Shown here piece by piece: positions 1 through 64,000 of a stretch of 64,000 bases of DNA. The notes under the pieces were generated by a model, which was not told the DNA's origin, did no database searches, and worked only from the letters and a program-made list of their open reading frames with translations. How positions within the stretch are numbered: the first letter of the stretch is position 1; every line of letters starts with the position of its first letter. A program made the position numbers and the translations under genes. The stretch comes from Puia sp. (GTDB taxonomy: Bacteria; Bacteroidota; Bacteroidia; Chitinophagales; Chitinophagaceae), in NCBI GenBank assembly GCA_031292515.1, contig JARLGZ010000109.1, positions 1 to 64,000 on the forward strand, given 5' to 3'.

Positions 1-915
1 AAGACCTTGAAATATCTTCAACAGCCTTACGCTTGGTATTTATCCCTGAAAAGAAAAAACAAATGCCATTCTTCCATCCTTTCCCTGTGTCGGGTGCGTC
101 ATCCGGCACAACTGTTAATGAAAGAGATCAACATGATTAGAGTTTATTGCTCCGATACCCGGTTTCTACATTGGCCGCTGTCGGCTGTTTATCACCAGAT
201 ACGTAGGGATGGAGCGGCTGGTTTTACATTGAGCGCATTTTACAAGTATGTCTGCCGGCTGCATTTAAAAAGATCCCTGCCAGGGCACCGGAGGAAGAAT
301 CATCATACCGGTATTCGGGCTACAGCCCCCTTTCAGATCCTTCATGCCGATTCTACCGTCTTTAAAACACTCGATAATGTCAAAAACTATATCTATCTCA
401 TTCAGGACAATTTTTCGAGGGCCATTCTAGGCTATCTTGTAGAACGGGAATGTAAGGCCATCCATGCTTTCGGGAACCTTCAGACCGTCATTCGGGAGCA
501 TCTCATCCCTGCGGGTATCTCTTCCTGCGAACTCATCACCGATGACGGATCAGAAAATGCAGGACCGGTTAATGAATTAATCAGACAAACAGAGTATCCA
601 TCGATTACCCATCTCATCGCTCAGCGGGATATCGAGTTCTCCAACTCGATGATTGAAGCGGCCAACAAGCAATTAAAGTACGGATTCCTATACCATCAGC
701 ATATTCCCGACTACGGAGCGTTGGCAAAATATATTAAACAGGCGATTGAAGATTTTAACAACCGGCCGCACGCAGCTCTCCTGGGGCTGACGCCCATTGA
801 AGTCTCACAGGGCAAATCGATCAACAAAGCCCTTATTCAACAACAAATGGCAGCCGGAAAAACCGCAAGAATTGCAGAAAACAAGAACGCTAAATGTTGC
901 CACTACAGTTTTTGA
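1..915 (+). CDS. DDE-type transposase (rve integrase core), 5' end outside window
   Basis: The reading frame is open to the left window edge, so the true start is not visible; a TTG at 7 is only a possible start. The integrase catalytic core is recognisable: a first Asp in an HADST context near residue 115, a second in a TDDGSEN context near 179-180, and a Glu in a MIEAANKQ context near 217, the D-D-E arrangement that cuts and joins transposon ends. A C-terminal NRPHAALLGLTPIE segment is typical of IS3-like OrfB proteins. A matching OrfA or terminal inverted repeats cannot be seen because the left part is missing. The 254 bases downstream hold no gene I recognise and may include the element's right end. 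Confidence 0.8.
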   Translation, partial: KTLKYLQQPYAWYLSLKRKNKCHSSILSLCRVRHPAQLLMKEINMIRVYCSDTRFLHWPLSAVYHQIRRDGAAGFTLSAFYKYVCRLHLKRSLPGHRRKNHHTGIRATAPFQILHADSTVFKTLDNVKNYIYLIQDNFSRAILGYLVERECKAIHAFGNLQTVIREHLIPAGISSCELITDDGSENAGPVNELIRQTEYPSITHLIAQRDIEFSNSMIEAANKQLKYGFLYHQHIPDYGALAKYIKQAIEDFNNRPHAALLGLTPIEVSQGKSINKALIQQQMAAGKTARIAENKNAKCCHYSF

Positions 916-1169
916 TGAGACTGATGGCAAAAAATGAATTCTCCTCCTTGACGGCTATTCCGCTACCTGCTCGTTCGGCGAAAGCCCAACCGGCTTGACG
1001 AAATAAAAACGTATTCCGGAAATATTGCTTGGCCGCCGAAGTTTTTTTCGCTTTGTCGAATATCCGAACGCCTGGTTATCAAAAGACCGTGTAGGTTGCT
1101 GCGTACGTAATTTCCATTCAACGAGTGGTCTTTCACAAAGTTAAGGAATCTGCGCGGTTATCCCCGCTG

Positions 1170-2489
1170 CTAGTAATTCAACTGGTTCGCATACCGCAGC
1201 AGCTGCACTTCCGCGGTCTTGGCGGCGAAACTCAGGTTGGTGAGCATATATCCCGCATTCTCGAAACTCTGCTGCGCGTTCCTGACGTCGACGATCGTCG
1301 CCTGCCTCAGTTCGAACCTTTGCAGGACCAGGTCCAGGAGCTGCCTGGACAGGTCATAATTGCTCCTCGCGGTCTCGAGCTGCCGGATATTGCTGTTGTA
1401 GGCCTGCCAGCTTTTTACCGCGTTGGCCGTATAGTTCAGCACCAGCGTGTCCTTTTGGAGCGCGGCTATCTTTGTATTGATACCGGCTACCTGCTGCTGT
1501 TTACGGTAGATATGACCGTTGAAGATCGGGATATAAAGAGACACCCCGGCGAAGGGGCCATAACTGAGGTTTAACAGGGAGAAACCCGCCGCCTGCTGGG
1601 TGCGGCTGTAATTGTATCCTGTATTGACGCTCAGCGATGGATAACGAAGCGCCCCGGTCTCTTTTTCGATATAAGAGTTGATCCGGATCTGTTCATCTGC
1701 GGCGACAATATCGGGATTCGACCGGACGCCACCGATGATATTTTCCAGCCTGATCCCTTTGGTTATAAAAATCGAATCGGAAATCGTCACACTCGAGTCG
1801 GGGTTCAAAGTCAGCAAGGTCAGCAGATCCGTCTTGTCCTGGTCCACGACCAATTGCTGGGCCTGAAGATTTTGGACCTGTGTGTTCAGATCCACCTGCG
1901 ATTGGAACAAGTCGGCATTGTTGGCGAGCCCGACGGCCTGCTGGCTTTTGACGATATTCAGTCTTTCGCGGGAAGCGGCGATCGAAGTCGCGATGGTCTT
2001 CGCATAGTCCTGCTGGCGGACGATATCATAATATTTCAGCATGACGTTGTACGCGATGAAGAGGCCCCTGGAGCTCAGCTGTTGCCTCGCCTGGCTTTCC
2101 AGGACGCCCAGTCTCTTTTTGACCGTGTTTACGCGTTCCCCGTTATAAAGAAGCATCGACGCGTTCAGGCTTCCCGAGACATTGTTACTGGCGGCATTCA
2201 GACTGCTCTTATTGTTGGCAGGGTCGAAATATTTCTGCTTCAGACTGGTGGACTGCTCCACGTCGGAGCCGGAGGCGGAGACCAGTGGAAGCCCTCCTGC
2301 ATAACCATAATCGTTATAGATCGAGGCGATGTCCACGCCGTTTTTTGCAATCCGCAACCCCGGGCTATTCTTCAGGGCTATGCCGAGTGCATCCTTAAGC
2401 GTCAGGTTCTGCCCCCGCAGTCGTGCAGGCGACAGCAGGATTATGCCGTACAGGGCCATTGTCTTAAGGAGAGTCGTTGTAATTTGCAT
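1170..2489 (-). CDS. TolC-family outer membrane efflux protein
   Basis: At 439 residues this has the usual length for an outer membrane efflux channel. An N-terminal hydrophobic signal segment (about residues 8-25) is followed by long helical stretches rich in Gln, Asn and Ala, the pattern of the TolC alpha-barrel with its duplicated coiled coils. It should form the outer membrane exit duct for the adaptor and RND pump encoded immediately upstream on the same strand, completing a tripartite efflux system. The gap to the RND gene is 256 bases and holds a degenerate 15-bp tandem repeat, so co-transcription is likely but not proven. The exported substrate cannot be told from sequence. Confidence 0.88.
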   Translation of the reverse strand: MQITTTLLKTMALYGIILLSPARLRGQNLTLKDALGIALKNSPGLRIAKNGVDIASIYNDYGYAGGLPLVSASGSDVEQSTSLKQKYFDPANNKSSLNAASNNVSGSLNASMLLYNGERVNTVKKRLGVLESQARQQLSSRGLFIAYNVMLKYYDIVRQQDYAKTIATSIAASRERLNIVKSQQAVGLANNADLFQSQVDLNTQVQNLQAQQLVVDQDKTDLLTLLTLNPDSSVTISDSIFITKGIRLENIIGGVRSNPDIVAADEQIRINSYIEKETGALRYPSLSVNTGYNYSRTQQAAGFSLLNLSYGPFAGVSLYIPIFNGHIYRKQQQVAGINTKIAALQKDTLVLNYTANAVKSWQAYNSNIRQLETARSNYDLSRQLLDLVLQRFELRQATIVDVRNAQQSFENAGYMLTNLSFAAKTAEVQLLRYANQLNY

Positions 2490-2650
2490 CTTGTAACGCT
2501 GCTTTTTTTATATTTCCCGCAATTGTTTTCCGCGCATCGTTCCCGGCTTTATTCTGTCGCTGGCCGTCTTGTTTTACTGCCTCTTTTTGTCGCCGGAGCC
2601 CGTCTCCGGCTTTCATCACCGACGTCCATGAATCATTGGCCTTTTTTAAC

Positions 2651-2765
2651 CATTTACCTCTTAATCATTTACCTTTTGGTCATTTATCTTTTGGTCATTC
2701 ATCTCTTAATCATTTACCTTTTACTACCTATTAGTCATTCATCTCTTAATCATTCACCTCCGTGA
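2651..2765. repeat. Degenerate 15-bp tandem repeat at the 3' end of the RND gene
   Basis: About seven imperfect copies of a 15-base unit of the form CATTYAYCTYTTRRT (plus strand) run from 2651 to about 2765; one copy carries a short extension. The last copy covers the final codons of the RND pump gene and its stop codon (2746-2748). Read on the minus strand, units contain TGA or TAA in several frames. The array ends where coding sequence begins, so it looks attached to the gene end rather than placed at random. Confidence 0.8.
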
Positions 2766-5700
2766 CATGCGACTGGTGTTTCCCCGAGACGAATGTATAC
2801 ACAGCCGGTATCACAAACAGGGTCAGGATCAGCGAAAACAGGATGCCACCGACGACTACGATCCCCAACGGAATACGGCTCGTCGCCGCCGCTCCCAGGC
2901 TCAGGGCGATGGGCAGCGCGCCGAGGGAAGTCGCGAGACTGGTCATGAGGATCGGCCGCAGACGCTGGGACGCTGCTTCTATGACCGCTTCGCGCTTCGG
3001 CATACCGTGTGCCCGTTTCTGGTTGGTGAATTCGACGATCAGGATCCCGTTCTTGGTGACCAGCCCGATCAGCATGATCATGCCGATTTCCGAAAAGATG
3101 TTGAGCGTCTGGTGGAAGATCCACAGGCTCAGCAGGGCGCCCGCGAGCGCCAGGGGCACGGTGAGCATGATCGTGAGCGGGTCGACAAAGCTTTCGAATT
3201 GAGCGGCCAGTACCAGGTAGATGAGGACCAGCGCCAGGGCGAAGGCAAAGATGATATTGGAGGAGCTCTCCGCATAGTCGCGTGAGGAACCGGAGAGCGC
3301 TGTTTGGAAACTCGCATCCAGCAGTTTGTCGGCGATAGCCTGCATGGCCTTGATTCCGTCGCCGACGGTCTTGCCCTCGGCCAGGGAGGCGGAGATCGTC
3401 GCGGCCTTATACCTGTTAAAATGATAAAGCGTCGAAGGACTGCTGCTGTTTTCCAGGTGAACGACCGCGCTCAACGGGATATTGTCGCCATATTTATTCC
3501 GCACATAGATCTTGCTGATATCGGCAGGGTCATTCCGCTCCCCTCTCTCGACCTGGGCGATGACATAATACTGGTAGCCATTCATGATAAAATAGGCCAG
3601 CCTGCCACCGCTGAAAGCCGCCTGCATCGCCGATATGACATCGTTGGTGGACAAGCCCAGATCCCTGATCTTCATCCGGTCTACGCTGACCTGCAGCTCC
3701 GGCTTATTGAATTTCAGGTTGACATCCGCGTTCGAAAAGGTCTTGTCTTTCCTCACGGCTTCGAGGAAGGCGGGCATGATGCTCTTCATTTTGTCCAGGT
3801 CCTGGTTCTGCAGGACGAATTGCACCGGGAGGCTGGTCTTCGAGCTGGAGCCGACGGCGATGGTCTGTTCCTGTATGGCGAAGATCCGCGCGTCGTTGAA
3901 CCGGCCCAGTTTCCGCTGCAGATCGTTTGCGATCTCGTTCTGGCTTCGGGTTCGGGTCTTGGGGTCTGTCAGGCCGATACGAGGCTGGGAGGTGTTGAGA
4001 GAGTTGTTCCCCGGGACCCGGGCGAAGACGAAATCCCGCTCCGGTACGGAGTCGTAAAGGAAATTTGCAATCTGGTCGGTGACGTCCTGGGTATAGTTAA
4101 AGCTGGCGCCTTCCGGCAGCGTGACGGTGAAGCGGACGCTGCTCCGGTCTTCCAGCGGGGCTATCTCGCTCTGCATATTCCGCATAATAAACCAGATGAT
4201 GCCACCGCAGACGACAATCAGCACCCAGGCGAACCATCGGAATTTCATAAACCAGGTCAGCGTACGTTTATAGCCCGTCTCCATTCCCTGGAAAAAAGGC
4301 TCCGTCTTGTCGTATAACCATCCATGTCCCGCCTTCTTCCGGTTCAGGTATACGTTCAGGACAGGGGTAATCGTCAACGAGACAAAGGCGGAGATGAGGA
4401 CCGCGGCGGCGAGTACGACCCCGAACTCCCGGAACAGCCTTCCGACGAAACCCTGGAGAAAGACGACCGGCATGAATACGACAGCCAGGGTGAGAGAGGT
4501 GGAGATAACGGCAAAGAAGATCTCCTTGCTGCCTTCCAGTGCGGCCTTGCGGATCGGAAGCCCCTGCTCCAGTTTACGGAAAATATTTTCCGTTACGACG
4601 ATCCCGTCGTCGACGACCAGTCCCGTTGCCAGCACGATTCCGAGCAGCGTGAGGATATTGATGGTGAAACCGGCGAGATACATGACAAAAAACGTGGCTA
4701 TCAGCGAAATGGGAATGTCGATCAGGGGACGGAGGGCAATCAGCCAGTTGCGGAAAAAGAAGAAAATGACCAGCACGACGAGCGAAAAAGCGATGATCAG
4801 GGTCTCTTTTACTTCTGCCAGGGACTGGCGGATATTCCGCGTATTATCTATCAGCACATTGAATTCCAGGTCTGCTTTATTGGCCTTTTTTATCTCTTCC
4901 AGCCTCCTGTTGAACTCATCGGCGATAGCGATGTTGTTAGCGCCAGGCTGGGGGATGATCGCCAGCCCCACGGCGTTGACCCCGTTGTATTTCCAGCTCT
5001 GCTCTTCTATCTGCGGGCCTAATTCCACGCGGGCCACGTCGCTGAGGCGGATGATACCGGAAGAGTCCTCCTTCAGGATCAGGTCCCTGAAATCCTTTTC
5101 CGTCGTGAGCCTTCCCAGCGTCTTAATCGTCAGCTCCGTGTTATTCCCATAGATCTTTCCGGGCGGCAGCTCAACATTCTCGTTATTGAGGGTCGTGCTG
5201 ATATCGTTATAGGCGATGCCGTAGGCGTTCATCCTGTCCTGCTGAAGCCAGATGCGCATCGAATAGCTTTTATCTCCGAATACATTCACCGCGCTGACCT
5301 GGTCGATGGTCTGTAACTGCTGCTGCAATACATTATCCGCATAGTCACTGAGCTCCATCAGGCTCTTGGTGCGGCTCTGTACGGCCAGGATCAGGATAAA
5401 ATCGCTGTTGGCATCCGCCTTGGTCACGACCGGTGGCGCGTCGATGTCGAGCGGAAGACTTTGAGTGGCCTGGCTGACCTTATCGCGGACGTCGCTGGCG
5501 GCGGCCTCCAGGTCGATGCCGAGGTTGAACTCCACCGTAATATAGCTGCTGCCGAGAGAACTCGTGGATGAGATGGTACGGATCCCCGGGATCCCATTGA
5601 TCTGTTTTTCGAGCGGCTCCGTGATCCTGCTTTCGATCAGGTCGGGATTGGCGCCGGTATAGTTGGTATTTACGGTTATGATGGGTGGGTCGATCGCAGG

Positions 5701-5811
5701 ATAGTCCCTTACAGCCAGGAAATTATACCCTACGACCCCGAATAAAATGATCATCAGGTTCATCACTGTCGCCAACACCGGTCGCTTCAGGGACAATTCG
5801 GAAATATTCAT
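2746..5811 (-). CDS. RND efflux pump, inner membrane subunit (HAE1/AcrB type)
   Basis: This 1021-residue protein has the normal size for an AcrB-like proton antiporter. It starts with an RPVLATVMNLMIILFG first membrane helix, carries the LVVDDGIVV pair of aspartates in TM4 that relay protons, and has two large periplasmic loops between repeats of the 12-helix fold. It would take substrates from the periplasm or inner leaflet and pass them to the TolC partner. The upstream neighbour is its adaptor (47-base gap) and the downstream neighbour its outer membrane channel. Its start codon lies inside the first copy of a 14-bp direct repeat. Substrate class (drug, bile acid, solvent) is unknown. Confidence 0.93.
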   Translation of the reverse strand: MNISELSLKRPVLATVMNLMIILFGVVGYNFLAVRDYPAIDPPIITVNTNYTGANPDLIESRITEPLEKQINGIPGIRTISSTSSLGSSYITVEFNLGIDLEAAASDVRDKVSQATQSLPLDIDAPPVVTKADANSDFILILAVQSRTKSLMELSDYADNVLQQQLQTIDQVSAVNVFGDKSYSMRIWLQQDRMNAYGIAYNDISTTLNNENVELPPGKIYGNNTELTIKTLGRLTTEKDFRDLILKEDSSGIIRLSDVARVELGPQIEEQSWKYNGVNAVGLAIIPQPGANNIAIADEFNRRLEEIKKANKADLEFNVLIDNTRNIRQSLAEVKETLIIAFSLVVLVIFFFFRNWLIALRPLIDIPISLIATFFVMYLAGFTINILTLLGIVLATGLVVDDGIVVTENIFRKLEQGLPIRKAALEGSKEIFFAVISTSLTLAVVFMPVVFLQGFVGRLFREFGVVLAAAVLISAFVSLTITPVLNVYLNRKKAGHGWLYDKTEPFFQGMETGYKRTLTWFMKFRWFAWVLIVVCGGIIWFIMRNMQSEIAPLEDRSSVRFTVTLPEGASFNYTQDVTDQIANFLYDSVPERDFVFARVPGNNSLNTSQPRIGLTDPKTRTRSQNEIANDLQRKLGRFNDARIFAIQEQTIAVGSSSKTSLPVQFVLQNQDLDKMKSIMPAFLEAVRKDKTFSNADVNLKFNKPELQVSVDRMKIRDLGLSTNDVISAMQAAFSGGRLAYFIMNGYQYYVIAQVERGERNDPADISKIYVRNKYGDNIPLSAVVHLENSSSPSTLYHFNRYKAATISASLAEGKTVGDGIKAMQAIADKLLDASFQTALSGSSRDYAESSSNIIFAFALALVLIYLVLAAQFESFVDPLTIMLTVPLALAGALLSLWIFHQTLNIFSEIGMIMLIGLVTKNGILIVEFTNQKRAHGMPKREAVIEAASQRLRPILMTSLATSLGALPIALSLGAAATSRIPLGIVVVGGILFSLILTLFVIPAVYTFVSGKHQSHVTEVND

Positions 5812-5841
5812 GAGTTAGTCAGGTTAACATGAGTTAGTCAG
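5809..5841. repeat. 14-bp direct repeat duplicating the RND start codon region
   Basis: The 14-mer catgagttagtcag occurs perfectly at 5809-5822 and again at 5828-5841, between the adaptor stop and the RND start. The first copy contains the RND start codon (minus strand 5811-5809), so an ATG of identical local context exists 19 bases upstream, out of frame with the gene. It fits the gene-end repeat pattern seen elsewhere in the window. Confidence 0.75.
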
Positions 5842-5858
5842 ATGAAAGGACCAATGGT

Positions 5859-6944
5859 TCAATTATTGTGATTCGCCGCCAGTTGTTCGAGTGTCTTGAC
5901 ACTACGGATGTTGACACGGGACTGAGGCCTGGCGAACAGGACACCGGTCACGATGACGGTGTCCCCTGCGTGAATGCCCGAGTTGATCTCCACGTTATTG
6001 GCCTCGCGGATGCCTGTCTGCACATTGGCAAACAACGCCTTGCCGTCTTTTATCAGAATCACCTGGCTATTCTTGTCATCGGGAATGATACAGTTGGTAG
6101 GCACCAGGATCGCTTTTTTGTCCGAGCCGGCGTTGATGAATACCTTCACAAAAGCGCCGGGATGTCCCTGACCATCCTGCAGCACGGCTCTCACTTTCAG
6201 GTTGCGGCTCGTTTGATTGACCTGCGGTTCGGTGGCAATAATCACCGCCTTGCGACGGATTTTGGCGCTCGCATCGACTTCCACGTCCAGGACCTCTCCT
6301 TTCCGGACGATCCGGCTATATTGTTCCGGTAGCGTAAAATCTATCTTGTTCTTATCCAGCTGCTGGATGGTGGCGATGATATTGGCCGGCGATACATAGG
6401 CCCCCGGGCTTACCTGACGAAGTCCCACGGTCCCGCTGAATGGTGCGCGAATGAGCGTCTTGTCAAGTTGGGCCTGCGTATAGGCGATATCCGCTTTGGT
6501 ACTGTTCACATTGTTCAGGGCCAGGTCATAATCAGCCTGGTTAAGACCATTGATGGCAAGTAATTTCCGGTCCCGCTCCTCGGTCTTTTGGTACAGATCC
6601 AGCAGCACTTTTGATTTCTCCAGCTGGGCCTGAAGATCCGCGTCGTTGATACGGGCGAACAAAAACCCTTTTTCAACGTGTCCGCCTTCCGGCACATCCA
6701 GAAAGGTGATCCGTCCGCTGACCTCGGGATGCAGCTCCACGTACTCGCCCGCCACGATGCTGCCGTTCGCCTCTACCGAGTTATTGAGAGCGCTGGATTC
6801 CGCTACGATGACATCGACGAGGGTCGGTTGATCGGCACGGGGGGCGGATCTGCCCGCATCCTCTTTTTCCACGCAGGATGCGGCAAATAATGAGAGGCAA
6901 ACCAGGGAGAAAAATATTCCGGGGGCTTGGGGCGGCCTAACCAT
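5859..6944 (-). CDS. RND efflux periplasmic adaptor (membrane fusion protein), lipoprotein
   Basis: A 361-residue HlyD/AcrA-like adaptor. I place the start at 6944, where the product begins with a short basic region, a hydrophobic stretch and an AASC lipobox, rather than at the ATG 36 bases upstream. It then shows the biotinyl-lipoyl-like half (GGHVEKGFLFARIND), a central alpha-hairpin, the second lipoyl half (IRAPFSGTVGLRQVSPG) and beta-barrel and membrane-proximal domains ending in an HAGDTVIVTGV stretch. It should bridge the inner membrane pump to the outer membrane channel. It is the first gene of the adaptor-pump-TolC operon and has a -7 promoter element about 35 bases upstream. Confidence 0.9.
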   Translation of the reverse strand: MVRPPQAPGIFFSLVCLSLFAASCVEKEDAGRSAPRADQPTLVDVIVAESSALNNSVEANGSIVAGEYVELHPEVSGRITFLDVPEGGHVEKGFLFARINDADLQAQLEKSKVLLDLYQKTEERDRKLLAINGLNQADYDLALNNVNSTKADIAYTQAQLDKTLIRAPFSGTVGLRQVSPGAYVSPANIIATIQQLDKNKIDFTLPEQYSRIVRKGEVLDVEVDASAKIRRKAVIIATEPQVNQTSRNLKVRAVLQDGQGHPGAFVKVFINAGSDKKAILVPTNCIIPDDKNSQVILIKDGKALFANVQTGIREANNVEINSGIHAGDTVIVTGVLFARPQSRVNIRSVKTLEQLAANHNN

Positions 6945-6977
6945 GTAGCTGTTTTTAAGGAGGTCAGTGTATGGCGC

Positions 6978-6985
6978 CAAATATA
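6978..6985 (-). promoter_or_regulatory. -7 promoter element for the first RND operon
   Basis: The minus strand reads TATATTTG, an exact match to the Bacteroidota TAnnTTTG -7 box, 34 bases before the adaptor ATG at 6944. No clear TTG -33 box is seen at the expected distance. The position supports the downstream start choice for the adaptor. Confidence 0.5.
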
Positions 6986-7076
6986 GCGAGAAAAGGATCT
7001 CGCCTTGTGGCCTGTCAGCGTGATTTACATGAGTGGTAAGCGCTTGCCCGGAGCGGATTGTGTATTATCTTTCAGT

Positions 7077-8135
7077 ATGGAGCCGTTGATTTTCAGGATA
7101 ACTGATATTGCTCCCGAAACACGGGATGCCGCGACACTGAAGCTGGAGCCGGTCGGGGGTGAATTGTATGTGCCCGGCAAGATGCCGGCCTATGAGGCGG
7201 GTCAGTTTCTGACCTTCCTGCTGACCCTTCGGGGAAGAGCATTGCGACGATCTTATTCGATTTGTTCTGCTCCGGGAGTCGACCCTTTCCTCGCAGTCAC
7301 CATAAAACGGGTGGCCAATGGAGAAGTATCGCGATACCTGCTCGATCATTGCCGGGTCGGAGATACCCTGGTTTCTCTGCCGCCCTTTGGCAGGTTCACG
7401 CTTGCCACCCACCCGCAACAGCAAAGAAATATATTTTTTATTGCAGCGGGCAGTGGGATGATTCCCGTATTTTCTCTGCTAAAAAAAGTGTTGCGGGAAG
7501 AGCCGCTCAGCCGGGTGACGCTTCTCTCCCAGGACCGGGACGAAGACAGCATCCTGTTCAGGAAAAGCCTTGCGGTGCTGAGAGTACGATTTCCCCTGTC
7601 CTTTCATTGGTCGGCTTTCCTGAGCAAGCCTGCTGATCCGCGTATAAACGGCCGGCATCTCAATAGTACGATCCTCGAAGAAACCGTCGGAAGGCAAGGA
7701 GCCTCCGTTCCCGATGCGGAGACCCTGTTTTTCCTCTGCGGCCCCCTTCCGTTTATGCGGATGAGCTGGTTTACGCTTCGGGTGATGGGCATAGAAGAAC
7801 GGCAGATAAAAAAAGAGAACTTTACGGTGGATGCTGTTCCGGCGCCGCCGGTATCCACGGACAACAGGCCCAGGCGGGTGACGATACATTACCGTCAGAA
7901 AACCTGCACGATCCGCGTGGCCTATCCGGATACGATCCTTACCGCCGCCTTGCATCAAGGCATTCCCCTGCCTTATAGCTGCCGGGGAGGACGTTGTTCG
8001 GCCTGTATGGCGAGATGCCTGGATGGACAGGTGAAAATGAGTATCAACGAAGTGCTGTCGGAAAAAGACCTGGAGCAGGGATGGGTGCTGACCTGCGTAG
8101 GCTATGCGGAGACGGATGCGGAAATAACGGTCTAA
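7077..8135 (+). CDS. FAD/NAD(P)H oxidoreductase with C-terminal 2Fe-2S ferredoxin domain (PaaE-like)
   Basis: A 352-residue electron-transfer flavoprotein. From the start chosen at 7077 it shows an FAD-binding barrel with an RSYS motif (about residues 58-61), an NAD(P)-binding domain with AAGSGMIPV (about 122-130), and a plant-type ferredoxin domain whose cysteines C302, C307, C310 and C340 have the C-x4-C-x2-C...C spacing for a 2Fe-2S cluster. Proteins of this build pass electrons from NAD(P)H to an oxygenase, as in the phenylacetyl-CoA epoxidase reductase PaaE, or to other acceptors. No oxygenase genes are nearby, so the partner is unknown. A longer frame from 7005 exists, but its extra 24 residues do not look like the family. 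Confidence 0.85.
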   Translation: MEPLIFRITDIAPETRDAATLKLEPVGGELYVPGKMPAYEAGQFLTFLLTLRGRALRRSYSICSAPGVDPFLAVTIKRVANGEVSRYLLDHCRVGDTLVSLPPFGRFTLATHPQQQRNIFFIAAGSGMIPVFSLLKKVLREEPLSRVTLLSQDRDEDSILFRKSLAVLRVRFPLSFHWSAFLSKPADPRINGRHLNSTILEETVGRQGASVPDAETLFFLCGPLPFMRMSWFTLRVMGIEERQIKKENFTVDAVPAPPVSTDNRPRRVTIHYRQKTCTIRVAYPDTILTAALHQGIPLPYSCRGGRCSACMARCLDGQVKMSINEVLSEKDLEQGWVLTCVGYAETDAEITV

Positions 8136-8141
8136 TAGTCC

Positions 8142-8615
8142 TTACAGTTCAAACGCCAGCGGCAGGAGCATGCTGGCTTTCTCCACCAGCCACACCTGTC
8201 CTTCCAGGCCGCCCAGGAGCAGTCGGATGGGCTGCCCTGTCTTCCGTTCAAACTCTTTTATCGATTGACGGCAGATGCCGCAGGGAGTGATCGGCTTGTT
8301 GCTGGGGCCACGCTCGTCATCGTAGCTGATGGCCAGGGTCTCGATAGCCACACCCGGATAAAGGGAGGCTGCGGTGGCGAGCACGACCCCTTCGGCGCAT
8401 AGTCCGGCCGGAAAAGCGGCGTTTTCCTGGTTGGAGCCCCGGACGATCTCTCCGTTTGTCAGCTTTGCCGCAGCTCCTACCCTGAAACGGGAATAGGGTG
8501 CATAGGCCTGCCGGGTTGCCGATCGGGCCCCGTTGAGCAATTGTGAGTCGGAGTCACCGAGTTCGCCGCCATGATCATAGATGGCAAAAATGAAGCTGTA
8601 CTCTTTGTTTTGCAT
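8142..8615 (-). CDS. cdd: Cytidine deaminase
   Basis: A 157-residue member of the zinc cytidine deaminases, which convert cytidine and deoxycytidine to uridine forms in pyrimidine salvage. The active site signature is present: NQENAAFPAGLCAEG with a zinc-binding Cys73 and catalytic Glu75, and PCGICRQ with zinc-binding Cys112 and Cys115. The three-cysteine zinc site marks the homotetrameric (Bacillus-like) class. It is convergent with the flavoreductase, with only six bases between their stop codons. Confidence 0.92.
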   Translation of the reverse strand: MQNKEYSFIFAIYDHGGELGDSDSQLLNGARSATRQAYAPYSRFRVGAAAKLTNGEIVRGSNQENAAFPAGLCAEGVVLATAASLYPGVAIETLAISYDDERGPSNKPITPCGICRQSIKEFERKTGQPIRLLLGGLEGQVWLVEKASMLLPLAFEL

Positions 8616-8668
8616 ATACCCATTTTTACAGCAGGGTCCTGGTTACGGACAGACACCGGTTCCGACCG

Positions 8669-10204
8669 CTATTTGATCTTGTTGAACAGCCGGCTCCACC
8701 GGATGCCCTTATCCCAGCTCATCCAGATCAGCCAGGCTTCTCCGACTACATGGTCTTCAGGGACAAAACCCCAGTAACGGGAGTCCTGAGAGCCGTGCCT
8801 GTTGTCTCCCATCATCCAGTAATAGTTCATCCCGAATGTATATTGGGTCGCTTCCTGGTCGTTGAGATAGATTTTACCGTTTCTCATCTCCAGCTTATTT
8901 CCTTCGTAGACACGGATGGCGCGTTCATAGAGGGCATAGTTCTCCGGCGTCAGCGGAAGTACGGCGCCCTTTTTCGGGATCCATATCGGCCCATAATTGT
9001 CTTTTGACCAGTTATGGATATGATCATAGGGATAGACATCCCTGAGGCTGTCTATTTCCGGGACGATGCTCTTTGCCAACCCGTTCTTCAACATCTTCTC
9101 CTTCGCGGTCCAGGTGAGCAGCATACGGAATTTATTGGGAGATCCTCCGTCAGAGACCTCGTCTGAATTGCTCATATCGACGTTGTATTCGTCTTTCATG
9201 ACCGTCTCATCCAATTGCTGACCGCCGGTTTCAACATAGTAGTAGGTCTCCGAGTAAGGCGGAAACGGGACGGGCTTGCCATTGATATAGATTACCTGGT
9301 TTTTGATCTGCAGGGTATCGCCGGCTATCGCGGTGCAACGCTTGATGTAATTTTCCTCTTTGTCTACCGGTCTGAAGATGAGTGGATATTGATCGGGGTT
9401 GTCCAGTACTATCTTTCTTCCGGCATCGATATCCCCGTGTCCGACTTCCGCCCGGCAAACATCGTAATAAGGTCGCAGGGACTGATAATCGGGAAGGTTG
9501 ATAACCGTATCCCCCGCCGGGAAGTTGAAGACTACGACGTCATTACGTTTTACGGGGCTTGCAAACCACCGGGTATAGGGGATCTTTATCCATTCGACGT
9601 AAGACTTCGTATTGGTGATCGGCATGGTATTGTGAACAAAGGGAATCGAAAGCGGCGTATTGGGGATCCGGGGGCCGTAGCTGAACTTGCTGACAAAGAG
9701 GAAGTCATTGACCAGCAATGTCTTCTCCATGGATCCGGTCGGGATTGTATAGGCTTCGAATACGAAAGTGCGGATCAAGGTAGCCGCGACGATCGCGAAG
9801 ACACCGGCATCCGCCCACTCCCTGGCGGTGGATTTCTTATATTTCCGCACCGACTCGGGTCCGAGGAACCGGGTATTTTTGTCGAGACCCGGCTGCAGAA
9901 AATAGAGACCTCCCGTCAGCGCAACGAGGGTATGCTGGTAAAAGCGGACCTGGCCGAACGTCTTTATGAATTCGATATAGATGCCAAGCGTGATGAACCA
10001 GCCGGCAACAGGGATAAACTGCAGAAAAAACCAATAGATCGGCCTTTTGCTTACCTGCAGCATTACATAGGTATTATAGGCCGGAACAAATGCCTTCCAC
10101 CCCGGAACCCCGGCTTTTTTGAACAGCAAAAAGAGGCCCGCGGCGGGCAGGAGGAACAAAATCAGCGCTATCAATAATAATACCTGGATCTGGTGACCAC
10201 TCAT
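8669..10204 (-). CDS. lepB: Signal peptidase I, large Bacteroidota form
   Basis: A 511-residue signal peptidase I that cleaves signal peptides from exported proteins at the inner membrane. I start it at 10204, just below a good promoter, which removes 28 residues from the longest frame. An N-terminal region with several membrane helices precedes the S26 catalytic domain. The Ser-Lys dyad is visible: Ser158 in IPTGSMEKT and Lys288 in NYIKRCTAIAGD. The C-terminal GDNRHGSQDSRYWG box is intact. At about twice the length of many bacterial enzymes it has a long insertion between the catalytic lysine region and the last box, which is usual for this phylum. Confidence 0.92.
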   Translation of the reverse strand: MSGHQIQVLLLIALILFLLPAAGLFLLFKKAGVPGWKAFVPAYNTYVMLQVSKRPIYWFFLQFIPVAGWFITLGIYIEFIKTFGQVRFYQHTLVALTGGLYFLQPGLDKNTRFLGPESVRKYKKSTAREWADAGVFAIVAATLIRTFVFEAYTIPTGSMEKTLLVNDFLFVSKFSYGPRIPNTPLSIPFVHNTMPITNTKSYVEWIKIPYTRWFASPVKRNDVVVFNFPAGDTVINLPDYQSLRPYYDVCRAEVGHGDIDAGRKIVLDNPDQYPLIFRPVDKEENYIKRCTAIAGDTLQIKNQVIYINGKPVPFPPYSETYYYVETGGQQLDETVMKDEYNVDMSNSDEVSDGGSPNKFRMLLTWTAKEKMLKNGLAKSIVPEIDSLRDVYPYDHIHNWSKDNYGPIWIPKKGAVLPLTPENYALYERAIRVYEGNKLEMRNGKIYLNDQEATQYTFGMNYYWMMGDNRHGSQDSRYWGFVPEDHVVGEAWLIWMSWDKGIRWSRLFNKIK

Positions 10205-10226
10205 TTGTTCAATTTTAAGATTCCGG

Positions 10227-10255
10227 CAAAAATACCATATTAATTGTCCTGCCAA
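10227..10255 (-). promoter_or_regulatory. Primary-sigma promoter of lepB
   Basis: The minus strand carries TTG (10255-10253), an 18-base spacer and TATTTTTG (10234-10227), an exact TAnnTTTG -7 box. Transcription would start near 10220, about 15 bases before the ATG at 10204, and would exclude the upstream ATG at 10288. This decides the start of the gene. Confidence 0.65.
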
Positions 10256-10358
10256 AACATTGATCTGGAAAGTTTTGGTAAAAATCATCCCCCTTCCGTC
10301 TGAGGCTGTCGGACAGGTATTGGTAGCGGGACAAGCCGAAATATTACAGAAGGAATCG

Positions 10359-10997
10359 TTATAATATCTTGTTGAGCAGGGCGCTGATGGCCGGAGCCCG
10401 GTTCATGATCATAAAATGGCCCCCGCCTTTTATGACATGCGTGGGAAGAATGCTTTTTAAAGGGAATATTTTGTCTTTATTGCCGTGTATATGATAGGTC
10501 ACGGGGGATTGCCATTCATTGCGCCAGTTCACGATCTGCTCGATGGCCCAGCGAAGATAAGCGGGGTTCACATTTTTCCTGAATTCATCGCACAGGGCGA
10601 TCTCTTCTTCTGATTCGGCGCCCAGGAAAGTGTTTTCCAGCAGACTCATCCATTCCGCCGGCCTGGGCGGCATCAGCTTGTTCAGTCTCAGCCTGCCCGA
10701 TAATTTCATCCATTGCGGCAATTCATGATGCGATTTCACACTTGAGACAAGGATCACCTTCGCCGCGGGGATAACCCTGGCTATCTCGATAGCCATCATC
10801 CCGCCAAAGGAAACCCCCATGAGTATGGGATGGTTGTGATGGATCTGCGTGGCCATCCTGGCCGCGTAATGTTCGATCGGCTCCTTGTTTTCGGGAACTA
10901 TCCACTCCAGATATCTGAATTGGGTATCTGCGGGTGAGAGCCGGGAAAAAACCCTTTCATCAGCGCCTAAACCACTAATACAATAAACCTGCTTCAT
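10359..10997 (-). CDS. Small alpha/beta hydrolase
   Basis: A 212-residue protein with the minimal alpha/beta hydrolase layout: a nucleophile elbow GVSFGG (Ser63), a HGNKDKIFP stretch providing the acidic residue, and a GGGHFMI stretch providing the histidine. Substrate is not predictable; similar short hydrolases act as esterases or thioesterases. It is soluble, with no signal peptide. It follows the NtrC-like regulator on the same strand with a 67-base gap that contains a 15-bp direct repeat. Confidence 0.75.
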   Translation of the reverse strand: MKQVYCISGLGADERVFSRLSPADTQFRYLEWIVPENKEPIEHYAARMATQIHHNHPILMGVSFGGMMAIEIARVIPAAKVILVSSVKSHHELPQWMKLSGRLRLNKLMPPRPAEWMSLLENTFLGAESEEEIALCDEFRKNVNPAYLRWAIEQIVNWRNEWQSPVTYHIHGNKDKIFPLKSILPTHVIKGGGHFMIMNRAPAISALLNKIL

Positions 10998-11012
10998 ATT
11001 CGCTTCAATTAC

Positions 11013-11044
11013 ACGACTACCTTCTGTATACGACTACCTCCTGT
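11013..11044. repeat. 15-bp direct repeat between NtrC-like gene and hydrolase
   Basis: Two copies of a 15-mer (minus strand ACAGRAGGTAGTCGT), differing at one base, lie at 11013-11027 and 11030-11044, about 20 bases past the stop codon of the NtrC-like regulator. More diverged related words (AACAGCAGACAG) fill the space up to the stop. It belongs to the same gene-end class as the arrays at 2651, 39424 and 41663. Confidence 0.65.
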
Positions 11045-11064
11045 TTCTAAAACTGTCTGCTGTT

Positions 11065-12228
11065 TCATTTCTTCGGCAATACATAACTTTCCACGTCATC
11101 CCTGCTGATGGTCTTTCCGGACAGGATGATGAGGCGCTCCACGACGTTGCGCAGTTCCCGGATATTTCCCGTCCAGTTATGCTGCTGAAGAGCCTTGATC
11201 GCGTCTTCGTCGATGACTTTTTTCGCGATGCCGTAGTCCGCACAGATATCGGCCAGGAATTTATCCACCAGCAGCGGGATGTCGTCGTTCCTTTCGTTTA
11301 GCGACGGCACATGGATAATGATGACGCTCAAGCGATGGTAAAGATCGAGCCGGAAATTTTTTTCGTCCACTTCCTTTAGCAGGTCTTTATTCGTCGCGGC
11401 GATTACCCGGACATCCACATTGATATCCTTGTCCCCTCCCACCCGCGTGATCTTTCCTTCCTGGAGGGCCCGCAGCACCTTTGCCTGCGCGGTAAGGCTC
11501 ATGTCCCCTATTTCATCCAGGAACAGCGTACCTCCGTTGGCTTGTTCGAATTTGCCGATCCGTTGCTTCACGGCGGAGGTAAAGGACCCTTTCTCATGCC
11601 CGAAGAGCTCGCTCTCTATCAGTTCGCTGGGAATAGCCGCGCAATTGACTTCGATAAGAGGACCACCGGCCCGGTTACTTTTTTCGTGTACCCATCTTGC
11701 CACCAGTTCCTTGCCTACGCCATTCTCACCGGTCACGAGTATGCGCGCATCCGTGGGGGCTACTTTTTCAATCGTCTCCTTGATTTTCTGGATGGGCGCC
11801 GATGAACCGACCATCTCCTGCATTCTGCCTACTTTCCGTTTCAGCACCTTTGTCTCCGCCACCAGGCTCGTCTTATCCATTCCATTGCGGATCGTAATCA
11901 GCAGCCTGTTGAGGTCGGGCGGTTTGGAGATATAGTCATAAGCGCCTTTTTTAACGGCTTCCACGGCTGTCTCGATGGTGCCATGCCCGGAGATCATGAT
12001 GATCGGGATGTCGGGGTTGGCTTCCTTTGCCTTTTCAAGGAATTCGATGCCGTCGATCTTCGGCATTTTTATATCGCAAAGGATGACATCGTATTCCTTC
12101 TCTTTGAATTTCTTCAAACCCTCCTCCCCGTCCCCGGCCTCATCGATCTTATAGCCTTCGTAGGAGAGGATTTCGCTCAGGGTCTTTCGGATCGCTTTTT
12201 CATCGTCAATAATCAGGATGTTCGACAT
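11065..12228 (-). CDS. Sigma-54-type response regulator (REC-AAA+) without HTH domain
   Basis: A 387-residue NtrC-family protein: an N-terminal receiver domain (phosphoacceptor Asp52) and a sigma-54-activator AAA+ ATPase with Walker A GENGVGKE (167-174) and Walker B TLFLDEIGD (234-242). The loop that contacts sigma-54, normally GAFTGA, reads GSFTSA (214-219). The protein ends shortly after the AAA+ sensor region with DDVESYVLPKK and has no Fis-type helix-turn-helix, so it would have to activate from solution or through a partner. No histidine kinase is adjacent. Target promoters are unknown; a sigma-54-like site lies at 61621. Confidence 0.88.
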   Translation of the reverse strand: MSNILIIDDEKAIRKTLSEILSYEGYKIDEAGDGEEGLKKFKEKEYDVILCDIKMPKIDGIEFLEKAKEANPDIPIIMISGHGTIETAVEAVKKGAYDYISKPPDLNRLLITIRNGMDKTSLVAETKVLKRKVGRMQEMVGSSAPIQKIKETIEKVAPTDARILVTGENGVGKELVARWVHEKSNRAGGPLIEVNCAAIPSELIESELFGHEKGSFTSAVKQRIGKFEQANGGTLFLDEIGDMSLTAQAKVLRALQEGKITRVGGDKDINVDVRVIAATNKDLLKEVDEKNFRLDLYHRLSVIIIHVPSLNERNDDIPLLVDKFLADICADYGIAKKVIDEDAIKALQQHNWTGNIRELRNVVERLIILSGKTISRDDVESYVLPKK

Positions 12229-12285
12229 GGGTTTTTAACAATGTTTTGCTATGGAATAATCTCGTTCTGTTCTCTCATTTCGTCG

Positions 12286-12319
12286 ATGCTATGTCCGGGC
12301 TATATACGATACATAGCAT
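12286..12319. promoter_or_regulatory. 9-bp inverted repeat in divergent intergenic region
   Basis: The arms atgctatgt (12286-12294) and acatagcat (12311-12319) are perfect inverted repeats with a 16-base spacer. They lie between the divergently oriented NtrC-like gene and the DUF4846 remnant. It could be an operator or a stem-loop; nothing more can be said. Confidence 0.4.
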
Positions 12320-12340
12320 ATATACATCAAAAATAACGAT

Positions 12341-13116
12341 ATGGGACGGAACCTCGTCATAACAATTTTGTTATCAATGCTAATATTGTGCGGGCCGGCC
12401 TCATTCACCCGTTGCCGGTCCCAACTTCCCTGTGTGGCCGGGATCCCCTCTCCGGGGGTTTTGGCGGAGAACCCGGCCGCCGGCCTAAACCCCTATGCTT
12501 CCATAGGCGCCATTCCCACGCCTCCCGGCTATTCCCGTCTCTCCGGTGTGGAACCGGCCGATCCGGGAAAATTAGCCAATTCCGTCCCGTCATCCGATGG
12601 AGGTCGCCCCGCCGGGAGCCGGATGCCCAAACTGTCTTTTGGGGAATGGCTGCGTTCCATTCCGCTAAAAAAAGACAAGACCGTCTACCTTTATGACGGT
12701 TCCCGGAAACAGAACCAGTCGGCCCAATTCGCGGTATTGGATATCAGCGTCGGAAAGGAAGACCTGCAGCAGTGCGCGGATGCCGTGATGCGGCTGAGGG
12801 CGGGATACCTCTGATTCCGGTAGTGCGCGACCGGGACGTCCAAATCGGGGATGTCTGGGTGCACGGAGGATCTCCCGGTCATGCCATGCTGGTCGTGGAT
12901 ATGGCGGCCGATCGGCAGGGCCGCAAGATCTGTCTGCTGGCACAGAGTTATATGCAGGCTCAGGACATTCATCTGGTCATTAACCCCGGGAACCAATCTT
13001 TAAGCCCCTGGTACGAGATCGGAGAGTTCCCTCTTTATACGCCGGAATGGACTTTTTATACCCAGGAGCTGCGAACCTGGACAAATTTCGTAGGGGTTAG
13101 TACTTATCCTACGTAA
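12341..13116 (+). pseudogene. DUF4846 family protein, broken by internal deletion and frameshift
   Basis: Two overlapping frames together look like one DUF4846 gene. The first (12341-12814) has a signal peptide and the family's N-terminal half, ending in DLQQCADAVMRLRAGYL followed by TGA. The second (from about 12800 to 13116) carries the C-terminal half, with IGDVWVHGGSPGHAMLVVD and LLAQSYMQAQDIH. From memory of the family, intact members continue past MRLRAEYL for roughly 75 more residues before the GDV-x-HGGSPGHA block; those are absent here. So the gene seems to have lost an internal segment and shifted frame at the join. A sequencing error would not explain the missing segment. Function of the family is unknown. 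Confidence 0.7.
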
Positions 13117-13207
13117 AAACGCCTTGCAAAGCAGGAGGCCGGAGGGTATCTTGTGGTATCCAAATCCGTAAAAAACCATTCTTCATTAATCCATAAAATC
13201 ATTCCCT

Positions 13208-13345
13208 ATGCAGAAACAATTGGACGTCAAGGCCCTTCCTACCGGTAAAATTCTTTTCAAACTGACAATGCTGGGATGCTTTCTTTTAGGCGCTTCGTAT
13301 GCTTGCCTTATGCTTTTGAATTCAGCCCTGCAGGCGATAAAATAG
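13208..13345 (+). CDS. 45-residue putative membrane peptide
   Basis: A short frame begins with ATG at 13208 and ends with TAG at 13345. The product has a basic N-terminal part (MQKQLDVKALPTGK) and one hydrophobic helix from about residue 15 to 40. It is followed 25 bases later by a strong terminator, which supports a real transcription unit. I recognise no family, and a peptide this short may be chance; the terminator also serves pdhB. Confidence 0.4.
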   Translation: MQKQLDVKALPTGKILFKLTMLGCFLLGASYACLMLLNSALQAIK

Positions 13346-13370
13346 ATCCCCTGTGAAGTTGGTCAAAAAT

Positions 13371-13402
13371 AATCCCGGAGCCTTTTATCAAGCTCCGGGA
13401 TT
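13371..13402. terminator. Bidirectional hairpin terminator between small ORF and pdhB
   Basis: An 11-bp perfect stem (13371-13381 with 13392-13402) closes a 10-base loop. T-rich tracts follow on both strands: TTGTTATTT on the plus side and ATTATTTTT on the minus side. It can therefore end both the plus-strand small ORF and the minus-strand pdhB transcript. Confidence 0.75.
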
Positions 13403-13444
13403 GTTATTTCGGGATTGTTATTTTTAAAGAGGGCAGCTTCCGTC

Positions 13445-14431
13445 CTATTTCTGCATGTACATGACCTCTTTTACCAGCTTGACGGTCCTGGAAACATCGG
13501 GCAACGCCAGGTTGACCAGGTTGGGTGCATAGTGAAGAGGAGCATCTGCCGAGGTGATCCGGCGGATGGGCGCATCCAGGTAATCGAAACCCTCCTTCTG
13601 AATGCGGTAGGCGATCTCCGAGGAGATGGACGCAAAGGGCCATTGCTCTTCGACTATCACCAGGCGGTTTGTCTTCTTCACGCTTTCGAGAATGGTATGC
13701 CAGTCCAGGGGCCGGATAGTACGCAGATCGATCACTTCTGCGCTGATGCCTTCTTTTTCCAGTTCCGCCGCGGCGCCCATGGCCACTTTCATCATTTTAT
13801 TGAACGAGACGATGGTCACATCGCGTCCCTGTTTTTTTATATCGGCCTTCCCCAGCTCGATATAGTATTCCTCTTCGGGAACTTCGAGTTTTTCGCCATA
13901 GGCAACTTCGCTCTCCATAAAAATCACGGGATCTTCCTCATAGCGGATCGCTTGTTTCAGCAGGCCCTTGGCATCATAGGCATTGCTGGTGGATATTACT
14001 TTCAGCCCGGGGATATTGGCGTAATAGCTTTCAAAGGCAGTGGAATGCTGAGCGCCCAGCTGTCCGGCAGATCCGTTGGGTCCGCGCAGTACGATCGGGC
14101 AGCCGACCTGTCCGCCGCTCATGGCCAGCATTTTTGAAGCTGTATTGAGGATCTGGTCGAGGGCCAGCACTGCAAAGTTCCAGGTCATATATTCTACGAC
14201 CGGGCGAAGGCCATTCTGGGCAGCTCCCACCGCGACGGCAGTAAAGCCCAGCTCCGAAATCGGGGTGTCTATAACGCGTTTGGGCCCGAATTCGTCCAGC
14301 ATTCCCTGGCTGACTTTGTAGGCCCCATTATACTCGGCGACCTCTTCCCCCATCAAAAACACCCTGTCATCGCGACGCATTTCTTCACTCATGGCTTCCC
14401 GCAGAGCCTCCCTTAAAGCAATTTGTCTCAT
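13445..14431 (-). CDS. pdhB: Pyruvate dehydrogenase E1 component, beta subunit
   Basis: A 328-residue E1-beta subunit of the pyruvate (or related 2-oxoacid) dehydrogenase complex, which with E1-alpha and thiamine diphosphate decarboxylates pyruvate. Family hallmarks include ALREAMSEEMRRDDRVFLMGEE at the N terminus (split here from the following VAEYNGAYKVSQG), DTPISELGFTAVAVGAA, RGPNGSAGQLGAQHS and VIDLRTIRPLD. The alpha subunit is not next to it. It lies 66 bases downstream of a REC-PAS-histidine kinase gene on the same strand, so it may share that transcript, and it ends at a bidirectional terminator. Confidence 0.92.
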   Translation of the reverse strand: MRQIALREALREAMSEEMRRDDRVFLMGEEVAEYNGAYKVSQGMLDEFGPKRVIDTPISELGFTAVAVGAAQNGLRPVVEYMTWNFAVLALDQILNTASKMLAMSGGQVGCPIVLRGPNGSAGQLGAQHSTAFESYYANIPGLKVISTSNAYDAKGLLKQAIRYEEDPVIFMESEVAYGEKLEVPEEEYYIELGKADIKKQGRDVTIVSFNKMMKVAMGAAAELEKEGISAEVIDLRTIRPLDWHTILESVKKTNRLVIVEEQWPFASISSEIAYRIQKEGFDYLDAPIRRITSADAPLHYAPNLVNLALPDVSRTVKLVKEVMYMQK

Positions 14432-14497
14432 TCTTAAATTGTTTGCGCAAAATTATTGGTTGGGAAGGAGATTATCAAATAGAATATAGCCGTCCGT

Positions 14498-16030
14498 TCA
14501 ACAGGTGGCATCTTCGGTTTCTGACCCGTCCGGCACCGGGCCGATGCCCGCAAGACTTTGACGGATATCTTCTTCGACCGGAGCTTTGTCAAATAGTATG
14601 ATGAAACTGGTCCCCTCATCGGCATGGGAGTATACATCGATGGAGCCTTTGTGCGAACGGATGATATTCCAGGTAGCCGCGAGCCCCAGCCCGAAGCCAT
14701 TCTTCTTGGAGGTGAAATAAGGCTCGAAGATCCTGGAGAGGTTCTCTTCCGGAATACCGCTTCCGTTATCACGGATCAGCAGTTTATAAAAGGATTCTTC
14801 CCGGCTGATCGATACGGCCAGGCGTCCCGACTCCCGGGGCATTGCTTCGATCGCATTGATAATGATATTCAGGAAGGCGATCTTGAGTTTTTCCACATCT
14901 GCCATGATATAACTGCCTTCTTCAGGATAGCTGAGCTCCACCCGGATTCCGTTTAACGCGAGTCTGTCTGAAGCGGCCGCGAGGCTTTTATCCATGATCT
15001 CCTGCAAGGAGGCTCTTTTCAGGAGGATGTCTCCGGGTCTGGCAAGATCCAGCAATTCGGAGATCAACGCATCGATACGGTTGCAGTTGCGGATAATGAT
15101 ATCCAGGTAGATGCCTGCATCCCCTGCCAGCCCGTCCCCTATTTCGGGCTTTAGCTGTTCCACCGACAAATTGATATTGGTAAGGGGATTTCTTACCTCG
15201 TGGGCGAGCGTCCTCAGGAGCAGGGCGGTGGACCGGAGTTTTTCGATCTGGAGCGTCGCTCTTTCGATCCTTTTCAGGTTGGTAATATCGTGAATGATCC
15301 CCTGGATATAGAGTTCCCCGTCGGCCTTGAATTGCTGGGAAAGGGATAATATGCAGGTTTTTCTTTCTTTTGTGCGCGTCAGGAATTCGACTTCCTGGTC
15401 ATCCACCTCGCCCGTCCTGGCCAGTTGTTCTTCCAGCAGGGGGACCAGCTCCTGCCGGGCCAGCAAACCGTAAAGACTTAATTGCAGCAATTCCGTTTTG
15501 CTGTATTTGAAAAAATCGGAAGTCGCACTGTTCACATCACGAAAAACCAGGTCTTCATCGGTCAGGAAGAACGCGTCTTTCGATTTTTCGAAGATGCTGT
15601 AAAACTTCCTCTCGTTAGCCTTTATGGCTTTGAGCGCGGCGCTTCTTTCCAGGGAATACCGGATACACCTTTCCAGTTTCTCCGTATTGATCTCCGACTT
15701 GATTAAGTAGTCCACCGCACCCGTGGTCATGGCTTTGATATCGATCTCCCTGCTGTCTATGCCGGTCAGCAGGACGATAGGATCTTCGCAACCGCTTGCG
15801 ATGGCATCCCCCAGAAAGTCCAGGCCGGTTTTCTCGCCGAGGAGATAGTCCACGAAATAAATATCGTATCCTTCCCCGAACATCCGCCGCAGGGATTCGT
15901 CATAGTTATAACACCAGTCGATCAGGAAGTTGCTGTCGGGGATATCCTTCAGGCATCCGCTGATGATCAGAAAATCGTCTTCATCGTCTTCCACGATCAA
16001 TATCCGCGTTGGCTTTTTGGAGGGGAGCAT
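14498..16030 (-). CDS. Soluble REC-PAS-histidine kinase
   Basis: A 510-residue cytoplasmic kinase without membrane segments. Its order is unusual: a receiver domain comes first (phosphoacceptor Asp61 in FVDYLLGE), then a PAS sensor domain (about 142-255), a dimerisation domain with phosphorylatable His277 in LAHEVRNPL, and a HATPase with an N box (IIINAIEAMP), DNGSGIPEE and GFGLGLA. A receiver at the N terminus usually means the kinase is itself controlled by phosphorylation from another kinase. It is 13 bases from the REC-kinase gene and one gene from the poly-HAMP hybrid kinase, so the three are probably made together. Confidence 0.9.
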   Translation of the reverse strand: MLPSKKPTRILIVEDDEDDFLIISGCLKDIPDSNFLIDWCYNYDESLRRMFGEGYDIYFVDYLLGEKTGLDFLGDAIASGCEDPIVLLTGIDSREIDIKAMTTGAVDYLIKSEINTEKLERCIRYSLERSAALKAIKANERKFYSIFEKSKDAFFLTDEDLVFRDVNSATSDFFKYSKTELLQLSLYGLLARQELVPLLEEQLARTGEVDDQEVEFLTRTKERKTCILSLSQQFKADGELYIQGIIHDITNLKRIERATLQIEKLRSTALLLRTLAHEVRNPLTNINLSVEQLKPEIGDGLAGDAGIYLDIIIRNCNRIDALISELLDLARPGDILLKRASLQEIMDKSLAAASDRLALNGIRVELSYPEEGSYIMADVEKLKIAFLNIIINAIEAMPRESGRLAVSISREESFYKLLIRDNGSGIPEENLSRIFEPYFTSKKNGFGLGLAATWNIIRSHKGSIDVYSHADEGTSFIILFDKAPVEEDIRQSLAGIGPVPDGSETEDATC

Positions 16031-16042
16031 AGCCCTTTTTGA

Positions 16043-17365
16043 TTATTTTATGGTTATCGTTCCTTTTAATGTACTACTCCCGGAACTGCCGCTGGCATTC
16101 CCGGCGATTGTCAGCGGCAACGACACGATGAAGACAGACCCTTCATCCGTTTTTCCGCGGGCTGAAATAAAGCCCCTGTGTTTTTCAACGATCTTCTTGC
16201 AAAGTGCCAGGCCGATACCCGTCCCCTCGTATTCGGCATTTGCGTGAAGGCGCCTGAACATATCGAATATCTGCTCGGCATACTTCTGATCAAAACCTAT
16301 TCCATTATCCGTGATAAATATCCTGCAATAGCGAACCTCTCCCGTCTCCCTGCCGGAACCTCCCGCCTGACCATTTGTCCCGTGGCCGCCTCCCTGTCCC
16401 GTTTCTGCATGAATGATGATATGGGGAGGAACGTTCTTTTTGCTGTATTTCAGGGCATTGCCAATCAGATTTGAGAACAGGGGCCTCATCAGCACGGGAT
16501 TGACCGGGAGGATCGGCAATTCCCCGACCTCGATGACGGCTTTTTTTTCATGGATCACCACTTCCATTTCCGACAGCACATCCTGTATCAGGTCGTTCAG
16601 GTCGGTATCCTGGAAAAAGTCCTTTTCCACGGATATCCGGGAGAATTTCAGGATATCGTTGATCAGGTCCTGCATCCTCCTGGACACCTGCTGGATGCGG
16701 CTGATATACAGGGCCCCGTCTTCGGGCAGGCTACCCTGACAGGCCAATGACAGGCGGTCGCTGAACATGCGGATCTTCCTCAGGGGCGCCTGCAGGTCGT
16801 GTGAAGCCATAAAGGCGAAAAGGTCCAGGTCCTTGTTGGCCGATTCAAGCCTTGCGATGTTTTCGAGCAGTTGCCTGTTCAGTTCATTGACTTTTTCTTC
16901 CGATGCCTTTCGTTCATTGATCTCCATTTCCAGGCTCCGGTTTATCGCAGTCAGCTTTTGCTCCTGCGCAAGCAACTGGTGGTTCTTCCGGTACAGGTCC
17001 ACGAAAACGGCCACCTTCGCCCTTAATAATTGCGGATTGATGGGTTTATAGATATAATCGACAGCGCCCGCCCGGTAGCCTTTGAAAACGTTTTCGTCGC
17101 CATAGTTGTTCGCCGTAATGAAAATGATCGGTATATGACGCAGCCGTTCCCGCTCGTAGATGAGGGAGGCTGTCTCGAACCCGTTCAGGTTCGGCATTTG
17201 CACATCCATCAGGATGAGGGCAAAATCGAACTCCGTCAGCAGGATCTTCAGCACCTGTCTGCCGGACGCCGCCTTGACCACCCGATAACCGTCCGGTTCC
17301 AGGATGCTCTCGATGGAAAGCAGGTTGTCTTCCCGGTCATCAACCAATAATATTTTTGGGTGCAT
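16043..17365 (-). CDS. Soluble REC-histidine kinase
   Basis: A 440-residue protein with an N-terminal receiver (phosphoacceptor Asp54 in LMDVQMPNLNG), a coiled-coil linker (about 125-180), a dimerisation domain with His189 in MASHDLQAPLRKI, and a HATPase domain (DNGIGFDQK, GTGIGLALCKK). A Gly-rich insert (about 345-365) interrupts the ATPase domain and a short Ser/Gly-rich tail ends the protein. SHDLQAPLRKI is typical of phytochrome-like kinases, although no GAF or PHY domain is present. It lies between the poly-HAMP kinase (15-base gap) and the REC-PAS kinase (13-base gap), and probably receives phosphate from one of them. Confidence 0.9.
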   Translation of the reverse strand: MHPKILLVDDREDNLLSIESILEPDGYRVVKAASGRQVLKILLTEFDFALILMDVQMPNLNGFETASLIYERERLRHIPIIFITANNYGDENVFKGYRAGAVDYIYKPINPQLLRAKVAVFVDLYRKNHQLLAQEQKLTAINRSLEMEINERKASEEKVNELNRQLLENIARLESANKDLDLFAFMASHDLQAPLRKIRMFSDRLSLACQGSLPEDGALYISRIQQVSRRMQDLINDILKFSRISVEKDFFQDTDLNDLIQDVLSEMEVVIHEKKAVIEVGELPILPVNPVLMRPLFSNLIGNALKYSKKNVPPHIIIHAETGQGGGHGTNGQAGGSGRETGEVRYCRIFITDNGIGFDQKYAEQIFDMFRRLHANAEYEGTGIGLALCKKIVEKHRGFISARGKTDEGSVFIVSLPLTIAGNASGSSGSSTLKGTITIK

Positions 17366-17379
17366 GAAGGTGATTTAGG

Positions 17380-20300
17380 TTATTTATAAAACCATACGCG
17401 CATCAGTGATAAAAGCTGATCGATTTTCAACGGTTTTGTGATATAATCGGATGCCCCTGCCTCGATACATTTCTGCCGGTCGCCTTTCATGGCTTTTGCC
17501 GTTACAGCGATAATGGGCAGCGTGCTGTTCTTATGCTCTCTCCGGATCTTTTGCGTGGTCTCATAGCCGTCCATTTCGGGCATCATGATATCCATCAGCA
17601 CCATGTCCACCTTCTGCCGGTCGTCATTGATGATATGGATGGCGTCTTTGCCGCTTTCCGCGGTGATGACGTTGATATTATAACGTTCGAATACCGTGGT
17701 CAGGGCAAAAAGATTTCTCACATCGTCATCGACGACCAGGATATTTTTCCCGGTCAGGATATCGTCCTTCATCCGGATATTCTCGATTACCTTTCTCTTT
17801 TCCGGAGCCAGGGACTTGTGATTGATATGCAGCTGCAGAACGGTCTCTTCCAGCAGGTGTTCCAGGGAGTTCACCCCTTTCATCAGGACCGTATTGGAAG
17901 TGCGGTTCAGGTGGTGGAGCTCTTTTTTCGAGAAGTCCTTTGCCGAATAGACGATCACGGGCGTATGTTTTTTCTTTATTTCGCTGACCTGGTTGACGAG
18001 GTCGATCCCGGAAATATCGGGAAGCGTATAGTCAAGGATAATACAATCGAACTGGCTGAGGTCTCCCTCCTGGATCGCGCTCTTGCCGGAGGAGGCGATT
18101 GTGACTTCCATCGTATCGCTATGGAGCATTTTGCTGATCTGCGAGGAGTCGATCTCGTTGTCTTCCACGACCAGGATCTTCATCTTGTCCTTCTTCTCAA
18201 AGGAGACGATATCTTCGAAAAGTTCGTTCAGCGCTTCATTCTCGAGGGGCTTCAGCAGGAAGCTCCGGGCGCCCCGTTTAAGCGCCAGGCTCCTGTTCTC
18301 TTCTCCCGAGATGAGGTGGATGGGGATATGCCTGTAGTTGAGGTCATTCCGGAGCAGGTCCAGCACTTTCCAGCCGCTCGTGTCGGGAAGCTTCACATCG
18401 AGGGTGATGGCCACCGGCGTGAACCGGTTGATGAAATCGAAGACCTCTATATAGCTGGTGGCGACGATCGCCTTCATATTATAGTGATGGGCTTTTTCGA
18501 TGATGATCTTTCCGAAGCGGAGATCGTCCTCGACGACGAGCAGGATCTTATCGTTGGATTGTATGTTGGCCCGGTCGTCTCCCGTATCATTGATCATTTC
18601 GTTAACGATATGCATCTTGCCCGATTCGATCCCTTCGTTGGTGACCCGCAGGGAGTTCAGCAAGGTGTCTATCTCGCCGCTATCTTCTCCTAATTTCAGC
18701 TGCTGATACGAACTCAGGCTTTCAGACGTATCCTTGGTAAGGAGGCCTGAAATGCTTTCCATCGGCAGGAATAGCGTAAATGTGCTGCCTTTCGTCGGAT
18801 AGCTCTCCAGTTCGATCGTGCCGCCCAGGAGTTCGGCCAGACCGCGGCTGATGGACAAGCCCAGCCCGGTGCCCCCGTATTTACGGCTGGTCGAACCCTC
18901 CGCCTGCTGAAAGGCTTCGAAAATGATATTCTGTTTCTCCTGTGGAATGCCGATGCCTGTATCGCTGATGGCGAAGGCGACCACTTTTTTCGCGTTATCG
19001 AGAAGCGGATTATTTTGTTTCCAGTTTTTATCGGCCTGGTAGATCCTCAGTTTGACTTCCCCCTTCTCGGTAAATTTGAAGGAATTGGACAGCAGGTTTT
19101 TGAGGATCTGGTTCAGACGCTGGAGGTCCGTTTCCATCCGTTCAGGCAGCCGGGCGTCCGTTTCGATGGTGAAGCGGAGATGCCTGGCTTCGGAGATCGG
19201 CTTGAAAGTGGTCTCGACGAAGGAAGCGATCTCGCCGAACCGGACGGGTGAAATATTGGCCGAGATGAAGCCGGATTCGATCTTGGAAAGGTCCAGGATA
19301 TCGTTGATGAGCTGGATCAGGTCATCGCCGCAGGAATGGATGGTCTTCGCATACCGGATCTGCTTGTCGTTGAGATTACCTTCGGCATTCTCATACAACT
19401 GCTGCGCAAGGATGAGCAGGCTGTTCAGCGGCGTCCTCAGCTCATGAGACATATTGGCGAGGAATTCGGATTTGTATTTGGACGTGAGGGTAAGCTGCTC
19501 GGCTTTTTCTTCCAGCGATCTTCTGGCCTCTTCCACCTCCTTGTTTTTAGCTTCCACTTCGTTCTTCTGTTTTACAAGCAGCAGCGCCTTGTCCTGGAGC
19601 TCGTCGTTGGTTCTTCTCAATTCTTCCTGCTGGATCTTCAGTTCCCCAGCCAGCGATTGCGACTGGGCCAGCAGCTCTTCTGTACGGGTATTGGCTTCGA
19701 TGGTGTTGAGGACGATGCCGATACTCTCCGTCAACTGGCTCAGGAAGTCCAGATGGGTTTCGCTGAACACATCGAGCGAGGCCAGCTCGATAACGGCTTT
19801 CACCTTATTTTCGAAGAGCACGGGAAGGATGATCAGGTTGGCGGGCCTGGACCTTCCGAGACCGGAGCTGATCTTTATATAATTTGAAGGCACATTCGAC
19901 AGGATGATCCTTTCTTTTTCGAAGGCCACCTGCCCAACCAGCCCTTCCCCGATCGCGAATTCTGTCGGGATATTTTTGTCGGAGCGGTATCCGTATGCTG
20001 CAAAGAGATTGAGTTTGACATTCTGTGTGTCCTCGTCCTGTTTCAGGATGTAAAAGGCGCCATAGTGCGCCGTCACCACCTGGGCCAGCTCGGAGAGGAT
20101 ACGCTGGGTGACCGTCTTGAGATCTTTCTGTCCCTGCAGCATCTGCGTAAATTTTGCCAGGTTGGATTTCAGCCAGTCCTGCTCCTGGTTGCGGAGAGTC
20201 GTCTCCTTTAGGTTCGCGATCATCTGGTTGATGGTATCCTTCAAAGCCTCTACTTCCCCTTTTGCTTCCACACGTATCGTCCGGGTCAGGTCGCCCTTCG

Positions 20301-23300
20301 TTACGGCCGAGGCTACTTCTGATATAGAACGGACCTGAGTAGTAAGGTTTTGTGCAAGTTGATTCACATTTTCTGTGAGGTTCTTCCAGATGCCCGATGC
20401 ACCCGGAACGCTGGCTTGTCCGCCCAGTCTGCCTTCTACCCCCACCTCGCGGGCAACCGTAGTAACCTGGTCGGCAAACAGGGCGAGCGTATCGATCATT
20501 TCGTTGATCGTATCGGTGAGCTGGGCCACTTCCCCCCTGGAGACAATCGATAATTTCTGCTTGAGGTTTCCTGTTGCCACGGCGGTTACCACTTTGGCGA
20601 TCCCACGCACCTGGTTGGTGAGGTTAGAGGCCATCATATTCACCGAGTCGGTCAGATCCTTCCAGGTACCGGCCACTCCCCTGACCTCGGCCTGGCCTCC
20701 CAGTTTTCCTTCCGTGCCTACTTCACGCGCCACACGGGTCACTTCGTAGGCAAAAGAGTTTAGTTGTTCGACCATCGTGTTGATCGTATTCTTCAGGTCC
20801 AGGATTTCTCCCTTTACATCGATGGCCACTGTCTTGGACAGGTCACCGCTGGCGACGGCCTTCGTCACTTCGGCGATATTACGTACCTGTGCGGTGAGGT
20901 TACCCGTCATCTGATTCACCGAATCGGTCAGATCCTTCCAGGTCCCGGCAACCCCCGGCACAAACGCCTGCCCCCCCAGTTTACCATCGGTACCCACCTC
21001 ACGGGCCACACGGGTGACCTCGGAGGCAAATGCACGCAACTGATCGACCATGGTATTGAGGGTCTCTTTTAATTGGAGGATTTCTCCGCGCACGTCGACC
21101 GTGATCTTTTTGGACATGTCACCGTTGGCGACGGCGATGGCCACTTCGGCGATATTACGTACCTGTGCGGTGAGGTTACCCGCCATCTGGTTCACCGAGT
21201 CGGTCAGATCCTTCCAGGTCCCGGCAACCCCCGGCACAAACGCCTGTCCTCCCAGTTTGCCATCGGTTCCTACTTCACGCGCCACGCGCGTCACTTCCGA
21301 AGCGAAACCGCGTAATTGATCCACCAGCGTATTGATCGTATTTTTTAATTCCAGGATTTCGCCCTGCACGTCGACGGTGATCTTACGGGAAAGGTCGCCG
21401 TTGGCAACGGCCGTCGTCACCTCGGCGATATTACGCACCTGTGAGGTCAGGTTGGAGGCCATCTTGTTGACGCTATCCGCAAGGTCTTTCCAGGTTCCTC
21501 CCACCCCCGGCACATCGGCCTGTCCGCCGAGTTTGCCTTCCGACCCCACTTCGCGTGCCACGCGCGTCACTTCCGAAGCAAAAGAGTTCAGCTGGTCCAC
21601 CATCGTATTGATCGTATTTTTCAATTCCAGGATTTCGCCTTTCACGTCGACGGTGATCTTACGGGAAAGGTCGCCCTTGGCGACGGCCGTCGTCACCTCG
21701 GCGATATTGCGCACCTGGCCGGTCAGGTTACTGGCCATCCCGTTCACGGAATCGGTCAGGTCCTTCCAGACGCCCCCTACTCCTTCCACGGTAGCCTGTC
21801 CGCCGAGCTTGCCTTCCGATCCTACTTCACGCGCCACGCGCGTCACTTCCGAAGCGAAACCGCGTAACTGGTCCACCATCGTATTGATCGTATTCTTTAA
21901 TTCCAGGATTTCGCCTTTTACATCCACGTCGATTTTCCGGGAGAGGTCGCCTGTGGCGACGGCTGTGGTCACTTCGGCGATATTGCGCACCTGCGAGGTC
22001 AGGTTGGAGGCCATCTTGTTGACGGAATCCGTCAGGTCTTTCCAGGTTCCTCCCACCCCGGGCACATCGGCCTGTCCGCCGAGCTTGCCTTCCGACCCTA
22101 CTTCGCGTGCCACACGCGTCACTTCCGAGCCAAAGGAGTTCAGCTGGTCCACCATCGTATTGATCGTATTCTTCAATTCCAGGATTTCGCCCTTCACGTC
22201 CACCGTGATCTTACGGGAAAGGTCACCCTTTGCTACGGCGGTGGTCACCTCGGCGATATTGCGTACCTGTCCGGTCAGGTTACCTGCCATCCCGTTGACG
22301 GAATCGGTCAGGTCTTTCCAGGTGCCGGCGACGCCTTTTACCTGGGCCTGTCCGCCGAGTTTCCCCTCCGTTCCCACTTCGAGCGCCACGCGGGTGACCT
22401 CCGAGGAGAAGGAGTTGAGCTGATCCACCATCGTATTGATCGTATTCTTCAATTCCAGTATCTCGCCTTTCACGTCGACCGTGATCTTACGGGAAAGATC
22501 ACCTTTTGCCACAGCGGTGGTCACCTCGGCGATATTACGCACCTGCCCGGTCAGGTTGCTGGCCATCTGGTTGACGGAATCGGTCAGGTCCTTCCAGACG
22601 CCTCCTACTCCTTTTACCTTTGCCTGGCCACCGAGTTTTCCCTCCGATCCTACTTCCCTGGCCACACGCGTCACCTCGGCCGAGAAGGAGTTGAGCTGGT
22701 CCACCATCGTATTGATCGTATTCTTTAATTCGAGGATCTCCCCTTTCACATCCACCGTGATCTGCCTCGATAAATCGCCTTTTGCCACGGCGGTGGTCAC
22801 CTCGGCGATATTTCGCACCTGGCCGGTCAGGTTACTTGCCATCTGGTTGACGGAGTCGGTAAGGTCCTTCCAGGTGCCGGCGACGCCTTTCACCTGGGCC
22901 TGCCCGCCGAGCTTTCCTTCCGTTCCCACTTCAAGGGCCACACGCGTCACTTCCGAGGAAAAGGAGTTGAGCTGGTCCACCATCGTATTGATCGTATTCT
23001 TCAACTCGAGGATCTCTCCCTTCACATCCACCGTGATTTTTTTGGAAAGGTCTCCCTTTGCGACGGCTGTCGTCACTTCCGCTATATTCCTCACTTGCGC
23101 GGTCAGGTTGCTTCCCATCTGATTCACGCTGTCCGTCAGGTCCTTCCATACTCCCGCTACGCCCTTGACCTTTGCCTGCCCGCCGAGCTTGCCTTCCGAG
23201 CCTACTTCCCGCGCTACGCGGGTCACTTCCATAGAGAAGAGGTTGAGCTGTTTGACCATATCATTCACTTCTTTGGCAATCCTGGAGAATTCCCCCTGCA

Positions 23301-23835
23301 GGTTGTGACCGCCGATTTCCAGCGGCATCTCCTGGGATAAATTCCCCTTTGCCACGGAACTGATTACATGGGCGATCTCGATCGTCGGATGCACAAGGTC
23401 GGAAATCAATGCGTTGAGCGAGTCGACTCCCGTACTCCAGGATCCCTTCGCATTCGGTACTTCGATACGCTGGGTGAGTTTACCTTGTTTGCCGATGGTG
23501 TTGCCAGCACGGGTGAACTCGTGCATCATCTCTTCGTTGAGGATGATGATCTCATTTAACGTATCGCAGATCTTTCCTTTCAGGCCCACCTCGTCTATCG
23601 GCATCCGTACGCTAAAATTACCGTTCCTGACCTGGGTCAGCACCTGCAATAGTTCTTTCTCATCCGGCATGCCCGAATCGTCCGGCCGGGCATTATAAAA
23701 TGAATCTCCCGCAGTCTCCTTACCATTCGATTTACCGTTTTTTTTCGGGGGAGTGGCGATCGCCGCTTCTGCTTCCTCAAATTGACGGGCGGCATTTCTG
23801 GGAATTGGTTTTTTGTTTATCTTACCGGATGGCAT
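17380..23835 (-). CDS. Giant poly-HAMP hybrid histidine kinase (Nik1-like)
   Basis: A 2151-residue soluble hybrid kinase. Residues 60-220 hold degenerate HAMP-like segments; then eleven repeats of exactly 92 residues run to about 1230, each with a GKLGGQ...[11 protein letters not shown] half and a GDLS...[17 protein letters not shown] half. A GAF-like domain (about 1228-1380), a coiled coil (1390-1450), a kinase core (His1464 in [17 protein letters not shown] near 1625, GGTGLGL near 1654) and three receivers (Asp1813, Asp1935, Asp2082) follow. No transmembrane segment is visible. Fungal group III (Nik1) kinases share the 90-residue HAMP repeat build and sense osmotic stress; by analogy this is a cytosolic stress sensor. 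It is followed by two more kinase genes on the same strand. Confidence 0.93.
20416..23175. repeat. 276-bp coding tandem repeats of the HAMP array
   Basis: Ten full 276-base periods (92 codons each, measured GGQ to GGQ, residues 221-1140) lie in this interval, and the eleventh unit extends to either side. Units are highly similar in protein and largely so in DNA. Unit types alternate: SEG/ARE units with K-V-K-G and TEG/ALE units with Q-V-K-G (units 1-4), then D-V-P-G and T-V-E-G units (5-7), then two TDG/F-V-P-G units (8-9). This suggests block duplication. The plus strand shows long chance frames here because of the repeat. Confidence 0.9.
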
Positions 23836-23858
23836 ATCGTATTTTTATTTTTGTCCTT

Positions 23859-23866
23859 CAAATTTA
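23859..23866 (-). promoter_or_regulatory. -7 promoter element of the poly-HAMP kinase operon
   Basis: The minus strand reads TAAATTTG, an exact TAnnTTTG box, 23 bases upstream of the kinase ATG at 23835, giving a leader of about 15 bases. A -33 TTG is not clear; a T-rich tract occupies that place. Confidence 0.45.
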
Positions 23867-24079
23867 ACTGATTATGAAAAAGAAAAAAATAGTCTAAAAC
23901 CCCCTGTTATGATACATTTGGCAAGGTTTCTGGTTTGACGTATCAACTGGGAAAAACTTTTCCTGTGTCAAGGCCCCGGCCCGGGCGTGAAAAGAGTATT
24001 TTTTAAATGACCTCCCGCATTAAACTTAATAGAATGAATTCATTCTTAAAGAAGACTAGCCTGGTATAACCCACTATGT

Positions 24080-24499
24080 ATGAAAAGTAACTCTTCTCAT
24101 CTTATCTTTATCGTCGACGATGATCCGGACGACCGGCAAATCATACTGGATGCCTTTCTGGAGAACAGCCCGCAGATCGATTATGTCTTCATAGAGAACG
24201 CAGAGGCGCTCCTGGAGAACCTTTACTCGGATCAATCGGAGTTCCCTTCGTTGATCCTGCTTGATCTGAATATGCCGGGTATGCTTGGATTACAGGCGTT
24301 AAAAGAGATCCGGAGCAACAGGAATTTCAGCCATATACCCGTTATTGTTCTCACCACATCGACCCTTGAGCAGGACAGGAAGGCTTCCTACGAACTGGGC
24401 GCCAATTGCTTCCTGAAAAAACCCGATTCCTATAACCGGCTCGTGGACCTCACTCAATCCATTCTTAAGCTCTGGCAGAACGACTTAAGCCTTTCGTGA
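24080..24499 (+). CDS. Single-domain response regulator (CheY-like)
   Basis: A 139-residue stand-alone receiver domain: acidic pocket VDDDPDD (12-18), phosphoacceptor Asp62 in LLDLNMPG, Thr in VLTTS and Lys in FLKKPDS. It belongs to the family of receivers often found beside multi-domain kinases, acting as a phosphate shuttle or by protein contact rather than DNA binding. It is divergently transcribed from the poly-HAMP kinase, 244 bases away, and is the most likely diffusible partner of that kinase cluster. The stop codon lies within a long hairpin. Confidence 0.88.
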   Translation: MKSNSSHLIFIVDDDPDDRQIILDAFLENSPQIDYVFIENAEALLENLYSDQSEFPSLILLDLNMPGMLGLQALKEIRSNRNFSHIPVIVLTTSTLEQDRKASYELGANCFLKKPDSYNRLVDLTQSILKLWQNDLSLS

Positions 24500-24528
24500 A
24501 GATGGGGAAATATTTCCCCATCTTCACG
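24495..24528. terminator. Long perfect hairpin at the end of the response regulator gene
   Basis: A 34-base near-perfect palindrome (arms cgtgaagatgggga and tccccatcttcacg) starts within the last codon and stop of the response regulator. It lacks a T-tract, so it is either a Rho-assisted or processing stem, or an RNA 3' stabiliser, rather than a classic terminator. The next 400 bases (24529-24930) hold no gene I can support; a 108-codon frame there has no recognisable features. Confidence 0.5.
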
Positions 24529-24930
24529 GGATGGTCTCCGGCGCAGGACCGGGGAGTGGTTTTTTTGACCAACCGTTAACAAACCGGGCAGCCGCGGAAC
24601 CATTCAGCATCCGGATGATCCCGGCGGTCCAGCGGGCCGTTTATCCCCATTGGCGATACGGGCGGGAACGGCTTTTGATGCTATACCCTTCAGGAGATCC
24701 GGATGGCCGGATGTTTCAGTTTACCGGATATCCGGCCGGCGGCATATTTTTCGTTTATACATGTGGGATAGTATCCGTTTGGGTATCATTCCATGTGCCA
24801 CCGACCGATAGGCAGTCAAACCGGAAGATCCCCGGAGATCTGTTAATGATCGGCTAAACCCGGCGTGATGAAAGAATGATCTTTGATTATTGATTAACTT
24901 TAGAACGATCTCATCTCAAATTCGGGCAAC

Positions 24931-25308
24931 ATGAAAAAGCTATTTTTCCCGGCCCTGCTGTTTTCGGCTCTTTTTTTTGCAGGACGACTGGACGCGCAGT
25001 TAAACATTCCACAGCCGTATAATACAGAGACCTATAAAAAGGAGCAGACGGCTGATGACAGCGTAGGACATATTATCCTCAAACCTACCATTTTGCAAAG
25101 CGGAGCGACTTTGTTTGTAGACAGGTACCGGCGACAGCCTTTCGTTCTCGATTTCTTTAACGCTGGCGGCGCGAGGATCGCGACCTACCAGGTGCGTGAC
25201 AATTCCTTTTACATCAATACTTCCGGTTGGGGCAGGGGGATCTACTTTTACCGCGCCGAAGATGCCTTTCATCCTTTCATCGATGCGGGCAGGATCATCG
25301 TGCTCTGA
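24931..25308 (+). CDS. Small secreted protein resembling a type IX sorting domain
   Basis: A 125-residue protein with a clear signal peptide (MKKLFFPALLFSALFF, cleavage near the AQ at about 22-23). The last 60 residues, from FVLDFFNAGGARI to GRGIYFYRAEDAFHPFIDAGRIIVL (here abbreviated by its key words), follow the pattern of the type A sorting domain of the type IX secretion system: two hydrophobic strands, a W/G-RGIYFYR core and a GRIIVL end. Normally that domain is fused to a large cargo; here only about 45 residues precede it. Function unknown. It may be a stand-alone beta-sandwich surface protein or a shortened cargo. Confidence 0.6.
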   Translation: MKKLFFPALLFSALFFAGRLDAQLNIPQPYNTETYKKEQTADDSVGHIILKPTILQSGATLFVDRYRRQPFVLDFFNAGGARIATYQVRDNSFYINTSGWGRGIYFYRAEDAFHPFIDAGRIIVL

Positions 25309-25353
25309 TCTCAGATGTCTCATGCAACTTAGCCGGCCGGTGTCTCACCCGCT

Positions 25354-27150
25354 TTAGTCGACCGGCTCCAGGATGACGGATTTCAGGCTGAATAATGCTG
25401 ACCCCTGCTGTGCGGCGGACAACCTCAGCGTATAAAGGCCGGCTTTCGGGACCGTAACGATGGCCACCGGGTGCCTGATAAAAAGTATAGGATTGCCTTC
25501 TTCCAGCTTCGAAGTCCGCAGGGTCTCAAATTTATATTCTTTTCCGTCGAATAAAAGAGTTCCTTCCTGTCTGCTGTTCTCCGGAGGGCATGCATATTCC
25601 AGCAGCACTTTATAATCTCCGGGATCGGTGATCCTCGCCAGGAACGAGACGGAGTCTTCAGGACGGCTCATACCTGTTACGCAGGTGGCGTGTTTCCAGT
25701 CGCCAAAATAATGGCTGAAGGTCAGCGATTCTATTTTGGCGCTCCCATGCAATCGCGCAAAGACGGCGTCAAGCGGGTTCTCTTTATATCCCGCGGAGAC
25801 CGTCAAGGGCGTTGTCAGGTCGAATTTGCGGGGAGTGCCTTTATAAGCGACGACCAATACGGTATTCCTCTTATCGGATAAGGTTCCGATGCTGATCTCG
25901 ATGGCGGATCCTCTTTTTTTCCAGCGCAGGGGCTGATGGGTATCCAGCTGATAGATCGCCGAGACAGCCGCATCGAAATCAGGGATCAGCAGGCGTCCAT
26001 TCGAAGGTCTCTCGAATATGTGCAGATATAATTTGCCGGGCTTCGAGGTGGTGACCCCCCAGGGTTGCGCAGGCACCAGGCCATAGGTGGTACCATAGAT
26101 GCTCTCCCCGAAACGGCCAAGCCAGCTGCCGGTTTCGAGCAGGTATTTTTGGGAATAGGCCGGGAGTCGGCCCGTACCGTCCGGACCGATATTCAGCATC
26201 AGGTTTCCTCCTTTGGAGGCGGTACCGGCCAGCAGCCGGATGATCTCACCGGACGACTTGAAATTCATGTCGTGCGAGATATATCCCCAGGAGTCGTTGT
26301 GGGTATAGATGGCTTCCCAGGCGCCCGCGACCGGCAGCGGTGGCACCTCCGAATCACCAAAATCCCGGTAGTCTCCCAACCCTTGTCCCACACGGCTGCT
26401 AAACAGGGCGTCCGGTTGCAATGCATGCAGGGTGTCTATCATCGCCTGGGTCTGCTCCTTGCTGAGACCGCCCGGCATATCGAACCAGAGAATACCCAAT
26501 GGACCGTAATGCGTCAACAGCTCTTTGATCTGCGGAACGGATTTCCCCTGATAGTAGCGCTGATAATCTTTCCGGGATTCGTCAAAATCCCAATCGTTAC
26601 CGCCCCCATTCGCCTCATGCCAGTCCAGGTATTGGGAATAATAAAAACCGAAATGCAACCCTTCTTTGCGTACCGCTTCGGACAGGGCCTTCATGGGGTC
26701 TTTACCGTACGGGCTGGCTTTCACGACATTGAAATCGCTCACTTTCGAGTCGAACATCGCAAAGCCTTCATGGTGTTTGGCGGTGACTACCATATAACGG
26801 AACCCGGATTGCCGGGCAAATTTCGCCCATTCTTCCGCGTCGAAGCCGACGGGGTTGAATTGCTGTGCCACGGCCGCATATTCGGCTGCGGGGATGCGGG
26901 CGCGGTTCATGATCCATTCCCCGCTGCCATAATAGTTCTTGTTCTTCCAGGTCCCGGCGAGCTGGGAATACAAGCCCCAATGAACGAACATCCCGAATTT
27001 GGCATCCTTGAACCATTGAATCCCCGCGGGTTCATGGCCGGAGGATACCCGGTTGTCCCATCGTTCGATCTCCTGGGGCTTCGCCTCGTTTGTGAGCAGG
27101 ACGACTGTAAGGACACAGGGCAGCAGGCGGCGCTTAAAATAGTTCTTCAT
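25354..27150 (-). CDS. Alpha-L-fucosidase, GH29
   Basis: A 598-residue exported glycosidase that removes alpha-linked fucose from glycans. A basic, hydrophobic signal peptide (about 1-24) leads into the GH29 barrel: KFGMFVHWGLYS, TAKHHEGFAMF, and the catalytic nucleophile Asp224 in GILWFDMPGG. The C-terminal 180 residues look like beta-sandwich carbohydrate-binding domains. Its start codon overlaps the stop of the upstream bimodular esterase by ATGA, so the two are translationally coupled and probably act on one fucosylated and acetylated polysaccharide such as a plant cell wall glycan. No SusC/SusD pair is in view. Confidence 0.92.
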   Translation of the reverse strand: MKNYFKRRLLPCVLTVVLLTNEAKPQEIERWDNRVSSGHEPAGIQWFKDAKFGMFVHWGLYSQLAGTWKNKNYYGSGEWIMNRARIPAAEYAAVAQQFNPVGFDAEEWAKFARQSGFRYMVVTAKHHEGFAMFDSKVSDFNVVKASPYGKDPMKALSEAVRKEGLHFGFYYSQYLDWHEANGGGNDWDFDESRKDYQRYYQGKSVPQIKELLTHYGPLGILWFDMPGGLSKEQTQAMIDTLHALQPDALFSSRVGQGLGDYRDFGDSEVPPLPVAGAWEAIYTHNDSWGYISHDMNFKSSGEIIRLLAGTASKGGNLMLNIGPDGTGRLPAYSQKYLLETGSWLGRFGESIYGTTYGLVPAQPWGVTTSKPGKLYLHIFERPSNGRLLIPDFDAAVSAIYQLDTHQPLRWKKRGSAIEISIGTLSDKRNTVLVVAYKGTPRKFDLTTPLTVSAGYKENPLDAVFARLHGSAKIESLTFSHYFGDWKHATCVTGMSRPEDSVSFLARITDPGDYKVLLEYACPPENSRQEGTLLFDGKEYKFETLRTSKLEEGNPILFIRHPVAIVTVPKAGLYTLRLSAAQQGSALFSLKSVILEPVD

Positions 27151-29105
27151 GACCGGTCTTTTTGGTTGACGAGAAAATACAAGATCCGGCAGGCGTGCCC
27201 CTTGCTGTCTTTGTTTTTATCTTCGTCTATACGGAGGGTCAGCACATGTTTCCTGTTTTTCAGCGATCCGCTGAACAGGACATACCAGGGCAGATGGAGA
27301 TAGGCGCTCCACTGCGTAAACAGATCTTTTTTTATGAAGGGTCCCTTGTCAATCGACCAGGATACCATCCCCGCACCGGCGCCGGAGACGATGGCGATGC
27401 CGATTGCCGATCCTTCAAAAGGCAGGGTGAGTGTCGAACCCGGCGTGGAAGCCACCAGCATGGGCCTGTGGACGAATCCCTCTCTTGTCTCCAGCCCATC
27501 AGAAGGTGTCCAGTCCTTGTCAAGGCTCCAGCCCGAATCAAAATGCGCGTTTCCGATCGGGTAATAGATCCCGCCGGTGAAAGATTGAAGGTTCAACGGG
27601 GCTTCTGTCACGGCTCGTCCGGGTAAAGTCCCCGCGCTGTCCTTTGCACAGACTTCCAGCAATCTGCGGATGGTCGCAAAATATAATTCCTGTCCGAAGG
27701 GGGAAGGATGGAGATCCTTGAAGTCATATTCCCAGGAGAATTCACCTTTGCCGATCTTGTCCCGGACCTCGAGAGCCAGGTTGATCGAGGGAAGCCGGTA
27801 GTATTCCGCTATTTTTTCGTGGTTGGCGATTTCAACGGGGATGATCCCCTGATTATAATCCCTGGTCTTTTCGGGATCGGCAAATGACATCAATACGATA
27901 TCCATAGATGGATTGCTTCTTTTGGCATGTTGCACGATGCCTTCCAGGGAGCGGATTTGGGTAAGACTGTCGGTGCCATTGCCCCGGTCGTTGACGGCGG
28001 CTTCCACAAACAAAAGATCGACCTTTCCGGAGTCCAGCACGTCACGCTGTAACCGGAAAGCATGGGGAAGACTTCCCAGCGAAGGGATGCCGGCCGCTAT
28101 GAACCGGAATTCCGTTTCAGGGTAGCGTTCTTTCAACCAGTTGCAGACCTTATCCCGCCATCCGGGATTATAAGTAATAGACCCGCCCAGGAAGGCGACG
28201 GTTGCTTTTTTGCGCGCCGTGAAAACCCGGAAGGCGTTTTCCAGTCCCCCTCTGACCGAGATATAGGGGTCATAGGGCAATACCGGCCTCACCGGGTAAG
28301 AATTTTTCAGGACGATATCCGCCCACCAATCGGCATGTTCGATCGGAAAATGGTGACCACCCAGTTCCTGCGGTCCCACCGTCACGGGATAGATGAGCAC
28401 CGGACCGCCCAGGCGTTCATAGCGCTGCGCCAGCAGATAGGTGTTCTCTTCGTTTGGAACGATTTCGTCGTGGGCGCCGATCAGGTGGATAATCGGCACC
28501 TTAAAGGAAGCAAGTCCTTCGAGATGATCGATCGGGTTATCGGAAAAATCCATGACCTGTTTTTCCGTCATCTTGTAAACGCCTAAAAGTTGCTGCCAGG
28601 AATCGGGCGCACCCTTCCCCAGCCCTTTTCCACCAGGCCAGCTCTTCACGTCGCAGACGGGAGCTTCTCCATAGATGCAGGTGATTTTGTCAGGATTGCG
28701 CTTTGCCCAGCCATAGGCATAGAGACCACCCCTGCTGACGGCTTCCAGGGCGACACGGGGTGCAAACGAGAGGCTGTCTGTCACATATTGATAGAAACGG
28801 TCCCATACCTGCATCGCGTAGGGGCTTCCGTACTGATCGTCGACGCTCACATACCCGAGCCAGAAGCCTTTTGCCAGCAACAGACTGTCCATTTCGGTAT
28901 GCCAGTCCGGGAAAGAGGCCCGCCAGATCCAGGGATTTCCCGGGAGGGGGTGGTCAGGTTTTACGGTATAGGCGATATGCGCGCCGATACGGTGGTAGAC
29001 CCGTTCAAAACCTTTCCACCGTTGATTGTCAGGAAGCGCAGGACCCTGTGCCCGGGAGAGAAATGCCAGGCAGCAGAAGAGCGATATAGCAAAATATTTA
29101 GACAT
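27147..29105 (-). CDS. Bimodular exported esterase: alpha/beta hydrolase plus SGNH hydrolase
   Basis: A 652-residue secreted protein with a signal peptide (cleavage near LSRAQ, residue 20). The N-terminal module (about 30-270) is an alpha/beta hydrolase with nucleophile Ser124 in AVSRGG, acid near Asp213 and His251 or His252 in GGHHFP. The second module (about 285-500) is an SGNH esterase with Ser309 in FLGGSIT and the DLHPS pair Asp464 and His466. A beta-rich C-terminal part follows. Two different esterase folds in one chain suggest removal of two kinds of acyl group from the same glycan. It is translated just before, and overlaps, the GH29 gene. Confidence 0.85.
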   Translation of the reverse strand: MSKYFAISLFCCLAFLSRAQGPALPDNQRWKGFERVYHRIGAHIAYTVKPDHPLPGNPWIWRASFPDWHTEMDSLLLAKGFWLGYVSVDDQYGSPYAMQVWDRFYQYVTDSLSFAPRVALEAVSRGGLYAYGWAKRNPDKITCIYGEAPVCDVKSWPGGKGLGKGAPDSWQQLLGVYKMTEKQVMDFSDNPIDHLEGLASFKVPIIHLIGAHDEIVPNEENTYLLAQRYERLGGPVLIYPVTVGPQELGGHHFPIEHADWWADIVLKNSYPVRPVLPYDPYISVRGGLENAFRVFTARKKATVAFLGGSITYNPGWRDKVCNWLKERYPETEFRFIAAGIPSLGSLPHAFRLQRDVLDSGKVDLLFVEAAVNDRGNGTDSLTQIRSLEGIVQHAKRSNPSMDIVLMSFADPEKTRDYNQGIIPVEIANHEKIAEYYRLPSINLALEVRDKIGKGEFSWEYDFKDLHPSPFGQELYFATIRRLLEVCAKDSAGTLPGRAVTEAPLNLQSFTGGIYYPIGNAHFDSGWSLDKDWTPSDGLETREGFVHRPMLVASTPGSTLTLPFEGSAIGIAIVSGAGAGMVSWSIDKGPFIKKDLFTQWSAYLHLPWYVLFSGSLKNRKHVLTLRIDEDKNKDSKGHACRILYFLVNQKDRS

Positions 29106-29243
29106 GGAATTGTTTTGGCTTTTAAAATGGACCCGTTTTGGCCGCTCAAATTGTCTGCAAGTATAAACGATTAATCGGTGCCCACGCCGGTCAATCGTTT
29201 GCGTTAAGCTTGCCGGCGCCGGCGCCAGTTGTCAGCCGGGATC

Positions 29244-29771
29244 TTACGTCGTAAGCAGTTTGCGCATGAGCCAATCGGTCTGCGGGTCTTCACCTACCAC
29301 AAAAATATGTTCGCCAAATTTTTCGAAGCCCCACCGGCTGTAGAAAGCGATCGCTCTTGGATTCTGCTCCCATACCCCCAGCCATACAGCCGTTTTTGCT
29401 TTTTCATGTGCGATCTCCAGACAGCGGCTCATCAGTGCGTTGCCGACGCCTTTCCCGATCGCCCACTGTTCGGCATAGATCCGGGCGATCTCGACCGACC
29501 GGTGATTTCCGGGTGCGGAGGGATGACCGCCTTCGCGCATACAGGCATATCCTGCCGGTCGTTCATCCCGGTAAGCCAACAGGAAGATGTTTCCCGGTGC
29601 GCCGACCTCGGCCATCAGCTTCGGGCGGGAAAACTGCTTTTCCAGGAAGAGGTCCATATCCTCCTTCGTATTTTGAGCGGCAAAACTATCGCGAAAAGTC
29701 CGCCTGCTGATATCGGCTATCAGCCCCGCTTCGGAGACACCGGCAAGGAGGATTTCTACATCGTCGGACAT
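29244..29771 (-). CDS. GNAT-family N-acetyltransferase
   Basis: A 175-residue GCN5-related acetyltransferase, which moves acetyl from acetyl-CoA to an amine. Recognisable parts are an N-terminal ADISRRTFRDSFAAQN region, the acetyl-CoA binding stretch around EQWAIGKGVGNALMSRCLEIA with its Q/R-x-x-G-x-G/A-like loop, and the terminal VWEQNPRAIAFYSRWGFEKFGEH motif. The acceptor is unknown. It faces the nitroreductase and GNAT remnant region and stands alone on the minus strand. Confidence 0.85.
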   Translation of the reverse strand: MSDDVEILLAGVSEAGLIADISRRTFRDSFAAQNTKEDMDLFLEKQFSRPKLMAEVGAPGNIFLLAYRDERPAGYACMREGGHPSAPGNHRSVEIARIYAEQWAIGKGVGNALMSRCLEIAHEKAKTAVWLGVWEQNPRAIAFYSRWGFEKFGEHIFVVGEDPQTDWLMRKLLTT

Positions 29772-29824
29772 AACGGCAATATAGAAAATATAGGGTTACA
29801 GGTTTTTTTTATTTTTGGGAAATA

Positions 29825-29950
29825 ACCACGCATAAGGATCTGCGGGAACTAAAAAGATGGGGGTTGGGGACAAAAGACGCCCATGGTCTCTATGAACAAT
29901 TCGGATTCCGGCCGCTGGCAAATCCTGAGACCATGATGGAGCGTGTCTAT
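29825..29950 (+). pseudogene. 3' remnant of a second GNAT acetyltransferase
   Basis: The plus strand encodes the characteristic C-terminal tail of another GNAT subfamily: RWGLGTKDAHGLYEQFGFRP, followed by PETMMERVY. There is no upstream part of the gene; the frame begins abruptly after a T-rich tract just outside the divergent GNAT gene. After the tail the frame reads on with no further family similarity into the antisense of the nitroreductase. I conclude that it is the end of a decayed or deleted gene. Confidence 0.6.
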
Positions 29951-29966
29951 CAGAGAGTGAATAAAA

Positions 29967-29997
29967 GGGAAGCACGACAAAGCGGGCCGTGCTTCCC
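29967..29997 (-). terminator. Terminator of the nitroreductase gene
   Basis: Arms gggaagcacg (29967-29976) and cgtgcttccc (29988-29997) form a perfect 10-bp stem with an 11-base loop. On the minus strand the stem is followed by TTTTATT, so it would end transcripts from the nitroreductase gene, whose stop is 44 bases away. Confidence 0.65.
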
Positions 29998-30040
29998 AAG
30001 TCGTAAGGGTATCAAAAAAATTGAGCGGCATCCCCGTGTC

Positions 30041-30679
30041 TCAGATGTATTCCACCAGGTCTTTCTGCTGATAGACCCTGGAGAAAGATACCCTGGGCGC
30101 TTCGCCGGCGATCTCATCCAGGATCACCGCCAATCCCGTGGTCAGCTTCTTGCCGGTGAGACCCAGGAGTTCATCCAGGCGTATGGCTTCCTCTTCGGCG
30201 ACGATAGTGGCTTTCACCCTCGCCTGGGCGGCCGCGCCGAGCAGGTTCCCCGCTGCCAGCGAGACTTGTTTGGCGGCCCAGCTCTTGCCTTCCTTGTCGC
30301 GATGATTGATGTTGCTTTCCAGGTATTTCTTATAAGAGAGAAAAGAATAGGCGGACACTTTCTTTTTACCCGCGATTTCCGCAATATAACTGTCTATCCG
30401 CTCCTTGCTGATTTCCCGGTCGATGGCGAAAACCACCAGCTGAGACTGGCTGTTTAAAGGACGATGGTTCCAGTCGGCGGACTGCAGCTTTCTTTTGGTC
30501 TCCGCATCGCTGATGATCAGTACACGATAAGGACGAAGGCCATAGGAGGAGGCAAAATGCCCGACCGCCTGCAGAATATAGTCGATCTTACTGTTCCTGC
30601 CTGTCTGGTCAGGCATCGGTGATGCATTGGATTTCTGCGCGATGGCAGATTCTGGTCTGGAAGTTTGAAGCAATCCCAT
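30041..30679 (-). CDS. Nitroreductase-family flavoprotein
   Basis: A 212-residue member of the FMN-dependent nitroreductase family, which reduce nitro compounds, quinones and similar electrophiles with NAD(P)H. The match is clearest at ASSYGLRPYRVLIISD, WNHRPLNSQSQLVVFAI and the C-terminal LDELLGLTGKKLTTGLAVILDEI. The first 30 residues lack the usual SLxxRxxxKKFD FMN-phosphate region, so the N terminus seems altered and activity is uncertain. Its promoter lies inside a perfect dyad, consistent with repression released by an electrophile, as known for HxlR- or MarR-type control of such enzymes. Confidence 0.8.
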   Translation of the reverse strand: MGLLQTSRPESAIAQKSNASPMPDQTGRNSKIDYILQAVGHFASSYGLRPYRVLIISDAETKRKLQSADWNHRPLNSQSQLVVFAIDREISKERIDSYIAEIAGKKKVSAYSFLSYKKYLESNINHRDKEGKSWAAKQVSLAAGNLLGAAAQARVKATIVAEEEAIRLDELLGLTGKKLTTGLAVILDEIAGEAPRVSFSRVYQQKDLVEYI

Positions 30680-30752
30680 AAAATAAGCGTTTTACAGATT
30701 ATTGAATATTTCGTTATTGAATACGGCTGCACAATATTACGCCGTGTTTATT

Positions 30753-30773
30753 AGTCTACAAAATTAATAGACT
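30753..30773 (-). promoter_or_regulatory. Operator dyad over the nitroreductase -7 box
   Basis: Arms AGTCTA (30753-30758) and TAGACT (30768-30773) are separated by 9 bases. The minus strand of the centre reads TAATTTTG (30766-30759), an exact TAnnTTTG -7 box. A repressor bound to the dyad would cover the promoter. No regulator gene is adjacent. Confidence 0.5.
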
Positions 30774-30951
30774 TATTGTTTTCCGGTTTTAACATTTTTA
30801 TTCCGGCAGGTCTGTTCGGCACAGACGTCTTACCGGCCTTGTCGTCCCGGGGTGTCTTCGCAATTGTTGGGTCGCCGCCGTTGCAAATATTGCTGTTGTG
30901 ACGGTACCCTGTCAGGTTGGTTGAAATAGCGGGCGGAGGAATCCGGAAACC

Positions 30952-30982
30952 TTGCCATAAGAAAGTATTTTATTTATTTTGC
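30952..30982 (+). promoter_or_regulatory. Possible plus-strand promoter with no assigned gene
   Basis: TTG (30952-30954), a 20-base spacer and TATTTTGC (30975-30982) resemble a primary-sigma promoter; the same imperfect TATTTTG box precedes rpoD. The following 260 bases (to the RND gene end at 31247) hold no gene I can support; a plus-strand frame from 31037 runs antisense into the pump gene and has no recognisable similarity. The wider stretch 30680-31246 is otherwise featureless. Confidence 0.3.
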
Positions 30983-31246
30983 AACACATGCTGTGAGACG
31001 TGTATCGCAATAAAATGATCCTCAGGCAACCGGCCCATGCAAGCAGAAGATTTGGCATCGTATACGATCCTTACAAGCTGTACGAACCGGCATGCAAACG
31101 TACAGAGATTTACAGAGTTTCCCCGTATCGCCGGTTTTTATTACAATAACTTAACACAATCGGATTTTCTTCCGTCTGGATTTTTCTCCGCGTTGCATCT
31201 TTACCACAGGGAGACCGGCGGGAATCAAAAAACCGTGCCAGCCTTT

Positions 31247-34200
31247 TTAGCTGTTGACCGGTGCCGTCTTCCTGCTTTTGTACAGAAGCCTGAGCAGGGA
31301 CGGCAAGACGATCAGCAACAATGGTAACGCGATCACAAACCCGCCGATGACCGCGATCGCAAGCGGTTGATGCAATTGCGCGCCGGCGCCGATCCCCAGG
31401 GCCAGCGGGAGGAGGGCTATGATAGCGCCAAGAGCCGTCATCAGCTTTGGCCGGAGACGCGTGGAGATGGCGTAGATGACGGCCTCGTCGACGCTTCGCT
31501 CATGCAGGGTCTCCCGGAACTGCAGGAACGTGAAGATTGAATTCTCTCCGATGATCCCGACAATCATGATCAGGCCGGTGTAGCTGCCTACGTTAAGAGG
31601 AGTATGGGTGAGATAGAGGGCGAGATAGCTTCCCGAAATTCCAAGTATCGCGACCAGCAGGATCACGAACGCCACGCTGAATTCCCTGAACAGGAAGAGG
31701 ATCACGCCAAATACGAGCAGGCTGGCCGTGATGAGTATGATCAACAATTCGCTAAAAGATTGCTGTTGTTCGGCATAGGCTCCCGCATATTCCACGTGAT
31801 AGCCCTGGGGGAGACTCAGTCGGGCGCCGACCTTTTTTTGAATATCGGCGATCACGCCGCCCAGGTCACGATTTTCGAGCCTGGCGCTCACAACCCCCAT
31901 AGATTGGAGATTTTCACGCTGGATTTCGGCGTCGCCTGTTCCCGTGACCGTTCTCACGGTCGCAAGATTGGTGATCGGCATCAGTCTTCCATTCGGCAAA
32001 AAGATCTGTAGACGGCTTAGATCGGCCACACTTTGTCTGCGGCTGCCCGGATAGACCAGGCGGATATTCGACAATTGCTCTTTTTCGAGCAGGGTGCCCG
32101 CGACATTCCCTTCCAGCGCCGTCTGCAACTGGAACTGGAGACTTGCCGGCGTGATGCCGAACTGTGCAAGACGAGCGAAATCGGGCTCTATACTTACGGA
32201 GGGACCCGCGATCACGATGCCGTTAAAGACATCGGCGGTTCCTTCGACACCCGATACCAAAGTGGCCATTTCCCGGGAAAGTTGCTGTAGTTTTTCCTGG
32301 TTATCCCCGAATATCTTTATCTCTACAGGCTGCGTCGAGGTCATCAGATCTCCCAGCATGTCCGTTATCACCTGCCCGAAATCGATCCGCAGGGCAGGCT
32401 GGGTGGCCTCCACCCTTTTCCGGATATCGCTGATCACTTCTTCGGTTGTCCGGTCCCGGTTCTTTTTTAATTGGATCAGATAATCCCCCCGGTTTGGCTC
32501 GGTGATGAAGAATCCCATTTGGGTGCCCGTCCTTCTCGAATAGGCTTCGACTTCGGGTACTGCCGTAATTATCTTCTCCACTTCCCGCAATATCCTGTCC
32601 GTTTCTTCGAGGGATGTGCCGTCCGGGGAATTATAATCCAACACGATGCTTCCCTCATCCATGTCGGGAAGGAAGCCCGTTTCGAGTTGAGGCAGTATGA
32701 AATAAACAGAGGCGGCAAGGCCTGCCATGAACAGGACACTCAGCCAGGGCCGGCGGATAAAAAAGGACACCCAACGCTGGTTTTTTACATCATGGGGCCT
32801 GAGGGTCCTGCGGGATTTTTTGCGTGGGGACAGCAGCAGGTAAATCACAGGCAGTCCGATCCAGGTCACGAAAAAGGAACAGACCAGGGTGATGATCATC
32901 GTATTGGTCAGCACCTTGAAATAAGCCCCTGCTACGCCGCTCATAAGCACGAAGGGAATAAAAATGACGATGGTGCTGATGGATGAACCCAACATGGCCG
33001 GGAAGAGGTAGTGGATCGCTTTTTGGACTAGTCCGGTGGAATGCTCTTCGGGGTGTTCTTCATGGGTCCGGTGGATCTGCTCGACTACCACGATGGCATC
33101 GTCGATGATCAGCCCGATAGCCGCCGCTATCGCACCCAGGGTCATTATATTGAAGGTATACCCGATCGCATACAGGACGATAAGCGTGAGAAAGAGCGTG
33201 ATGGGGATCGTGATCAGTATAGTGGCACTTGCTTTCAGCGAACGGAGGAAGATGATCGCGACGATGATGGCGAGGGCCAGCCCTATCCAGAGGCTATCCG
33301 ATACGCTCTTCACGGAGGTATTTACAAAATCCGCCTGGATGTAATAAGGCCGGATGGCAACGCCTTTAGGAAGGATTTTCATCATTTCCCCGACCTTGTC
33401 TTCCATGGCTTTCGAGAGCGTAATGAGATTCGAATTAGGTTGTTTGATGACAGCGATCAGGACCCCGTCATGGCCGTTGGCGTTGATCTTGGTATACTCC
33501 ACTCCCTCGCGGATATCCACGGTGGCAATGTCTTTTAACAGGATGACCCTTTTGCCGGTGTTGCTGACCACGATGTTTTCGATGTCTTCTTTGGTCCGGA
33601 CGCTGGCATCCGTTACGGTAAGATATAAGAAGCGGAAGTCCGACAGATAGCCATTCGACCGGATGAAATTGGTTTGGGCCAGCACGGTATTCAAAAGGTC
33701 CGGGGTAATCGACAGGGAACTCATTTTCGGAGCATTCAGGGTCAGCCAGTACTCTTTTATCTTCCCGCCGATCACCCTCACTTCTGAAACGCCCGCGACC
33801 TGTGACAGATAAGGCTTCACCGTATAGGTGGCAATCTGTTTCAGTTCGATCGGCGATTTATCATGGCTTTCCAGGGTATAGCCCATCACCGGCAGGATGG
33901 AAGGGTTCATCTTCTCCACCGTGATCTGCACGCCCGGAGGCAGGTTGTTTTTGATCTCGTTGATCCGTGATTCGATCCTTTGCTGGCTGAGATCGATGTC
34001 CGCTTTCCAGTCCATGAAGGCTGATATTTCACAGCTTCCCCGACTGGTGGTGCTTCTGACATATTGGAGGTCCGGAACCAGCTTGATGGCATTTTCCAGC
34101 GGTTTGGTCACGGTTACCATCATCCTGTCGACAGGCTGGAGACCGGCGTCGGCAATCACCTTTATTTTCGGGAAAGTGATCTCCGGGAAAAGCGAGGTTT

Positions 34201-34291
34201 GCAACCGTCCATAGACGAATAGGCCGCCCAGGATGACCAGGACCAGCATGACGGTGAGCGGATTCTTATAGGAGACAAAAAAATTCTTCAC
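31247..34291 (-). CDS. RND efflux pump, inner membrane subunit (second system)
   Basis: A 1014-residue RND transporter. The first helix (KNPLTVMLVLVILGGLFVYG) and the TM4 aspartate pair in IGLIIDDAIVVVEQ are typical, as is the second-half GLIMIVGIIGENSIFT segment. It differs from the pump at 2746 in the periplasmic loops, and I cannot place it firmly in the heavy metal (CzcA/CusA) or hydrophobic-drug class; Met-rich metal relay residues are not obvious. It is the last gene of a five-gene minus-strand set: response regulator, kinase, TolC, adaptor, pump. Confidence 0.92.
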   Translation of the reverse strand: MKNFFVSYKNPLTVMLVLVILGGLFVYGRLQTSLFPEITFPKIKVIADAGLQPVDRMMVTVTKPLENAIKLVPDLQYVRSTTSRGSCEISAFMDWKADIDLSQQRIESRINEIKNNLPPGVQITVEKMNPSILPVMGYTLESHDKSPIELKQIATYTVKPYLSQVAGVSEVRVIGGKIKEYWLTLNAPKMSSLSITPDLLNTVLAQTNFIRSNGYLSDFRFLYLTVTDASVRTKEDIENIVVSNTGKRVILLKDIATVDIREGVEYTKINANGHDGVLIAVIKQPNSNLITLSKAMEDKVGEMMKILPKGVAIRPYYIQADFVNTSVKSVSDSLWIGLALAIIVAIIFLRSLKASATILITIPITLFLTLIVLYAIGYTFNIMTLGAIAAAIGLIIDDAIVVVEQIHRTHEEHPEEHSTGLVQKAIHYLFPAMLGSSISTIVIFIPFVLMSGVAGAYFKVLTNTMIITLVCSFFVTWIGLPVIYLLLSPRKKSRRTLRPHDVKNQRWVSFFIRRPWLSVLFMAGLAASVYFILPQLETGFLPDMDEGSIVLDYNSPDGTSLEETDRILREVEKIITAVPEVEAYSRRTGTQMGFFITEPNRGDYLIQLKKNRDRTTEEVISDIRKRVEATQPALRIDFGQVITDMLGDLMTSTQPVEIKIFGDNQEKLQQLSREMATLVSGVEGTADVFNGIVIAGPSVSIEPDFARLAQFGITPASLQFQLQTALEGNVAGTLLEKEQLSNIRLVYPGSRRQSVADLSRLQIFLPNGRLMPITNLATVRTVTGTGDAEIQRENLQSMGVVSARLENRDLGGVIADIQKKVGARLSLPQGYHVEYAGAYAEQQQSFSELLIILITASLLVFGVILFLFREFSVAFVILLVAILGISGSYLALYLTHTPLNVGSYTGLIMIVGIIGENSIFTFLQFRETLHERSVDEAVIYAISTRLRPKLMTALGAIIALLPLALGIGAGAQLHQPLAIAVIGGFVIALPLLLIVLPSLLRLLYKSRKTAPVNS

Positions 34292-34363
34292 GGGTTGATG
34301 CTTTCTTTATTGTAGATATTGTTCTCCGGGCTTTCGGTTTCGTTGGCCGCGCTTAGGGGCCCC

Positions 34364-35365
34364 TCAATTCTCTTTGGCCTGCCGGGGGTTCACTTTTGCA
34401 GTATCCGAAAGTCCGTAGTTGCCGGACACCAGGATCCGGTCATCCGGCGAAAACAGCGGAGAGAGCACTTCTACCCGGTCGGCGGTTTCCAGGCCCTTTT
34501 TCACCGCCACTTTCACGGCTGTCGTGCTGTCTGTCATCCTCATTACCCAAAAATCGGATTGGGTCTCGTCTGAAAGAATAGCTGCTTTGGGTAGTGACTG
34601 CGTATGCGTCCTGGCCGTTTTCAGGATCCTCACGCGGGCGATCAGGTTCTCGGGTATGGAATGCCCGGCATTTACGCGCAGGACGATGTTCTGGGTCTGA
34701 GAAGCCGAGTCCACGGCCGGCATGCTGGACGCAACGGAACCCGCCAGCTTCGTTCCATCCGGCAGGATGAGCTCAACGGTCTTCGTGTTTGCAATATAAG
34801 GCCGCAGCTCATAGGGCATATTCATCAGGAAGACAAAGCTGTTCATATCGCTGATGACCGCCAGCTGTTCGCCATCCTGCACATAATCACCGGATTGATG
34901 ATTCAGCTGTGTGATGTACCCGTGTTCGGTGGCTTTTATCGTATTGGTGCCGGAGAAACGGAAACTGGTATCCAGCGAGCTGATTGCATTCCCGATACTC
35001 TGCGCTTCTTTCGTCTTCAGCGTGAACAGAGGCTGGCCCGCGGCAACATATTTTCCCGGATAGGTATTTACCGATTGCAGATATCCATTGGCGTTCGCCT
35101 TTACATAGCTCTTTTGCAGGAAGGCGGATACCGCGTTCAGTTCCAGGTATTCGTTTAGCGGATCGGTACTGACCGTCGTATAAGTTACCGGTGTGCCTCC
35201 GCCGGTTTCGGTGGAATCTGTCTTCCCGGCCTTTGCATCTTCGCCGGGGTCTTTCTCTGCCGGCTGCCTGCAGGATAAAAAGACGCCGAAGACCAGGACT
35301 CCGGCGGCGGCCAGGAGGATTCGGTAGGGAAGGAATCTGCAGGGGGGAAGAGGCTGCGTATGCAT
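34364..35365 (-). CDS. Efflux periplasmic adaptor, lipoprotein (second system)
   Basis: A 333-residue membrane fusion protein. After a hydrophobic leader a lipobox-like FLSC is seen near residue 32, followed by an acidic, Thr-rich linker. The lipoyl halves (NTYPGKYVAAGQPLFTLKT and ATEHGYITQLNHQSGDYVQDG) lie close together because the alpha-hairpin between them is very short, as in some CusB-like or Bacteroidota adaptors. It lies 72 bases before the pump gene and 10 bases after the TolC gene on the same strand. Confidence 0.87.
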   Translation of the reverse strand: MHTQPLPPCRFLPYRILLAAAGVLVFGVFLSCRQPAEKDPGEDAKAGKTDSTETGGGTPVTYTTVSTDPLNEYLELNAVSAFLQKSYVKANANGYLQSVNTYPGKYVAAGQPLFTLKTKEAQSIGNAISSLDTSFRFSGTNTIKATEHGYITQLNHQSGDYVQDGEQLAVISDMNSFVFLMNMPYELRPYIANTKTVELILPDGTKLAGSVASSMPAVDSASQTQNIVLRVNAGHSIPENLIARVRILKTARTHTQSLPKAAILSDETQSDFWVMRMTDSTTAVKVAVKKGLETADRVEVLSPLFSPDDRILVSGNYGLSDTAKVNPRQAKEN

Positions 35366-35375
35366 GAAATATTTT

Positions 35376-36632
35376 TTATCTGTTCCAGTAATTGATTTGA
35401 TTGATGATCTGCATGCGCGTGATCTTGTTTTGCGTAAGCAGGTTTTTTGCGTTCAGGTAGCTGCCCAGCGCGATGATATAGTCCGATATCCGGGCATCCC
35501 CGGTCTCCAGGAGCTTACCGTTCACATCGATCAGGCCCTGGGAATATTTTATCTGGTCGTTGATCTCCCCGATCAGCTCTTCTGTGGCCTTCAACTGCTG
35601 CGACAACTGCGCAAGCTGCTGGCGGTACTGGCTCGTGAAGAATCGCTTATAAGAATCCTGTGTGCGGCGGGCTATATCCAGTTTGCTGGTCAGCAGCCTT
35701 TTTTGATGGCCATCATAAATGGGAACGGTCACCGTTACTCCGAAGCTGGTACCGAAATTCTTGTAGGCTTCATAGGCAAGCGTGGAAGAATAGCCGGCAT
35801 CGGCGTACAAACTGGCTTTTGGCCGGTAGCTGAAATCGATAAGGGACCTGTCGTTGATCAGTTTCAGGCTGTCTATCGTGAATTTCCGGTAGAATACGGA
35901 ATTATACAGCTCCGGCAGCTGATCGAGCACTATCTGCGGGTCGGCAAGCGAAACGGCCGCCGTATCATTGATGCCCGCCAGGTAATTGAGGGTTCCATAG
36001 TCATTTTGAAACTGGATCTGCAATTGTTTGAACAGTAGTTTTTCCTGCTGCAGGGTCACCAGGAAGGCCAGGTAGTCCGTTTGGCGATAGACATTCCTCG
36101 CGGTAAGTTCTTTGAGGATCCCCTCCTCTTTTTGCAGGAGTCCGATCATATCCCTGTTAAAGTCCAGCTGAAGCATGTCCCCATAGGCCGTCACATATTG
36201 CGCCGTGATATTTTTTTTGAGATCCTGTTCGGATATTCTCGCGTTGTTCCGAAGGGAGTCGTTGCTGAGCCTGATTGCGTCAAACTGGGTCGACAGGTTC
36301 TTCTTGCCGACCAGGGTCTTGTTAACGGAGACCAGGGTGCTGAAATTTCCTCCGTTGCTGATAGCCTGGTCATATCCCCAACTGTTGAGGACCGGCGCAT
36401 AGTTGTTGACGCTGCTTCCGGTTACCTGCGGCTTATACCCGGCGAGGATCCGCTGGCTGTCAACCTGGTTGGCGAGCACCTGTCCCTCGTAATCCCTTAA
36501 TAACGGGCTGTTTTGCAGGGCCTGCGCCAGGTAATAATCCAGGCTGCTGTTGTTCTGGGCGTTTGCCGTTTGGCCGCCGCCCGCGAGGCAGGCCAGTAAT
36601 ACGGTCACGTACAGGAGAAGATGCCTTTTCAT
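35376..36632 (-). CDS. TolC-family outer membrane protein (second system)
   Basis: A 418-residue outer membrane factor from the start chosen at 36632, where a signal peptide begins (MKRHLLLYVTVLLACLAGGG, then TANAQ). A longer frame starting at 36710 overlaps the kinase stop by four bases, but its 26 extra residues do not look like part of an export signal. The body shows the Gln/Asn-rich helices of TolC proteins. It is the outer duct for the adaptor and pump encoded downstream. Confidence 0.85.
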   Translation of the reverse strand: MKRHLLLYVTVLLACLAGGGQTANAQNNSSLDYYLAQALQNSPLLRDYEGQVLANQVDSQRILAGYKPQVTGSSVNNYAPVLNSWGYDQAISNGGNFSTLVSVNKTLVGKKNLSTQFDAIRLSNDSLRNNARISEQDLKKNITAQYVTAYGDMLQLDFNRDMIGLLQKEEGILKELTARNVYRQTDYLAFLVTLQQEKLLFKQLQIQFQNDYGTLNYLAGINDTAAVSLADPQIVLDQLPELYNSVFYRKFTIDSLKLINDRSLIDFSYRPKASLYADAGYSSTLAYEAYKNFGTSFGVTVTVPIYDGHQKRLLTSKLDIARRTQDSYKRFFTSQYRQQLAQLSQQLKATEELIGEINDQIKYSQGLIDVNGKLLETGDARISDYIIALGSYLNAKNLLTQNKITRMQIINQINYWNR

Positions 36633-36706
36633 ACGCGGCAAACCTATAAAGCCATTCTGGGGGAATTCTGAAGTTAGCGAAAGATAAAATGGTGGTCTTA
36701 AAGATC

Positions 36707-37966
36707 TCATACAGCCGGTTTAAAATCTATTGTGACCGTATGCCGGTCTTCCTCCTGCCGGTAGGATAGCCTGAAGCCGTAGTTGTCGCAGATCTGTCTG
36801 GCAATGGCAAGACCCAGACCGGTTCCTCCCGAATGACTGTTCTTCACAAACCGATCGAAGACGGTGGAAGGGTCGAAGGGGAATGCCGGACCGTTGTTCG
36901 CGATGACGAGACGCCCCCCTCCCAAAAAAATCTCTATCGCCCCGCCCTCCCGGTTGTGCCGGATGGCATTGCTGAGCAGGTTGTTCAACAGGATATCGGC
37001 CAGGTAACTATTCATGGTGACGGTTTGTTCGGCGGTCTCACGGATGACGCGCAGGCCTCGGGAAACGACCAGCTCATCGAATTGGATCAGCTTTCTGTCG
37101 AGCAGGGTTCCCAGCGACAAATGATCCCATTGGGAGAACTGGTTGTTCTCGATCTTCGTGAGCAGAAGCAGCGACTGATTCAACTGGCGGAGTCTTCCGA
37201 CGGCGTCGTACATGTCCTGCAACATACGCGTCTGCCGCTCATCCAGGGAGCGATTCTGGATCAGGAGGTCCAGTTTGGAGTTGATGATGGCCAGCGGGGT
37301 CTGCATCTCATGGGACGCATTGTCCGCAAAATCCTTCAGTATCTCATAATCCTTGAGGATCTTTGCCGTCATCTGGCCCGCGGCTTCATCGAGGTCCCGG
37401 AATTCATCGATGGCGGTGTGGCCGCCGGTAGTCAGCGGTTTACTGGAGAGATTGAATTGTTTGAGCGCTCCCAGCGTATGATAGAACGGTCTCCAAATCT
37501 TTCTGAGCAGGAACCGGTTGATCAGCAGGACGATCAGCAGCAGCAACCCGATCACTCCCAGCGTGATCAGCACGATCAGCCCCAGCAGTTCCTTTGTGTC
37601 TTCTTCTGATTTGGCGACGGAAGTCTCATAATACCGGCCGCCGACTTCCACGGGAAAGACCAGTTCGCGGAAAGGCCTGCGTCTGCCGCCTTCCGCCGAG
37701 TACAGGCGGGCGTCGAGAAACCTGCGCGCCACCCATTTTTCTGAAGGGGTAAATGCTACCTGCTGATCCCGGTAATGAGAGGGCGCCGGCAGGGTGCCCT
37801 GCGTATGCACGTGATCCAGTATCTCGGCTTCTTCGACCTTCAGCGTATTGTCCAACTGGTGGATCAGGACATAACGGATGATGAAATAATAGCAGAGACC
37901 TCCCAGCAGGAGTACGACAATTGCCGCCGTCCCGTTCACCCGGCTGTATTTTGTAAATAGTTTCAT
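36707..37966 (-). CDS. Membrane sensor histidine kinase of the second RND operon
   Basis: A 419-residue sensor kinase with two membrane helices (about 13-35 and 127-151) flanking a periplasmic domain of about 90 residues. After a HAMP-like linker come the dimerisation domain (His219 in NASHEMQTPL) and a HATPase (NNLLSNAIRHN, NNGPAFPFD, GGTGLGLAIA). It is paired with the response regulator 9 bases upstream and is directly followed by the efflux genes, so it likely senses an envelope stress or the pump substrate. Confidence 0.92.
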   Translation of the reverse strand: MKLFTKYSRVNGTAAIVVLLLGGLCYYFIIRYVLIHQLDNTLKVEEAEILDHVHTQGTLPAPSHYRDQQVAFTPSEKWVARRFLDARLYSAEGGRRRPFRELVFPVEVGGRYYETSVAKSEEDTKELLGLIVLITLGVIGLLLLIVLLINRFLLRKIWRPFYHTLGALKQFNLSSKPLTTGGHTAIDEFRDLDEAAGQMTAKILKDYEILKDFADNASHEMQTPLAIINSKLDLLIQNRSLDERQTRMLQDMYDAVGRLRQLNQSLLLLTKIENNQFSQWDHLSLGTLLDRKLIQFDELVVSRGLRVIRETAEQTVTMNSYLADILLNNLLSNAIRHNREGGAIEIFLGGGRLVIANNGPAFPFDPSTVFDRFVKNSHSGGTGLGLAIARQICDNYGFRLSYRQEEDRHTVTIDFKPAV

Positions 37967-37975
37967 CTTGTTTGA

Positions 37976-38653
37976 TCAGGAAATGCTGAATTTATAGCCC
38001 ATGCCATAGACCGACTGGATGGTGTCCCCGCAACCGGCTTCGATCAGCTTCCTGCGGAGATTCTTGATATGCGTATAAATAAAATCATAATTCGCGGCGT
38101 CTCCCATTTCATCTCCCCACAGATGTTCCGCGATCGCGTTTTTGGATACAACTCTGCCTTTGTTATAGGCGAAATACAGGAGCAGTTGATATTCCTTCCG
38201 CGTCAGTTCCAGCAAGCGCCCCGCCACTTCCACGGAACGCGCCTGGGTATCGATACTGAGTTCCGCGAGCCTGATAATGTTATTGCCGGCGGAATTTCTT
38301 CGCCTGATGATCGCGCTCACCCGCGCGCCCAGCTCCGACAAATGAAAAGGCTTCGGTAGGTAGTCATCCGCGCCCAGCTGGAGACCGGCAACCTTGTCTT
38401 CCAGCGAATTCCTGGCGGAGATGATCAGTACCCCGTCGGTCTTGTTATTGGACTTCAACTCCCGCAGAAGATTCATCCCATTGCCGTCTTGCAGGTTGAT
38501 ATCCAGCAGGATACAATCATAGTCGTACTGCTCCGTTTTCTCCAGCGCACTGGCGTAGCCGTTTGCCGAGTCGCAGGTATAGTTCTCCTGTTTCAAATAA
38601 GACACGATGCTATCGCATAGTATTTTCTCGTCTTCCACAATGAGAAGCTTCAT
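37976..38653 (-). CDS. OmpR/PhoB-family response regulator
   Basis: A 225-residue regulator with a receiver domain (acidic pocket EDE at 7-9, phosphoacceptor Asp51 in ILLDINLQDG, Lys in YLPKPF) and a C-terminal winged helix (RKEYQLLLYFAYNKGRVVSK and DFIYTHIKNLRRKL). It is first in the regulator-kinase-TolC-adaptor-pump order and probably activates this operon. The closest relatives by pattern are CusR/RprY-like regulators. No binding site was identified in the 230 bases upstream. Confidence 0.93.
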   Translation of the reverse strand: MKLLIVEDEKILCDSIVSYLKQENYTCDSANGYASALEKTEQYDYDCILLDINLQDGNGMNLLRELKSNNKTDGVLIISARNSLEDKVAGLQLGADDYLPKPFHLSELGARVSAIIRRRNSAGNNIIRLAELSIDTQARSVEVAGRLLELTRKEYQLLLYFAYNKGRVVSKNAIAEHLWGDEMGDAANYDFIYTHIKNLRRKLIEAGCGDTIQSVYGMGYKFSIS

Positions 38654-38856
38654 TGATGTTGGTTTTCTGGTTCTTTTCCGGGCGATGAGCGGCTAAATGC
38701 CGCCATTGCGATCCAATGGCGTATCTTGCACCCGGAATGCTTGTATTTTAACCATAAATGTAAGAACTCGGGCTTACCAAGCGGGTTTTTTCCACACAAA
38801 AGGCCGGAATGTGTAAATTTCGCCGGCCCAAAGCCCAAATTCTCGTCAAATATGAT

Positions 38857-38865
38857 TACCTTTGC
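38857..38865 (+). promoter_or_regulatory. -7 promoter element of yceD-rpmF-plsX
   Basis: TACCTTTGC is an exact TAnnTTTG box, 20 bases before the yceD ATG at 38886, giving a leader near 14 bases. No clear -33 TTG is visible. Confidence 0.5.
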
Positions 38866-38885
38866 AAGCTCTTTAAAAAGCACTC

Positions 38886-39434
38886 ATGAACAGCCGAAGG
38901 GAATATGAAATTGCGTTTGTGGGCCTAAAGCCTGGCATTCATGAGTTTAGCTATCGGATTACGGATAAATTCTTTGAGGCCTACCAGCAGCAGGATTTCC
39001 GCCGTTGCGATGCCAACGTGAAGCTGTTCCTTGACAAAAAGAACGGTTTTATGTTGCTGAAATTCGAGGTTGGTGGAAAAATGGAGATTGCCTGCGACCG
39101 GTGCGGCAATACCCTGCCCCTGGAACTGTGGGATGAATTTAATATCCTGGTAAAACTGGTCGAGGAGCCGGATATTATGAACCAGCAGGAGGAAGATCCG
39201 GATGTATATTATATATCCAAAGGCGAAAGCCATCTTCATATATCCGACTGGATTTATGAGTTCATAAACCTCAGTATTCCCATGCAACGGATGTGCAGGG
39301 AGGAAGAGATCGGCGGGCCCTGGTGTAATAAAGAAGTGCTGGAAGCGCTGAAGAAAATGGAAATTGAAAAGACCGATCCTGTCAATCCCATCTGGAAGGG
39401 ACTGGAGAAGTTTAAAGATCTCGGGAAGCAGTAG
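38886..39434 (+). CDS. yceD: YceD/DUF177 family protein
   Basis: A 182-residue DUF177 protein. In most bacteria this gene lies just before rpmF, as here, and is linked to large ribosomal subunit or 23S rRNA biogenesis, though its exact role is open. Visible marks are the CDRCGNTLPLELWDEF block, an EEDPDVYYISKGE stretch and a second Cys pair near the C terminus (MCREEE and GPWCNKE). The stop codon is part of a 10-bp tandem duplication. Confidence 0.85.
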   Translation: MNSRREYEIAFVGLKPGIHEFSYRITDKFFEAYQQQDFRRCDANVKLFLDKKNGFMLLKFEVGGKMEIACDRCGNTLPLELWDEFNILVKLVEEPDIMNQQEEDPDVYYISKGESHLHISDWIYEFINLSIPMQRMCREEEIGGPWCNKEVLEALKKMEIEKTDPVNPIWKGLEKFKDLGKQ

Positions 39435-39443
39435 GAAGCAGTA
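39424..39443. repeat. 10-bp tandem duplication across the yceD stop codon
   Basis: The unit ggaagcagta occurs perfectly twice (39424-39433 and 39434-39443). The stop TAG (39432-39434) spans the junction, and the second copy repeats a TAG at 39442-39444. It fits the gene-end repeat class. Confidence 0.65.
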
Positions 39444-39486
39444 GATTGATTATAAATTATTTTCTGGATATTTAAATTGAAGTGAT

Positions 39487-39678
39487 ATGCCAAATCCGAA
39501 ACGGAGACATTCCCAGCAGCGCAGCGCGAAAAGAAGAACGCATTATAAGGCTGAGAAAGTGACTTTAAGCAAGGACAGCACGACCGGTGAGATCCACGTT
39601 CGTCATCGTGCGCATGTGAGTGAAGGTAAATTGTTCTACAAAGGAAAGGTTGTTGCTGAAACAGCTCCTATCAAGTAG
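39487..39678 (+). CDS. rpmF: 50S ribosomal protein L32
   Basis: A 63-residue ribosomal protein L32 with the typical start MPNPKRRHSQQRSAKRRTHY. It lacks the zinc-ribbon cysteines, so it is the zinc-independent form. It is placed between yceD and plsX, the common bacterial order that ties ribosome assembly to phospholipid synthesis. Confidence 0.96.
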   Translation: MPNPKRRHSQQRSAKRRTHYKAEKVTLSKDSTTGEIHVRHRAHVSEGKLFYKGKVVAETAPIK

Positions 39679-39712
39679 TTTGACAATTTATTCTCACCTT
39701 AGTTTATCGTAG

Positions 39713-40654
39713 ATGAATATTGGCTTGGACATGATGGGAGGCGACTTTTCACCCCTTGAAGCGGTGAAGGGTATCCAACTGTACCTGCGTAATGCCGACT
39801 TAGCGGCGCGCCTGTTCCTCACGGGCGATGAGGGCCTCATCGGGCCTTTGATAGATGAGTATGAAATTCCCCGGGAAGCGGTTACCATCGTACATGCCCC
39901 GCAGGTCATAGCCATGAATGAGCACCCTACCCGGGCCCTGAAGGAAAAGCCTCAATCTTCCATCTCCATTGGATTTCAGCTGCTGGCAAAAGGGCAGACC
40001 GATGCCTTTATCAGTGCCGGCAATACCGGTGCCATGCTGGTCGGAGCCCTCCACAGCATTAAGTCCATCGAAGGGGTGCAAAGACCCACTATTTCCACGA
40101 TACTGCCCAAAGAGAACGGCGGGACAGGGCTTTTGCTCGACGTCGGCCTGAACGCGGATTGCAAACCCGAGAACTTGTCCCAATTCGCCCAGCTGGGTTC
40201 GCTCTATGCGCAGTATATATTGGGTATTGGCAATCCCCGCGTGGCTCTTGTCAATATCGGGGAAGAAGAAGGAAAGGGCAATCTCCTGGCGCAGGCCGCC
40301 TATCCTCTGCTCAGGGAAAACAAACAAGTTCATTTCGTGGGGAATATCGAAGGGCGCGACCTGCTCCTGGATAAGGCCGACGTGATGGTATGTGAAGGGT
40401 TTACCGGCAATATCATCCTCAAACTCGCCGAATCCCTGTATGAGATCGCGGTGAATAAACAGATCGGCAACTCCTATTTCGAGCGGTTCAATTTCGAAAA
40501 CTATGGGGGCACCCCTGTTCTGGGCGTAGCCAAACCCGTAATCATCGGTCACGGGATCTCCAAAGCCAAGGCTTTCTTCAATATGATCCTGCTGGCGGAA
40601 AAAATGATTGCGACCAACCTGCTCGGAAAAATGAAAGCCAGCTTCCTTCCATGA
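39713..40654 (+). CDS. plsX: Phosphate acyltransferase PlsX
   Basis: A 313-residue PlsX, which makes acyl-phosphate from acyl-ACP as the first step of phosphatidic acid synthesis. The start IGLDMMGGDFSPLEAVKG, the SAGNTGAML block, LLDVGLNADCKPENL and VCEGFTGNIILKLAES are diagnostic. It follows rpmF by 34 bases and overlaps the CPBP-like gene by four bases (ATGA). Confidence 0.96.
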   Translation: MNIGLDMMGGDFSPLEAVKGIQLYLRNADLAARLFLTGDEGLIGPLIDEYEIPREAVTIVHAPQVIAMNEHPTRALKEKPQSSISIGFQLLAKGQTDAFISAGNTGAMLVGALHSIKSIEGVQRPTISTILPKENGGTGLLLDVGLNADCKPENLSQFAQLGSLYAQYILGIGNPRVALVNIGEEEGKGNLLAQAAYPLLRENKQVHFVGNIEGRDLLLDKADVMVCEGFTGNIILKLAESLYEIAVNKQIGNSYFERFNFENYGGTPVLGVAKPVIIGHGISKAKAFFNMILLAEKMIATNLLGKMKASFLP

Positions 40655-41676
40655 GGGACTTTCTTCATTATCTGAAAGACTATTTCAGGAACATCCCTTT
40701 AAGAAATTTTCTTTTTACTTTCGTCTTCGTCGCGGGGCTCATCACCCTGAATTATACGCTGGGTATCGAGAACAGGATCCGGGCTTTGTCGCCCTGGCCG
40801 CTATCCTTTTCGCTCTTTTTCGGGTTGTATCTCGGGGTATTCGGGATCGCCTACTCTTTACAGACCGCTCTGCCCGGCTTCCCGCCGCGTCCAGGGCATG
40901 GATTTTTACGGATCCTGTCCGAGAGACCCGACAAAGGATCGTTTGCCGCGTTGCTCCTGCTGGCGCCCCTGCTATTCGCTTTAAAGATGGTCCATTGGGA
41001 CCTGTCATGGATTACCGGCTCCGGTCCGGTCCCCGGCGAAGCCGCATCGTGGCGCCGCTATTGGTTGCTGATTCTGCAATTGCCGGTCAAATTACTGGTC
41101 ATCCTGGGTCTGCTGTATGCCTGCTGGCGGTTGGGCCGCAAGACCGGAGGGGGTGGGGAGGGTACAGACTACCCGGACGGCAACGACAGCTTCTATGGAT
41201 TGACGGCAAAAGGCTTTTCGGCACTCCCCTATTTCAAGATCCTGCTCCTGTTGCTGCCGCTCGTAGCGATCGCCTCCACGCAGCATGATTTTCTGCAGAC
41301 TTACCCCAGGATGAAAAACATGGCCTTTCTGAGTGAACGGGTGCACCCGGCATGGCCCTGGCAACTGCTTTACGAGCTTTCCTATGGCCTCGATTTCGTC
41401 TCGATAGAGCTGTTCTTCAGAGGATTTCTGGTGCTGGGCTTCGTTAGATTTGCCGGCATCCATGCGATCCTGCCGATGGCGGCATTCTATTGCACGATTC
41501 ATTTCGGGAAACCGCTCGGAGAATGCATCTCTTCTTTTTTCGGGGGGTTGGCCCTGGGAGTGATTGCCTGGAGAAGCCGCACGATCCTGGGCGGTTTGAT
41601 CGTCCATCTCGGCCTGGCCTGGATGATGGAACTGGGCGGCTGGCTGGGGAATAACCTTGTTAGCAGTTCCCATTAG
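40651..41676 (+). CDS. CPBP-family membrane protein with degenerate protease motifs
   Basis: A 341-residue protein with about eight membrane helices and the C-terminal CPBP (Rce1-like) domain. The family's EExxxR motif reads IELFFR here, with the first Glu replaced by Ile; the second motif His is in FYCTIHFG and the third in GLIVHLGLA. In Rce1 the first Glu is needed for catalysis, so this copy may be inactive or a membrane-binding relative. It is translationally coupled to plsX, hinting at a role in the membrane. Its stop codon lies within a 22-bp tandem repeat. Confidence 0.72.
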   Translation: MRDFLHYLKDYFRNIPLRNFLFTFVFVAGLITLNYTLGIENRIRALSPWPLSFSLFFGLYLGVFGIAYSLQTALPGFPPRPGHGFLRILSERPDKGSFAALLLLAPLLFALKMVHWDLSWITGSGPVPGEAASWRRYWLLILQLPVKLLVILGLLYACWRLGRKTGGGGEGTDYPDGNDSFYGLTAKGFSALPYFKILLLLLPLVAIASTQHDFLQTYPRMKNMAFLSERVHPAWPWQLLYELSYGLDFVSIELFFRGFLVLGFVRFAGIHAILPMAAFYCTIHFGKPLGECISSFFGGLALGVIAWRSRTILGGLIVHLGLAWMMELGGWLGNNLVSSSH

Positions 41677-41728
41677 CATCTTTCGCAGTTCTCATTCGCG
41701 TACTCAGCGTCTCTTATTCGCGTCCTTC
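41663..41728. repeat. 22-bp imperfect tandem repeat across the CPBP gene stop
   Basis: Three imperfect 22-base units run from 41663 to 41728, each of the form gcRKTYYCNTTMKC followed by a short T/C-rich part. The first unit contains the last four codons and the TAG stop (41674-41676). The array ends at the T-tract of the RNase P RNA gene, which is convergent. Confidence 0.6.
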
Positions 41729-41734
41729 GTATTC

Positions 41735-42172
41735 AAAAAAACTACCAACCTGTAAGCCGGATCCTGTTACCCCGCACAAGTGCGGAGCGATCATCATTTA
41801 TCTGGCCCCTGCATTACTGCAGGGATCTAGCTGCCTACCCTTCCCGGCATCATCGGAGATGATAGTGAACGGGCCGCTCACCTTGCCGCCCGACGGGATT
41901 TTATTCCGTCGGGCGGCAAACCGGGATATACATGGCATTTCAGCATGCAAGGTTTACCCCTTCCGGCAATTACTCACCGGAACCCCAGGATCTTACCCTG
42001 GATTTTCACCCTCACCACGGCCTCTTTGAGGAGGCACGGGCAGTTATTTTCTGTGGTACTGGCTGTCCTCCCGTTTAACGGGGAGCCCCGGCTTTTAACC
42101 GGTACATTGCCCTTAGCTGTCCGGACTTTCCTCCCCCCGCAGATAGCGGAGAGCGATGACCCGGTTGGTAGC
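41735..42172 (-). ncRNA. rnpB: RNase P RNA (type A)
   Basis: The minus strand holds the catalytic RNA of RNase P, which matures tRNA 5' ends. Conserved blocks are GAGGAAAGTCCGGAC (near 42133-42119), a CCACAGAAA stretch (near 42050), AGGGTGAAAATCC (near 42014-42002), and the 3' AGGATCCGGCTTACAGG (near 41766-41750). The 5' GGCTACCAACC pairs with 3' GGTTGGTAG to close the molecule, and a T-tract follows. A perfect 14-bp hairpin (41883-41896 with 41906-41919) is probably an extended P12 arm. The ends are set from the closing helix. Frames over this region on both strands are shadows. Confidence 0.95.
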
Positions 42173-42175
42173 GGA

Positions 42176-42206
42176 TAAAGGTAGGAAGAATATCGCAGGA
42201 GAGCAA
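42176..42206 (-). promoter_or_regulatory. Promoter of rnpB
   Basis: The minus strand shows TTG (42206-42204), a 20-base spacer and TACCTTTA (42183-42176), one base off the TAnnTTTG box. Transcription would begin around 42170, matching the 5' end deduced from the RNA's closing helix. The rest of 42207-42326 shows nothing else. Confidence 0.5.
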
Positions 42207-42326
42207 CTGGCACGACCGGCAGCTTTACCGATCGCGGCCCTTTTCAGAGAAAATCTGAGGTTTCGACCTTTCAGCTCATGGCAGGCGCAGAGATAAGGGG
42301 TTGGACCGGGGAAAGAAGGCTCCTGA

Positions 42327-43364
42327 CTAATACTGAAAGAAGATTTCTGTCGCCCCGTAGCCATAACGCGGATCATAGCGATTGACAAAGGATTTGACTT
42401 CCTTTTTCAGCCGGAGCAGCTCGTGGATCTCATCCCGCAGTTTGCCGCTCCCGAGACCATGAATCACGACCATGGAAGGCAGGTGATGGGCGATTGCGAG
42501 GTCGAAATACTTGTCGAAATACTGCAGTTGAAGGGTGAGGATCTCGAAATTGTCCATTTTTTCCCAGTTATCGCTGAGCTTTTCGATATGCAGGTCTATT
42601 TCCTGTCGCGCGGGTTCCAGGTGCTGCCGCGCCCGGGAAGCCTCGTAGATGCGATAACCGGCGGAGTTCAGATGCCCCGCATCGATCTTGTCTTCAATGG
42701 GTTTATCTGGAAAAGTTTCGAACAGTTTATAGGAGAAAGTGGCTTCTCCTTTTTTTCTGATCTCTTCGATGCGTGCGAACACCTGCCTGGCTTTTAACTT
42801 CAGCGAGCTCTCATAATGGTCGGCCTTTCGTTTGTCCCGGTTGACAGGCGAAAAATCGAATTCGAAGACGGGGTTATCATTCAGGTTGGCAAAGGGGACA
42901 TCATGCAGATAGAAATCATGGAATCCATATAGTTGATTGTCCAGTTCGAATTCCGCCTTTCCAAAATAATTCAGTTTGTAGGAAAACAGATATCCCGCAG
43001 GGGTATTATTGACCAGGTGCACCTTCAGGCTTTCAACGACATCGTCTCCAAACTCATCGGAGTCGAACACGGGAAGAAAGGTCAGCCAGACACCCTCTGC
43101 CAGATGCGTCAGACGTTCTTTACTGCGTTCGGGAGGTTTTTTTTCTACCGGTACCTGGTCGATATATTTCTTCTCTTTTTTTTCGGGGAACAGCTTCTTT
43201 TCGGTGAATCTTTTGAAATAAGGGAAATCCAGCTGGTCGGTATAGGCGGGGAATTTCACGCCGCGTACATCCACCATGACCATCTTCTCGCCGAGTATGT
43301 CCACTACTTCTCCCTCTTCATTCGAATGCATAACCACCACTTTGTCTCCTACCTGGAATTTCAT
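42327..43364 (-). CDS. DUF2027 domain protein with C-terminal Smr domain
   Basis: A 345-residue cytoplasmic protein of a Bacteroidota family: an N-terminal small beta-barrel (GDKVVVMHSNEEGEVVDI), a central DUF2027 beta domain, and a C-terminal Smr domain with IDLHIEKL and the signature VIHGLGSGKLRDEIHELL. Smr domains are small nucleases or nucleic-acid-binding modules related to the MutS2 C terminus. The role of the family is not known to me; a part in RNA or DNA handling is an inference from the Smr fold. Confidence 0.8.
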   Translation of the reverse strand: MKFQVGDKVVVMHSNEEGEVVDILGEKMVMVDVRGVKFPAYTDQLDFPYFKRFTEKKLFPEKKEKKYIDQVPVEKKPPERSKERLTHLAEGVWLTFLPVFDSDEFGDDVVESLKVHLVNNTPAGYLFSYKLNYFGKAEFELDNQLYGFHDFYLHDVPFANLNDNPVFEFDFSPVNRDKRKADHYESSLKLKARQVFARIEEIRKKGEATFSYKLFETFPDKPIEDKIDAGHLNSAGYRIYEASRARQHLEPARQEIDLHIEKLSDNWEKMDNFEILTLQLQYFDKYFDLAIAHHLPSMVVIHGLGSGKLRDEIHELLRLKKEVKSFVNRYDPRYGYGATEIFFQY

Positions 43365-43410
43365 CCGTAAAATTTTGTCTTTTTCTGATTGGAATCGGTT
43401 CTCCGTGGTG

Positions 43411-43418
43411 CAAAGTTA
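43411..43418 (-). promoter_or_regulatory. -7 element before the DUF2027-Smr gene
   Basis: The minus strand reads TAACTTTG, an exact TAnnTTTG box, 46 bases before the ATG at 43364. A -33 TTG is not clear; TTC lies at about the right distance. Confidence 0.45.
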
Positions 43419-43500
43419 GTGATTCCCGGAACGCTAATGAACGCAAAAATGCCGGCAGGTGAACGCGAATCACCCGAATCGTGAGGACCGGCAAGGGGAA

Positions 43501-45174
43501 TCAGCCGCGCAATTTACTCTTACGACGGCCATATAAAAAGTAGATAGTGAGACCACATGCCATCCAGCCGAAAAATACCTTCCAGCTGTTGGGGGGAATC
43601 TCGATCATCAGGTAAAGACAGCAAAGAACACCCAGGACCGGTATCAGGGAATAGTTTCGCAGGAAACTGAGGAAGGCGATAACGATGGCTGCGACTACAA
43701 ATACCAGGAAAAGCACTTCCTGGTAATTCTCCGCTTCTATATTGCGCAGACAACCCGCCAGTCTCTCCCGGAACAGGAAGATGAACAATGCGACCACCAG
43801 GGGCGTCAGGAATTTCCCGTTGATATAAGGGATCTGGAATTTTCCGGTCTTTTTTTGGATCCTGGGAAGATAGAGCACCCCGCCGCATACCAGAACGAAG
43901 GCGAAAAGGGTCCCGATGCTCGTCAGGTCGGTCATCAGCTTGTCGTCCACAAATAAGACGGGAATACCCACCAGGAAGCCGGTGATAATCGTCGCAAAAG
44001 CAGGTGTTTTAAACCGCGGGCTCAACCTGCTGAAACGGGGCGGCAGCAGACCGTCCCTGCTCATGCTCATCCAGATCCTGGGCTGTCCTATCTGGAAAAC
44101 CAGCATCACGCTGGTGGCGGCGATAACGGCGCTGATCGAGATGACGAAGCCTATTTTGTGCATGTTGATCTTATCGAATACATAGGCCAGGGGGTCCGCG
44201 ACCTCTTTAAACTCCTTATAATTCACCAGTCCGGTGATCACCAGGGCCGTGACCACGTACACGACGGTACAGATCAGCAGCGAATAGATCATACCTTTCG
44301 GCAGGTCTTTTTGCGGGTTACTGCATTCCTCCGCAGTCGTGGAAATGGCGTCAAACCCGATATAGGCGAAAAAAACCGAAGAGACGCTCTTCATGACTCC
44401 CCCCATCCCTTCCGGCAAAAAGGGGGTCCAGTTAGCCGTTGTCCCGGTCGAAAAGATGATCCAGAATCCCACCACCGCGATAAAGACCAGGACGATCAGC
44501 TTGAGACCGACCATAAAATTGGCGCTCTTCCGGCTCTCGTTGATACCGATATAGGCGAGGATCGTGATCAGCCCGACGATGACGAAAGCCGGCAGGTTGA
44601 CAATGAACGGAATACCGAAGACGAGGGGCGCTTTCAGATAGAGCATGCCTTCAACGGGCTTGCCGGCCTGCAGGGCTTCCATATAGCTCATTTTCGCCGT
44701 CTGGTAGCCGATAGTCAGCCAATCGGGCAGGTTGACACCCATTGCCTTCAGGATATTGTTGAAATAAGCGCTCCAGGAAATGGCCACGACCACGTTGCCG
44801 ATGGCATATTCCAGGATCAGGGCCCAGCCGATGATCCAGGCTATCAATTCTCCGAAGGTGACATAAGAATAGGTATAGGCGCTGCCCGAAACGGGCACAC
44901 GGGCTGCAAACTCCGCATAACACAGGGCGGTGAACCCACAGGTCACGGCCGTGATCATAAACAGGAAAATGACGCCGGGACCGCCGTTATAGGCAGCGGT
45001 GCCGATAGTGGAAAAGATCCCCGCCCCGATCACGGCTGCCACGCCCATAAAAGTCAGGTCTCTGACTCCCAGTACCTTTTTCATGCCCCCGTGACTGTGC
45101 CCGTCCCCCGTACCGCATTCCGCATCATGAATAATTTTGTCAAGAGACTTCTTACGGAATAATGAATGGGGCAT
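43501..45174 (-). CDS. Amino acid permease, APC superfamily (cationic amino acid type)
   Basis: A 557-residue inner membrane transporter with 12 to 14 helices. The first helix has the substrate-binding FMGVAAVIGAGIFSTIGTAA glycine motif of APC carriers, and the pattern FFAYIGFDAISTTAEE is typical of the CAT/YfnA group that carries cationic or broad amino acids. The N terminus (SLFRKKSLDKIIHDAE) is cytosolic. It lies 74 bases after the prenyl synthase gene on the same strand and may be its own unit. Confidence 0.9.
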   Translation of the reverse strand: MPHSLFRKKSLDKIIHDAECGTGDGHSHGGMKKVLGVRDLTFMGVAAVIGAGIFSTIGTAAYNGGPGVIFLFMITAVTCGFTALCYAEFAARVPVSGSAYTYSYVTFGELIAWIIGWALILEYAIGNVVVAISWSAYFNNILKAMGVNLPDWLTIGYQTAKMSYMEALQAGKPVEGMLYLKAPLVFGIPFIVNLPAFVIVGLITILAYIGINESRKSANFMVGLKLIVLVFIAVVGFWIIFSTGTTANWTPFLPEGMGGVMKSVSSVFFAYIGFDAISTTAEECSNPQKDLPKGMIYSLLICTVVYVVTALVITGLVNYKEFKEVADPLAYVFDKINMHKIGFVISISAVIAATSVMLVFQIGQPRIWMSMSRDGLLPPRFSRLSPRFKTPAFATIITGFLVGIPVLFVDDKLMTDLTSIGTLFAFVLVCGGVLYLPRIQKKTGKFQIPYINGKFLTPLVVALFIFLFRERLAGCLRNIEAENYQEVLFLVFVVAAIVIAFLSFLRNYSLIPVLGVLCCLYLMIEIPPNSWKVFFGWMACGLTIYFLYGRRKSKLRG

Positions 45175-45248
45175 CAGCTTTGGTTTAAGCCCTTAAATTA
45201 GGGAAAAAAAGGGTAATAGCATTGACTTTCACCCGGATGAAATCCAAT

Positions 45249-46214
45249 TCAATATTCCCGTTGCACAAGGAATCCGGCCAACTGTTTCAGGGGTTCTTTC
45301 CTGGCAGACAACACGGCGATTTCCTCGAGGTGGCGAAATGCCGTTCCGATATATTCTTCTTTGAGTTCCTTCGCCCATTCGTCAACGCCGCATTGCCGGA
45401 AAAGATTCAGCATTTGGGGAACCTTGCCGGGAAACCGGCTTCCCAGGAGGGCCTGTATTTCATCCAGCTGAGCGGGTGTGGCTGTTTCCATCGCCTTGAT
45501 GAGAAGAAACGTCTTTTTGTCGGCGACGATATCTCCCCCCAATTGCTTCCCAAACTTCGCAGGGTCGCCAAAAGCATCGAGATAGTCGTCCTGTATCTGA
45601 AAGGCAAGGCCCAGATGCTTTCCGAACTCGAAAATATGTTCCTGGTTGCCCTTCCCGGCCCCACCCAGGAGCGCGCCCATTTGCAGGCTGGCAGCCAGCA
45701 ATACGGAAGTTTTCAGTTCGATCATGTGCAGGTATTCGCTGAGGTCTACCTGTTGTTTCTTTTCAAAATCCATGTCGAGCTGCTGTCCTTCACAGACCTG
45801 CCGGGCGGTCCTGTTAAAGAGTTGCAGGATCTCGTGAATAGGCCCTTCTTCTATCTTGTTGAGATATTCATAAGCGACTACCAGCATGACGTCGCCGGAG
45901 AGCAATGCCGTGGCGGAACCATATTTTTCATGTACGGTTGGGACGCCCCGCCGGAGGGGGGCCTTGTCCATAATATCGTCATGGATCAACGTGAAATTGT
46001 GAAAAAGCTCGATAGCCGACGCCACCTGCCAGGCGTCCGAACCGATCTCCCCGAAGAGCTCATTGCCCATCAGGCATAGGATCGGCCTGATTCTTTTGCC
46101 ACCGATGGAAAGGAAATATCCGGCCGGTTCATAGAGGCTTTCCGGATCGGCCGGAAAATGACGGCTTTCGAACCGTCCGGCAAATTGTTTCGACAATTCT
46201 TCAAAACTGTGCAT
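45249..46214 (-). CDS. Short-chain polyprenyl diphosphate synthase
   Basis: A 321-residue trans-isoprenyl diphosphate synthase, which condenses isopentenyl diphosphate onto an allylic primer. Both aspartate-rich motifs are present: DDIMD (79-83) and DDYLD (209-213), with GGKRIRP (38-44) at the substrate pocket. The residue five before the first motif is Phe74; a bulky residue there usually stops elongation at C15-C20, so a farnesyl or geranylgeranyl product is likely. It follows rnr by 21 bases, at the end of a packed operon. Confidence 0.88.
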   Translation of the reverse strand: MHSFEELSKQFAGRFESRHFPADPESLYEPAGYFLSIGGKRIRPILCLMGNELFGEIGSDAWQVASAIELFHNFTLIHDDIMDKAPLRRGVPTVHEKYGSATALLSGDVMLVVAYEYLNKIEEGPIHEILQLFNRTARQVCEGQQLDMDFEKKQQVDLSEYLHMIELKTSVLLAASLQMGALLGGAGKGNQEHIFEFGKHLGLAFQIQDDYLDAFGDPAKFGKQLGGDIVADKKTFLLIKAMETATPAQLDEIQALLGSRFPGKVPQMLNLFRQCGVDEWAKELKEEYIGTAFRHLEEIAVLSARKEPLKQLAGFLVQREY

Positions 46215-46235
46215 ATTGCAAATAGGTTCTTCGTC

Positions 46236-48359
46236 TTATTTGTATTTTTTCTTCTTTCCGGATTTCGTTCCTTTTTCTCTTCCCCTTTCCCTTCCGGTCT
46301 TGTGTTTGTTATGCGTTTTTTCTTTTTCGTGTCCGGGCGACCTTTCTACGCCGGAGACCGGATCGGGGGAGATGCCGGCTTTGAGGGCCATCTCTTCACG
46401 TACGCCGCTGGCGATCACCCATTCATAATCCAGTTGACGTTTCACCAGGTTGGCCGCAACGATCCGGATCGTTATCTTGTCGCCCATGCGGAACTGCCGC
46501 CCGCTACGACGGCCCGCCAGGCTGTATTCTCCTTCGAGCAGCCGGAAATCGTCATATTCGAGCAGGCTGTTGATACTCACCAGCCCTTCACATTTGTGCT
46601 CCACCGTCTCCACCCAGAATCCAAAACCGGCCACGCCGCTGATCACTCCTTCAAACTCTTCTCCCAGGAACTCCTGCATGTATTCGACCTGTTTATATTT
46701 ATTGGCCGCGCGCTCGCTTTCCATAGCAGCCCTTTCCCTTTCGCTGGAATGCCTGCACTTCGCCTCGAGCTTTTTGTCCACTTCCGGTTTTTGTTCGAGA
46801 CATTCCTGCAGGATCCTATGAACCAGGACGTCGGGATATCTCCTGATGGGGGAGGTAAAATGGCAGTAGTGCTCGAATCCCAACCCATAGTGCCCGATAT
46901 TCTCTGTCGTATAAATGGCTTTGGCCATCGTGCGGATGCCCAGCTGCTCCAGCACATGCTGTTCCGGTTTTCCCCGGGCATCACTCAGCATGAGATTAAA
47001 GGATGCGGCGATGCCTTCCGGTGTTTTTGTATCGAACTGGTGACCGTATTTCTTTGCGAATTCGATAAAAGGCAGGAGCTTTTCCTTATCAGGCTCATCA
47101 TGGATCCGGTAAGGGAATGGAATGGGCTTCTTATCGATCTTGATTCCGGCGACATATTCGGCGACGGTCCGGTTGGCCAGCAGCATAAACTCCTCTACGA
47201 GCTGGTGGGCTTCCTTGCTCTCTTTGACCATGATCCCGATGGGTTTGCCTTTTTCATCCAGCTTAAACCTGACCTCGGTGGAGGAGAAGTTGATGGCTCC
47301 TTTTTTGAAACGGTGTTTCCGGAAACGCTGCGCCATATCATTCAGCAGCAGGATCTCATCCTTATAGAGACCGTCTTTCTGCTCGATGATCTCCTGCACT
47401 TCTTCATAGCTGAACCGATGGTCGGAATGGATGGCTGTTTTCCCGATCCAATGTTCTTTGATTTCTCCCTTGGCAGTCAGCTGGAAGATGGCCGAAAAGG
47501 TGAATTTGTCTTCGTGCGGGCGCAACGAGCAAAGCTCGTTGGAGATGCGTTCGGGAAGCATCGGGTTGACCCTGTCGGGCAGGTAGACCGATGTCGCCCG
47601 GGTATAAGCTTCCTTATCGAGAGCGGTATCCGGGATCACGTAATGGCTCACGTCGGCGATATGCACACCCACTTCATAGGCGCCGTTCTTCAGGAGCCTT
47701 ATCGAGATTGCGTCGTCGAAATCTTTGGCGTCGACCGGGTCGATGGTAAAGGTGAGGACAGTCCGCATATCCTTTCGCCGGGCTATCTCGTCTTTGGAGA
47801 GCACATCGGGCAGCCTTTCGGATTCTTCGATCACCTCTTCAGGGAAAAAAAGAGGGAAGCCGTTCTCCAGGAGGATCTCTTTCATGGCCTGGTCGTTTGT
47901 ATCCCCGCTATTCAGGATCTGTATGACCTCTCCCTGGGGCTTCTTATTTTTCTCCCATTCCGTAATTCGTGCAATGACTTTATCATTATTTTTTGCACCC
48001 TTCAATTTCTCCAACGGGATATAGATATCCGACATCGGTTTCTCTGTCTCGGCGATAAAAAATGCAAAATGCTCGCTGAGCTCCACCCTGCCCATAAACT
48101 CCATCTGCTTTCTTTCAAGGACTTCTACGATCTGCCCCTGCTGACGGCCGCTCCTGGGTGAATTGCTGACAACCCTTACGCGAACGGTGTCGCCATGCAT
48201 GGCGGTATTAAAATCAGACGGCCTCACCAAAATGTCGGGGTCCGTCTTCTCAGCCTTGTCTATGATCACAAAACCCATACCCGATCGGGTGATATCCAGC
48301 TTTCCTGTATATGTCTGCGCAAAGTCCTCTTTTTTCTTTTTCTTCTTCTTCGTATTCAT
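46236..48359 (-). CDS. rnr: Ribonuclease R
   Basis: A 707-residue 3'-5' exoribonuclease of the RNase II/R family, which degrades structured RNA. After a Lys-rich N terminus come cold-shock-like domains, then the RNB catalytic core with DPVDAKDFDDAISI and the magnesium-binding aspartates, then HYCHFTSPIRRYPDVLVHR, an S1 domain and a Lys/Arg/Gly-rich tail that should help bind RNA. It lies two bases after lpxK and 21 before the prenyl synthase gene. Confidence 0.96.
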   Translation of the reverse strand: MNTKKKKKKKEDFAQTYTGKLDITRSGMGFVIIDKAEKTDPDILVRPSDFNTAMHGDTVRVRVVSNSPRSGRQQGQIVEVLERKQMEFMGRVELSEHFAFFIAETEKPMSDIYIPLEKLKGAKNNDKVIARITEWEKNKKPQGEVIQILNSGDTNDQAMKEILLENGFPLFFPEEVIEESERLPDVLSKDEIARRKDMRTVLTFTIDPVDAKDFDDAISIRLLKNGAYEVGVHIADVSHYVIPDTALDKEAYTRATSVYLPDRVNPMLPERISNELCSLRPHEDKFTFSAIFQLTAKGEIKEHWIGKTAIHSDHRFSYEEVQEIIEQKDGLYKDEILLLNDMAQRFRKHRFKKGAINFSSTEVRFKLDEKGKPIGIMVKESKEAHQLVEEFMLLANRTVAEYVAGIKIDKKPIPFPYRIHDEPDKEKLLPFIEFAKKYGHQFDTKTPEGIAASFNLMLSDARGKPEQHVLEQLGIRTMAKAIYTTENIGHYGLGFEHYCHFTSPIRRYPDVLVHRILQECLEQKPEVDKKLEAKCRHSSERERAAMESERAANKYKQVEYMQEFLGEEFEGVISGVAGFGFWVETVEHKCEGLVSINSLLEYDDFRLLEGEYSLAGRRSGRQFRMGDKITIRIVAANLVKRQLDYEWVIASGVREEMALKAGISPDPVSGVERSPGHEKEKTHNKHKTGRERGREKGTKSGKKKKYK

Positions 48360-48361
48360 GT

Positions 48362-49432
48362 TTATTCTTTAAATCCTGTGATGAATTTACTGATTATCTC
48401 AGTAAAACGCCGTTCCTCGTCGAATAAAAACCCGGATTCAATCGGTATCACGTAGAACGGCCATTCCGCGAGTTCCTTATCGAATTTCAAAAGACGTACC
48501 GCGTCTTTTTCCGTGGTAAGTATGATCCTGTTGCCGGCCGTGATCGCCGAGAAACGGCGAAGGATCGTTTTCAGATCGTCGATGGTAAAAATATGATGGT
48601 CGTTGTAAGACAGTTCGAAGAAAGCGCCGGCCTGGTCGTTCAGCCATCTTTTCAAGGGACCCGGGTTGGCGATTCCCGTTACCAGCAGGACCTCCGAGTC
48701 GCCCGTGATCCGGCAGGTATCTCCCTTTGTAATATGATAGGGATTGCCGTAACGGATCGATGAAAAAAATACCTGCTGGTGTCCGAGCGGATCGATCTCC
48801 CGGATGATGGCCTCTTTTTCAGCGACGTTCATGGTCTCCTCGCATTTTGTGACTACGATCAGGTCGGCACGCCGGTAACTCTTGCGGGCATCCCGAAGGT
48901 CTCCTGTCGGCAACCACCAGTCCCGCGTAAACAGATTGCTATAGTCGCTGAGCAGGATATTCAGGCCTGCTTTTACAGCGCGGTGCTGGAATGCATCGTC
49001 CAGGACGATGACTTCTGTACCGGGTCTGTCGTGGAGAAGCTGGGGAATCGCCACGATCCTCTCCTCCCCTACGGCTACCGCAATATCCGGGAACTTTCGG
49101 TGAAACTCCATCGGCTCATCGCCGATGTCCAGCGCTGTCGTCGGTTCGCCGGCCATCGCATATCCCCGGGTCTTCCGTTTGTATCCCCTGCTCAGGATGG
49201 CCACCTGGTGGTCGCTCTTCAATTTCCTGACCAAAAACTCCACCATCGGTGACTTGCCGGTGCCTCCCACCGCCAGGTTGCCCACGCATATGATCGGCAG
49301 GTTGAACCCGGTGGATCCAAATACACCCTTGTCATAACACCAGTTACGTAGCCAGACGATCAGCGCATACAGCAGGGACAGGGGAAATAAAAGGATGCGA
49401 ATAGGCCGGAGCAATGGAAAATTAAAATTCAT
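48362..49432 (-). CDS. lpxK: Tetraacyldisaccharide 4'-kinase
   Basis: A 356-residue LpxK, the inner membrane kinase that phosphorylates the lipid A disaccharide. An N-terminal hydrophobic anchor (residues about 10-28) precedes the P-loop VGNLAVGGTGKSPMVEFL, followed by ILSRGYKRKTRG, the DIGDEP block and VIVLDDAFQHR. The gene overlaps the cyclo-ligase gene upstream by 11 bases and lies 2 bases before rnr, so all are likely co-translated. It shows that the cell makes lipid A. Confidence 0.95.
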   Translation of the reverse strand: MNFNFPLLRPIRILLFPLSLLYALIVWLRNWCYDKGVFGSTGFNLPIICVGNLAVGGTGKSPMVEFLVRKLKSDHQVAILSRGYKRKTRGYAMAGEPTTALDIGDEPMEFHRKFPDIAVAVGEERIVAIPQLLHDRPGTEVIVLDDAFQHRAVKAGLNILLSDYSNLFTRDWWLPTGDLRDARKSYRRADLIVVTKCEETMNVAEKEAIIREIDPLGHQQVFFSSIRYGNPYHITKGDTCRITGDSEVLLVTGIANPGPLKRWLNDQAGAFFELSYNDHHIFTIDDLKTILRRFSAITAGNRIILTTEKDAVRLLKFDKELAEWPFYVIPIESGFLFDEERRFTEIISKFITGFKE

Positions 49433-49991
49433 AAATTCTGTTCGGAGTGATCCCTATTGTTAAAGGTACGTCAAATTCGTCAGCATCCCCGATCCTGCTC
49501 ACCGGATCGAAATAGGAGAAGCCGATCTTCACTGACGAATCCCGGCAGGTCTTCAGAAACCTGTCGTAAAAACCCTTTCCGTAGCCCACCCGATTGCCGC
49601 GGAGGTCGAAGGCCAGCAAAGGCACAAAAATGAGATCCAGCAGATCGGGGCGGATGAGTTCCCCCGCTGCAGGTTCCCATATGCCGTATGCGTTTTCCTT
49701 GTAGTCGGTGTCGTCGTTCACCGCGACAGCCCGCATATCTCCGGTAAGGAGGCTGACTTTCGGATAGGCTATTTGCAACCCCGGCATTCTGAATGCAAGA
49801 AAATCGGCGCAGGGAAAGGTATTGAATTCCCCCATATGAGCCATAGGCCAGAAGCTAAGCAGCGTGGCACTGGGAGGCAACGCAACCTGCTGAAAACGGA
49901 TGAGCAGCCGGTCGTCCAGCTTGGCCCTTTCGGAATCGGCGAGGGCGAGACGCCGCTCCTTATAGATCTTCCTGATTTGCTGTTTTAACAC
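49422..49991 (-). CDS. 5-formyltetrahydrofolate cyclo-ligase
   Basis: A 189-residue enzyme that recycles 5-formyl-THF to 5,10-methenyl-THF using ATP. Typical parts are the N-terminal RKIYKERRLAL, a LLSFWPMAHMGEFNT stretch, and the ATP-binding LRGNRVGYGKGFYDRFL. It overlaps lpxK by 11 bases and follows bioD by 61 bases. Confidence 0.93.
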   Translation of the reverse strand: MLKQQIRKIYKERRLALADSERAKLDDRLLIRFQQVALPPSATLLSFWPMAHMGEFNTFPCADFLAFRMPGLQIAYPKVSLLTGDMRAVAVNDDTDYKENAYGIWEPAAGELIRPDLLDLIFVPLLAFDLRGNRVGYGKGFYDRFLKTCRDSSVKIGFSYFDPVSRIGDADEFDVPLTIGITPNRIYEF

Positions 49992-50052
49992 GGATCGATA
50001 TTAATGGACAATGCTTTTGGGCCATGCTTTACCAGACGACGGTTTACGGTCT

Positions 50053-50730
50053 TTATAGAAGGGTTGCCCGGGACAGGATTTGCTGCAGTCGCGGTCTGAT
50101 GCGATCGGCTTGCTCCTGTATGAATACCCGGTCCGGCCTTGCGGTCGGCGGGAGGGACGCGATGGCGGGAATACCGCTCCAGTCGCGGATCTCATCTTCA
50201 TATTGCAAAAAATGATCGTTGAACACCCAACCTATTACTGCCAAACCATGAGCCTTGCAAAGAGATGCGGTCAGCAGGGAATGGTTGATGCTGCCAAGAT
50301 AATTCCGGCTTACCAGGATCACATCCGTTTGCAGCGCCTTCACCAGGTCCAGCATAAACGCCGTGTCATTTAAAGGAACCAGCAAGCCGCCTGCTCCTTC
50401 GATGACGAGATAACGATGGGGCGTTTGCAGCCCGGCGGCGCTTTCCGTGATTTCCCGGTAACGCTCCAGGATCGTCGTCAGATCGATCGTGACGCCTTCT
50501 TCCCTGGCCGCAATATGAGGAGAAGCCGGTAAGGCCAGGCTGTAAGCTTCCTGGTGCACCTCGCTGACCGGATTGGATAAGGCACTCCTTATCCAGTCAC
50601 TGTCCGTCCCCTCTCCATATCCTGTCTGAACGGGTTTCCAGTAGTCCGCCTGCAATGCTTCCGTGACGACGGCGGCCACGATCGTCTTGCCTACCGCCGT
50701 CCCGATGCCGGTTATAAAGATAGGAGTCAT
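50053..50730 (-). CDS. bioD: Dethiobiotin synthetase
   Basis: A 225-residue ATP-dependent enzyme making dethiobiotin, the last but one step of biotin synthesis. The start at 50730 gives the expected MTPIFITGIGTAVGKTIVAA P-loop at the very N terminus; a longer frame from 50850 only adds antisense-like residues inside rsmD. The WKPVQTG and VIEGAGGLLVPL motifs are intact. It overlaps rsmD by four bases (ATGA). No other biotin genes are in view. Confidence 0.94.
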   Translation of the reverse strand: MTPIFITGIGTAVGKTIVAAVVTEALQADYWKPVQTGYGEGTDSDWIRSALSNPVSEVHQEAYSLALPASPHIAAREEGVTIDLTTILERYREITESAAGLQTPHRYLVIEGAGGLLVPLNDTAFMLDLVKALQTDVILVSRNYLGSINHSLLTASLCKAHGLAVIGWVFNDHFLQYEDEIRDWSGIPAIASLPPTARPDRVFIQEQADRIRPRLQQILSRATLL

Positions 50731-51281
50731 GAGACGAGTGGGGGTTTGTTTACAAAGATCGAAAAGACCGTGGTGCCATAGTTCCGCTGCGTTACAAACA
50801 AGGCATGCCCTTCGTAATTGTTCCGCGGGGTATGTTCCAGGATAAACCATCCGTTTGGATTGAGCAATTGCTTTTCCACCACCAGTTTGGGTAGGTCGTC
50901 GATATTCGTCAGCGCATAGGGCGGCCCCGCGAAGATGAAGTCGAATTTCTCGGTCGATTGCTCCAGGAATCTGAACACATCCGCCCTGACGACGTTAAAG
51001 TGACGCAAACCCAATTCCCCCGCATTTTTCCGGATGAATTCATACATGGCCGGATCCTTTTCCACGACGGTGAGGTCGGGCGCCCCCCTGGAGGCCAGTT
51101 CATAGCTGATGCTGCCGGTGCCTCCGAAAAGGTCCAGGGTCTTTAGCGTATCAATCTCCAGGTGGTTTTGGAGGATGTTGAAGAGACCTTCTTTGGCGAT
51201 GTCCGTCGTAGGTCTTGTATGGGGCATTTTTGACGGCGGGTGGACTCTTCTTCCGCCGAGTGCCCCTCCGATTATGCGCAT
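50727..51281 (-). CDS. rsmD: 16S rRNA (guanine966-N2)-methyltransferase
   Basis: A 184-residue SAM-dependent rRNA methyltransferase. The start MRIIGGALGGRRV, the SAM-binding LDLFGGTGSISYELASRGA and the catalytic GPPYA block (where DPPY is usual; the Asp is replaced by Gly here) are family marks. The HTRPTTDIAKEGLFNIL part is typical of RsmD. The D-to-G change at the catalytic motif deserves notice. It overlaps the DUF3822 gene by 10 bases and bioD by 4. Confidence 0.9.
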   Translation of the reverse strand: MRIIGGALGGRRVHPPSKMPHTRPTTDIAKEGLFNILQNHLEIDTLKTLDLFGGTGSISYELASRGAPDLTVVEKDPAMYEFIRKNAGELGLRHFNVVRADVFRFLEQSTEKFDFIFAGPPYALTNIDDLPKLVVEKQLLNPNGWFILEHTPRNNYEGHALFVTQRNYGTTVFSIFVNKPPLVS

Positions 51282-52126
51282 ACGGCCATTTTCAATAGCG
51301 ATGAAAAATAGTGAAGAGGCAATTCTTTCAATTCATCCGTCACCTTTATACTTTCGTCAATTTCTTCATAGGAGAGGTTCAGGAAGTATTTATACAATTC
51401 GTTGCTGAGCGCGGACTGTCTGTCTATGAGGCCGCCTGCCATGAGCCATACTTCTTCTCTGGAAATACCAAACTGGTGGCAGCAGTTCAGGAGGTGGTAA
51501 GCGACATCTTTTGTATCATGATATGGGAAGGTCTGCATCAGGCATACCTGTCCTTTTTTCAAAACCAGCACTACCATTTTGTCGGCATGGAAGATGACTT
51601 TGATGATATCCTTTTCTTCGTTCAGGTCGAACATCTTATAACTCTTCAGCAAGAGGCTGTAATAGTGCCAGTATTTTCCCGCCGTAAATTTCTGCTGAAG
51701 CAGGTTATGGACATCCGCATGGATACGGTATACATTGTACAACTGCCACCAGGGAATCTTCTCGTTCAGGATCAGCCCTTTATTTAAGTTGCCATGGATG
51801 AGTTCCGTCAGTTCCCTGTTCATGTCGTTTTTATACAAACTTTCAGGCACGAGATTGCTTTCCGGGAAATTGTAGACCAGCAGGGTCTCCTTCACCGGAC
51901 GTTTAAGCAGTTCATCGCCATAGGTGATCTCCCGTAATATTTCGGCAAGCGGCTGATCTACCGTGTGGTCCAATTGGAAATATTTGACGGCTACAGGGCT
52001 CATATTCCGTTGATTTAGCAACACATAGCTAAAAGAATTGGAATTTACCTCCATCAGCAGGCGGCATTGCAGGAGATCCTCCTCGCCTATATCGGCAATC
52101 TCTATGTGGAAAGCTGGTTTTTGCAT
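51272..52126 (-). CDS. DUF3822 family protein
   Basis: A 284-residue cytosolic protein of a Bacteroidota-restricted family usually next to rsmD, as here. The sequence (ADIGEEDLLQCRLLMEVNSN, VIFHADKMVVLVLKKGQVCL, YHLLNCCHQFGISREEV and WLMAGGLIDRQSAL) suggests an actin-like ATPase fold with two similar halves, though no clear phosphate loops are visible. Function is not known. It is the first gene of the packed rsmD-bioD-lpxK-rnr run. Confidence 0.8.
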   Translation of the reverse strand: MQKPAFHIEIADIGEEDLLQCRLLMEVNSNSFSYVLLNQRNMSPVAVKYFQLDHTVDQPLAEILREITYGDELLKRPVKETLLVYNFPESNLVPESLYKNDMNRELTELIHGNLNKGLILNEKIPWWQLYNVYRIHADVHNLLQQKFTAGKYWHYYSLLLKSYKMFDLNEEKDIIKVIFHADKMVVLVLKKGQVCLMQTFPYHDTKDVAYHLLNCCHQFGISREEVWLMAGGLIDRQSALSNELYKYFLNLSYEEIDESIKVTDELKELPLHYFSSLLKMAVCA

Positions 52127-52216
52127 AATAGTCCGGGTGCAATAATACTAAATTTGTGGTTTTTGGCCGAATACTGTTTACTTTGCGCCCCCATTTAGGC
52201 CTGGAGCCACCATACC

Positions 52217-53575
52217 TTGACAACGACGCCTGCAAATAAAAACTATAAAGTCGGGATCAGCAACCGGCAGATACTTCGTATCGCGCTGCCGATCAGTTTT
52301 GCTATCCTGGTGCCCCAGATCAATTTCATTACGAATAACATTTTCCTGGGACGCCTGGATGAGCAATCCCTCGCCACGGCCGGTATAACCGGGGTCTATT
52401 ATCTGTTGTTCGCGGCTATCGGCAACGGGATCAACAATGGCTTGCAGGCTTTGATAGCCCGAAGGGCCGGGGAAGACCGGGTTCCGGAAATCGGCCGGCT
52501 TTTTTCGCAGGGGGTATACCTGGCGGTCGGATTATCTTTGATCGGGATCCTCGTAACCTATCTTGTCGCGCCCATGGTGCTAAAGCTGTCGCTGAAAGAG
52601 GAAGCGGTTCGGCAGCAGGCCGTTGCGTTTTTGAAGATACGGATCTGGGGGCTTCCCTTTCTCTACGTGTACCAGATGCGCAATGCCTTGCTGGTAGGAA
52701 CCAACCAGAGCAAATTCCTGATCTATGGGACCCTTGCGGAGACCACCGTCAACATCGCCCTCGATTACGGTCTGATCTATGGTCATTTCGGGCTGCCCAT
52801 GCTGGGCTTTAACGGCGCGGCGATTGCATCCATCCTGGCGGAAGCGGCGGGCGTGATTGTTGTTTTCGGCGTTATCAACGCAAAAGGCATTCACAAACAG
52901 CTGCACCTTTATAGCCATCTCCGGTTCGATCCCAAAATCAGCCGGCTGATCATGACACAATCCGCGCCGATCATCTTCCAGTATGCGATCAGTATCGTCA
53001 GCTGGATATTCTTCTATATCCTGGTCGAGCATCACGGGCGCCAGGATCTCGCCATCAGCAATACCATCCGCAACATATTCGGTCTATTCGGCGTCTTTAC
53101 CTGGGCCTTCGCATCCACCACAAACGCAATGGTCAGCAATGTGATCGGCCAGGGCAAAAAGGACAGGGTGATTTTGCTGATCAATAAGATTGTAAGACTC
53201 AGCGTCTGCTTTTCAGCAGTCGTTGCCATCCTGCTGAACGTATTTCCCCGCAGCTTTCTGGCTATCTACGGCCAGGACGAATCGTTTACGCTGGCGGCCT
53301 TACCGGTTGTAAGAATCGTATCGACCGCCCTGATCCTGATGTCATTTTCAACGATCTGGCTAAATGCCGTCACCGGTACAGGTAATACCCGGGTAGCTTT
53401 GCAGATCGAAGCTATCACGATTGTGTTCTATGTACTCTATGTCTACCTGGTCCTGGAGCGCTGGAATCTATCCCTGCTGGTGGGCTGGATGTCGGAGTGG
53501 GTCTACTGGACTTCCACATTTGCTTTTTCTTATTGGTATATCCACAGTGGGAAATGGAAAGACAAGGAGATCTGA
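52217..53575 (+). CDS. MATE-family multidrug exporter
   Basis: A 452-residue transporter with 12 helices in two similar halves (RQILRIALPISFAILVPQIN near 17 and a second half from about 240). MATE carriers export cationic drugs or metabolites against sodium or protons. No ATG precedes the first helix, so the start is taken as TTG at 52217; the next in-frame ATG is far downstream. It is divergent from the DUF3822 gene and convergent with the TPR gene. Confidence 0.88.
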   Translation: MTTTPANKNYKVGISNRQILRIALPISFAILVPQINFITNNIFLGRLDEQSLATAGITGVYYLLFAAIGNGINNGLQALIARRAGEDRVPEIGRLFSQGVYLAVGLSLIGILVTYLVAPMVLKLSLKEEAVRQQAVAFLKIRIWGLPFLYVYQMRNALLVGTNQSKFLIYGTLAETTVNIALDYGLIYGHFGLPMLGFNGAAIASILAEAAGVIVVFGVINAKGIHKQLHLYSHLRFDPKISRLIMTQSAPIIFQYAISIVSWIFFYILVEHHGRQDLAISNTIRNIFGLFGVFTWAFASTTNAMVSNVIGQGKKDRVILLINKIVRLSVCFSAVVAILLNVFPRSFLAIYGQDESFTLAALPVVRIVSTALILMSFSTIWLNAVTGTGNTRVALQIEAITIVFYVLYVYLVLERWNLSLLVGWMSEWVYWTSTFAFSYWYIHSGKWKDKEI

Positions 53576-53601
53576 AAATGCCGGGGGAAACCGGTGACAG
53601 G

Positions 53602-54351
53602 CTATTTCCATTCCTCCAATAACTGCTGTCCCTCATGCTTGGCCCTTCTGTCGTCGTACATCCTGTCAGGCAAAGTCATCATATAGACCAGCAGTTGTAC
53701 CGCCTTGCTCCGCTGACCTTCGCGTTCATATGCCCTCGCCAGCTCCAGGTAATTGGGAATAAACGCGGGATCCAGGGACCTGCTCTTTTCGAAGTTGCGG
53801 ATGGATTCCTGCAGCGAAGCCTCGGGAAGCGGACCGCAAAACCATTTGGCCAGGGTCTTCTCCACGTTGTTCAGGCTACTGATTTCGTAGTGCCACCTGC
53901 CCAGGATATGATAAGCCTTAAAATTCGAAGGATCGCATTGGATGGCTTTCTCCGCATATTGTTTGATGGCGCCTGCCGAGACGACCTTCTCTTTCCCTCC
54001 TTCGACAAGTGCCATCCGGGCTGTCGAAAAAGCCATGACAATATTGGCGTCACAATTATTGGGATTCAAGCGGTAGGCCGCTTCTGCGTAGTTCTTTCCG
54101 GCTTTGAAGTAGGTTATCTTTTTGGCTTTGTCGGTTTGCCGTCCGCCTATCCGGCAACAGAGATCACTGCATTTGCAAAGGGCGAACAGGTTATCGGGTT
54201 GCAGTTTTAAGACCTCCGCATAGGTGACGAACGCCTCACTCTCCTTGAATTCGCCTTCCAGCCGGGCCGCTTCTTTCAGCAGCACGGAGGGATCCTGTGC
54301 AAAGTTTCTAAAGGGCAGGATCAGCATTATCCAAAATAGCGCTCTTATCAT
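53602..54351 (-). CDS. Exported TPR-repeat protein
   Basis: A 249-residue protein with a signal peptide (about 1-18, ending FRNFAQD) and several tetratricopeptide repeats (LKLQPDNLFALCKCSDLCCR, YRLNPNNCDANIVMAFSTAR, IQCDPSNFKAYHILGRWHYE and LDPAFIPNYLELARAYEREG). It would act as a periplasmic or outer-envelope protein scaffold. Its specific role is unknown. It follows folB by seven bases and is probably in the trxB-folB transcript. Confidence 0.7.
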   Translation of the reverse strand: MIRALFWIMLILPFRNFAQDPSVLLKEAARLEGEFKESEAFVTYAEVLKLQPDNLFALCKCSDLCCRIGGRQTDKAKKITYFKAGKNYAEAAYRLNPNNCDANIVMAFSTARMALVEGGKEKVVSAGAIKQYAEKAIQCDPSNFKAYHILGRWHYEISSLNNVEKTLAKWFCGPLPEASLQESIRNFEKSRSLDPAFIPNYLELARAYEREGQRSKAVQLLVYMMTLPDRMYDDRRAKHEGQQLLEEWK

Positions 54352-54358
54352 TAATGGC

Positions 54359-54718
54359 TTACAATTCGAACTTTTTTGTCATCGTGACCCCCGCTTTACC
54401 CTGAAAATTGCCAATTGGAGCCTGCAATTTGAACACGGAAACACTTATTTGATATACAAACGGGTATCGGCTGCTGATTTTTTGGATGATCCCTTCGCAA
54501 ATTTTCTCCAGCAAGGGAACTTTTTCCTGCATCCGCTGCTGGACAATCTGGTATAATTCCACATAGTTGATGGTACTGGCCAGGTTGTCGAAGGGATGGT
54601 CCCGATCATCATACATAACGTCCAGGTCGACTTCAAAAGTATTTCCCGTCAGCTGTTCTTCCTGAAAAACGCCGTGACGACCCGAAAAAATCAGGTTATG
54701 TAGTTGAACTGTAACCAT
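54359..54718 (-). CDS. folB: Dihydroneopterin aldolase
   Basis: A 119-residue FolB, which cleaves dihydroneopterin in folate synthesis. The start at 54718 gives the typical MVTVQLHNLIFSGRHGVFQEEQ; eight residues upstream are dropped. Family marks are NTFEVDLDVMYD, INYVELYQIVQQRM and a FKLQAPIG block near the active site. It lies 64 bases after trxB and 7 before the TPR gene. Confidence 0.88.
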   Translation of the reverse strand: MVTVQLHNLIFSGRHGVFQEEQLTGNTFEVDLDVMYDDRDHPFDNLASTINYVELYQIVQQRMQEKVPLLEKICEGIIQKISSRYPFVYQISVSVFKLQAPIGNFQGKAGVTMTKKFEL

Positions 54719-54782
54719 ATAGACAAGATAATGGAAGATCAATGCGCTGTTCCGGGGTGAATGTCCGGGAAAGCGTGCAAAG

Positions 54783-55727
54783 TCAATGACCCAGGGCGGA
54801 AAGATATCTTTCCGCGTCCAGGGCGGCCATGCAACCGCTTCCCGCGGCTGTCACCGCCTGTCTGTAAATTTTATCCTGTACGTCTCCGGCAGCAAAAACC
54901 CCTTCGACATTTGTCTTTGAGGTGCCCGGCCGGGTAAGGATATAGCCGGCTTCGTCCATATCGATCCAATCCTTAAAAATCCCGGAATTGGGCTGATGTC
55001 CTATGGCGACAAAGAAACCGCTCACCGGGATCGTCTGCAGGGCATCGGTCTTCGTGTTACGGATACGCAGCCCTTCTACCTTGCTTTCACCCAATACTTC
55101 GTCGGCCTCGCTATTCCAGTAAATACGGATGTTCGGCGTCTGCTGCACCCGCTCCTGCATGATCTTTGAAGCGCGCATCTGGTCCCTTCTGATCAGCATA
55201 TGGACGGTAGAGCAAAGTTTTGAGAGATACAGGGCTTCTTCGGCCGCTGTGTCCCCGGCCCCTATGATAGCGACTTCTTTTCCGCGAAAGAAGAACCCGT
55301 CGCAGACGGCGCAGGCGCTCACGCCGTAACCATTGAGCCTTTGTTCGCTCTCCAGGCCCAGCCATTTAGCCGAAGCCCCGGTAGAAATGATTACGGTATC
55401 GGCTTCCAGGAGCTTCTCTTCGTCAATCCAGACCTTATAGGGCCTGACCGAAAAATCTACTTTTGTGGCCAACCCATATCGTATATCCGCACCCATGCGC
55501 GCGGCCTGCTTTTCAAAGTGTATCATCATCTCCGGTCCTTGTACGCCGTCCGGGTAACCCGGGTAGTTCTCCACTTCGGTCGTGATGGTCAGCTGACCGC
55601 CGGGTTGAATGCCCTGATACAGGACCGGTTTCAGGTTGGCCCGGGCCGCGTAGATCGCAGCCGTGTAGCCCGCCGGTCCGGAACCGATGATCAGACAGTG
55701 AATCCTCTCGCTGGTAATATTCTCCAT
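54783..55727 (-). CDS. trxB: Thioredoxin reductase
   Basis: A 314-residue flavoenzyme that reduces thioredoxin with NADPH. The start at 55727 is set by a good promoter just upstream; a frame reaching back to 56033 would cross the terminators of rpoD. It shows the FAD motif GSGPAGYTAAIYAAR, the redox-active CAVC pair, the NADPH motif GAGDTAAEEALYLS and the FAD-binding GVFAAGDVQD. It begins a likely trxB-folB-TPR operon. Confidence 0.96.
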   Translation of the reverse strand: MENITSERIHCLIIGSGPAGYTAAIYAARANLKPVLYQGIQPGGQLTITTEVENYPGYPDGVQGPEMMIHFEKQAARMGADIRYGLATKVDFSVRPYKVWIDEEKLLEADTVIISTGASAKWLGLESEQRLNGYGVSACAVCDGFFFRGKEVAIIGAGDTAAEEALYLSKLCSTVHMLIRRDQMRASKIMQERVQQTPNIRIYWNSEADEVLGESKVEGLRIRNTKTDALQTIPVSGFFVAIGHQPNSGIFKDWIDMDEAGYILTRPGTSKTNVEGVFAAGDVQDKIYRQAVTAAGSGCMAALDAERYLSALGH

Positions 55728-55748
55728 GCTAATGAAATTTAAAGTCGA

Positions 55749-55777
55749 CAAATTTACAGCTAAATGTGCAAAGACAA
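55749..55777 (-). promoter_or_regulatory. Promoter of trxB
   Basis: The minus strand shows TTG (55777-55775), an 18-base spacer and TAAATTTG (55756-55749), an exact TAnnTTTG box. Transcription would begin near 55742, about 15 bases before the ATG at 55727. Confidence 0.65.
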
Positions 55778-55863
55778 CGTCATTTGCACGACCTATTGCC
55801 AGGTGCGGGATTGCGTAAGCAGGACGGGCTAAACTTTGCCGGGATCTGACCCGACGGGAATTA

Positions 55864-55922
55864 CAAAGGGGCAAAGCCCCTTTGTCGCAACATAACCGGG
55901 TTCCGCTCCGGTGGAGCGGGAC
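55864..55922. repeat. Two G/C-rich palindromes between trxB and rpoD
   Basis: A 21-base palindrome (55864-55884, arms caaaggggc and gcccctttg around AAA) and a second hairpin (55900-55922, arms gttccgctcc and ggagcgggac) lie 16 bases apart. Together with the rpoD terminators they fill nearly the whole 318-base gap. They resemble repeated palindromic elements more than single-gene signals. Confidence 0.55.
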
Positions 55923-55947
55923 GAAGATTAGGAGCGTAGCTCGATTC

Positions 55948-55989
55948 TTTGCCCGGGGCGACACTTTTTGAAAAAAAGCCCCGGGCAAA
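55948..55989. terminator. Second hairpin downstream of rpoD
   Basis: A 12-bp stem (tttgcccggggc at 55948-55959 with gccccgggcaaa at 55978-55989) encloses an 18-base loop with runs of T and A. It shares its A/T tract with the main rpoD terminator and could act as a backup terminator on either strand. Confidence 0.6.
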
Positions 55990-56013
55990 AAAAGTCCCGA
56001 TGAAAATCGGGAC
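55985..56013 (-). terminator. Intrinsic terminator of rpoD
   Basis: On the minus strand an 8-bp stem (gtcccgat and atcgggac, 56013-55994) is followed by a T-tract (55993-55985). It lies 33 bases past the rpoD stop codon. Confidence 0.85.
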
Positions 56014-56045
56014 CCTATTGAGAATAAAATCAAAGAATGGATCGG

Positions 56046-56903
56046 TTACCCCAGATATGCTTTTAAGGCATTGCTGTAACGGGCCTTTTGCAAACGCTTG
56101 ATGGCTCTTTCCTTGATCTGGCGGATGCGTTCCTTGGTCAGATCGTACTTCTGGCCAATCTGTTCGATCGTCACACCATTTTCTCCGTCCAGGCCAAAAT
56201 AAGCGTTTACTATTTCCGCTTCGCGGGGGCTCAGAGATTTCAACACACGACGAATCTCGGCGCGAAGGGAATCCTTCATCACGTCGTCATCCGTTTCATC
56301 GCCGCCTTCCAGCAGATCGCCCATCGCAACATCCTCCGCCTCGTGAACCGGGGCATCCAATGAGCTGTGACGCGTATTGCTTTGGAAGATGTTGTTGATT
56401 TCAGTCTCACTCATCTCCAGCAATTCGGCTAATTCTTCCGTGCTTGGCTCTCTTTCATGTTCCTGTTCGAAAGCCATGTAGGCTTTGTTAGCCTTGTTGT
56501 AAGTGCCAATTTTGTTTTGAGGCAGGCGGACTAATCTGCCCTGCTCTGCCAACGCTTGTAAAATGGACTGGCGGATCCACCAGACGGCGTATGAAATAAA
56601 CTTGAAACCCTTGGTTTCATCAAAGCGTTGAGCCGCTTTAATCAAGCCGAGATTGCCCTCGTTAATCAAATCACTCAGTGACAACCCCTGGTGCTGATAC
56701 TGTTTCGCCACGGAAACCACGAAGCGCAGATTCGCCTGCACCAGTTTATCCAGGGCCTTCTGATCTCCCATTTTGATCCTTTGGGCCAAAACGGTCTCCT
56801 CTTCAGGAGTGATCATCGGAATCTTGGAAATTTCCTGTAAATACTTCTCAACCGCCTGGGAATCACGGTTCGTAATCTGTGTAGCAATTTTGAGTTGCCT
56901 CAT
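56046..56903 (-). CDS. rpoD: Primary sigma factor RpoD/SigA
   Basis: A 285-residue group 1 sigma factor, short as in Bacteroidota because region 1.1 and the non-conserved region are missing. Region 1.2 (REPSTEEL block and PMITPEEE), region 2 (ANLRFVVSVAKQYQ, LIKAAQRFDETKGFKFISYAVWWIRQSI, split in print) for -10 binding, region 3 and region 4 (REAEIVNAYFGLDGENGVTIEQIGQKYDLTKERIRQIKERAI, here only named) are in order. It directs the TTG/TAnnTTTG promoters noted in this window. It stands as a single gene with its own promoter and terminators. Confidence 0.97.
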   Translation of the reverse strand: MRQLKIATQITNRDSQAVEKYLQEISKIPMITPEEETVLAQRIKMGDQKALDKLVQANLRFVVSVAKQYQHQGLSLSDLINEGNLGLIKAAQRFDETKGFKFISYAVWWIRQSILQALAEQGRLVRLPQNKIGTYNKANKAYMAFEQEHEREPSTEELAELLEMSETEINNIFQSNTRHSSLDAPVHEAEDVAMGDLLEGGDETDDDVMKDSLRAEIRRVLKSLSPREAEIVNAYFGLDGENGVTIEQIGQKYDLTKERIRQIKERAIKRLQKARYSNALKAYLG

Positions 56904-56923
56904 ATCAAATAATAAAAAGGTGA

Positions 56924-56951
56924 CAAAATATTGTCGGGTACTAAATCACAA
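56924..56951 (-). promoter_or_regulatory. Promoter of rpoD
   Basis: The minus strand shows TTG (56951-56949), an 18-base spacer and TATTTTG (56930-56924), a one-base-short version of the TAnnTTTG box. It lies 21 bases upstream of the ATG at 56903. Confidence 0.45.
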
Positions 56952-57251
56952 CAAAAGATAACAGAGAGAGTTCAGGAAAATTGCAAAAAGAATGTTATTA
57001 ATGCGTTCCGTCCAGAACCACCTTTACAAAAGTAATATCCGTTCCCGGAAATTCATAGTCCTTTTCGGAAAAACAAAAATTATTGCGCCAAAGTTTTATT
57101 CGCAGCCTCCCCTGAACGAACAAAAAACCATTGCTCTTTCGGGCTCCAATCCCCGCCGGTATTGACGATGATGAGATTTACCGAACCTCTGTTATGACTA
57201 TGTGAACGAGAGGTTAAAAAAATCTTAAAATTTAAAGAATAAATTTATATA

Positions 57252-57296
57252 ACTAAGCATTTAGTCATAGATTCGTTCTATAACTAATTATTTAGT
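57252..57296 (+). promoter_or_regulatory. Two identical operator dyads before blaI
   Basis: Two perfect dyads of the form ACTAA-N4-TTAGT lie at 57252-57265 and 57283-57296, with centres 31 bp apart (three helical turns). The second ends inside the first possible start codon of blaI. BlaI/MecI repressors bind such short palindromes as dimers, so this is probably an autoregulatory site. The rest of the gap back to rpoD (56952-57251) shows only an A/T-rich stretch and an inverted repeat aacctct/agaggtt at about 57184-57214. Confidence 0.7.
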
Positions 57297-57714
57297 GATA
57301 GTGAAAACCAGGACAACTAAACACTCCGACACAGGACCAGGCGCCAACAAACAGCTCACCAGGGCCGAGGAGCAGATCATGCAGACACTTTGGAAACTGG
57401 AGAAAGGATTTCTCAAAGACCTCCTCGAGGCCACACCCGAACCCAGACCCCATGCCAATACGATGGCCACCCTGTTGAAGATCCTCGTGGAAAAAGGGTA
57501 CGTCGCATTTGAGGTTCAGGGAAGAAATAATCTGTATAAGCCATTGATAACCAAAATGGAATATGGCAAAAAGAGCATGAACCAACTGGTCCGCGGCTAT
57601 TTTGAAGGATCGGCGGCAAAGCTTTTATCCCAGTTCGTAAGCGATAACAAGCTGACTGCGAACGAATTGGAAGAATTGTTGGAACAGATTCGTTCGGCAA
57701 AAAACAATCGCTAA
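57295..57714 (+). CDS. blaI: BlaI/MecI-family repressor
   Basis: A 139-residue winged-helix repressor (from GTG at 57295; a GTG at 57301 is equally possible). The DNA-binding half shows LTRAEEQIMQTLWKLEKGFL, followed by HANTMATLLKILVEKGYV, and the C-terminal dimerisation half has MNQLVRGYFEGSAAKLLSQF and LEELLEQI. Family members repress beta-lactamase or copper genes and are released when a BlaR1 membrane protease cleaves them. No BlaR1 (M56) gene follows here, so the inducing signal is unclear. Two operators lie directly upstream. Confidence 0.92.
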   Translation: MIVKTRTTKHSDTGPGANKQLTRAEEQIMQTLWKLEKGFLKDLLEATPEPRPHANTMATLLKILVEKGYVAFEVQGRNNLYKPLITKMEYGKKSMNQLVRGYFEGSAAKLLSQFVSDNKLTANELEELLEQIRSAKNNR

Positions 57715-57963
57715 TGATCACGCCCTCCTATATCACAAAGGAGATTCTTATTTCCGGCCTTTTAGCCGGCTATTTCGGCAGGACAATAGTATTCCCATTG
57801 TTGGTCTTATTATGCAGCGCCTTTGCCTCCGCGCGGCTGCAAAGTCGGCATCGGAAAATATTGCATCCGAAAAGAGAGCGGCCGAAATCCTGCCCGGAGA
57901 ATATTATTTTAAACTGGTCTTCTGGATCGAGAAACCTTCAGGTCACTGAAAGACAGCCGGAAC
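57714..57963 (+). other. Weak, possibly decayed coding region coupled to blaI
   Basis: An ATG overlaps the blaI stop (TAATG), where a BlaR1-like gene is normally found. The frame starts with a hydrophobic segment (ILISGLLAGYFGRTIVFPLL) but then loses protein character and runs into the antisense of purM. Another frame (57812-57949) gives a 45-residue peptide with plausible composition. I recognise no M56 peptidase motif (HExxH) in any frame. It may be the remains of a partner gene, or chance. Confidence 0.2.
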
Positions 57964-59154
57964 CTAATATTCTATCGTCTCTGTTCCTTTTTTTAGCAGC
58001 AGACTCTTCTTGCCGGCACCCTCGACGCGGCCGACTATCTTCCCTTCTACGCCGAATTGCTTCGCAACCCCGATGATCTCGCCGGCAGTCGCGGCATCCG
58101 TAAAGATCTCCAGGCGATGGCCCATATTAAAGACCTGGTACATCTCCCTGTCATCGGAACCCGAAGCTTCCTGTATCAATTTGAAAATGAGCGGTGGTTC
58201 GAAAAGGTCGTCTTTTATGACCCGGAAATCACCCGGGAGATACTTCATACATTTTGTCTGACCTCCTCCGCTGCAATGGATCAGGCCATCGATCTTATCG
58301 AAATATCTTTCCAGCAGCACTTTCATAATGGGGGCATAAGTCCGGGTCGGACTCAGCAACAGCTGTCCGATCGTAATAGCAGGCGAGCCCGGTAAGGCAG
58401 GATACCCGGACGGGTCGGCGATGTCCGTCAGCTGATGGGGTCCGATATATACAACGTGGTCGTCCAGCATCGTGTCAAAGGATTCATGAAACCGGGCGCC
58501 GTAGGTCTTATGCAGCATATCATGACGGGCACTGGTCAGGCCGTTGCTCCCGATCCCACTGTTATAGGCCGTCTCATAAGTAGCCAGCCCGGCACTCGCC
58601 AGACCGACGATCACGTTACCGGGTTTTATCTTATCATTGGTGACCAGCCTGTTCTTCTCCCAGCGTGCGGCCATGGTCCCGTTCACGGCAATCGTTCTGA
58701 CTACATCTCCCACGTCGGCCGTCTCGCCACCCAGATATTGGATACGCACGCCATAATTCTTCAATTCGTCAAAAAACTCCTGGGAGCCGTTGATGATCGT
58801 CTCCAGGACTTCTCCCGGAATCAGGCGTTTGTTTCGGTCGATGGTTGAAGAAAACAAGAGGTTATCGTCGATTCCGACACACAACAGATCATCGAGATTC
58901 ATGGCGATGGCATCCCGCGCGATGCCCTTCCAGACGGAGAGATCCCCGGTCTCCTTCCAGTAGAGATAAGCCAGGATACTTTTGCTCCCCGCCCCATCGG
59001 CGTGCATCAGGTTGACCCAGGCGGCATCACCCCCAAGCGAATCTGCATATATCTTACAGAAGGCATTGGGATATAATCCTTTATCCAGTTTTTCGGTAGC
59101 TTTGTGAACTTCTTCTTTCTGTGCAGAGACACCTCGTTTCGAGTAAAGGGACAT
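57964..59154 (-). CDS. purM: Phosphoribosylformylglycinamidine cyclo-ligase (AIR synthetase)
   Basis: A 396-residue Bacteroidota-type PurM, which closes the imidazole ring in purine synthesis with ATP. The start at 59154 is set by a -7 promoter box just upstream; the longer frame to 59202 begins above it. Family marks are a start YSKRGVSAQKEEVHKA, MHADGAGSKS, AIAMNLDDLLCVG, YLGGETADVGD and a GLASAGLATYE glycine stretch. The length, about 50 residues above the proteobacterial enzyme, is usual for this phylum. Confidence 0.92.
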   Translation of the reverse strand: MSLYSKRGVSAQKEEVHKATEKLDKGLYPNAFCKIYADSLGGDAAWVNLMHADGAGSKSILAYLYWKETGDLSVWKGIARDAIAMNLDDLLCVGIDDNLLFSSTIDRNKRLIPGEVLETIINGSQEFFDELKNYGVRIQYLGGETADVGDVVRTIAVNGTMAARWEKNRLVTNDKIKPGNVIVGLASAGLATYETAYNSGIGSNGLTSARHDMLHKTYGARFHESFDTMLDDHVVYIGPHQLTDIADPSGYPALPGSPAITIGQLLLSPTRTYAPIMKVLLERYFDKIDGLIHCSGGGQTKCMKYLPGDFRVIKDDLFEPPLIFKLIQEASGSDDREMYQVFNMGHRLEIFTDAATAGEIIGVAKQFGVEGKIVGRVEGAGKKSLLLKKGTETIEY

Positions 59155-59180
59155 AAATTGACTACTAATTAATAATTCCA

Positions 59181-59188
59181 CAAAGATA
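59181..59188 (-). promoter_or_regulatory. -7 element of purM
   Basis: The minus strand reads TATCTTTG, an exact TAnnTTTG box, 27 bases before the ATG at 59154. It excludes the upstream in-frame start at 59202. Confidence 0.5.
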
Positions 59189-59293
59189 GCTGAACCTGCC
59201 ATGAAATACGACAGGTCCGGATCTAGTTATTAACTAGCCCCTAATCAATTATCCACGAATTATGAATACGGGGGCCGATAACCAATTATCCTT

Positions 59294-59301
59294 TAGTTTT
59301 G
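59294..59301 (+). promoter_or_regulatory. -7 element of ribF
   Basis: TAGTTTTG is an exact TAnnTTTG box, 36 bases before the ribF ATG at 59338. It supports that ATG over the in-frame start at 59299. It is divergent from the purM promoter, 106 bases away. Confidence 0.45.
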
Positions 59302-59337
59302 CAGCACTTTAACCCATCGTGTCTATTTCGCCTTCTT

Positions 59338-60468
59338 ATGCGTGTACATTATCATATCGAAGCCTTACCTTTTTTCCGGCATGCGGTCATCACTATCGGT
59401 ACTTTTGACGGCGTACATACCGGCCACCAGCAACTATTGCAACAACTCAGGAACGAAGCCCTGCGGATAGACGGGGAGACGGTCATCATCACTTTTGATC
59501 CCCACCCGCGCAAGATCGTGAGCGGGCACGCAAAGGAGATCCGCCTGATCAATACCCTTGAAGAAAAGATCGGGCTGCTGGCCGGGGCAGGGATAGACCA
59601 CCTGGTAGTCGTTCCCTTTACCGAAGCCTTCTCACAATTGACCGCTTCGCAATATATTGAGGATTTCCTGGTGGGCAGATTCCATCCCCATACGATCATT
59701 ATCGGCTATGATCATCAATTTGGGAAAGGCAGGCAGGGTGACTATCACCTGCTGGAAAGCTACTGCGCCCCCATGAACTATGAATTGAAGGAGATCCCGG
59801 TCCACCTGTCCGACAGCATATCGGTAAGCTCCACCCGTATCAGGGAGGCGCTGACCGATGCGGATATCGACACTGCCAACCACCTGCTGGGGTACACTTT
59901 CTTTTTTTCCGGACGTGTAGTAAGCGGCAACCGCCTGGGACGGACGATCGGCTATCCCACGGCTAACCTGGAAATCGATAACCCGGAGAAGATCGTTCCC
60001 GGCGACGGGGTCTATGCTGTTGAGGCAGAGATTGTGAGTGGTGAGAGGCCGTTGCTGAGCGATGAGCTGAGCAGAGAATGGTCAGTAGTGAGCGATCAGG
60101 TGAGTGGCGAGTGGTCAGTAGTGAGCGGAGATGCCAACGATGAAGCGTCTGTTGGTGGCGAAAGCGTGGGTGACCAATCCAGCGAGACGGACAGCGGGCG
60201 GGCACGGGAGATGATGGCCGGATCACCGAAGGGTGGCGCGCGATACAAAGGCATGATGAATATCGGCTTGCGGCCGACAGTGGATGGTAAAAAAAGAGTG
60301 ATCGAAGTGAATCTTTTCGATTTCAACGAAGACATATACGACAGGAAGTTGCGGGTATACCTCGTAAAACATCTCCGGGGAGAGCAGAAATTCAGTGGTC
60401 TCGATGGCCTCAGGGAACAACTCGCCCGGGATAGGGAGGAGGCCTTGCAGATATTGAGCACAAAGTGA
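59338..60468 (+). CDS. ribF: Riboflavin kinase/FAD synthetase with a large inter-domain insertion
   Basis: A 376-residue bifunctional enzyme that makes FMN and FAD; relatives have about 310 residues. The N-terminal FAD synthetase half shows IGTFDGVHTGHQQLL and IIGYDHQFGKGRQGD, then SVSSTRIREAL. The kinase half has GRTIGYPTANLEI and, after the insertion, YKGMMNIGLRPTVDG and EVNLFDFNEDIYD. Between Val228 and Arg302 about 65 extra residues appear, rich in Ser, Glu, Gly and Val, with EWSVVS repeated 11 residues apart. They arise from a short DNA repeat inserted in frame at the loop before the kinase GxY-KGxxNIG motif. The enzyme is probably active, since all motifs are kept. Confidence 0.93.
   Translation: MRVHYHIEALPFFRHAVITIGTFDGVHTGHQQLLQQLRNEALRIDGETVIITFDPHPRKIVSGHAKEIRLINTLEEKIGLLAGAGIDHLVVVPFTEAFSQLTASQYIEDFLVGRFHPHTIIIGYDHQFGKGRQGDYHLLESYCAPMNYELKEIPVHLSDSISVSSTRIREALTDADIDTANHLLGYTFFFSGRVVSGNRLGRTIGYPTANLEIDNPEKIVPGDGVYAVEAEIVSGERPLLSDELSREWSVVSDQVSGEWSVVSGDANDEASVGGESVGDQSSETDSGRAREMMAGSPKGGARYKGMMNIGLRPTVDGKKRVIEVNLFDFNEDIYDRKLRVYLVKHLRGEQKFSGLDGLREQLARDREEALQILSTK
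60022..60130. repeat. Repeat-derived insertion within ribF
   Basis: Degenerate copies of tggtcagtagtgagcg-like words run from about 60028 to 60130; two perfect 16-base copies lie at 60079-60094 and 60112-60127, 33 bases (11 codons) apart. The 11-mer gtagtgagcgg (60118-60128) recurs on the minus strand at 62913-62903, in the repeat region at the stop codon of the outer membrane gene. The unrelated-looking rest of the insertion continues to about 60240. Confidence 0.7.
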
Positions 60469-60536
60469 TAGAGCAGCGTGTCGGGACCGGCTGCATTCTG
60501 ATTGCACAGGAGGGCATCTCATTTTCAAACCGGGAT

Positions 60537-61544
60537 TCAAACCGCAATCATCTTCACCGCCATCTCCTTTAGCAAGGAGGCGTCCTCTGTAGCGACGCTG
60601 TTAATGCCGATGCTTCTCAGGTTATATTCGTGAAGAAGCAATAATGCATTCTCGACCCCCTCATATCCGTAGTTCCGTGCAGTCGCGATATAATCCTTGA
60701 CAAAATAGGGATTGACACCGATACCGGCTGCAATGCTTTTTTCATCCTGCCCGCCCTGCCCGAAGATCATATAAGCCTTACTAAAGAAATTATACAGCGA
60801 GGGGAGAATGAGCTGAATCGGTCCGGCCTTTGGATTGCCTTCAAAATACTGTATGATACGGATCGCCTTGGTCATGTCTTTCCGGGAGAAGGCGTCCTGC
60901 AATTCGAATACGTTATACTCCTTGCTGATGCCTACATACCGTTCGATATCATCCTCTGTAATATTGTCCCGCTTGCCGAGATTGACCAGTAGCTTGTCGA
61001 TCTCGTTATCGATGCGGCTGAGATCGTTGCCAATATGATCCACCAGCAGGAGCAACGCCTTCTGGGAGATCGTATATCCTTTGGAGGTCACCAGCTCCCG
61101 CGTCCATTCGGGCAACTGGTTCTCGTAGAGCTTTTTTGTCGTGAACACCTCCGCCTTGTCTTTTTCCTTTAGCAGTTTGGAGAGGCGACTGCGGCCGTCG
61201 AGCTTCTTTTCTTTATAGGAAACGACAAAGATGGTGGACGAGAGGGGTTTATCCACATAGGCCTCCAATTTGTCGATATCCCGCATTTGCTGGGCTTCCT
61301 TGAGCAATACCACCTGTCGTTCGGCAAACATCGGATACCTCCGGCAGGCATTGATAACGGCGGCCCAATCGGCGTCCCTGCCATAAAATACCGTCAGGTT
61401 GAAGCCCGCCTCGGCCTCTGTAAGTATCTCATGCTCAGCATACCGCATCAATCGATCGATATAATATTCCTCCTCGCCTTCCAGCCAGTATATGGGTTTG
61501 AACCTTTGTTTCTTCCAATCTCCTATGATCTTTTCTGCGGACAC
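60537..61544 (-). CDS. holA: DNA polymerase III, delta subunit
   Basis: A 335-residue clamp-loader delta subunit, which opens the sliding clamp. I start it at a GTG (61544), giving VSAEKIIGDWKKQRFKPIYW then LEGEEEYYID, the usual beginning of Bacteroidota HolA; the frame back to 61592 adds sixteen residues without family likeness. The pattern NDLSRIDNEIDKLLVNL and ENALLLLHEYNLRSIGIN near the C terminus are typical. It is convergent with ribF. Confidence 0.88.
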   Translation of the reverse strand: MSAEKIIGDWKKQRFKPIYWLEGEEEYYIDRLMRYAEHEILTEAEAGFNLTVFYGRDADWAAVINACRRYPMFAERQVVLLKEAQQMRDIDKLEAYVDKPLSSTIFVVSYKEKKLDGRSRLSKLLKEKDKAEVFTTKKLYENQLPEWTRELVTSKGYTISQKALLLLVDHIGNDLSRIDNEIDKLLVNLGKRDNITEDDIERYVGISKEYNVFELQDAFSRKDMTKAIRIIQYFEGNPKAGPIQLILPSLYNFFSKAYMIFGQGGQDEKSIAAGIGVNPYFVKDYIATARNYGYEGVENALLLLHEYNLRSIGINSVATEDASLLKEMAVKMIAV

Positions 61545-61620
61545 CTTTTTTACATGGTTTAGGTGGTGCAATATTACATAAATACATAACAACCAGCGAT
61601 CGGCGGAATAAAAATGATTT

Positions 61621-61636
61621 TGGCACGGTTTTAGTC
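61621..61636 (+). promoter_or_regulatory. Sigma-54-like promoter upstream of the coiled-coil membrane protein
   Basis: TGGCACGGTTTTAGTC has a perfect -24 block (TGGCACG) and an imperfect -12 block (TAGT where TTGC is expected, with the key G kept at the right spacing). It lies about 90 bases before the ATG at 61724. An NtrC-family activator is encoded at 11065 in the same window. Confidence 0.4.
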
Positions 61637-61723
61637 AAGAGGAGAATGGAGCTTTAAAAATGAACTCCTACCGACCGACGAGGTCAGCATCGATAACTTT
61701 TTTTGAAAAAAAACTAATAAACC

Positions 61724-62701
61724 ATGAGCACAACCAACTATCCATCGGCAACCCCTCAAAGTCAGCCTCCCAAGAAAGATTATAAAATTCTTATAATCGG
61801 CTTGCTCGCTGCAGGTTTCTTATTAACATGGGGTTATTTACTGTGGAACAACAACAAGCAGGAACAGGTTCAGCAGCAACAAACCCAGCAGATTGCAAAG
61901 GTCACCGACGAAAAGGGTCAGCTACAGAAGAATTTTGATGACGCCCTGGTTCGCCTGGATTCTTTAACAGGCACTAATAATAAGATGCAGAGCCAGCTGA
62001 GCGAACGCCAGACTGAAATCGGAAAATTGAAAGGGAACATCCGCGGCATCCTGAAAAAGGAAAAACTGACCGAAGCCGAAAAGAAAAAAGCGGAAGACCT
62101 GATAAAGGAACTCAACGACAAGATCAATAACCTGGAGCAGGAAGTAGCTCGTCTCACCCAGGAGAATCAGCAGCTGAATGCCGACAAGACACAGTTGACT
62201 GCTGATAAGGAGAAACTCACCACCGACCTCCAGACTACCACCACTGCCAAGCAGGACCTGGAAAAGAAAGTAGACGTGGCTTCCACCTTGAATGCGTCCA
62301 ACATCGCGATCAGCCCGATCCACGAAAAGAGCAATGGCAAGGAAAAGGTCACGACTACGGCGAAAAGGGTCAACAAACTGGTTATTTCTTTCGATGTTGA
62401 CAACCGTATCGCCCAGACGGGCCAGACCGATGTATATGTGTGCATCACCGGTCCTGATGGCCAGCCTGTTTCTGTACCTGCACTGGGTTCAGGCACCTTC
62501 ACCACCCGCGAAGAAGGCGACAAGGTTTTCACCGCAAAAGTGCCCGTAGATATCGAAGCCGGTAAGAAGAAATCGGTACAGTTCGCCTGGAAGCAAAATA
62601 GCGACTTCAAGATCGGAAGCTACAAGATCGAAATCTATCACAACGGTTTCAAGATCGGCGAAGGAACAAAAGAACTGAAGAAGGGCGGTCTTTTCAGCTA
62701 G
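61724..62701 (+). CDS. Membrane-anchored coiled-coil protein of unknown function
   Basis: A 325-residue protein with one membrane helix (about 20-40; KILIIGLLAAGFLLTWGYLL), a long coiled coil (about 45-185) rich in Gln, Lys, Glu and Thr, and a C-terminal beta-sandwich-like domain (about 205-320) ending in SYKIEIYHNGFKIGEGTKEL. The short Pro/Gln-rich N terminus is probably cytosolic, so the coiled coil would span the periplasm. I know of no function for it; the layout suggests an envelope spacer or stress protein. It has its own terminator and a sigma-54-like promoter. Confidence 0.75.
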   Translation: MSTTNYPSATPQSQPPKKDYKILIIGLLAAGFLLTWGYLLWNNNKQEQVQQQQTQQIAKVTDEKGQLQKNFDDALVRLDSLTGTNNKMQSQLSERQTEIGKLKGNIRGILKKEKLTEAEKKKAEDLIKELNDKINNLEQEVARLTQENQQLNADKTQLTADKEKLTTDLQTTTTAKQDLEKKVDVASTLNASNIAISPIHEKSNGKEKVTTTAKRVNKLVISFDVDNRIAQTGQTDVYVCITGPDGQPVSVPALGSGTFTTREEGDKVFTAKVPVDIEAGKKKSVQFAWKQNSDFKIGSYKIEIYHNGFKIGEGTKELKKGGLFS

Positions 62702-62759
62702 GACGGAACGCAATAGCTTCGCAACAGAGTATGTTATTTATGAAAACCACCATGATAGG

Positions 62760-62781
62760 AATCCCGGCTTAGGCCGGGATT
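62760..62781 (+). terminator. Terminator of the coiled-coil protein gene
   Basis: A 9-bp stem (aatcccggc at 62760-62768 with gccgggatt at 62773-62781) closes a 4-base loop and is followed by TCTCGTTTAT. It lies 58 bases after the stop codon. Confidence 0.7.
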
Positions 62782-62789
62782 CTCGTTTA

Positions 62790-62829
62790 TATAGTCTCTC
62801 ATTGACCACTATAGTCTCTCATTGACCAC
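62790..62829. repeat. Perfect 20-bp tandem repeat plus degenerate tail near an outer membrane gene stop
   Basis: The 20-mer beginning tatagtctctc and ending attgaccac occurs perfectly at 62790-62809 and 62810-62829. More diverged words of the same flavour (CATTGACCAC, TTCACCACT, GCTCACTG, GCTCACTAC) run on to 62913, where the minus-strand outer membrane gene has its stop (62912-62910). On the minus strand the word GTAGTGAGCGG covers that stop codon. Confidence 0.7.
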
Positions 62830-62909
62830 CCGCAATTAACTATTCACAATAAGTATTCATCACGGTTCACCACTCCTTTTCCTGCTCACTGCAGGCTGCC
62901 CACCGCTCA

Positions 62910-64000
62910 CTACAACAACGCCCTCAACGAGGCCCGGCCCGTATGAACGGTCATCGCCTCACCGGGTTTTCTACCCTCATACTGAATGGTCAACTCGAGA
63001 TTGTTGCCCAGTTTCTTTGTAAAATTGAGACCCCACAGATAGTTTTTACCGGGAACAAGACCGTCCAGGATCACATATCCCACAGAAGAATTCGGGTCAG
63101 GCGTCCCCCCGTTTATAGCAGAATAGAGGATATTGCTGTACGTGAATGTTGCCTGAATGGATGTGCTTTGAAGAATATTGTACTTGAATTCGCTGTTTAG
63201 AGCGTTGGAAGAATACCGCTCTCCGCCCAGGTTAGAAGGGTTGTCTTTGCTGCTGTATTTATAGCCGACCATGATCCGGAAATTGGCGCCACGGGTATAG
63301 GTCAGATCCGGCTCCAGCGAATACTGCCGCAAGTTATAGTTGCTGCTGTCGAAATCCTGGCTGGAGCTGAAAAGCTGGTTGGTACCTTGTTTGAGGGTCG
63401 TATTAACGGCAAACGCTTTTGACAGGTTCCATCTTGTGCGCAGGCTCCATTCCTTCAATAACCGGGTTTCATATCCATAGGTCAGGAAAGTTTTCCCCCC
63501 GTTGTTTGAGTTGCTGATATCGAAGCCAAATTTCGCGCTCGACTTGTTAAAAGAGAAAGTATTTACAAATACCGATGTCTGCGTGATCAGCGAGGTATCG
63601 TTCAGCGGTGCTTTAAAAGGATTCAGCTGGACGAAACCCTGGGCCTGTTCCTTTTGGCTGCGCTGTAAAGAGGATTGGAAGCTTAGTCTTGTAAGAAACT
63701 TTTTAAAGCCGGTGCTTTTTACCGGATCGAAGTAGAGACGGGGATTGATATTGAGGCTGTAGTTTAAAGTATTGTAGTTCGCCTTGACATACACGTCCGT
63801 GGGCGTAAAGATGCGTATAAAGAGTGCCTGGTCAGGGAATTGGGCCAGTACAAACTCATTAAGCTGCTGGATGCCGTCCCCGTTTGCATCAATCCAGGCG
63901 TATTGGCCCGTACCGGCCGGTACCTGTACATAAGAATAGTTCATTTTTTGAACCTGCCCCGATCCCACTTCATATAATACATTTCCCGTAAGCATGCCCT
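62910..64000 (-). CDS. C-terminal part of a large outer membrane beta-barrel protein
   Basis: The frame is open at the right window edge, so only about the last 360 residues are seen. It consists of alternating polar/hydrophobic strands ending in aromatic residues with Asn-, Ser- and Thr-rich turns (for example YSLNINPRLYFDP, RIMVGYKYSS and WGLNFTKKLGNNLELTIQYEG), the pattern of a transmembrane beta-barrel. Near its start an Asp/Asn-rich turn, WIDANGDGIQQLNEF, resembles a calcium-binding or dockerin-like loop. It does not match a TonB receptor end I know. The stop lies inside degenerate repeats. Confidence 0.7.
   Translation of the reverse strand, partial: GMLTGNVLYEVGSGQVQKMNYSYVQVPAGTGQYAWIDANGDGIQQLNEFVLAQFPDQALFIRIFTPTDVYVKANYNTLNYSLNINPRLYFDPVKSTGFKKFLTRLSFQSSLQRSQKEQAQGFVQLNPFKAPLNDTSLITQTSVFVNTFSFNKSSAKFGFDISNSNNGGKTFLTYGYETRLLKEWSLRTRWNLSKAFAVNTTLKQGTNQLFSSSQDFDSSNYNLRQYSLEPDLTYTRGANFRIMVGYKYSSKDNPSNLGGERYSSNALNSEFKYNILQSTSIQATFTYSNILYSAINGGTPDPNSSVGYVILDGLVPGKNYLWGLNFTKKLGNNLELTIQYEGRKPGEAMTVHTGRASLRALL

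Follow-up and report, generated by a model that had tools for sequence, protein, structure and literature searches.

The stretch of Puia sp. DNA analysed here (64 kb, hereafter the window) raises the question of why short and imperfect tandem repeats should lie at the ends of unrelated genes. The genome is Chitinophagaceae-like, with 7.3 Mb in 285 contigs and 3.2% contamination. A first-pass annotation had listed six such repeats as covering or directly following a stop codon, and had suggested a process acting near stop codons as their origin. Each of the six listed loci was compared with 300 local dinucleotide shuffles, and the arrays and duplications considered in the window were as follows:

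2646-2760, minus strand: 15-bp array of ~8 degenerate copies, as placed by TRF; equalled by 0 of 300 shuffles
5809-5846, minus strand: 19-bp duplication, copies alike at 17 of 19 positions by reading; 0 of 300 shuffles
11010-11044, minus strand: 17-bp duplication, located between the NtrC-like gene and the next gene; 0 of 300 shuffles
13396-13423, no strand assigned: exact duplication of 14 bp x 2, lying 21 bp past a stop in a convergent gap and without junction homology
39424-39444, plus strand: exact repeat of 10 bp x 2.1, GGAAGCAGTA, spanning the yceD stop at 39432-39434; 1 of 300 shuffles
41660-41726, plus strand: 22-bp array of ~3 degenerate copies; 0 of 300 shuffles
60056-60127, plus strand: 33 bp x 2.2 array of T[GC]AGT[AG]G-like heptamers
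62790-62829, no strand assigned: exact duplication of 20 bp x 2 without junction homology, in a convergent gap; 0 of 300 shuffles
62886-62915, minus strand: degenerate heptamer-like run TAG TGAGCGG TGGGCAG, seen by eye and alone not significant

A tandem repeat was present in all six of the listed stretches, but only three of them span a stop codon, one spanning a start codon and two lying in spacers. The array of the RND pump has the period of 15 bp that had been claimed and spans the stop (2746-2748, minus strand) of the RND permease gene (ORF 2746-5811, minus strand). Its unit, GAGGTGAATGATTAA, consists of the gene's own last codons E-V-N-D-stop, and the suggestion that units derive from the end of their own gene fits several arrays in this way, though not every one; the orthologs of the RND gene that were compared had no such array. 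The 10-bp yceD repeat and the 22-bp repeat of the CPBP-family gene (stop 41674-41676) were likewise found to span their stops; the latter, which was missing from the TRF list at a score of at least 30, lies near the 3' end of the RNase P RNA (41737-42172, minus strand), the only Rfam match at the gathering threshold. The supposed 14-bp repeat at the adaptor stop turned out to have a period of 19 bp and to cover the RND gene's start codon; the adaptor stop is at 5859, and the repeat is one of the rare start-overlapping cases. Similarly, the repeat given as 15 bp for the NtrC-like gene has a period of 17 bp and lies in the spacer, at ~20 bp from the stop (11065) on one side and 12 bp from the next start (10997) on the other, and an AGGAGGT-like stretch is contained in it. 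The last repeat, given as 62790-62913, was reduced to its exact 20-bp duplication, which is separated from the stop (62701) by 88 bp that include a terminator-like hairpin (62758-62783); its tail (62830-62913) was not significant as a tandem repeat (27 of 300 shuffles), and the label of outer membrane gene was not borne out by Pfam, which gave one weak coiled-coil-type match below the cut-off. The heptamer-like run at 62886-62915 lies at the stop of a minus-strand gene (62910-63995), and the heptamer array at 60056-60127 lies inside an open frame (59299/59338-60468, plus strand). The duplication at 13396-13423 was absent from the first-pass list.

The six listed cases are a small part of a far larger phenomenon. 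In a 944-kb sample of the genome (~13%; contigs L082-L086, L088-L091, L093-L096 and L099-L101 left out), the noncoding part of 137 kb contained 100 tandem arrays with a TRF score of at least 50, in comparison to 0 to 3 in ten shuffles, and the noncoding density was 0.73/kb in comparison to 0.06/kb in E. coli K-12. For the relatives, of which smaller samples were used, 0 to 0.29 arrays/kb were found in nine of 11 other same-genus genomes, the array-rich exceptions being G019 (0.46/kb, with four local-unit arrays in 8.6 kb) and G015 (0.70/kb); the densities in G002, G009 and G007 were 0.04, 0.11 and 0.13/kb. The arrays of G015 are mostly made of shared 7-8 bp motifs. Exact noncoding duplications, identified by a finder that ignores low-complexity units, numbered 36 in Puia sp. 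(0.26/kb, in comparison to 0.022/kb in coding DNA), while the comparison genomes gave 0.04/kb (1), 0.05/kb (1), 0 and 0, and G030 gave 2 in 5.4 kb. Many of the 70 best noncoding arrays had 2-4 copies with 66-100% matches.

Two sources of arrays can be distinguished, namely locus-specific units, mostly 8-22 bp long, and the heptamer family T[GC]AGT[AG]G. As to the claim that a process rather than one dispersed element is at work, 103 of 144 arrays had singleton units, and the claim mostly holds, but a dispersed family does take part, in the form of one 19-member heptamer cluster. This family is nearly confined to the genome studied here, with 317 exact 19-mer matches in comparison to none in 23 same-genus genomes. 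Among 32 sampled heptamer arrays 29 were in gaps, and 22 of these 29 start within 10 bp of a stop on the sense strand and usually supply the gene's stop codon (TAG 14, TGA 7 and TAA 1, in comparison to 204, 226 and 295 in the sample genes). The ratio of own to opposite strand within 10 bp of a stop was 22:1 of 32 arrays when every stop was counted and 22:0 for the nearest stop. Although this confinement and placement would suit one dispersed mobile element as the origin of all arrays, such an explanation is very unlikely, given that heptamers make up only 20 of 142 gene-3' arrays and that most units are singletons. Dispersal of the 15-bp RND unit found no support either: its degenerate 23-base pattern had no match with two or fewer mismatches outside its array, and 17 places elsewhere matched it with three mismatches in comparison to 11 for a reversed control.

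Cyanobacterial STRRs are kindred dispersed heptamer repeats. TAACTGA direct repeats are described from Beggiatoaceae, Cyanobacteria and a few Bacteroidetes, and those of Maribeggiatoa lie mostly just upstream of start codons (PMC4679880). As far as that description goes, T[GC]AGT[AG]G resembles TAACTGA in being a dispersed intergenic 7-bp unit with stop triplets, and differs from the Maribeggiatoa repeats in lying in sense orientation at stop codons. In two other Chitinophagaceae, G039 and G040, arrays of the AATAACTG type were also found at stops; for distinct motif arrays within 20 bp of a stop, the ratio of own to opposite strand was 32:0 of 62 in G039 and 18:0 of 43 in G040. Some motif families are common to these two genomes. 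Inverted neighbour pairs amounted to 1 of 27 in the genome studied here, 28 of 38 in G039 and 17 of 23 in G040, and MITE- or REPIN-like inverted arms around a common core were not found, core-core matches being 5 in G039 and 0 in G040. It is conceivable, and we put it forward tentatively, that a Chitinophagaceae mechanism builds or places short-unit arrays exactly at stops in sense orientation, with motifs of 7-8 bp that differ by lineage and often with an inverted partner array downstream, that it supplies the stop in the species studied here, and that locus-specific duplications originate from this gene-end activity too.

For the position of arrays relative to genes, gene calls came from a simple caller of our own, with starts sometimes too short, and one set of calls, trained locus by locus, is rough; periods above 60 bp and sequence-end gaps were excluded. 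The expected enrichment near stops was confirmed, in that 96 of 166 arrays lie within 100 bp of a stop in comparison to 29.5 (sd 4.8) for random positions, and 87 of 122 in comparison to 46.1 (sd 5.5) for noncoding arrays alone. Nor are arrays equally common in all intergenic DNA, since tandem gaps contained 91 (1.18/kb), convergent gaps 21 (1.40/kb) and divergent gaps 6 (0.17/kb), the last being ~7-fold depleted. In tandem gaps, array coverage rose from 0.3% at 30-21 bp before the gene's end to ~10-13% throughout most of the 80 bp that follow the stop, and in divergent gaps it was 0.4-1.6% up to 100 bp from the start and 2.6-3.9% at 100-150 bp. Much of the 3' bias comes down to arrays being kept out of coding DNA and of divergent (promoter) gaps. 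What remains is a 2-3 fold surplus at the stop codon, weaker without heptamers: 24 of 60 to 28 of 75 arrays (37-40%) overlap the stop in comparison to 12-18% in a neutral-insertion simulation, and 22 of 78 when heptamers were removed (P 0.0001-0.018). For the 48 array/stop overlaps, the array's first base lies within one unit upstream of the last base of the stop in 38 cases and within one unit plus 3 bp in 46, so that the stop usually falls in the first unit.

A process targeted to gene ends, in which duplications start from breaks, nicks or stalled polymerases where translation or transcription terminates, would account for this excess, for the peak of array 5' edges at -20 to +20 of the stop in gaps of at least 150 bp (12 and 8 of 57), and for the arrays at stops in G039 and G040. 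We nevertheless consider it rather improbable, in that 10 of 32 stop-overlapping arrays in tandem gaps belong to the dispersed heptamer family, the coverage forms a plateau over 0-80 bp with no spike, and exact, young duplications occur throughout the 3' gap, some of them more than 100 bp from the stop.

Stop triplets in the sense strand of arrays occurred at 0.068 in comparison to 0.034 per position (81 in comparison to 34 arrays), and at 0.041 in comparison to 0.040 in an array-free 3' control. This enrichment is what arrays with a selected function, as back-up stop codons or 3'-UTR elements, might show, but for locus-specific arrays the asymmetry derives mostly from the purine-rich sense strand because dinucleotide shuffles reproduce most of it; for those at 1-60 bp past the stop, 0.058 was observed in comparison to 0.048 after shuffling. 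In addition, the RND array had no special RNA fold (z -0.38), and units were not common to relatives in the few cases compared, making a selected function quite unlikely. The ortholog comparison gave matches for 23 of 73 queries, with only queries whose top match had at least 55% identity considered; the array seed EVFGEYK* was identical to the ortholog in L196, which shows no array. The idea of arrays as frame-covering stop units was rejected, 3n units being not depleted by eye among stop-overlapping local arrays.

Junction homology (h) could be used for 27 of the 36 noncoding exact duplications, nine being dropped (four with a unit below 10 bp and five with h of at least half a unit). It was 0 in 15, 1 bp in 4, 2 in 4, 4 in 1 and at least 5 in 3, with chance matching alone giving ~15 of 27 junctions with h = 0 by our own arithmetic. 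Many locus-specific units were apparently born as blunt duplications without microhomology, and the four junctions with h of at least 4 suggest that some events may use homology. The simple slippage that had been among the proposed origins is doubtful, and more generally we regard an origin from short direct repeats, by ordinary replication slippage or by Okazaki-flap duplication, as unlikely. Multi-copy arrays with h well above zero do exist (e.g., L140 6334-6434 and L113 19430-19503), slippage can enlarge arrays already present, and G019, with its local-unit arrays, gave no Pol I 5'-nuclease match at 65% completeness; however, the absence of homology at so many junctions is at odds with microhomology-anchored slippage as the birth step, and Pol I 5'-nuclease and MutS domains are present in the genome studied here. 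In rad27/FEN1 flap-nuclease mutants, duplications arise between flanking direct repeats, which are required; the duplicated segments here are of similar size range, but flanking direct repeats are mostly missing. Eukaryotic short tandem duplications ascribed to end joining are short and blunt and do not need microhomology; blunt junctions form the majority here also, a feature not specific to end joining, and neither a measured break nor Ku/LigD activity is linked to the present duplications.

Exact coding duplications had 3n units in 12 of 18 cases, and near-exact ones were less biased (23 of 45). An assembly or sequencing artefact, which the contig number and the contamination might suggest, would neither avoid coding DNA or divergent gaps nor favour 3n units in coding DNA; with degenerate multi-copy arrays that look old and similar local arrays in the separate assembly G019, such an origin is scarcely credible.

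On balance we lean towards the view that short blunt tandem duplication occurs, or until recently occurred, at an unusually high rate in this lineage. A segment of 8-22 bp would be copied once beside itself, mostly without flanking microhomology, and arrays would enlarge by further duplication and then diverge. Selection would remove most such events from coding DNA and promoter gaps, and duplications would persist 3' of genes, above all when the duplicated segment spans the stop, because the first copy then preserves both the protein and its stop. The most likely source of the first copy may be end joining after staggered breaks or paired nicks have been filled in, although our confidence in it stays well below even; this enzymology and the filtering by selection are the parts that we infer. 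The heptamer family would be a separate second contributor and explain some of the surplus seen at the stop. The residual stop excess of locus-specific arrays is unexplained by the selection model, the depletion of divergent gaps is more than promoter constraint might give, and G015, equally array-rich in the same genus, counts against the view.

None of the candidate genes explains the excess by its presence when array density is compared with Ku, LigD-type ligase, Pol I 5'-nuclease, MutS and Pol IV. Ku is encoded at C28:31503, and a 979-aa frame carries a LigD-type ligase domain at C28:34431; their presence as the sole cause was rejected because each also occurs in genomes of the same genus that are poor in arrays. 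Of 35 genomes 22 have Ku, and of 15 genomes 13 have the ligase domain. For the genome studied here, loss of the Pol I 5'-nuclease was rejected, the domain lying in a 1019-aa frame; it was found in 33 of 35 genomes, this one included, with no match in G013 and G019, both incomplete. Loss of MutS was unsupported (MutS_V matches in 15 of 15 genomes). A Pol IV gene (L255; NF002677) was by score limited to Puia sp. and G019 among 15 genomes, and a wider search of 24 genomes found it also in G022, G006 and G020 at 69-71% identity; it is not sufficient for array richness because these three are not array-rich (2 arrays in 7.0 kb, 2 in 11.8 kb and 0 in 5.3 kb, respectively).

Among known systems, the tandem repeats of archaeal Borgs have locus-unique, recently formed units nearly absent from related genomes, are both genic and intergenic, with units divisible by three in frames and mostly not between genes, and show an A-rich strand bias and often flanking partial repeats (PMC9879509). 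The present arrays resemble the Borg repeats described there in their locus-unique units, the heptamer cluster excepted, in their recent formation and scarcity in relatives, in lying both inside and between genes, in the 3n units within frames, and in a strand-biased composition, purine-rich on the sense strand here. Unlike them, they are bacterial, mostly of few copies, often degenerate and strongly biased to gene 3' ends; many fall short of the perfect arrays of at least three units that mark Borg repeats, and the predominance of h = 0 differs from the flanking partial repeats.

Short tandem duplication is a major source of new intergenic DNA in this one bacterial genome, and the excess exposes a way of bacterial genome change that has no ready explanation. 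As most same-genus genomes sampled have few arrays, comparisons among close relatives can test the cause of short bacterial duplications. The placement of arrays of 7-8 bp units at stops, strictly on the sense strand, in Puia sp. and likewise, for different motifs, in two further Chitinophagaceae suggests that repeat formation is connected with gene ends.

In the window's own genome (G000; 7.34 Mb, 285 contigs, 99% complete, 3.2% contaminated), the window and 44 stretches of 20 kb were sampled, 944 kb in total, and 761 genes were called with a simple hexamer-based caller. The noncoding DNA (137 kb) held 100 arrays with a TRF score of at least 50 in comparison to 0 to 3 in ten dinucleotide shuffles, and the coding DNA (807 kb) held 45 in comparison to 4 in one shuffle; simple scaling from the sample gives roughly 800 noncoding arrays for the whole genome. 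The concentration of arrays at stop codons, suggested by the first-pass annotation, was confirmed: 96 of 166 arrays (score at least 50, period at most 60) lay within 100 bp of a stop in comparison to 29.5 at random genome positions (sd 4.8, max 42), and noncoding arrays alone gave 87 of 122 in comparison to 46.1 at random noncoding positions (sd 5.5, max 59).

The window features that bear on the six stretches originally listed are as follows.

G000:C243:1-64000, the window
Window genes (Pfam/NCBIfam): RND permease and adaptor; NtrC/NtrX-like sigma-54 response regulator; YceD; CPBP (Rce1-like) protein
41737-42172, RNase P RNA

A repeat better than chance was present in all six stretches, except for the tail of the last one, and the arrays of the RND, yceD and CPBP genes do cover their own stops, but two stretches had been wrongly described: at 5809-5846 the period is 19 bp and the RND gene's start codon is covered, and 62790-62829 is an exact 20-bp duplication 88 bp past the stop, with a terminator-like hairpin in between. 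The RND pump has its best matches in the genome collection, at 86-87% identity, in Chitinophagaceae-like records (e.g., Flavitalea, Puia, Chitinophaga). Also in the window, at 20605-23230, about 9.5 copies of a 276-bp unit lie in a 2151-aa frame that contains response-regulator domains as well; we take this unit to represent putative HAMP-type repeats.

With respect to gene orientation, 91 arrays (score at least 50, period at most 60) were found in 77 kb of tandem gaps, 21 in 15 kb of convergent gaps and 6 in 36 kb of divergent gaps. Base coverage of tandem gaps by arrays with a score of at least 40 was 0.3% at 30 to 21 bp before the gene end, and 6.6% over the final 10 bp. Past the gene end it was 10-13% in most bins of the first 80 bp, the final bin having 9.6%, and it was 1.5% within 10 bp upstream of starts. 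The first 60 bp of convergent gaps had a coverage of 7-12%, and in divergent gaps it was 0.4-1.6% out to 100 bp and 2.6-3.9% between 100 and 150 bp. Tandem-gap arrays overlapped the stop in 32 of 91 cases and the start in 4 of 91, random placement giving 16.3 (sd 3.4). When arrays were inserted at random into array-free gaps in a simulation, with the frame finding a new stop and short C-terminal changes tolerated, stop overlap was 12-18%, in comparison to 28/75 or 24/60 observed, depending on the exclusion zone before the start. Among 48 array/stop overlaps (47 arrays, score at least 45), the array started 1-31 bp before the stop's end, by at most one unit in 38 and, allowing 3 bp more, in 46, a pattern expected if the stop has to be preserved in the first copy.

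The proposal that the unit derives from the gene's own end held for the RND gene, whose last codons GAG GTG AAT GAT TAA recur in about eight copies; in nine relatives the RND gene ends TEVTD*, TEVNE*, TEVVE* or (stretch L150) THVTA*, with no such array apparent after it. Similarly, a gene in stretch L141 and the ortholog from genome G007 (stretch L196) share the end EVFGEYK*, the last ~20 bp of which are repeated in L141 only, and a second L141 gene (RDEL*/RDEI*) shows a like pattern. Speaking against a pattern wholly confined to this species, the L038 ortholog of yceD and an ortholog in L226 have their own arrays at the stop, and for a third gene (L249) the ortholog in genome G019 has its own repeats in the same spacer. 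The L038 yceD repeat begins at the stop with AAGAAGGATAG, followed by GGATACT-like units, and its motif differs.

The view that no single dispersed element is involved was largely upheld by unit clustering, in which 103 of 144 arrays were singletons and 19 formed one heptamer cluster. The G000 sample held 32 T[GC]AGT[AG]G arrays, 3 in frames and 29 in gaps; 22 of the latter begin no more than 10 bp from a stop, and each of these has the sense orientation relative to its nearest stop; the three antisense arrays each lie more than 60 bp away. With all stops counted rather than the nearest alone, 1 of the 32 is also within 10 bp of an opposite-strand stop. The 22 genes use TAG 14 times, TGA 7 times and TAA once, which differs from the sample (TAA 295, TAG 204, TGA 226; P 0.0002); in most of these genes the stop is carried by the repeat. 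With heptamer arrays set aside, stop overlap persisted in 22 of 78 tandem-gap arrays (P 0.0001 to 0.018, by simulated fraction). An exact 19-mer of the motif had 317 matches in G000, 3 in G044 and 1 in G045, and none across 23 same-genus genomes, G039, G040 and G041. A heptamer-type repeat also lies within an open frame at window 60056-60127, so the family enters coding DNA too. Stop-sited heptamer arrays sometimes have an inverted partner close by:

L105 18115-18265
L133 17615-17732
L108 5452-5752
G000:C137:178165-178238

Noncoding array density was 0.73/kb in G000 and 0-0.29/kb in 9 of 11 same-genus genomes, several of these from small samples.

Noncoding array density in same-genus genomes (arrays per kb; arrays, kb)
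G002: 0.04; 1, 23
G009: 0.11; 2, 18
G007: 0.13; 2, 15
G010: 0.09; 1, 12
G015: 0.70; 9, 13
G014: 0; 0, 2.6
G017: 0.22; 2, 8.9
G019: 0.46; 4, 8.6
G006: 0.17; 2, 12
G022: 0.29; 2, 7.0
G020: 0; 0, 5.3

Density was 0.05, 0.18 and 0.00/kb in three genomes from other families in the order (G025, G030 and G031, respectively) and 0.06/kb in E. coli K-12 (2 arrays, 33 kb), and 80 single loci, taken from the RND pump matches, gave 64 arrays over 303 kb of noncoding sequence in comparison to 3.0 in shuffles. The nearest relative by RND identity is G019 (93% over a fragment; G017, 91%), and its arrays have their own local units; those of G015 are mostly shared motifs of 7-8 bp.

Such motifs, common to several loci, largely make up the arrays of G039 (strain 26-R-25, 1.96/kb), G040 (Pinibacter soli, 1.00), G041 (complete chromosome, 0.72) and G015, from which the following inverted-pair stretches were taken.

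L014, L224-L227: G039
L022, L228-L231: G040
L026, L232-L235: G041
L013, L236-L239: G015

In these four genomes, respectively, adjacent arrays were inverted in 28/38, 17/23, 5/7 and 6/7 cases, with no direct pairs among neighbouring arrays, and an arm lay at the stop (-15 to +5) in 20/28, 11/17, 3/5 and 2/6 pairs. Arms are 19-83 bp and cores 3-180 bp; motifs vary from element to element, the two arms of each element match, and core-core matches between pairs are few (5 in G039, 0 in G040). Two G039 pairs folded into long stems (z -11.5 and -7.4). For four motif families, 32/62 arrays in G039 and 18/43 in G040 lay on the sense strand within 20 bp of a stop, in comparison to 0/62 and 0/43 on the opposite strand.

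Close work concerns the heptamer repeats of Beggiatoaceae, a few Bacteroidetes included (PMC4679880), and Borg tandem repeats (PMC9879509). An open-access literature search found no description of arrays anchored at stops in Chitinophagaceae, which does not prove absence.

As for possible causes, presence or absence of the Pol I 5'-nuclease, MutS domains, Ku and LigD-type ligase, or the Pol IV gene fails to split array-rich from array-poor genomes. At 69% identity or more, the Pol IV subtype NF002677 is limited to 5 of 24 same-genus genomes:

L255 877-1971, minus strand, Pol IV NF002677 (also L254; also matched in G022, G006 and G020)

MutS_V matches numbered 24 in G002 and 27 in G007, many as adjacent pairs of ~440-aa frames, in comparison to 4-9 in 13 other genomes searched, a MutS-like expansion.

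Exact tandem duplications with a unit of 8-80 bp and a match of at least 10 bp numbered 36 in noncoding (0.26/kb) and 18 in coding DNA of G000, units being divisible by three in 12 of the 18. The noncoding and coding counts were 1 and 1 in both G002 and G009, 0 and 0 in both G007 and E. coli, 2 and 1 in G030, and 5 and 0 in G015; noncoding counts were 17 in G039, 4 in G040 and 5 in G041, all of 7-8 bp-type motifs. Any junction homology would appear as h, the extra match past one unit. After exclusion of 9 of the 36 noncoding duplications (short units or longer arrays), h in the 27 usable ones was 0 in 15, 1 in 4, 2 in 4, 4 in 1 and at least 5 in 3. By chance matching alone, h would be expected to equal 0 in about 15 of them, thus the majority of the usable duplications were apparently born blunt. 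Because the junctions are blunt, we infer that end joining is the likeliest first step, in which staggered ends would be filled in and then end-joined.
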